Virus record (IMG/VR): IMGVR_UViG_3300003794_000021
Coordinates: 1-20,241 of that record
Length of the DNA: 20,241 nucleotides
Source of the DNA: a virus
Direction: 5' to 3' (one strand)
The position numbers and the translations under genes are program-made. Below are positions 1 to 20,241 of the stretch, in pieces (the first letter of the stretch is position 1; each line of letters begins with the position of its first letter). The notes below the pieces were generated by a model. It saw nothing but the letters and a program-made list of their open reading frames with translations, had not been told where the DNA came from and ran no database searches.

Positions 1-4
1 AACA

Positions 5-46
5 CAAAATTTGCTTGCCATGCAAATTTGTATTTGGTACAAATTG
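5..46 (+). promoter_or_regulatory. Promoter overlaid by three CAAATTTG-like palindromes
   Basis: Three near-identical palindromes lie in an AT-rich stretch: CAAAATTTG (5-13), CAAATTTG (23-30) and CAAATTG (40-46). Their centres are about 17 bp apart. Adjacent copies also pair as longer inverted repeats (AAATTTGC 7-14 with GCAAATTT 22-29; AATTTGT 25-31 with ACAAATT 39-45). A plausible promoter, TTGCCA (15-20), 17 bp, TACAAA (38-43), sits exactly among them, with its -10 inside the third palindrome. That is the layout of a repressed promoter driving the gene at 137. The repressor is not in the window; promoter strength and function are inferred. Confidence 0.5.
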
Positions 47-136
47 GATATTCCGAGAACTCCGCCCTGGCGACGCGAGCCGGGCGGGATCTCTCCCGAA
101 ATTCAATCCACCGGCTTAAGCCGCAGGAAGCTCCAG

Positions 137-550
137 ATGATTCCGATCCAAGCGACCGGTTCGGCCGGTCAGGTGACCTCGCACGTCTATACGGCCCGTC
201 GCACCGAGGCCGATCGCCGGCCGCCGCGCGCCATTCTCACCGCCCTGCTGATGGGTGATCCGCGTCCCGACCGCTACGCCGTGTCCGAGGCGATCCGCAG
301 CCGGCTGTGCGGCGCCGTGTTGGATGGGCCCGTGGTTCCCACCAAGGTGCTGGCCGTGCTGGAGGCCCTGGCCGACGGCCCCCTGACCCTGGCGGACCTG
401 GCCGACGAAATGGCCGTCAGCCTGTCGGCTGGCAGCGATCGGGCCCAGGCCGCGCGCCTGTCGGGCCTGATCGAGCGCCTGGGCGGCCGACCATGCCGGG
501 TCAGCCTGACCGCCGCCGGCCGCGCCGTCCTGGAGGAGCAGGGCGGGTGA
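137..550 (+). CDS. Winged helix-turn-helix protein, probable regulator of the phage-derived cluster
   Basis: The protein has 137 residues. I chose ATG 137 because AGGAAG lies upstream at good spacing; the frame is open further upstream, but that part runs through the AT-rich control region. The N-terminal half is basic and unrecognised. The C-terminal half (about residues 70-136) looks like a small winged helix: helix (KVLAVLEALADG), helix pair (LTLADLADEM ... AARLSGLIERLGG), then a wing and last helix (VSLTAAGRAVLEEQ), as in MarR-like folds. DNA binding is inferred from this pattern only. It is the first gene of a tight run: its TGA lies inside the GTG start of the next gene, indicating translational coupling. 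Given its position before the late tail genes it may be an activator, but the target is unknown. Confidence 0.6.
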   Translation: MIPIQATGSAGQVTSHVYTARRTEADRRPPRAILTALLMGDPRPDRYAVSEAIRSRLCGAVLDGPVVPTKVLAVLEALADGPLTLADLADEMAVSLSAGSDRAQAARLSGLIERLGGRPCRVSLTAAGRAVLEEQGG

Positions 551-762
551 GCGGCTTGCAGGAGGAGATCGCCGAGGGCGCTATCGACCGCGCCGTCCAG
601 GCCTGCGGACCGCGCAAGCCGATGCTGTGCGCGATCATCCGCGCCGCCGGTCGGATGCTGGCGGAGAGCGAAGGCCACGACTTTGTCACCCAGGTCTGCG
701 CTGGCGAAGCCCGCCGCCATGCCCTGGCTCAGAACCGACGCGGCGTCCGCTTCGGGCGCTGA
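547..762 (+). CDS. Small hypothetical protein (71 aa), second gene of the early/regulatory run
   Basis: A 71-residue protein starts at GTG 547, overlapping the previous stop in GTGA. There is no strong ribosome binding site, which fits translational coupling. The sequence is alpha-helical and charged. It contains a short hydrophobic helix around residues 22-36 (PRKPMLCAIIRAAGR), then an acidic stretch (ESEGHD), and ends basic (ARRHALAQNRRGVRFGR). I do not recognise a family. Size, charge and position between a winged-helix gene and another helical gene suggest a regulatory or accessory role. After its TGA the same frame stays open into the next gene, so the two coding regions are in phase. 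Confidence 0.5.
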   Translation: MSGLQEEIAEGAIDRAVQACGPRKPMLCAIIRAAGRMLAESEGHDFVTQVCAGEARRHALAQNRRGVRFGR

Positions 763-846
763 GCACGACATTCGAAAGAGAAGGGGATCGTCATTTCCGT
801 CCAAGTCATCCGCCCGGAGGGGCTGACCGCGTCCGAACGCGCCGAC

Positions 847-1473
847 ATGGCGCGCGCCGATCGCGCGGCCAGCCTGGCGATCAGTCCCGCCGCCCGCCAG
901 GCCGCGCGTGAGACTGTGCTGCGCATCGCCGGCGCCCAGTTGGCCCGTGCCGAGGAATCGGAGATCGCCGCTGGGCTGATCGAGACCCTGCATCTGGCCC
1001 AGGCGCGCGGCGAGGTTGTCGCCGGGGCTTCTGGCGCCGGACCCTTGCGGATTTCCACCCGCGATGGCCTGCGCAGCCTGCGCCAGGGCGATCATATCAC
1101 CGACGCCCACTACGCCGTCGGTCTCTTATACCGCGCAGGCTTCGAGGCCCGCGGCCGTGATCTGCGCGCCGCCAGCCTGGAGCCCGGTCATAAGGGCGGT
1201 CACGACAACGATCGCTTCGTCGCCGCCCGGCTGCGGCGGGCCCGGATGCTGGACTTTGTGGCCCGCGCCGATCGCGCCGTGGCGATGTCGCTGGCCGACA
1301 AGCCCATGGCCCTGCGCCTGCTGCGCGCGGTGGCGGGCGAGGGGACCAGCCTGTCGGCCTGGGGCGCGGGTCGCGCCTTCACGCGCAATCGACAAGTCCT
1401 AGTCGAGACTCTGGACCTCGTTGTGGACTTAGCCAAGCAGATTGCGCGTGATCGCAACCGTAGGAACATTTAA
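847..1473 (+). CDS. Helical protein of unknown family, possible late-gene regulator
   Basis: From ATG 847 the protein has 208 residues, but no ribosome binding site precedes that ATG. The frame is open upstream, and an ATT at 793 lies six bases after AAGGGG (781-786); starting there would add 18 residues and give 226. The protein is helical. The N-terminal half is Ala/Arg-rich; the middle carries LRQGDHITDAHYAVGLLYRAGFEARGRD, and a basic segment follows (HKGGHDNDRFVAARLRRAR). The C-terminal part (about 155-205) resembles a DNA-binding bundle, with GTSLSAWGAGRAFTRNRQ possibly a helix-turn-helix. The layout loosely recalls small alphaproteobacterial regulatory domains such as DUF6456, but I cannot assign it. 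It is the last gene before the late promoter, so control of the tail operon is a reasonable inference. Confidence 0.55.
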   Translation: MARADRAASLAISPAARQAARETVLRIAGAQLARAEESEIAAGLIETLHLAQARGEVVAGASGAGPLRISTRDGLRSLRQGDHITDAHYAVGLLYRAGFEARGRDLRAASLEPGHKGGHDNDRFVAARLRRARMLDFVARADRAVAMSLADKPMALRLLRAVAGEGTSLSAWGAGRAFTRNRQVLVETLDLVVDLAKQIARDRNRRNI

Positions 1474-1485
1474 AGAACAAATGGC

Positions 1486-1514
1486 TTGACTGTCGGGAAG
1501 GTAGATAGTCTAAT
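1486..1514 (+). promoter_or_regulatory. Near-consensus sigma70 promoter of the tail operon
   Basis: TTGACT (1486-1491), exactly 17 bp, TCTAAT (1509-1514) matches the vegetative promoter at five of six positions in each hexamer. It starts 12 bp after the stop of the preceding gene. Transcription would begin near 1521. The -10 box lies inside AGAT-N6-ATCT (1503-1516) and next to TAGA-tag-TCTA (1502-1512), short inverted repeats that could bind a regulator. This is the only good promoter before the tail genes. Confidence 0.65.
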
Positions 1515-1520
1515 CTGATC

Positions 1521-1770
1521 ATTATGGGAGGTGTGCCTTTTGCAAGGCTTTCAACCTCCGAAGACTGAAGTTCAAACCTTTGATTTTTCCGGTTTCGACG
1601 GTTCGACTTGAGCCGCGAGCCGGTCTTTGGCGACCCCCCGCAGCTCCGTCGAGGCGCGGGGGCGTCTCGCCTGCTCATCCAGGAACCTCCCACATGATCC
1701 TCGCCCCCGCAGTCGGGAGCCGCCTGGCTTCCGCGACCCGTCCGCTCGCGCCGCTGCCGGCGGACCGCCG
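1521..1770 (+). promoter_or_regulatory. Long structured 5' leader of the tail operon (possible ncRNA or antitermination element)
   Basis: About 250 bases separate the promoter from the first tail gene, with no substantial gene. The RNA would fold strongly. Hairpin 1: GGAGGT (1527-1532) pairs with ACCTCC (1554-1559), enclosing GCCTT-TTGC-AAGGC (1535-1548). Hairpin 2: CCCCCGC (1635-1641) pairs with GCGGGGG (1656-1662), with CTC/GAG inside. Hairpin 3: GTCCGC (1740-1745) pairs with GCGGAC (1760-1765). Hairpin 1 is not followed by a T tract, so it is not an ordinary terminator. A T5 run does occur later, at 1584-1588. A put-like antitermination signal, a riboregulatory leader, a separate small RNA, or a scar left by loss of head genes would all fit. 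A mini-ORF (1694-1774) lies in its 3' part. Confidence 0.4.
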
Positions 1771-1774
1771 ATGA
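1694..1774 (+). CDS. Possible 26-codon leader peptide coupled to the tail terminator gene
   Basis: ATG 1694 follows AGGAA (1681-1685) at about eight bases and opens a 26-codon frame whose TGA (1772-1774) overlaps the ATG of the tail terminator gene in ATGA. The downstream gene has no clear ribosome binding site of its own, so reading this frame could deliver ribosomes to it. The peptide (MILAPAVGSRLASATRPLAP...) resembles nothing I know. It could be the last fragment of a lost upstream head-tail gene, or chance. Confidence 0.3.
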   Translation: MILAPAVGSRLASATRPLAPLPADRR

Positions 1775-2175
1775 GCGTGCTGAAGATCCGCGCGGCGCTG
1801 GAGACGGCGCTGGCCGCGATGAGCCCGGCCCTCGCCACGGCCTGGGAGAACATCGCCTACACGCCGACGGCGGGGACGCCGTACCAGCGGGTGTCGATGC
1901 TCTTCGCCGAGCCGGCCAACACCGAGTACGGCCGAAGCTTCCAGCAAGGCGGACAGTTCGTCGTCGCCCTGTGCTGGCCGCAGGGCGCGGGCGTGGCCGA
2001 CCTGGCCGCTCGCATCGAGCTGCTGCGCTCGACCTTCTATCGCGGCGCGGCCTTCACCGCGGACGGCCTGACCACCCAGGTCGCCCGCACCCCTCTCATC
2101 CTGGCCGCGATGCTGGAGGGCGACCGCTACGTCGTGCCCGTCCAGATCCCGTTCGTGGCCACGATCACCAGCTGA
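1771..2175 (+). CDS. Phage tail terminator-like protein (DUF4128 type)
   Basis: The 134-residue protein fits the small phage family typified by DUF4128, which sits just before the tail tube gene and is taken to cap the tail tube at its head-proximal end. Supporting features are the segment TPYQRVSMLFAEPANTEYG (about residues 35-53), the alternating strand GGQFVVALCWPQGAG (about 58-72), a helix with LAARIELLRSTFY, and a C-terminal strand YVVPVQIPFVATITS. It is the first tail gene after the late promoter, and the tube gene follows after 80 bp. In a complete siphophage, head-tail connector genes would lie directly upstream; here there is a leader and regulators. The start is ATG 1771, coupled to the mini-ORF by ATGA. 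Family assignment is from pattern and order, moderately secure. Confidence 0.65.
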   Translation: MSVLKIRAALETALAAMSPALATAWENIAYTPTAGTPYQRVSMLFAEPANTEYGRSFQQGGQFVVALCWPQGAGVADLAARIELLRSTFYRGAAFTADGLTTQVARTPLILAAMLEGDRYVVPVQIPFVATITS

Positions 2176-2190
2176 CGGCGGTCTCCGCCC

Positions 2191-2207
2191 GAAGGGACGG
2201 GCCCTTC
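2191..2207 (+). other. Hairpin between tail terminator and tail tube genes
   Basis: GAAGGG-ACGGG-CCCTTC forms a six-pair stem with a five-base loop in the 80-bp gap. No T tract follows, so it is probably not a terminator. It may mark an mRNA processing or stability boundary ahead of the abundant tube message. Confidence 0.3.
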
Positions 2208-2255
2208 CGCCTCGTCTGACCCACCCCTCCCGAAAACGACAAGGAGCAGATCCCC

Positions 2256-3470
2256 ATGGCTGTCGCCCAGGGCATCAACAAGAAGACCGTCTACAAGAAG
2301 CAGACCGGCCTCGGCGCCGCCGCCACGGGCGCGGGCGGCCAGGTCGTGCGCCGCACCAGCTCGGTGTTCCAGGCCCCGCCGGACACTTTTGAAAGCAACG
2401 AAATCGTCAGCCATCAGCAGTCGACAGGCGTCGGCCTGGGCGTCGTCAAGCCGGCCGGCAAGATCGACGGCCTGCTGTCCCCGGGCACCTACGCCGCCCT
2501 GCTGGGCTCGCTGCTGCGCAAGGACATGACGGCGGGCGTTTCGGCCGCCGGCGCCACCATCACCATCGCCGCCTCAGGCCAGAACTGGACCCTGACCCGC
2601 GCTGCCGGCTCATACCTAACCGATGGCTTCAAGATCGGCGACGTGGTCCGCCTGACGGCCGGCGCCTTCAACGCCGCCAACACCCAGAAGAACCTGCTGA
2701 TCGTTGGCCTGACCGCTCTGGCGGCCACTGTCCGCGTCGTCAATGGCGCGCCGCTGGTCGCCGAGAGCAATATCGCCAGCGCCACCGTGGCGGTGACCGG
2801 CAAGAAGTCGCTGGTCCCGCTGAGCGCCCACTCGAACGACTACTACACTTTCGAGGAGTGGTATCCCGACCTCGGCCGTTCCGAAACCTATGCCGACCAG
2901 CAGGTGGGCCAGGCCGCGCTGAACCTGCCGGCTACGGGTAACGCCACCATCAGCCTGGACACGGTCGGCCGCACCCGCACGCTGGGCGCGGCCCAGGTGC
3001 TGACCTCGCCCAACGCCGAGACGGTCACTGACATCCTGACGGCCGTGAACGGCGTGATCCTGGTCAACGGCGCGCCGGTGGCCAACGTCACCGGCGCCCA
3101 GGTGACCATCAACGGCAACGCCGCCCACAGCGACGCCGTGGTTGGCTCGAACGTGGTCGACGACATCCAGCGCGGTCGCCTGGCCGTGTCGGGCAGCTTC
3201 ACCGCCAAGTTCGACAGCGTCACCCTGCAGACCATCTTCGATAATCGCTCGACCACCTCGCTGGTGCTGGCGGTGACCGAGGACGCCACGGCAAACGCCG
3301 ACTTCGTGGTCATCAACCTGCCGATGATCAAGCTGACCGGCGACACGCCCGACGACGGCGAGAAGGCGGTGATCCGGACCTATCCGTTCACGGCCCAGAT
3401 CAACAGCGCCGGCGGCGCGGCCTTGGCCACCGACCAGACCATCATCGCCATCCAGGACAGCGCCGCCTAA
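2256..3470 (+). CDS. Major tail tube protein
   Basis: This 404-residue protein would polymerise as hexameric rings around the tape measure to form the non-contractile tail tube. The start is ATG 2256 after AAGGAG at nine bases. The N-terminus (MAVAQGINKKTVYKKQTGLG...) and the segment IVSHQQSTGVGLGVVKPAGKIDGLLSPGTYAALLGSLLRKDMT are typical of siphophage tube proteins. Around residues 108-175 lies a small beta domain (GFKIGDVVRLTAGAFNAANTQKNLLIVGLTALAATVRVV), often found inserted in such tubes. The second half repeats beta structure (RGRLAVSGSFTAKFDSVTLQTIFDNRSTTSLVLAVTED) and ends with TYPFTAQINSAGG, the usual closing strand. It is followed by a terminator-like hairpin and then the tail chaperone, the normal gene order. 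No sheath protein is present, so the tail is of the flexible or siphovirus type. Confidence 0.8.
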   Translation: MAVAQGINKKTVYKKQTGLGAAATGAGGQVVRRTSSVFQAPPDTFESNEIVSHQQSTGVGLGVVKPAGKIDGLLSPGTYAALLGSLLRKDMTAGVSAAGATITIAASGQNWTLTRAAGSYLTDGFKIGDVVRLTAGAFNAANTQKNLLIVGLTALAATVRVVNGAPLVAESNIASATVAVTGKKSLVPLSAHSNDYYTFEEWYPDLGRSETYADQQVGQAALNLPATGNATISLDTVGRTRTLGAAQVLTSPNAETVTDILTAVNGVILVNGAPVANVTGAQVTINGNAAHSDAVVGSNVVDDIQRGRLAVSGSFTAKFDSVTLQTIFDNRSTTSLVLAVTEDATANADFVVINLPMIKLTGDTPDDGEKAVIRTYPFTAQINSAGGAALATDQTIIAIQDSAA

Positions 3471-3517
3471 CTGGCGCGGTCCTTTCTCCCTCCCCCTGAA
3501 GTCCCCTCAAAACTTAG

Positions 3518-3545
3518 CGGCCGGGTCGCGCCCGGCCGTCCTTTT
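3518..3545 (+). terminator. Terminator-like hairpin after the tail tube gene
   Basis: CGGCCGGG (3518-3525), loop TCGCG, CCCGGCCG (3531-3538) form a perfect eight-pair GC stem followed by TCCTTTT. It lies inside the operon, between tube and chaperone. The U tract is imperfect, so partial termination is likely, which would keep downstream products lower than the abundant tube. Alternatively it is bypassed by antitermination. Confidence 0.6.
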
Positions 3546-3558
3546 CCAAGGACAGACC

Positions 3559-4002
3559 ATGACCAAGTTCTCGACCGAAACCCTGTTCGACCTCACCGAC
3601 CTGGACGCCGTCGCCGCCGGCGACACCCCGTTCGAAATCGAGTACGTCCGCGCCGACGGCACGGGCTCCGGCGTTTTCCTGCTGGTCCTGGGCGGCCAGT
3701 CCGAGAAGGTGCAGAGCGAGGTCAATCGCCTCGTCAACGACCGCCGCAAGCGTCAGGCCGTGGCCGCCGCCATGACCGGCCGGGCCAATCCCGAGAAGGC
3801 CGACTTCACGCCGATCGAGGACGACATCGCCTTCGGCCATCGCCTGACCGCCATCCGCCTGGTCGGCTGGCGCGGCATCAAGCAGGAGTGGTCGGCCGAG
3901 AACGCCTTCCGCCTGGTCAGCCGCAATTCCGAGATCGCCGAGCAGGTCACCACGGCGTCGAACAACCTCGGAAATTTTATGCCGGGCAAGTCCGCGGCCT
4001 GA
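3559..4002 (+). CDS. Tail assembly chaperone, short product (gpG-like)
   Basis: The 147-residue product is read in the zero frame. ATG 3559 follows AAGGAC-type Shine-Dalgarno bases at seven bases. By position (tube gene before, tape measure after) and by its -1 extension it is the equivalent of lambda gpG, which coats the tape measure during tail assembly and is absent from the finished tail. Recognisable features are the N-terminal FDLTDLDAVAAGDTPFEIEYVRADGTG strand pair and FTPIEDDIAFGHRLTAIRLVGWRGIKQEWSAENAFRL (about 83-118), common in alphaproteobacterial phage chaperones. Near its end, at codons 138-140, is the slippery heptamer; without slipping, translation stops seven codons later at TGA 4000-4002. 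Confidence 0.75.
   Translation: MTKFSTETLFDLTDLDAVAAGDTPFEIEYVRADGTGSGVFLLVLGGQSEKVQSEVNRLVNDRRKRQAVAAAMTGRANPEKADFTPIEDDIAFGHRLTAIRLVGWRGIKQEWSAENAFRLVSRNSEIAEQVTTASNNLGNFMPGKSAA
3972..3978 (+). other. Programmed -1 ribosomal frameshift site (A AAT TTT)
   Basis: The zero-frame codons read GGA AAT TTT ATG, giving the perfect X-XXY-YYZ heptamer A-AAT-TTT. After a -1 slip the next codons are TAT GCC GGG, and the new frame is open to 4349. Fourteen bases downstream, CGCGGCC (3993-3999) and GGCCGCG (4011-4017) form a seven-pair GC stem whose loop contains the zero-frame stop. This matches the lambda G/GT arrangement found widely in siphophages. Confidence 0.85.
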
Positions 4003-4349
4003 TCGCCTACGGCCGCGAGCAGTTCGAGCTCGCCGGCCGGCAGGACGACGGCGAGCCGCTGCGGACGCACCTGGAGAGCCTGGCCCGCCAGGGCGATCCC
4101 GAAGCGACCTGGCGCCTCGCCCATCCGCCGGCGCTGTCGCCGCACGTCGCCCACCTGTGGGGCTGGTACGCCGACCTCTGCCAGACCCGCCAGTCCGGCG
4201 GCTTTGGCCCCTCGCGCCTGTCGCGCCTGGAAATCCAGGCCTGGGAGCGCGACGAGGGCGTGCGGCTGGAGCCGTGGGAGCGGCGGGCCCTGATGGCCCT
4301 GGACGCTGAACATCTTCTGATCATGACGGCCCCCGCCAAGGGCGGCTGA
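3978..4349 (+). CDS. Frameshift-encoded T domain of the tail assembly chaperone (gpGT-like fusion 3559-4349)
   Basis: This frame has no usable start of its own: its first ATG comes late (4290), and GTG 3888 is buried in the previous gene. It directly continues the chaperone after a -1 slip. The fusion would be 140 zero-frame residues plus 123 from this frame, 263 in all. The T part begins YAGQVRGLIAYG and contains LWGWYADLCQTRQ, then GPSRLSRLEIQAWERDEGVRLEPWERRALMALDAEHL. The Trp/aromatic segment and the closing WE-x-LD-x-L helix are typical of GT-type extensions in proteobacterial siphophages. In lambda the T part contacts the tail tube protein while G binds the tape measure. The long fusion is expected as a minor product. 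Confidence 0.8.
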   Translation, partial: YAGQVRGLIAYGREQFELAGRQDDGEPLRTHLESLARQGDPEATWRLAHPPALSPHVAHLWGWYADLCQTRQSGGFGPSRLSRLEIQAWERDEGVRLEPWERRALMALDAEHLLIMTAPAKGG

Positions 4350-4357
4350 CCACCAAC

Positions 4358-4401
4358 CGGGCTGCGCTCTCCTCGCGGGGAGCGCGGCCCGAAGCCTTTT
4401 T
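4358..4401 (+). terminator. Strong intrinsic terminator before the tape measure gene
   Basis: A 15-pair stem, 4358-4372 with 4377-4391 (two G-U pairs, TCGC loop), is followed five bases later by TTTTT (4397-4401). On sequence alone this is a good rho-independent terminator. It lies in the 64-bp gap between the chaperone and the largest gene of the operon. Either the tape measure depends on read-through or antitermination, or its message is deliberately kept low; no obvious new promoter follows. Confidence 0.7.
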
Positions 4402-4413
4402 GGGAGAGCCGTT

Positions 4414-7400
4414 GTGGCTGATAAGGATCTGGATGAGCTGATCACGGACCTCAAGAAGGTCGCCGTCGCCACGGCCGGCCTGACGGTCGCGCAGATCGCG
4501 GTCAAGAAGGTGACCGATCAACTGACGGCCACCGTCGGCGCCTTCGACAAACAGGTGACGAAGGCCACGAAGGGCGTCGAGGACCTGACGGCCAAGGTCA
4601 ACGCCCTCAACGGGCAGGCGGGCCGGGCCGCCGGAAACGTCGGCGACCTGGTGGGCCGATTCGATGACCTGCTCGGCAAGCTCGGGCCGCTGAGCGACGT
4701 GATGACGGCCGTCGGCGACCGGCTGGAGGTCGTGGCGGCCATGGCGCGACAGGGCTCTGCGTCGATCAACATTCACAACCAGTCGCTGGTCCAGCTGCAG
4801 TCGGCCAGTATCGCGGTGGCCAATGCCCAGGGCGCGGTCTCCGACGCGATGGGGAAGACCGAGGCCGCGGCCGACAAGAGCTCGGAAAAGCTCAAGAAGG
4901 TTCACGAGACAGCTCAGGAGCTGGGCGGCGCGATGATCGACGCTGTCGGCGCGCTAGCCTCCGGCGAAGCGCCCATGAAGGTGCTCACCGAAAAGGGCGG
5001 CGATGTCGCCAAGATGCTCCTGAAGGCCAAGGTGGACGGGGTCAGCCTCGTCGAGACGTTCAAGTCCCTCGGCCTGGCCACGGGCGTCTTGCAAGTGGCC
5101 ACGACCAGCGCCGCCGCCGCGCAGGACGTGAATGCCGTGTCGGCTGGTGCGGCGACCGCGGCCATGGAGGCGCAAACGGTCGCCGCGGGCGAACTGGCCG
5201 CCGCCGAAAGCGTGGCGCTTGCTCCGCTGGGCGTCATCCTGGCGGGGATCGCCGTCGCGGCCGCCGGGGTCGCGGCCGTGTTCGCCATCGCCGCGCACGA
5301 CATCAGCAAGAACGCCGGCGATCTGACCAGGGACATGGGCCTGACCGAAGAGCAGATGGGCCGGGTCAAGGACAAGTCCGTCACGATGGGGGACGTCGCC
5401 AAGGCCACCTTCGAGACGCTGGGCGACAGCTTGATGGGAGCGTTCGGGCCAGGCCTGAAGGCGATCGGCGAGGGCTTCACGTCCGCCTATCACACCGTCA
5501 CGGACGTCTCGCTGAAGGCGGCGGCGTTCGCGGTCGGCGTCTTCGCCGGCGCGGTCCAGGCGATCCGCGTCGCCTGGGCGGTGCTGCCGGCGGCGATGGG
5601 CGACATCATCATCTCCGGCGTCAATCTGGTCCTGGATGGCGTGGGCAAGATGGTCAACGGCGCCATCGGGCTGGCCAACGGGCTGATCGGCACGGTCAAC
5701 TGGCTGGCCAAGAAGCTGGGCCTGTCGCTGGCGCTTCCCGATCTCGGCCAGGTTCAGGTCGCCAAGCTGACGAACCAGTTCGCCGGCGCGGCCAAGTCGG
5801 CGGGAAGCGCGATCAGCGCCGCCTTCGGCAACGGCTTCAGGGGCGGCTTCGAGGGCGTGATGGACATCCCCGGCCGGATCGCCGGTCGCGCCGTGGAGAT
5901 CGCCAAGGATCGGATCGAGAAGGAGGCTGGCGCAGCCGCGCCGCATTCTACGGGGGCCTCGCCCGGTCATGACGCGGGCCGCAAGGCCGCCGACATGATC
6001 AAGGCGCGCGACTACGGCCATCTTGATCGCCAGGAGCCGATCTCGCTCCAGCAAGATGCGCCTGTCGACGGCCTTCGTCCGGGCGTCTTCAGCGTCGAAG
6101 GCTTGAAGAGCTTCGAAGACCCGATCAGCAAGAATCTCGATGCTCTGATCAGCAAGCTGACCGACATCAACAAGCTGGCGCCGGAACTCGGCAAGCAGTT
6201 CGAGGCGGCGTTCGGCAAGACCGGCAAGGCGCTGAGCGATGTGCTGACCAGCTTTTCCGCCTATGCGCTGGAAGTCGCCAAGCTCGACAGGGACGCGCCC
6301 GGTGGCGTTCTCACGCCTGAGCAGCAGGAGAAGCGCACCCAGGTCCAAATCAAGGGTTACGCGGCCATGGCCGGCGCGGCCAAGGGGTTCTTCAAGGAGA
6401 ATTCCGACGGCTACAAGGCCATGCAGGTCGCCGAGATCGCGTTCCACACGATCGAGACCCTCAACACCATAAAATCGATGGCGCTGCACGGCGCCGAGAC
6501 GGCCAGCGCGGTGAGCGGCGAAGCCGCCAAGCAGGCTGCGTTCAGCGCCACGGCCTACGCCAAGACGCTGAGCGGCCTGCCGTTCCCGTTCAATCTGCTG
6601 GCCGGCGCGGCGGTTCTTGCCGCGCTCGTCCAGGCTGGCGCCGCGATCAAGGGCAAGCCGAGTGGCGGCGGTTCCGTCCCCGGCGCCAACGACATGAAGA
6701 CGCGCCAGGACACGCAAGGCGCAGGCTCGGTCCTCGGCGATCCCAAGGCCAAGTCCGAGAGCCTGGAAAAGGCCCTGACCCATGCCCAGGCCTACGAGAA
6801 CAAGGATCTCGAATACGGCAACGCCATGGTCCGCTCGCTGAAGTCGATCGACGACCAGATCGGCGCGGTCGCCTCGGCCTTGGCCAAGTCGTTCGGAGCC
6901 GGCGGCATGCTGAGCACGCAGGGCCTGAACCTGGGCAAGACCGGGACCTCGGCGACCCTGTCGAACCTGGGCTTCTCGAAGTCGACGACCCGGACACTGC
7001 AGGACCAGGGCATCCAGTTCGACGTCGCGACCCTGGGGGCGATCGGCGAGGGCGGGCTGTCCGGCTCGACCTATCAGCAGGTGCTGGAGACCACCAAGAA
7101 GAAGGCCTTCGGGGTCACGACCTCGAACAAGAGCAAGGTGATCACCGAGACCGGCGCTCTGGACGGCGATTTCCTTGATCAGATCACCAAGCTGGTCGGC
7201 TCGCTGGGCAAGGGCGTCACCGACGCGGCCAAGGCGCTGAAGGCGACGGGCGTCGAGGAAATCTTGGCCAGCTTCAAGGTCGAGCTGGGCAAGCTGTCCT
7301 TCAAGGACATGACCGGGACGCAGATCGAGGAGGCGCTGAACGCCGTCTTCGGCAAGCTGGGCGACGACATGGCCAAGGCCGCCGTGCCGGCGATCGCCCA

Positions 7401-9237
7401 GTTCCAGAAGGTGGGCGAAGGGGCTTTCGAGACCCTGGTCCGCGTGGCGAGGCAATATGAGGTGATCGACACGACGCTGAAGTCGGTCGGCATGACCTTC
7501 GCCACCGTGGGTGTGGCCTCGCTGGAAGCGCGTGAGCGCTTGGTCGACCTGGTCGGCGGCCTCGACAATCTTACCGACCAGACCGCCTTCTTCGCCGAGC
7601 ACTTCCTGAGCGAGGACGAGCGGCTGAAGCCGGTCAAGGACTCGGTGGCCGGCAGGTTGGCCGAGTTGAAGCTGCCCGCCGACCTGTCGCGCGACGACTT
7701 CACGGCCCTGGTCCTCAAGCAGGACGTCTCCACCCAGGCCGGCGCCGAGCTTTACGCCGCTCTGATGGCCCTGGCGCCGGCGTTCGACAAGGTGGCCACG
7801 GCCGCGGAGACCGCCCAGAAGGCGGTCAGCGACAAGAAGGCCTCCATCCAGGACCAGATTGACGCCCTGGTGCTGTCGCCGGCCGAGCAACTGTCCAAGT
7901 CCCGCAAGGCGGAGATGAAGGCGGTCACGGAACTGGACCAGGCGCTGGCGCCATTCCTGGAGACCCTGTGGAAGGCGCAGGACGCCGCCGAGGCCGCCAG
8001 GCTGGCGACCGAGCAGTCCGGCATGCGCGCGGACCTTCTGGAAGCCCAGGGACGGAGCGAGGAGGCCAAGGCGCTGCGGCGCACCCTAGCCCTGGCGGCG
8101 ATCAAGGACCCCATTCAGCAGGGTCTTCAGCAACAGATCTGGGCCGCTCAGGACGCCGCCGAGAAGGTGGCCGCCGCACGGGACGTGTTGACCCAGGCCT
8201 ATCAGCGCGAGCACGACGCTATCCAGGCGACCAAGGACAAGTTCCAGGCGCTGTCGTCGTCGCTGCGGGCGTTCAGCGCCAGCTTGACGAGCACCATCGC
8301 CGGGACGGATTTGGCCACGCGCTACCGTATGGCGCGCCAGACCTTCCAGGCGACCGCGTCCCTGGCCCGACTGGGCGACCCCGACGCCATGGGCCGGCTG
8401 CAAGCCGATGGCGAGGCCTTTACCGCCGCCTCGCGCGACTACGTCTCGACCAGCCTGGACTATCTGCGTGATGTCGGCCTGGTCCGTTCGGCCGTCGACG
8501 AGGCGGCCGACACCGCCGACCGCCAGGTCTCGATCGCCGAGCGGCAGCTGGAAGCGCTGGACGCCTCGGTTCAGGGACTGATCCAGATCAACGGCAGCGT
8601 CGTTTCGGTGCGGGACGCGATCGCGGGGCTGCAGGCGGCCAATCAGGCCGCAGCGGCGGCGGGTGTGGTCGCTGTTGGCGGCCAGCCCATCCCTGGTGCG
8701 CAGAGCAGCGCACCAAGCACGCCTTCGCTCACCAATGCGCAAAAGGAGCTGAACAACGCCGCCTTCTTCTGGGGCCTGGTCAACAGCGACATGGGGCGCG
8801 CTACAGCGAACGATCCCTCGGACATCAACACCTACGCCAAGGGAATCGCGGCCCGGTACAGCCCCGGCTACCTGGACATCGTCAACAGCCAGGGGATCGA
8901 CGCCGCCAACGCCTTGGTGGACGCCGGAAAGCTGACCTACGCGCAGGGCGGCGCGCTGAAATTCGCCACCGGCGGCGGGTTCGAGGTTGGCGGTTCCGGT
9001 CCGCCGGATTCCAAGCTTTTCAACTTGGCCCTCAGCCCGGGCGAGGCGGTCAATGTCCGCCGGGCCGACCAGAAAGACGACCCGTCCCTGATCAGTGAGC
9101 TGCGGCGCCTGCGCGAGGAGCTCGCGGACCTGCGCGCCACCAGCGCCCGGATCGCCACCAGCAACGACAAGATGGAGCGCACCTTGACCAACGTGACCGA
9201 AGGCGGCCGCGCCATGCAGACCCAGGCTGCCGCCTGA
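4414..9237 (+). CDS. Tail tape measure protein
   Basis: This 1607-residue protein starts at GTG 4414, after GGGAGAG. Tape measures set tail length and leave through the tube. Visible features: a long helical N-terminal region rich in heptads (about 1-260); hydrophobic segments at about 268-292 (PLGVILAGIAVAAAGVAAVF), 368-412 and 722-745; coiled coil around 1129-1290 (QKAVSDKKASIQDQIDALV); and the classic C-terminal motif GGGFEVGGSGPPDSKLFNLALSPGEAVNV (about 1518-1548), followed by a final coiled coil (LRRLREELADLRATSARI). I see no peptidase or lysozyme motif. Using the usual rule of about 0.15 nm per residue, the tail would be around 240 nm. Its TGA overlaps the next ATG (TGATG), so the distal tail gene is translationally coupled. 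Confidence 0.85.
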   Translation: MADKDLDELITDLKKVAVATAGLTVAQIAVKKVTDQLTATVGAFDKQVTKATKGVEDLTAKVNALNGQAGRAAGNVGDLVGRFDDLLGKLGPLSDVMTAVGDRLEVVAAMARQGSASINIHNQSLVQLQSASIAVANAQGAVSDAMGKTEAAADKSSEKLKKVHETAQELGGAMIDAVGALASGEAPMKVLTEKGGDVAKMLLKAKVDGVSLVETFKSLGLATGVLQVATTSAAAAQDVNAVSAGAATAAMEAQTVAAGELAAAESVALAPLGVILAGIAVAAAGVAAVFAIAAHDISKNAGDLTRDMGLTEEQMGRVKDKSVTMGDVAKATFETLGDSLMGAFGPGLKAIGEGFTSAYHTVTDVSLKAAAFAVGVFAGAVQAIRVAWAVLPAAMGDIIISGVNLVLDGVGKMVNGAIGLANGLIGTVNWLAKKLGLSLALPDLGQVQVAKLTNQFAGAAKSAGSAISAAFGNGFRGGFEGVMDIPGRIAGRAVEIAKDRIEKEAGAAAPHSTGASPGHDAGRKAADMIKARDYGHLDRQEPISLQQDAPVDGLRPGVFSVEGLKSFEDPISKNLDALISKLTDINKLAPELGKQFEAAFGKTGKALSDVLTSFSAYALEVAKLDRDAPGGVLTPEQQEKRTQVQIKGYAAMAGAAKGFFKENSDGYKAMQVAEIAFHTIETLNTIKSMALHGAETASAVSGEAAKQAAFSATAYAKTLSGLPFPFNLLAGAAVLAALVQAGAAIKGKPSGGGSVPGANDMKTRQDTQGAGSVLGDPKAKSESLEKALTHAQAYENKDLEYGNAMVRSLKSIDDQIGAVASALAKSFGAGGMLSTQGLNLGKTGTSATLSNLGFSKSTTRTLQDQGIQFDVATLGAIGEGGLSGSTYQQVLETTKKKAFGVTTSNKSKVITETGALDGDFLDQITKLVGSLGKGVTDAAKALKATGVEEILASFKVELGKLSFKDMTGTQIEEALNAVFGKLGDDMAKAAVPAIAQFQKVGEGAFETLVRVARQYEVIDTTLKSVGMTFATVGVASLEARERLVDLVGGLDNLTDQTAFFAEHFLSEDERLKPVKDSVAGRLAELKLPADLSRDDFTALVLKQDVSTQAGAELYAALMALAPAFDKVATAAETAQKAVSDKKASIQDQIDALVLSPAEQLSKSRKAEMKAVTELDQALAPFLETLWKAQDAAEAARLATEQSGMRADLLEAQGRSEEAKALRRTLALAAIKDPIQQGLQQQIWAAQDAAEKVAAARDVLTQAYQREHDAIQATKDKFQALSSSLRAFSASLTSTIAGTDLATRYRMARQTFQATASLARLGDPDAMGRLQADGEAFTAASRDYVSTSLDYLRDVGLVRSAVDEAADTADRQVSIAERQLEALDASVQGLIQINGSVVSVRDAIAGLQAANQAAAAAGVVAVGGQPIPGAQSSAPSTPSLTNAQKELNNAAFFWGLVNSDMGRATANDPSDINTYAKGIAARYSPGYLDIVNSQGIDAANALVDAGKLTYAQGGALKFATGGGFEVGGSGPPDSKLFNLALSPGEAVNVRRADQKDDPSLISELRRLREELADLRATSARIATSNDKMERTLTNVTEGGRAMQTQAAA

Positions 9238-10388
9238 TGCGCGCGCTTCCGCCCATTCCCATCACGCCCGCCCTCCTGACCAGCACCACCTGCGCCGAGC
9301 CGTCGGCGGGGGAGGCGGTCTGGAGCGCCGCCACGTCCTACAAGGGCGGCGACCGGGTCATCAGCACCACGACGCATCGCATCTACGAGTCGATCCCGAG
9401 CAAGAGTTCGGCGGTGATGATCACGATCAGCTCGGGGGTGATTACCTGGCCCAGCCATGGTCTGGCGGCCAATACCCCCATCACCTTTTCGACCACGGGC
9501 GGGCTGCCGTCGGGGCTGACGACGGGGACGACCTATTACGTCGTCGCCGACACGGCCAACACCTTCAAGGTCAGCGCGAGCAGCGGCGGTGGCGCGCTCG
9601 GGCTCAGCGGTTCGCAAAGCGGCGCCCACACGGCGCTGGTCAGCGTCAACCTCGGCCACGATCCGGCGACGGATACCGCGGGCTGGTGGCTCGACGTCGG
9701 CCCGACCAATCGCTGGGCCATGTTCGACCTGCTGCGCAACACCGGTACGACGACGGCCTCGCCGCTGACGGTCTCGATCACGCCGGGCCAGCGGGTGGAT
9801 TCGATCGGCGTCGTCGGCATGGTCGCCGACACCGTGACGGTCTCGGTCAAGGTGGCCGGAGCGACCGTCTACACAGCTTCGGCCAACCTGCTGAACCGGC
9901 CAACCAGCGGCTGGTACGACTACTTCTTCGGCGCGTTCCGGTATCGCCAGGAGTTCGCCCGTTTCGACCTGCCGCCCTATACCAACGCGGTCATCACCAT
10001 CACCCTGACCAAGGCCAACGGCGATGTCACCTGCGGCGGCGTGGTGCTGGGCTCGTCCGTCTATCTGGGCCGCACCCAGCACGACGCCGAGAGCGACGCG
10101 CTGAACTTCTCGAAGATCGACCGCGACGACTTCGGGACCGCCGCCCTCGTTCCCCGCCGCTCGGTGCCGCGCACCGTCCAGACCCTGCGCTGCAAGAAGA
10201 CCGACGTCGATCGGATCCTGCAGCTGCGCGACGACCTCAACGCCGTGCCGGCGCTGTGGTCGGGCCTGGACGACCAGGACAGCGGCTACTTCTCGGCCCT
10301 GCTCATCGTCGGTGTCTACAAGCGGTTCACGATCTCGATGGACCAGCCGGAAGACGCCCTGATTTCCCTCGAACTGGAAGAGGTCTGA
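9237..10388 (+). CDS. Distal tail protein with carbohydrate-binding module
   Basis: The 383-residue protein starts at ATG 9237, overlapping the tape measure stop. The N-terminus carries a chitin-binding-like module, WSAATSYKGGDRV then HRIYES (about 29-53), whose other half (HDPATDTAGWWLDVGPTNRW) appears only after residue 140. In between (about 60-133) is a beta domain of the HGL-type seen in phage fibres (WPSHGLAANTPITFSTTGGLP ... TYYVVADTANTFKVS), so one domain is inserted into another. The rest is a beta-sandwich, with YDYFFGAFRYRQEFARFDLPPY and a C-terminal module ending RFTISMDQPEDALISLELEEV. Similar proteins lie between tape measure and fibre genes in other phages and probably join tube to fibre and touch the cell surface. 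Sugar specificity is not predictable. Confidence 0.65.
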   Translation: MRALPPIPITPALLTSTTCAEPSAGEAVWSAATSYKGGDRVISTTTHRIYESIPSKSSAVMITISSGVITWPSHGLAANTPITFSTTGGLPSGLTTGTTYYVVADTANTFKVSASSGGGALGLSGSQSGAHTALVSVNLGHDPATDTAGWWLDVGPTNRWAMFDLLRNTGTTTASPLTVSITPGQRVDSIGVVGMVADTVTVSVKVAGATVYTASANLLNRPTSGWYDYFFGAFRYRQEFARFDLPPYTNAVITITLTKANGDVTCGGVVLGSSVYLGRTQHDAESDALNFSKIDRDDFGTAALVPRRSVPRTVQTLRCKKTDVDRILQLRDDLNAVPALWSGLDDQDSGYFSALLIVGVYKRFTISMDQPEDALISLELEEV

Positions 10389-10392
10389 TCCC

Positions 10393-11163
10393 GTGACCGC
10401 ACAAATCACGGCGCTCCCCACGCCGCCGTCCACCAACGACCCCGCCAACTTCAACACCCGCGCCGACGCGTTCCTGGGGCAGATGCCGACCTTCGTGACG
10501 GAGGCGAACGCGCTGGCGACCGAAGTGAATGGCCTGGCGGTTCAAGTGACCCAGGACAAAGCGGCCGCGGCGGCTTCGGCGACTACCGCCACGACCAAAG
10601 CTTCGCAGGCGGCCGACCAGGTGGGGCTGGCGGCGAATCAGGTAACGCTGGCGGCCGGCCAGGTCACGCTGGCAGCCGGCCAGGTGACACTGGCGACCAC
10701 CCAGGCGGGGATCGCGACCACCAAGGCCAACGACGCGGCCGCCATCCTGACGCAGGTCCAGAATGTCGCCTCGGGCGTGTCGTTCTCGACCAAGTCGCTG
10801 ACCTCCAACGCCATCGCGGTCGGGACCAAGACCTGGACCGTCGACAGCGGCGAGAGCTTCGTCGCGGGCATGCCGATCTATGCCGTGGCTAGCAGCGACC
10901 CGAGCCGGTTCATGGTCGGAGTCTGCACCGCCTACGCCGGCGCCACCCTGACGGTCGCCGTCACTCAGGTCTCGGCGACCACCGGCACGGTCAGCAACTG
11001 GGACATCAGCATCGGCGGCGTTCCGGGCGTTCCCGGCGCCGGCTTCCCAGCTGGCGGTCTGCCCGGCCAGCTGTTCCGCAAGAAATCCGCCGTCGATTTC
11101 GACACCGAGTGGGTCCCGGACAACGGCGGCAACCTGTTCTCCTGGCAACAACAAGGGATCTGA
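10393..11163 (+). CDS. Tail fibre protein with coiled-coil repeats
   Basis: The 256-residue protein starts at GTG 10393 after GAAGAGG. Its N-terminus, ITALPTPPSTNDPANFNTRADAFLGQMPTFVTEANALATEVN, is characteristic of the attachment end of many siphophage and prophage fibres. A central coiled coil follows: five 7-residue units of the QVTLAAG type (about 76-110), encoded by five 21-bp tandem repeats. Then comes a small beta domain (TKTWTVDSGESFVAGMPIYAVASSDPSRFMVG), a GVPGVPGAGFPAGG linker, and the end segment GQLFRKKSAVDFDTEWV that often closes phage fibres. It probably forms the trimeric shaft carrying the receptor-binding proteins encoded next. Confidence 0.7.
   Translation: MTAQITALPTPPSTNDPANFNTRADAFLGQMPTFVTEANALATEVNGLAVQVTQDKAAAAASATTATTKASQAADQVGLAANQVTLAAGQVTLAAGQVTLATTQAGIATTKANDAAAILTQVQNVASGVSFSTKSLTSNAIAVGTKTWTVDSGESFVAGMPIYAVASSDPSRFMVGVCTAYAGATLTVAVTQVSATTGTVSNWDISIGGVPGVPGAGFPAGGLPGQLFRKKSAVDFDTEWVPDNGGNLFSWQQQGI
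10618..10722 (+). repeat. Five 21-bp tandem repeats in the tail fibre gene
   Basis: Five units beginning CAGGT or CAGGC start at 10618, 10639, 10660, 10681 and 10702. Units 2 and 3 differ at two positions; the outer units are more diverged. Each encodes one heptad (QVTLAAG-like), so unit gain or loss would change fibre shaft length without shifting the frame. Confidence 0.8.
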
Positions 11164-11166
11164 TCC

Positions 11167-11562
11167 ATGGCCACCGCGCCCAATTTCGCGTCCACCACGC
11201 TGCCGCCCGACATCGTCCAGCTCACCGCCGCCAACACCAACCGCGACGGCACCGGCACGATGGTCAAGGTCGCTACCGGCACCGCCGCGGGCATCGTCAC
11301 CGAGCAGCTTCGCGTCACCGCCACCGGCAACACGACGGCGGGCATGATCCGCTTTTTCCTGTCGCTGAACGGCGGGACGTCGAAGTTCTTCCTGACCGAA
11401 ACGCCGGTGCTCGGCGCCAACCCTAGCGGCACCGCTCAGGCTTTCACCACAATCGTCGACGCCCTGACCGGCCTGACGCTTCAGGGGACGACCACCGAGC
11501 TCTACGCAGCCACCCACAACGCCGAAACCTTCAACGTCATCCACCACAAGGCGGGGCTCTAA
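11167..11562 (+). CDS. Small beta-rich structural protein of the tail tip, function unknown
   Basis: The 131-residue protein starts at ATG 11167, four bases after the fibre stop, with AAGGG upstream. It is almost wholly beta-strand with many Thr and Gly residues (VKVATGTAAGIVTEQLRVTATGNTTAGMIRFFLSLNGGTSKFFLTETPV) and has no signal peptide or membrane segment. Similar small proteins lie between fibre and adhesin genes in phages and may be fibre domains, connectors or assembly partners, but I do not recognise a named family. The next gene follows after two bases, so the three fibre genes form one translational block. Confidence 0.55.
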   Translation: MATAPNFASTTLPPDIVQLTAANTNRDGTGTMVKVATGTAAGIVTEQLRVTATGNTTAGMIRFFLSLNGGTSKFFLTETPVLGANPSGTAQAFTTIVDALTGLTLQGTTTELYAATHNAETFNVIHHKAGL

Positions 11563-11564
11563 GC

Positions 11565-12695
11565 ATGGCTATTCCGAGTAGTTCTAATCGCGGTGTTTTG
11601 GGGCGAATTGGGGCGACGCAGGGGGCTGGTGCGGCCACTTCGGTAGTCGGACAGTCGACCGGTCCAGCCTTCGTTACCGCTTCGGGAATCCCACCGTTGG
11701 GGTGGTTAGGCATCTTCAACACAGGTCGATACTTGACCTTCCTTGATAGCGGGACATTCACGGCGCCGGTCTCTGGCTACTATCGCGTCCGTGTACTAGG
11801 CGCAGGTGGGAGTGGAGCAACGATCAGTGGCACAATGAAAAGAGCCACTGGCGGCGGTGGCGGCGGCTACTCGATGGGTACGATTTGGCTAACGCAAGGA
11901 CAGAGCATTCCGGTCACAGTGGGAAAAGGCGGCGTCTGGAGTGGTGATGGCCAGCCGGGGAGCGTGGGCGGAACCTCCACCTTTGGAGCTTACATATCCG
12001 CTACAGGCGGTGCAGGCGGCCTCTGCGCGGACGCCGCAAAGGCGGTTGCAGGTGCTCTTGGAGGCGTCGGTACGGGTGGAAGCTTGATCAACGCCAATGG
12101 CGGCAAGTCCGGCTCGATCGACGCCAACGCAGGCTACTCCGCGAGCGGCGGCGGAGGCGCGGGCTCGCAGCTCGGTCATGGCGGAGACTCGGGATCGATC
12201 AGCGGCGGCGCAAGCAACAACAATGCTGCGACGGGCGGCGGGGGCGTCGGGGGGGCTACTTCGGCCAGCATCATACGAGGAAGCGAGCAGGCAACGGGGG
12301 GAGCCGGTGTTGCCAGCGCTTCGACTGCGCTGCTCGGTGGTTTTGACCTGTTGTCCGTCGGAGCGAACCTGAACATCAACGGTACCGTCAATTCCAGCAG
12401 CGCGGCTTTTCGCTTTCCCGGCGACGGCTTCGCGGGCGGCGGCGGCGGCCCCAACTACCATACCACGTCTAATGGTGGCATCGGCGGCACAGGAGCCGGC
12501 GGTGGCGCGACCATTGCATCAAACGGTACATGCACGTCTGGGGCTGGCGGTGTGTTCGGTGGAGCCGGCGCTGCCGCTAGTGCTAACGCCACCATTGCAC
12601 CAAAACCAGGCTTCGGCGGCGGCGGGGGCGGCGCTGCGTGTAACGGTGGCGGCCAATCGACCGGCGGCGACGGCCTGATTGTTGTCGAGTGGTAG
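11565..12695 (+). CDS. Glycine-rich receptor-binding tail adhesin
   Basis: The 376-residue protein starts at ATG 11565. The first 65 residues look like an attachment region. Then FLDSGTFTAPVSGYYRVRVLGAGGSG is the usual entry to glycine-rich phage tail-tip domains. From about residue 95 to the end the protein is dominated by GGGG, GGAGG and GGIGG runs separated by variable Ser/Thr/Asn loops, and closes with GGDGLIVVEW, a typical last strand. Such polyglycine domains, as in T-even gp38-like adhesins, present variable loops to the host receptor. DNA composition differs from neighbours: 11701-11760 has 29 G/C of 60, against 44 of 60 at 10141-10200. The rare leucine codons TTA (11706) and CTA (11796) also occur, suggesting exchange of this module. 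It is probably the host- or target-range determinant. Confidence 0.7.
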   Translation: MAIPSSSNRGVLGRIGATQGAGAATSVVGQSTGPAFVTASGIPPLGWLGIFNTGRYLTFLDSGTFTAPVSGYYRVRVLGAGGSGATISGTMKRATGGGGGGYSMGTIWLTQGQSIPVTVGKGGVWSGDGQPGSVGGTSTFGAYISATGGAGGLCADAAKAVAGALGGVGTGGSLINANGGKSGSIDANAGYSASGGGGAGSQLGHGGDSGSISGGASNNNAATGGGGVGGATSASIIRGSEQATGGAGVASASTALLGGFDLLSVGANLNINGTVNSSSAAFRFPGDGFAGGGGGPNYHTTSNGGIGGTGAGGGATIASNGTCTSGAGGVFGGAGAAASANATIAPKPGFGGGGGGAACNGGGQSTGGDGLIVVEW

Positions 12696-12719
12696 CCAGG
12701 CCAAGCGAAAGCTAACCCC

Positions 12720-13154
12720 ATGGACATCCCCACCCTGATCGCCAAGTCGTGGCCCTACGTCGTGGTGGCCGCGCCGGGGATCTATGCGGTGGTCAAGGAC
12801 CTCCTCGGCCGGCGGGCGATCGCTCGCAAGGCCGAGGCGGACTTGATGCAGATGGCGCAGGACGCCGCCTCCGGGGTGATCCACACCTTGCGCGAGGAGG
12901 CCGAACGCCTGGCCCAGCGCCTCGAACAGGTCGAGGCCGAGCTGGGCGACCTGCGCCGCGAGCATAGCCGCATGATCCTGGACAAGGACGCCCGCATCGC
13001 CCTCCTGGAAGGCGAGAAGCGGCAGCTGGAGGCCAGGGTCTCGGCCTATCGCCGGATCCTGGCCGCCAACGGCCTGGCCGACGAGCCGGCCTCCCAGCAC
13101 TTCGAGGTGGCGGCCGGCGACAAGCCGGTCGTCATCCCCGCGGCGGTCGGCTGA
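12720..13154 (+). CDS. Membrane-anchored coiled-coil protein of the lysis region
   Basis: The 144-residue protein starts at ATG 12720 with a weak ribosome binding site. One hydrophobic segment (about 10-29, SWPYVVVAAPGIYAVVKDLL) is followed by a basic patch (GRRAIARKAEA) and a long heptad coiled coil (about 50-122, IHTLREEAERLAQRLEQVEAELGDLRREHSRM). Its place just before the endolysin suggests lysis: an i-spanin or a holin-associated protein. However, the positive-inside rule with RRxxxRK after the membrane segment favours a cytoplasmic C-terminus, the opposite of an i-spanin. I therefore leave the role open. No multi-span holin is visible nearby. Confidence 0.55.
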   Translation: MDIPTLIAKSWPYVVVAAPGIYAVVKDLLGRRAIARKAEADLMQMAQDAASGVIHTLREEAERLAQRLEQVEAELGDLRREHSRMILDKDARIALLEGEKRQLEARVSAYRRILAANGLADEPASQHFEVAAGDKPVVIPAAVG

Positions 13155-13186
13155 CCGCCTGAATCCCACAACAAAGGAGCCCACCC

Positions 13187-13729
13187 ATGCCCACGCCCTC
13201 GGCGCGGGACGTTCCCGCCTGCGCGCTGGCTTTGATCCAGAGGTTCGAGGGACTGCACGACGGCGACAAGAAGACCGCCTTGCTGGAGCCCCAGGCCGAT
13301 CCCGTCGGGATCTACACCGTCGGCTGGGGGCACGCCCTGTTCGCTGGCGGACGGCCGGTGAAGGATCGCGAGTATGCCTATCGGCTGTGGCGCGCGCGCT
13401 GGCCGGCCGGCATGGTTCGGGCCGACGCCGACGCGCTGCTGAAGGCCGACGCGCAAGCCGTGTGCGACAAGGTCGTCGCGCTGTTTCCCACGACCCGGCT
13501 GAGCGACGGCCAGCTGGGGGCCATGGTCAGCCTGGCCTATAACATCGGCGTCGGCGAGGTCGGCGGCGCGTCGGACTTTGCCGACAGCAGCGTGCGCCGG
13601 CGGCTGATCGCCGGCGACGTCCAGGGCGCGGGCGACGCCTTCCGGATGTGGCGCTTCGCCGGCGGTCGCGAACTGCCGGGCCTCGTCGCCCGCCGCGAGG
13701 CCGAGCGCGCGGTCTTCCTGGGTCGCTGA
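13187..13729 (+). CDS. Endolysin, GH24 lysozyme (muramidase)
   Basis: The 180-residue protein starts at ATG 13187 after AAGGAG. It would cut the N-acetylmuramic acid to N-acetylglucosamine bond of peptidoglycan at the end of the cycle. The T4-lysozyme-like catalytic triad is visible: Glu21 (QRFEG), Asp38 (ADPVGIYTVGWGH) and Thr44 of the same motif, with the usual six-residue Asp-Thr spacing. The Glu-Asp spacing is longer than in T4 lysozyme. Further family features are LSDGQLGAMVSLAYNIGVG (about 105-123) and the C-terminal FAGGRELPGLVARREAERAVFL (about 156-177). It has no signal peptide or SAR segment, so export would need a holin, which I do not see. Its presence supports release by lysis. 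Confidence 0.85.
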   Translation: MPTPSARDVPACALALIQRFEGLHDGDKKTALLEPQADPVGIYTVGWGHALFAGGRPVKDREYAYRLWRARWPAGMVRADADALLKADAQAVCDKVVALFPTTRLSDGQLGAMVSLAYNIGVGEVGGASDFADSSVRRRLIAGDVQGAGDAFRMWRFAGGRELPGLVARREAERAVFLGR

Positions 13730-13760
13730 GCCCAAACGTCCAACCCTGAAGGAGTCTTCG

Positions 13761-14060
13761 ATGAAACACGTCATCGCCCCGATGGCGGGCCTTGCGCTGC
13801 CCGTTCTTCTATCGGGCTGCGCCGGCCTGACCGCCGATCCCGCCGCCCTGGCCCAGGCCGTCAGGATCCTGAACGAGGGCTGCCAGCGCACCGTCGACCT
13901 GACGCTGGACAACAGCCAGCCCCGCGGCGGCTCGCTGAGAGTGACCCGCGCCTGCGCGCCGGCCGGGCTATCGGGTCCTAAACCTAGCGGCCAAAAAGAA
14001 CCCCTGCCGGACGGATCCGACAGGGGGGCTGCAGGCTTTGGGGAAGAGGTCGGTCACTAG
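13761..14060 (+). CDS. Small lipoprotein, possible o-spanin
   Basis: The 99-residue protein starts at ATG 13761 after AAGGAG. A lipoprotein signal is clear: Lys2, a hydrophobic stretch and the lipobox LLSGC, with Cys20 as lipid anchor. The mature part has two more cysteines (GCQRTVDL and RACAPAG). Position after the lysozyme suggests an outer-membrane spanin, though it is not proline-rich and its partner is uncertain. From about residue 70 the reading frame runs through the malA transcription terminator (13993-14026), and its TAG overlaps the malA stop codon on the other strand within CTAG (14057-14060). The last 25-30 residues are therefore encoded by host-locus DNA, and the original C-terminus may have been lost. 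Confidence 0.6.
   Translation: MKHVIAPMAGLALPVLLSGCAGLTADPAALAQAVRILNEGCQRTVDLTLDNSQPRGGSLRVTRACAPAGLSGPKPSGQKEPLPDGSDRGAAGFGEEVGH
13993..14026 (-). terminator. Intrinsic terminator of malA
   Basis: Read on the - strand, CCCCTGTCGGA-TCCG-TCCGGCAGGGG forms an 11-pair stem (one G-U pair) over 14026-14001, followed at once by TTCTTTTT (14000-13993). It lies 31 bases past the malA stop. On the + strand the stem has a C-A mismatch and no T tract, so it should not stop the phage-side operon. Confidence 0.75.
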
Positions 14061-16783
14061 AACTTGTAGTTCAACCCCACCAGGAAGGTGCGGCCGTAGT
14101 TCTGGTAGTCGATGACTTGGCGCGGATCGTTGTTCTGGTAGGTGACGAAGGGCTCATTGGTCAGGTTGTTGACCTGGGCCAGCAGCGACAGGCCGTCCAT
14201 CGGGCCGTCTGTGAAGGTGTAGCCGATCTGGCTGTCGATCACGGACTCGCCCTTGACCATCCGGTAGTTGCGACCATTGCCGAAGCCGGTGACCTCGCCC
14301 AGGAACTTGGAACGGTAGCGGTCGCTGACCCGGAACGAGAAGCCGTTCTTCTCGTAATAGACGGTCAGGTTGGCCACGGTCTTGGACAGGCCCGGGATCG
14401 GCGTGGCCTCGTCGCTGGGGTTCGGGTGGATCGTGCTTTCGGTGTACGAGGCGCTGAAGGTGGCGCCAAAGCCGTCCAGGATCGGGGTCAGCAGCGCGCC
14501 GGGCATCGAGGCGGCGAATTCGAGCCCCTTCACCACGCCGCCCTTGCCGTTCTGCGGCGTCGTCACCAGGCCCAGGCGCGTGGCCGGAGCCGGGTTGCCG
14601 CCGGTCGGGAAGCCGGTGAAGTCGAACACGACGCTCTGGTCGTACACGTAGGTCTTCAGGTCCTTGTAGAAGGCGGCCAGCGAGATGTAGGCCTGCCGGC
14701 CGAAATACTTCTCGTACGACACGTCGTAAGCGTCGGCCCGCCACGGCTCGAGCTCCGGATTGCCGCCGTTGCCGCTCCAGGGCGAGAAGTTGATGTTGGT
14801 GTTGCCGGACTTGGCCGGGTCATAGCTGAAGGTCTTGCTAGCGCGCATCTGGTCCATCCGCGGACGAGCCAGGGTGCGGGCGACGGCGAAGCGCAGGCTT
14901 TGCTCGTTAGGCAGTCGGAACTGCAGGTTCATGCTGGGCAGGAAGTCGACGTACGTCTTGCCGCCCGAGAGATTGGTGCGGGTGACGCCCGTACCCGTGC
15001 CGCTGGCCCCGAGGGCCGACGAGCTCTGGTCGGTGTGGACGATCTGGAAGCCGAAGTTGCCGGTCACCGGCACGCTGCCGACGGCGGCGTCGATATTGGC
15101 CTTCACATAGCCGATCGCGACCTTCTCCTCGACGTCCCAACTCTTGACCAGCACGTCGCTGTTCGGGTTGCGGACCAAGTCGTAGGTCCCGCCCTTGATC
15201 AGGGCGAACGGATCGTAGCTGACCATGCCCGGGATGCCGATGAAGGCCAGCGAGGTCGTGCCGACCAGGGCCGAGGACGGAACGGTGACGCTGGCGGGCG
15301 AGCCCTTCACGCGCAGGAACCACTCGTCGTTCACCAGGCCCTTGGAGCGTTCGCTGTAGTTGAAGCCGACCTCGAAGCTGGAGAGGCCGTCGTCCAAAGC
15401 GCGGTTGGCCGACAGGCGGACGGCTTTCAGCTCGTCCTCGATGGTCGGCTGGTTCAGATAGCCGTCCTGGCCGCCGGTGATGATGTCGCTGCCCCAGCCT
15501 TGCGAGCTCGTCAGCTTGATCAGGTTGGGATCGGCGTAGTTCAGGGTAGACTTGAAGACCGCCACGCCGTCGCCGTTCATCGCGAACGTCATGTTGTCGG
15601 TCGCCCCGGTCCCCGCGCGGCCCGTGCCGGCATAGGTCTCCAGGATCTGGTCGGTGCGCTCGACCTTGGAATACGACAGGTCGCTGACCAGGGTCCAGGC
15701 GTCGCCGAGGTTCAGCTTGTTGTTCCAGCCGACCGATTTGATCGTGGCGTCGCGATCATTGCCGTCGTTGCGGACCACGCCCTTGACGCCGTTGAAGGTC
15801 CCGCTGTTCACCATGCCGCCCGAGGCCTGGGCGTTGGTCAGCGGCACGCCGCCCCAGACCAGCGGCAGTTCGATGCCGCGCTGGATCTGGTGGTTCTTGA
15901 ACTCCGAATAGAAGACGTCCAGAGACGAGCTGAAAGAGTCGGTCGGCTTGAACTCCAGGACGCCGATCACGCCGTCGCGCTTCAGCAGGCTGGACTGGAC
16001 GTACGGCTTGGCGCCGCCGATCACCAGGTTGCCGGCCGCGTCGGTGGGGTAACCCCAGGCGTTCCAGCGCTCGGCCTGATAGGGCGACTCCATGTGGGCG
16101 TAGCCCAGCGCCAGGCCCAGCTTACCATCCATGAACTGGTCGATGTACGAGACCGAGATCCGGTTGCCGTGTGACTTGGCGCCGGCGTTGAGGGCGCCGA
16201 TGTCGTTCCACTCGTAGCGGGCGCCGACCGCCAGGGCGCGCTTGCCAAAGGTCAGTGGGCGCACGGTGCGCATGTCGGCGGTGCCAGCCAGGCCCTGGCC
16301 GATCAGGCCGGCGTCGGGGGTCTTGTAGACCACGACGGCGCTCAGCAGTTCCGACGGATACTGGTCGAACTCGACGCCGCGGTTGTCGCCGGTCGAGACC
16401 TGCTCGCGGCCGTTCAGCAGGGCGGTGGTGAAGTCGGGAGCCAGGCCCCGGATCGAGATGACCTGGCCGCGGCCGTCCAGGCGCTGGGCGGTCAGGCCGG
16501 GCAGACGCGCGATCGACTCGGCGATCGACACATCCGGCAGCTTGCCGATGTCTTCAGCCGAGACGGCTTCGACGATCGAGGTCGAGCTCTTCTTCAGCGA
16601 GATGGCGCCCTCGATGCCGCGGCGGATGCCGGTGACGACGATCTCCTCGACCTTGCTGTCGTCTTGGGCGGCGGGGGCGGCCGTCTGAGCCTGGGCCACG
16701 CCGGTCATGGCGAACGCCAGCGCCAGGCCCGTGGCCCCTCCGGCCAGCAGCCCTGCGCGGCGGCGCGAGAATTGGGTGTTCAT
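14057..16783 (-). CDS. malA: TonB-dependent maltodextrin receptor
   Basis: This 908-residue outer-membrane receptor belongs to the Xanthomonas/Caulobacter TonB-receptor type. The signal peptide is residues 1-32 (cut after AQA). A TonB box EEIVVTG lies at 46-52, then the plug with DIGKLPDVSIAESIARLPG and a barrel ending in GLNYKF with the required final aromatic residue. Start ATG is preceded on the - strand by GGGAGGGAGAG. In Caulobacter crescentus, MalA takes up maltodextrins in an ExbBD/TonB-dependent way; I assign this one because it is divergent from alpha-amylase and alpha-glucosidase genes, the same arrangement. Sequence alone cannot prove the substrate. TGCAA boxes in the divergent region probably mediate maltose control. 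Its terminator lies 31 bp beyond the stop, inside the neighbouring phage-side reading frame. Confidence 0.8.
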   Translation of the reverse strand: MNTQFSRRRAGLLAGGATGLALAFAMTGVAQAQTAAPAAQDDSKVEEIVVTGIRRGIEGAISLKKSSTSIVEAVSAEDIGKLPDVSIAESIARLPGLTAQRLDGRGQVISIRGLAPDFTTALLNGREQVSTGDNRGVEFDQYPSELLSAVVVYKTPDAGLIGQGLAGTADMRTVRPLTFGKRALAVGARYEWNDIGALNAGAKSHGNRISVSYIDQFMDGKLGLALGYAHMESPYQAERWNAWGYPTDAAGNLVIGGAKPYVQSSLLKRDGVIGVLEFKPTDSFSSSLDVFYSEFKNHQIQRGIELPLVWGGVPLTNAQASGGMVNSGTFNGVKGVVRNDGNDRDATIKSVGWNNKLNLGDAWTLVSDLSYSKVERTDQILETYAGTGRAGTGATDNMTFAMNGDGVAVFKSTLNYADPNLIKLTSSQGWGSDIITGGQDGYLNQPTIEDELKAVRLSANRALDDGLSSFEVGFNYSERSKGLVNDEWFLRVKGSPASVTVPSSALVGTTSLAFIGIPGMVSYDPFALIKGGTYDLVRNPNSDVLVKSWDVEEKVAIGYVKANIDAAVGSVPVTGNFGFQIVHTDQSSSALGASGTGTGVTRTNLSGGKTYVDFLPSMNLQFRLPNEQSLRFAVARTLARPRMDQMRASKTFSYDPAKSGNTNINFSPWSGNGGNPELEPWRADAYDVSYEKYFGRQAYISLAAFYKDLKTYVYDQSVVFDFTGFPTGGNPAPATRLGLVTTPQNGKGGVVKGLEFAASMPGALLTPILDGFGATFSASYTESTIHPNPSDEATPIPGLSKTVANLTVYYEKNGFSFRVSDRYRSKFLGEVTGFGNGRNYRMVKGESVIDSQIGYTFTDGPMDGLSLLAQVNNLTNEPFVTYQNNDPRQVIDYQNYGRTFLVGLNYKF

Positions 16784-17004
16784 CGTCTCTCCCTCCCTGA
16801 CCGGCCCTGCGCGTTATGCGTCTGCGGCGGACCGTTGCTGCAAACTACTGCAAATTAACGGGTCGTAATCAACCCAAAAAATTGCAAGCCGGCCGCCTCT
16901 GGTTCCGTAGCTGCGCCGGAATCTGCGCCCTGTGTGGCCTTAATGCGCCATATGGCGGTGTGACTCTTGGGCAATGTGGGCGCAAATCGCTTCAAGGAGG
17001 TGGA

Positions 17005-17034
17005 TTGACAGGTTGCGATTGGCTCTGCAAATTC
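17005..17034 (+). promoter_or_regulatory. Probable alpha-amylase promoter
   Basis: TTGACA (17005-17010) is a perfect -35. GCAAATTC (17027-17034) fits the Caulobacter housekeeping -10 pattern GCTANAWC at most positions, and its E. coli-style -10 would be weak. The -10 overlaps the first two TGCAA boxes, so a bound repressor would block it. This is inference from sequence. Confidence 0.45.
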
Positions 17035-17050
17035 TTGCAAACAATTGCAA
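17026..17050 (+). promoter_or_regulatory. Operator array: three TGCAA boxes at 10-bp period
   Basis: TGCAA occurs at 17026-17030, 17036-17040 and 17046-17050, exactly one helical turn apart. The last two form TTGCAA-ACAA-TTGCAA (17035-17050), the size and symmetry of a LacI-family operator. Two more boxes at the same 10-bp period lie before malA. A MalR-type LacI regulator, not in this window, is the likely ligand. Confidence 0.55.
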
Positions 17051-17094
17051 TGGCGACCCCGGGGTGGAGGTTGCCGCCAAATGGGAGGGGAGCG

Positions 17095-18906
17095 ATGTCG
17101 GCCTTGACGCCCTGGCGAAGGACGCTGCTGGCCGTGACGGCCTCAAGCGTGCTGGCTATGGGGGCGCTGGGGGCTGCCGCGGCGGCTCCCCAAGCGTCCT
17201 ACCGGTTGCGCAAGCCGCAGGACGAGGTGATCTACTTCGTCCTGCCCGATCGCTTCGAGAATGGCGACGCGACCAATGACCACGGGGGCTTGAGGGGCGG
17301 CCCGCTGGTCGACGGCTTCGATCCGACGCGTGCGGGCTTCTATCACGGGGGCGACCTCAAGGGCGTGGCCCGGCGGCTGGACTACATCCGGGGGCTGGGC
17401 GCGACGGCGGTGTGGCTGGCGCCGATCTTCAAGAACCGCGCGGTGCAGGGACCGCCCGGCCATGAGTCGGCCGCGCACCACGGCTATTGGATCGCCGACT
17501 TCACCGACGTCGATCCGCACTTGGGAACCAAGGCCGACTTCAGGGCCCTGGTCGACGCGGCCCATGCCCGGGGGCTGAAGGTCTATATGGACATCGTCGT
17601 GAACCACACGGCCGATGTCATCCAGTACCGCGAGTGCCCGAACGGCCGCTGCGCCTATCGCGGCGTCGCCGACTATCCCTATACGCGCCAGGGTGGATTG
17701 GCTGGCGCGGCCATCAATGACGGTTTCGACGGCAAGGACTTCAGCAAGCTCAAGCGTCCCGACTGGGCCTATACGCCATACATCCCGGACGGGCAGGAAC
17801 ACGCCAAGGCGCCGGACTGGCTGAACGATCCGATCTACTACCATAACCGGGGTGACAGCACCTTCGCGGGCGAGAGCTCGCTGCTGGGCGACTTCGCCAC
17901 GCTGGACGACGTGTTCACTGAGAACCCCCGGGTCGTGCAGGGCTTCATCGAGATCTACGGCGAGTGGATCGACGACTTCGGCGTCGACGGCTTCCGTATC
18001 GACACGGCCCGCCATGTGAACCCGCAGTTCTGGCAGGCCTTCGTCCCCGCGATGCTGGCCCGCGCCAAGGCCAGGGGGATCCCGAACTTCCACATCTTCG
18101 GCGAGGTGTTCGACCCGGATGTTGCGATGCTGGCCAGCCACACGCGCGTCGACAAGCTGCCGGCGGTGCTGGACTTCGCCTTCCAGTCGGCCGCGACCGA
18201 CATCGCCATCGGCCGGACCGGGACCGACCGCCTGGCTCGCGTCTTCGCCGCCGACCCGGTCTATGAGGGCGGCGAGGCCGGGGCGCGCCAGCTGCCGACT
18301 TTCCTGGGCAATCACGACATGGGCCGCATCGGCTGGTTCATGCTGAAGGCTAAGCCGGACATTTCCGACGACGAGCTCCTGGCTCGCGTCACCCTTGCCA
18401 ACGGCCTGATGCTGACGGCGCGCGGCGTTCCGACCCTCTATTACGGCGACGAGCAGGGCTTTACCGGCGATGGCGACTATGCCGACAGCCGCGAAGACAT
18501 GTTCGAAAGCCAGGTCGCCAGCTACAACGACAACCGCCTGGTCGGTTCCAACGCCAAGGGTTCATTCTCGGCGTTCAAGACGGACGGCATCCTCTACCAG
18601 CGCATCGCCGCGCTTTCGAAGCTGCGCGTGGCGACACCCGCCCTTCGCGACGGGCGGCAGGTGGTCCGCGCCGCCAGCGACAAGCCGGGCCTCTTCGCGT
18701 TCTCGCGCCTGTTGGACAAGACCGAGGTGCTGGCGGTGTTCAATACCGGCGACCAGCCGCTGACGGCCAATATTCCGGTCGAGGCCGCTTCCGTCGCCTG
18801 GCGGTCGCTGCACGGCGCATGCGCCGCGACGGCCGGCGCGCCGGGCAGCTATGCCATCGCGCTTGCGCCGCTCGACTACAAGATTTGCGTTTCCGAGGGA
18901 CGATAG
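17095..18906 (+). CDS. Secreted alpha-amylase family enzyme (GH13)
   Basis: The 603-residue enzyme would cut alpha-1,4-glucans to maltodextrins in the periplasm or outside the cell. I chose ATG 17095 because GGGAGGGG precedes it and it is followed at once by a signal peptide (about 1-31, WRRTLLAVTASSVLAMGALGAAAAA). The frame is open upstream through the promoter, which I do not take as coding. All four GH13 regions are present: DIVVNHTAD (region I, His171), GFRIDTARHV with nucleophile Asp303, FGEVFDPD with acid/base Glu337, and GNHDMGRIG with Asp408. The C-terminal beta domain (about 535-603) includes LAVFNTGDQPLTANIP. It could also act as a neopullulanase or cyclomaltodextrinase; subfamily is uncertain. 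It feeds MalA, and the next gene follows within 41 bp. Confidence 0.85.
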   Translation: MSALTPWRRTLLAVTASSVLAMGALGAAAAAPQASYRLRKPQDEVIYFVLPDRFENGDATNDHGGLRGGPLVDGFDPTRAGFYHGGDLKGVARRLDYIRGLGATAVWLAPIFKNRAVQGPPGHESAAHHGYWIADFTDVDPHLGTKADFRALVDAAHARGLKVYMDIVVNHTADVIQYRECPNGRCAYRGVADYPYTRQGGLAGAAINDGFDGKDFSKLKRPDWAYTPYIPDGQEHAKAPDWLNDPIYYHNRGDSTFAGESSLLGDFATLDDVFTENPRVVQGFIEIYGEWIDDFGVDGFRIDTARHVNPQFWQAFVPAMLARAKARGIPNFHIFGEVFDPDVAMLASHTRVDKLPAVLDFAFQSAATDIAIGRTGTDRLARVFAADPVYEGGEAGARQLPTFLGNHDMGRIGWFMLKAKPDISDDELLARVTLANGLMLTARGVPTLYYGDEQGFTGDGDYADSREDMFESQVASYNDNRLVGSNAKGSFSAFKTDGILYQRIAALSKLRVATPALRDGRQVVRAASDKPGLFAFSRLLDKTEVLAVFNTGDQPLTANIPVEAASVAWRSLHGACAATAGAPGSYAIALAPLDYKICVSEGR

Positions 18907-18947
18907 TGACAGTTCAGGTTCTTGCTCGCCCCGGTGCGGAGACGTCG

Positions 18948-20241
18948 ATGAACGCCGAATGGTGGCGTGGCGCCGTGATCTACCAGGTCTATCCGCGCAG
19001 CTTCGCCGACTCGAACGGTGACGGCGTCGGGGATCTGCCGGGCGTCACCGCGCACCTGGAGCACATCGCCTCGCTGGGCGTCGACGGGGTATGGCTGTCG
19101 CCGTTCTTCACCTCGCCGATGAAGGACTTCGGCTACGACGTCTCGGACTATCGCGACGTGGATCCGATTTTCGGGACCCTGGCCGATTTCGATGCCCTGA
19201 TCGCCAAGGCCCACGCCCTGGACCTGAAGATCATCATCGACCTGGTGTTCTCGCACACCTCGGACGAACATCCGTGGTTCGCCGAAAGTCGCCAGGATCG
19301 AAACAATGCCAAGGCCGACTGGTTCGTCTGGGCCGACGCCAAGCCGGACGGCAGCCCGCCCAGCAACTGGCAGTCGGTGTTCGGCGGCCCGGCCTGGACC
19401 TGGGACGCGCGCCGCGGTCAGTACTACATGCACAACTTCCTGGCCTCGCAGCCGCAGCTGAACCTGCACAATCCGGCGGTCCAGGAAGCCCTGCTGGCCG
19501 TCACCCGGTTCTGGATCGACAAGGGCGTGGATGGCTTCCGCTTCGACGCCATCAACTTCTCGATGCACGACCCGGCGTTCACCGACAATCCGCCGCTGCC
19601 GCCCGGCGGCAAGCGCACGCGGCCGTTCGACTTTCAGGACAAGATCCACAACCAGAGCCACGCCGATATCCCGAAGTTCCTCAGCCGCCTGCGGGCGCTG
19701 ACCGACGCGGCGGGCGGCCGGTTCTCAGTGGCCGAGGTCGGCGGCGACCATGCCGACCGCGAGATGAAGCTGTTCACGGCCGGCGACGACCGCCTGAACA
19801 GCGCCTATGGCTTCCTCTATCTCTATGCGGACCGCCTGACCGGCGACATGATCCCGAAGGGCGCGGCCATGTGGCCGGGGGCGGAGGGGGAGGGCTGGCC
19901 GTCCTGGACCTTCTCGAACCATGACGCCCCCCGAGCCGTCTCCCGCTGGGCCGAGGGGCGCGACCGCAAGGCCTTCGCCGAGATGTGCCTGCTGCTGCTG
20001 ATGGGGCTGCGCGGCAACGTCTTCGTCTATCAGGGCGAGGAACTGGGCTTGCCTCAGGCCAATGTGCCGTTCGAGCGTCTGCAGGATCCCGAGGCCATCG
20101 CCAATTGGCCCCAGACCCTGGGCCGTGACGGCGCCCGCACGCCGATGCCGTGGCAGGCGGGCGTGCTGAACGCCGGCTTCTCGGCCGTGGAGCCATGGCT
20201 GCCAGTCGATCCCGAGCACCTGGCCCTGGCGGTCGACGCCC
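18948..20241 (+). CDS. Alpha-glucosidase, GH13_23-like (partial, runs off window end)
   Basis: This frame has no stop before the window ends; 431 codons are present. ATG 18948 has GGAG six bases upstream and gives the usual N-terminus (EWWRGAVIYQVYPRSFADSNGDGVGDLPG). GTG 18906, overlapping the amylase stop, is an alternative adding 14 residues. GH13 regions: DLVFSHTSD (Asp98, His103), GFRFDAINF with nucleophile Asp200, AEVGGD with acid/base Glu263, and FSNHDAPR with Asp326. The segment MHDPAFTDNPPLPPG after the nucleophile is typical of exo-alpha-1,4-glucosidases such as those of Halomonas and Xanthomonas. No signal peptide is seen, so it should act in the cytoplasm on imported maltose and maltodextrins. 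It is probably co-transcribed with the amylase. Confidence 0.85.
   Translation, partial: MNAEWWRGAVIYQVYPRSFADSNGDGVGDLPGVTAHLEHIASLGVDGVWLSPFFTSPMKDFGYDVSDYRDVDPIFGTLADFDALIAKAHALDLKIIIDLVFSHTSDEHPWFAESRQDRNNAKADWFVWADAKPDGSPPSNWQSVFGGPAWTWDARRGQYYMHNFLASQPQLNLHNPAVQEALLAVTRFWIDKGVDGFRFDAINFSMHDPAFTDNPPLPPGGKRTRPFDFQDKIHNQSHADIPKFLSRLRALTDAAGGRFSVAEVGGDHADREMKLFTAGDDRLNSAYGFLYLYADRLTGDMIPKGAAMWPGAEGEGWPSWTFSNHDAPRAVSRWAEGRDRKAFAEMCLLLLMGLRGNVFVYQGEELGLPQANVPFERLQDPEAIANWPQTLGRDGARTPMPWQAGVLNAGFSAVEPWLPVDPEHLALAVDA

Follow-up and report, generated by a model that had tools for sequence, protein, structure and literature searches.

A probable F-type-like tailocin locus at a fixed chromosomal site in Caulobacter, with a candidate GafZ-type activator

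Results

We analysed a 20,241-nt stretch of virus record IMGVR_UViG_3300003794_000021 (hereafter, the window). Its left part, up to about position 13,985, belongs to an element of about 14.8 kb. Judged from its sequence, this element is most likely a Caulobacter tailocin locus of F-type-like kind (derived from a siphovirus, non-contractile) that is passed on vertically at one chromosomal site and stands under GafZ-type control. The element encodes a siphovirus-type tail without a sheath, its own lysis genes and its own regulators, and has no head or packaging genes. It is intact across species at a shared locus in seven genomes (the G005 contig being incomplete), with one deletion derivative in a further genome, and carries variable fibre cassettes with a putative role in receptor binding. 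A preliminary description had proposed a maintained tailocin-like cluster rather than a decaying prophage; the comparisons below support this, and the product is probably a tail-like particle with killing activity against rival bacteria.

Gene content and extent of the element

The element starts outside the window, on its left, with a small ORF and an XRE repressor. Three regulators (HTH, 71-aa and GafZ-like) and the late promoter come next, followed by the tail genes (terminator, tube, -1-frameshift chaperone, tape measure, distal protein and fibres) and then by genes for a coiled-coil membrane protein, a lysozyme and a lipoprotein (Table 1). Pfam and PHROG family searches of the window proteins confirmed the tail and lysis identities proposed earlier. 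As also proposed, the scan of 17 window proteins gave no convincing match to terminase, portal, protease, capsid, integrase, replication or sheath families; a 'head scaffolding' match to the coiled-coil protein at 12720 was weak (E 0.02). An Rfam scan of the window returned no match, and the AlphaFold model of the distal protein was poor (pLDDT 56) and was not used.

Table 1. Features of the element, in window coordinates
Feature	Position	Strand	Evidence or remark
Divergent promoter/operator block	1..58		between XRE repressor and HTH regulator; AT-rich
Small winged-HTH-like regulator, 137 aa	137..550	+	weak MarR/HTH matches below cut-off
Conserved small protein, 71 aa, GTG start	547..762	+	orthologues in seven genomes
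GafZ/DUF6456-like activator (probable), 226 aa, ATT start, AAGGGGA ribosome site	793..1473	+	hhalign, fold match
Late promoter-like block: TTGACT, 19-nt spacer, TAATCT	1486..1516	+	alignment of window and seven genomes
Leader stem-loop	1629..1671	+	compensatory base changes among relatives
Tail terminator	1771..2175	+	PF13554 (E 4e-21), phrog_179
Tail tube	2256..3470	+	PF18906 (3e-21), phrog_290 (5e-41)
Tail assembly chaperone, upstream frame	3559..4002	+	phrog_313 (4e-8)
-1 slippery heptamer A_AAT_TTT	3972..3978	+	in frame, conserved
Tail assembly chaperone, -1 frame extension	4011..4349	+	PF23812 (1e-13)
Tape measure protein, 1607 aa	4414..9237	+	phrog_7740 (7e-48)
Distal tail/adhesin-type protein	9237..10388	+	phrog_6278, unnamed phage family (8e-64); position after tape measure
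Fibre 1	10393..11163	+	phrog_13980; N-terminus conserved, C-terminus variable
Fibre-cassette protein 2	11167..11562	+	among seven genomes matched only in G229, G228
Gly-rich fibre/tip protein 3	11565..12695	+	phrog_863 'tail fiber assembly' (5e-19)
Holin or inner-spanin candidate	12720..13154	+	one N-terminal hydrophobic segment and likely coiled coil; sequence/hydropathy; weak family matches
Phage lysozyme (endolysin)	13187..13729	+	PF00959 (1e-25), phrog_7
Lipoprotein, LSGC lipobox	13761..13985	+	ORF continues to 14060; relatives' versions end earlier

The regulator-tail-lysis content first assigned to the cluster stands, while its left edge moves about 0.8 kb outside the window. This part is supplied by contig L002, which is 100% identical to the window and carries the small ORF and the divergent XRE repressor (114 aa, starting 41 bp left of the window). 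The right edge lies near 13,985, so the last gene remains a lipoprotein and the last ~20 codons of the ORF first drawn for it are flanking DNA. The tape measure, a long open frame whose length varies across eight genomes, and the other large frames are open as claimed, and the compared frames are also open in the seven Caulobacter genomes described below. The frameshift site likewise holds: the slippery heptamer is in frame here, and a scan of 12 other genomes showed it in frame in 9 (the same seven, BP25 and G006), the pattern search not finding it in G209, G237 and G358.

Operator, activator and late promoter

The divergent block is a candidate operator. It contains the inverted repeats AAATTTGC-N7-GCAAATTT and ATTTG-N3-CAAAT, and 49 of its 58 core columns are invariant between L002 and seven genomes, versus 93 of 157 columns in the remaining aligned stretch. 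The HTH regulator has orthologues in seven genomes and homologues in the headed prophages G237 (46%) and L167 (38%). The 71-aa protein, without a Pfam match, is 87-93% identical in seven genomes and 51% identical in L167, with a median dN/dS of 0.18. Fusion of its ORF to the activator was rejected, since their relative frames differ between genomes.

For the third regulator, the most likely start is ATT 793 and not ATG 847 as first annotated. Of 12 copies, 10 begin with AUU, one with AUC and one with AUG, the last being that of the genome from which the tail and lysis genes are gone. The protein is probably a distant homologue of GafZ/DUF6456, the gene-transfer-agent (GTA) activator. More specifically, hhalign against DUF6456 (PF20057) gave a probability of 93.4 (E 2.5e-7) with a wide profile, 28-38% with narrower profiles and 0.1% with the smallest (9 vs 5 sequences), so the apparent kinship varies with profile breadth. 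An ORF in G204 matches both the activator and DUF6456 profiles and bridges the two. The best fold match of the activator model in BFVD is a DUF6456 phage protein (E 0.003); a PDB fold search found nothing at E <= 0.001 and the Pfam scan was silent. The Pfam scan detected no DnaA-type GafY partner among the window regulators, and PF08299 matches in G002, G004, G218, G228 and G229 lie elsewhere, away from the tail locus.

Two statements about the late promoter had to be revised. It had been called strong; its 19-nt -35/-10 spacing, with a spacer holding the largely conserved CGGGAAGGTA in the window and seven genomes, would argue instead for activator dependence. It had also been thought to open directly onto the terminator gene; a leader of about 250 nt with a conserved hairpin intervenes. 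We consider this stem-loop a candidate terminator or antitermination target. Hairpin strength alone is not decisive, because simple shuffles equal it (0, 2, 5, 1, 0 and 5 of 40 for the window, G229, G218, G228, G001 and G003, respectively); the evidence is the compensatory changes, with pairs taken from folds as the MAFFT alignment misplaced loops. G229 has no clear counterpart.

Chromosomal site and absence of head genes

The cluster occupies one fixed site (site A) in seven Caulobacter genomes of several species, near tRNA-Met (identified by ARAGORN) and flanked by glmU, rpiA, gor, panD and a SIMPL-like gene, names read from sequence. The synteny comparison suggested in the preliminary description thus finds the cluster conserved without heads. 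The same site is vacant in 7 of 11 other receptor loci examined; G272, G224, G221 and G232, without a SIMPL/panD neighbourhood in the fetched stretch, were left out of the vacant count. Leftward, where a head module had been envisaged as counter-evidence, L002, L003 and the seven genomes show no detectable head gene. In L002 and L003 the XRE repressor is followed by other host-like genes, and a head module immediately left of the window was therefore rejected. Capsid, terminase and portal, the criteria for a gene transfer agent, are absent from the cluster.

Searches with 21 head proteins gave no match in 40-kb stretches around six site-A clusters or in 26.7 kb around the seventh. The same search matched 15 of 33 sequences, including G237, G349, G209, L007, L009, L014 and DMCA (G237 and DMCA being partly sources of the queries). 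The 18 without a match are the window, L002, L003, L006, the seven site-A genomes, G217, G006 and L087 (one genome), G358, L092, L094 and L099. Across Caulobacteraceae, 15 of 390 genomes searched were tube-positive and 10 of these 15 had no head upstream, with G006 and G358 counted as headless after reading upstream ORFs on contigs that end soon after the tube. The headless label of L005 comes from alignment to the window, and those of L004 and L006 from alignment to the window plus short upstream DNA. A single-sequence chaperone search of 398 genomes of the order gave three matches (G002, G229 and G004) and says nothing on headlessness. In BP25 a diverged version with a different repressor lies at another site, so the locus has moved or recombined.

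Selection and headed relatives

Median dN/dS ranged from 0.06 to 0.44 over 13 genes outside the fibres (5-7 genomes each), with host controls at 0.075 and 0.20, indicating that the genes tested are under purifying selection. The highest values belong to the tape measure (0.44) and the lipoprotein (0.42). Estimates were pairwise, window versus each genome, over the best aligned stretches; the tape measure was partial in several. Additionally, divergence of the host DNA is paralleled by that of the cluster (0.080-0.124 vs 0.043-0.133 over 15 pairs of six genomes; Mantel r 0.82, a value reached by 2 of 720 permutations). The other counter-evidence envisaged earlier, tail genes broken in most relatives, was not found: in the seven genomes the compared frames are open and dN/dS is low, and only G217, without a tube match, has lost the tail block at the same site, which indicates that the block is dispensable. 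A decaying prophage remnant that kept tail and lysis genes by chance would fit this deletion, the absence of a detected integrase and a plausible descent from a prophage near tRNA-Met. We nevertheless regard decay as improbable, given open frames, divergence in parallel with the host, and median dN/dS values that stay well below 1 for all 13 genes tested; the operator block, the heptamer at the frameshift site and the hairpin in the leader are also conserved.

Phages related to the putative tailocin carry heads at the place where it has none. Prophages L167 and G237 and phage DMCA have related tubes (about 48-66% identical) and all carry heads. Prophage L167 (IMGVR_UViG_2919784490) keeps the same regulator order, with related HTH, 71-aa and GafZ-like genes. 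Unlike the locus, it has a complete head module (terminase, portal, protease, capsid and neck) between activator and tail terminator. A tube tree needs three head changes, forced by the starred branches; it holds 75 of 109 full-length tubes, leaving out duplicates, rows whose upstream DNA was too short, and those scored 'none' by head profiles with headlessness unestablished (L040, L044, L045, L048, L064, L070, L092, L094, L099 and L102). In L092 and L094, head-like upstream ORFs were seen by eye.

We also considered whether the tails join heads from a gene transfer agent or another phage, in which case the locus would encode one half of a split particle or act as a helper resembling a satellite. 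A terminase match occurs in 9 of 9 genomes searched, a stronger second one in G002, G004, G228 and G229, and in BP25 about 11 kb separate the headless cluster from a terminase gene that we attribute to the GTA. We judge this arrangement very improbable. The Caulobacter GTA (CcGTA) has its own tail, and the neck gene that adjoins the terminator in headed relatives is missing here. Since G001, G003, G005 and G218 each have a single phrog_2 terminase match above 30 bits (at 55-64 bits, attributed to the GTA), we rejected a second phage as the general source of heads. A phrog_169 neck search in nine genomes was silent everywhere, controls included, and is thus uninformative.

Fibre cassettes and lysis genes

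Fibre cassettes at the locus are of at least three types, annotated on weak matches; one alternative fibre and a 431-aa protein have no family match. The G005 contig ends within the fibres, before any lysozyme gene. The lipoprotein may be outer-spanin-like. The lysis genes, together with family searches that matched no toxin domain in the tape measure or fibres, would also suit a co-opted tail with a non-killing use, such as programmed lysis releasing DNA or vesicles, or adhesion. Exchange of fibre cassettes at a fixed locus is instead a prediction of receptor-directed antagonism, and we find a non-killing use quite improbable.

Discussion

For the tailocin-like locus we infer trigger, activation, antitermination, particle assembly and killing as follows. 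The XRE repressor would hold the divergent operator shut, and relief of repression would allow expression of the HTH, 71-aa and GafZ-like genes, the AUU start keeping the activator level low. The activator would then switch on the 19-nt-spaced late promoter and may let RNA polymerase past the leader hairpin, like GafYZ at the GTA operon. Headless tails roughly 200-260 nm long would be assembled, the lysis genes would burst the producer cell, and exchangeable fibres would direct the tails to related bacteria, which the tails would kill.

The F-pyocin of Pseudomonas aeruginosa has a lambda-related tail and regulators other than those of the Caulobacter locus. Compared by description, both combine regulators, a non-contractile tail and lysis genes without a head (F-pyocin is mentioned in PMC10811719). 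That paper presents rhizoviticin of Allorhizobium vitis, called by its authors the first alphaproteobacterial tailocin. It too is an F-type tailocin in a headless prophage region with tail, lysis genes and regulators, and its related prophages are headed. Rhizoviticin is SOS-induced, has a repressor of the LexA family and retains an integrase remnant, replication genes and a DnaA-HTH gene (PMC10811719), whereas in the Caulobacter locus, again compared by description, the repressor is a 114-aa XRE protein, no such early genes were detected and the site is fixed and common to several species. We found no report of tailocins or headless tails in Caulobacter in the literature searched. New here are the likely GafZ-type activator, the AUU start, the covarying leader hairpin and the variety of fibre cassettes.

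The activator is likely related to the regulator of the DNA-transfer particles made by these bacteria. Tentatively, and with somewhat less than even confidence, we propose that two kinds of domesticated phage particle are maintained in Caulobacter, GTAs that carry DNA and headless tails that kill, and that each is activated by a GafZ-family protein. In the tailocin switch, the AUU/AUC start (11 of 12 copies, AUG only where tail and lysis genes are lost) might act as a translational safety catch, with a leader terminator passable only by the activator's antitermination. Loss of the head block between activator and terminator may have produced such tails some three times within Caulobacteraceae. 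Relatives with and without heads, together with the vacant sites and the deletion derivative, cover the steps from prophage to domesticated tail rather completely, and in a model genus with tractable genetics the origin, control and cost of a tailocin are testable beside a GTA in the same cell.

As described in PMC11150451 and PMC9632790, CcGTA (RogA/GafYZ) resembles the locus in having a repressor over an activator operon and an activator, probably of the GafZ family here, over one long late operon, with a terminator-like element near the start of the late operon in both. The locus differs in having no detected GafY partner and no head genes; RogA, as described there, is LexA-like (213 aa), and the HTH, 71-aa and XRE proteins of the locus look like other families.

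Gene content of the tail cluster

Profile searches of the sequence under study, a virus record of 20,241 bp, identified a run of siphovirus tail and lysis ORFs (see table), followed on the right by a TonB-dependent receptor and two alpha-amylases. Among the 17 window proteins scanned by profile, there was no convincing match to head, packaging, integrase, replication, or sheath genes, upholding the preliminary description, in which head, integrase, replication, and sheath genes had been reported absent. Tails extend about 0.15 nm per tape measure residue, and the length of the predicted protein would therefore give a tail of about 240 nm.

Features of the locus, with positions in the virus record
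Feature	Position	Details
GafZ/DUF6456-like activator	793-1473	
Activator start codon	793-795	
Leader stem-loop	1629-1671	Follows the late promoter; ~150 nt before the tail terminator start codon
Tail and lysis ORFs	1771-13729	Terminator, tube, two-frame chaperone, 1607-aa tape measure, distal protein, fibre cassette, lysozyme
Slippery heptamer A_AAT_TTT	3972-3978	In frame
Right edge of element	near 13,985	

The literature matches listed for Caulobacter or alphaproteobacterial tailocins, headless tails, and prophage bacteriocins do not report this locus, nor do those listed for tailocins together with GafZ, GafA, or gene transfer agents (GTAs). Rhizoviticin is described in PMC10811719 as the first alphaproteobacterial tailocin. 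Searching a phage collection revealed no near match beyond the headed phage DMCA, a single record matching in three places, the best covering 3% of the query.

A fixed chromosomal site in Caulobacter

The tube profile recovered 22 loci in GTDB genome contigs and matched 15 of 390 Caulobacteraceae genomes. Comparison of synteny among relatives, which the preliminary description had proposed, shows the headless order of the window to be common to seven of these 15 genomes (G229, G218, G228, G002 [Caulobacter sp. 602-1], G001 [MAG BIN43], G003 [Caulobacter sp. Root343], and G005 [a Caulobacterales MAG]) at one site, hereafter site A; the exceptions are the fibre cassette and, in G001, also the holin-like gene. 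The frameshift heptamer, earlier described as intact, is in frame in the window. Of 12 further genomes scanned for it, nine likewise have it in frame: Caulobacter sp. BP25, G006, and every one of the seven at site A. Site-A tape measure frames range from 1391 to 1808 codons, stop-to-stop. Three fibre cassette types occupy the same place in the locus: three proteins in the window, G229, and G228; one ~540-aa fibre with a common N-terminus in G218, G002, and G003; and another set in G001.

The left flank consists of the same host genes in all seven genomes, and the same receptor and amylases form the right flank in six; the G005 contig stops within the fibre region, and its receptor, on another contig, again adjoins the lipoprotein gene. 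Of 11 more receptor loci retrieved, seven are vacant (G264, G216, G273, G245, G230, G004, and G269) and hold the receptor, tRNA-Met, a SIMPL-like gene, and panD. One of these, G004, is BP25, which carries a headless cluster elsewhere in its genome. In G004 and G245, homology to occupied sites ends at the tRNA-Met 3' end or a few bases from it, and ~1.2 kb past tRNA-Met in G216 is common to G002, G218, and G003. These end points, applied to G218, give the element a length of ~14.8 kb and locate its right boundary in the window; we infer that an ancestor integrated near tRNA-Met. A 395-aa lipoprotein-like gene lies at the right edge of some occupied and some vacant sites (G228 region 30798-31985; L273) and is missing from others, including the window.

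Absence of head genes and probable origin from headed phages

The region left of position 1, where head genes were to be looked for, is covered by two contigs. L002, which is 100% identical to the window over 13.5 kb and may represent the same population, extends 2.4 kb further left into a divergent 114-aa XRE-type repressor and other ORFs, and L003 (DNA 87% identical) extends 5.3 kb through a repressor, host-like genes (read by eye), and tRNA-Met. None of 21 head proteins drawn from the headed prophages L167 and G237, DMCA, and BP25 matched any of the seven site-A regions. Profiles built on head proteins from three types of phage divide the 15 tube-positive genomes: no head lies upstream in 10 (the seven at site A, BP25, G006, and G358), and the other five carry head markers (G209, G237, G349, G240, and G330, the last with neck and connector only).

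L167 (IMGVR_UViG_2919784490) encodes an HTH gene, a 71-aa ORF, a DnaB-like gene (by eye), a GafZ-like gene, and a head block (TerS, TerL, portal, protease, capsid, and neck), with terminator and tube next; judged by gene order, the headless locus looks like this arrangement minus its replication and head blocks. On a tube tree of 75 rows, 15 labelled headless, the label requires three changes; starred branches force this number, which does not vary across the 5-95% bootstrap range. The tree program cautions that three changes could equal one gain and two losses; we favour three separate head losses, because the wider background consists of headed phages. The BP25 tube falls inside the site-A clade.

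Other arrangements were also seen. G358 (L147) has a headless arrangement downstream of tRNA-Lys, in which three similar 267-269-aa proteins precede the terminator and the contig ends past the tube and chaperone region. In G006 (L087), which is also headless, the repressor is longer and resembles LexA/CI by eye, and the GafZ-like match is weak (E 3e-5). In DMCA, a chaperone-like sequence (L104 355-802) sits close to the record start, at a distance from the tube and tape measure genes.

Selection on the cluster and its inheritance

Median pairwise dN/dS was 0.058 for the repressor, 0.21 for the GafZ-like gene, 0.16 for the tube, and 0.17 for the lysozyme, with the tape measure highest (0.44) among the 13 non-fibre genes compared; host controls gave 0.075 and 0.20. 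Two 'internal stops' appeared in the alignments of the holin-like and lipoprotein genes, whose translations show intact frames with slightly different end points.

Cluster and host genes have similar divergence, and their matrices (six genomes, six host and eight cluster genes) correlate with r 0.82, a value reached in 2 of 720 permutations. G217 (L198, L199) retains at the same site the repressor, HTH gene, and GafZ-like gene, then only the lipoprotein; this gene content marks it as a natural deletion derivative that has lost the tail block and lysozyme gene. BP25 (L139-L140) carries its diverged headless tail cluster elsewhere, with a different repressor. The loss in G217 and the displaced version in BP25 count against intact vertical inheritance at one site. 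Between regulators and lipoprotein, G217 has a short stretch that resembles the unoccupied site in other genomes at ~67-70%, and the BP25 cluster is ~11 kb from a terminase gene, read as that of the GTA.

A GafZ-like activator and its leader

The activator has no match in Pfam or, at the protein level, in the phage collection. Of 390 genomes, 65 match its profile: nine closely (BP25, G217, and the seven at site A) and the others more weakly. One of the weaker matches, in G352, belongs to a phage and precedes terminase-like genes (by eye). Profile-profile comparison with DUF6456 gave a probability of 93.4 (E 2.5e-7) with wide sets, against 0.1-0.2 for controls, falling to 28-38% with narrower sets and 0.1% with the smallest. 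A single G204 ORF is matched in the same frame by both profiles (E 1.8e-7 with one; 28.2 bits with the other, cut-off 26.3). Among viral folds, the AlphaFold model (pLDDT 75) best matches a DUF6456 protein from a phage (E 0.003, prob 1.00, TM 0.42); PDB folds gave nothing significant. The activator is probably homologous to GafZ/DUF6456.

The literature links GafA to DUF6456 (PMC9638019), assigns GafY a DnaA-like domain (PMC9632790), and has GafZ moving with RNA polymerase and permitting terminator read-through near the GTA operon start (PMC11150451). By analogy, such read-through may apply to the window's locus. In G002, G004, and G229, neighbouring genes encode a DUF6456 and a DnaA_C protein, as described for GafY-GafZ.

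AUU start codons are known from infC and pcnB. Across the window and 11 relatives, the activator start codon is ATT in 10 of 12, ATC in L003, and ATG in G217; AAGGGGA precedes it by 5-6 nt in every copy. An in-frame GTG or CTG within 25 codons upstream occurs in L006 only. Downstream, an ATG follows after 18 codons in the window, G001, and G005, and a GTG after two codons in G218; the 29 codons after the start contain no ATG, GTG, or TTG in L004, G229, G228, G002, and G003. The ATG of G217 coincides with loss of its tail and lysis genes, a suggestive single case.

The repressor/HTH intergenic block is invariant in 49 of 58 columns. Across nine sequences, the leader stem-loop carries compensatory changes on both stem sides, one pair appearing as C-G, A-T, or G-C and another as G-C, T-A, or C-G. 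A terminase match in G228 is preceded at 4-6 kb by two small DnaA_C (GafY-like) genes (C1 1368728-1376064), which may mark a further prophage with such a regulator.
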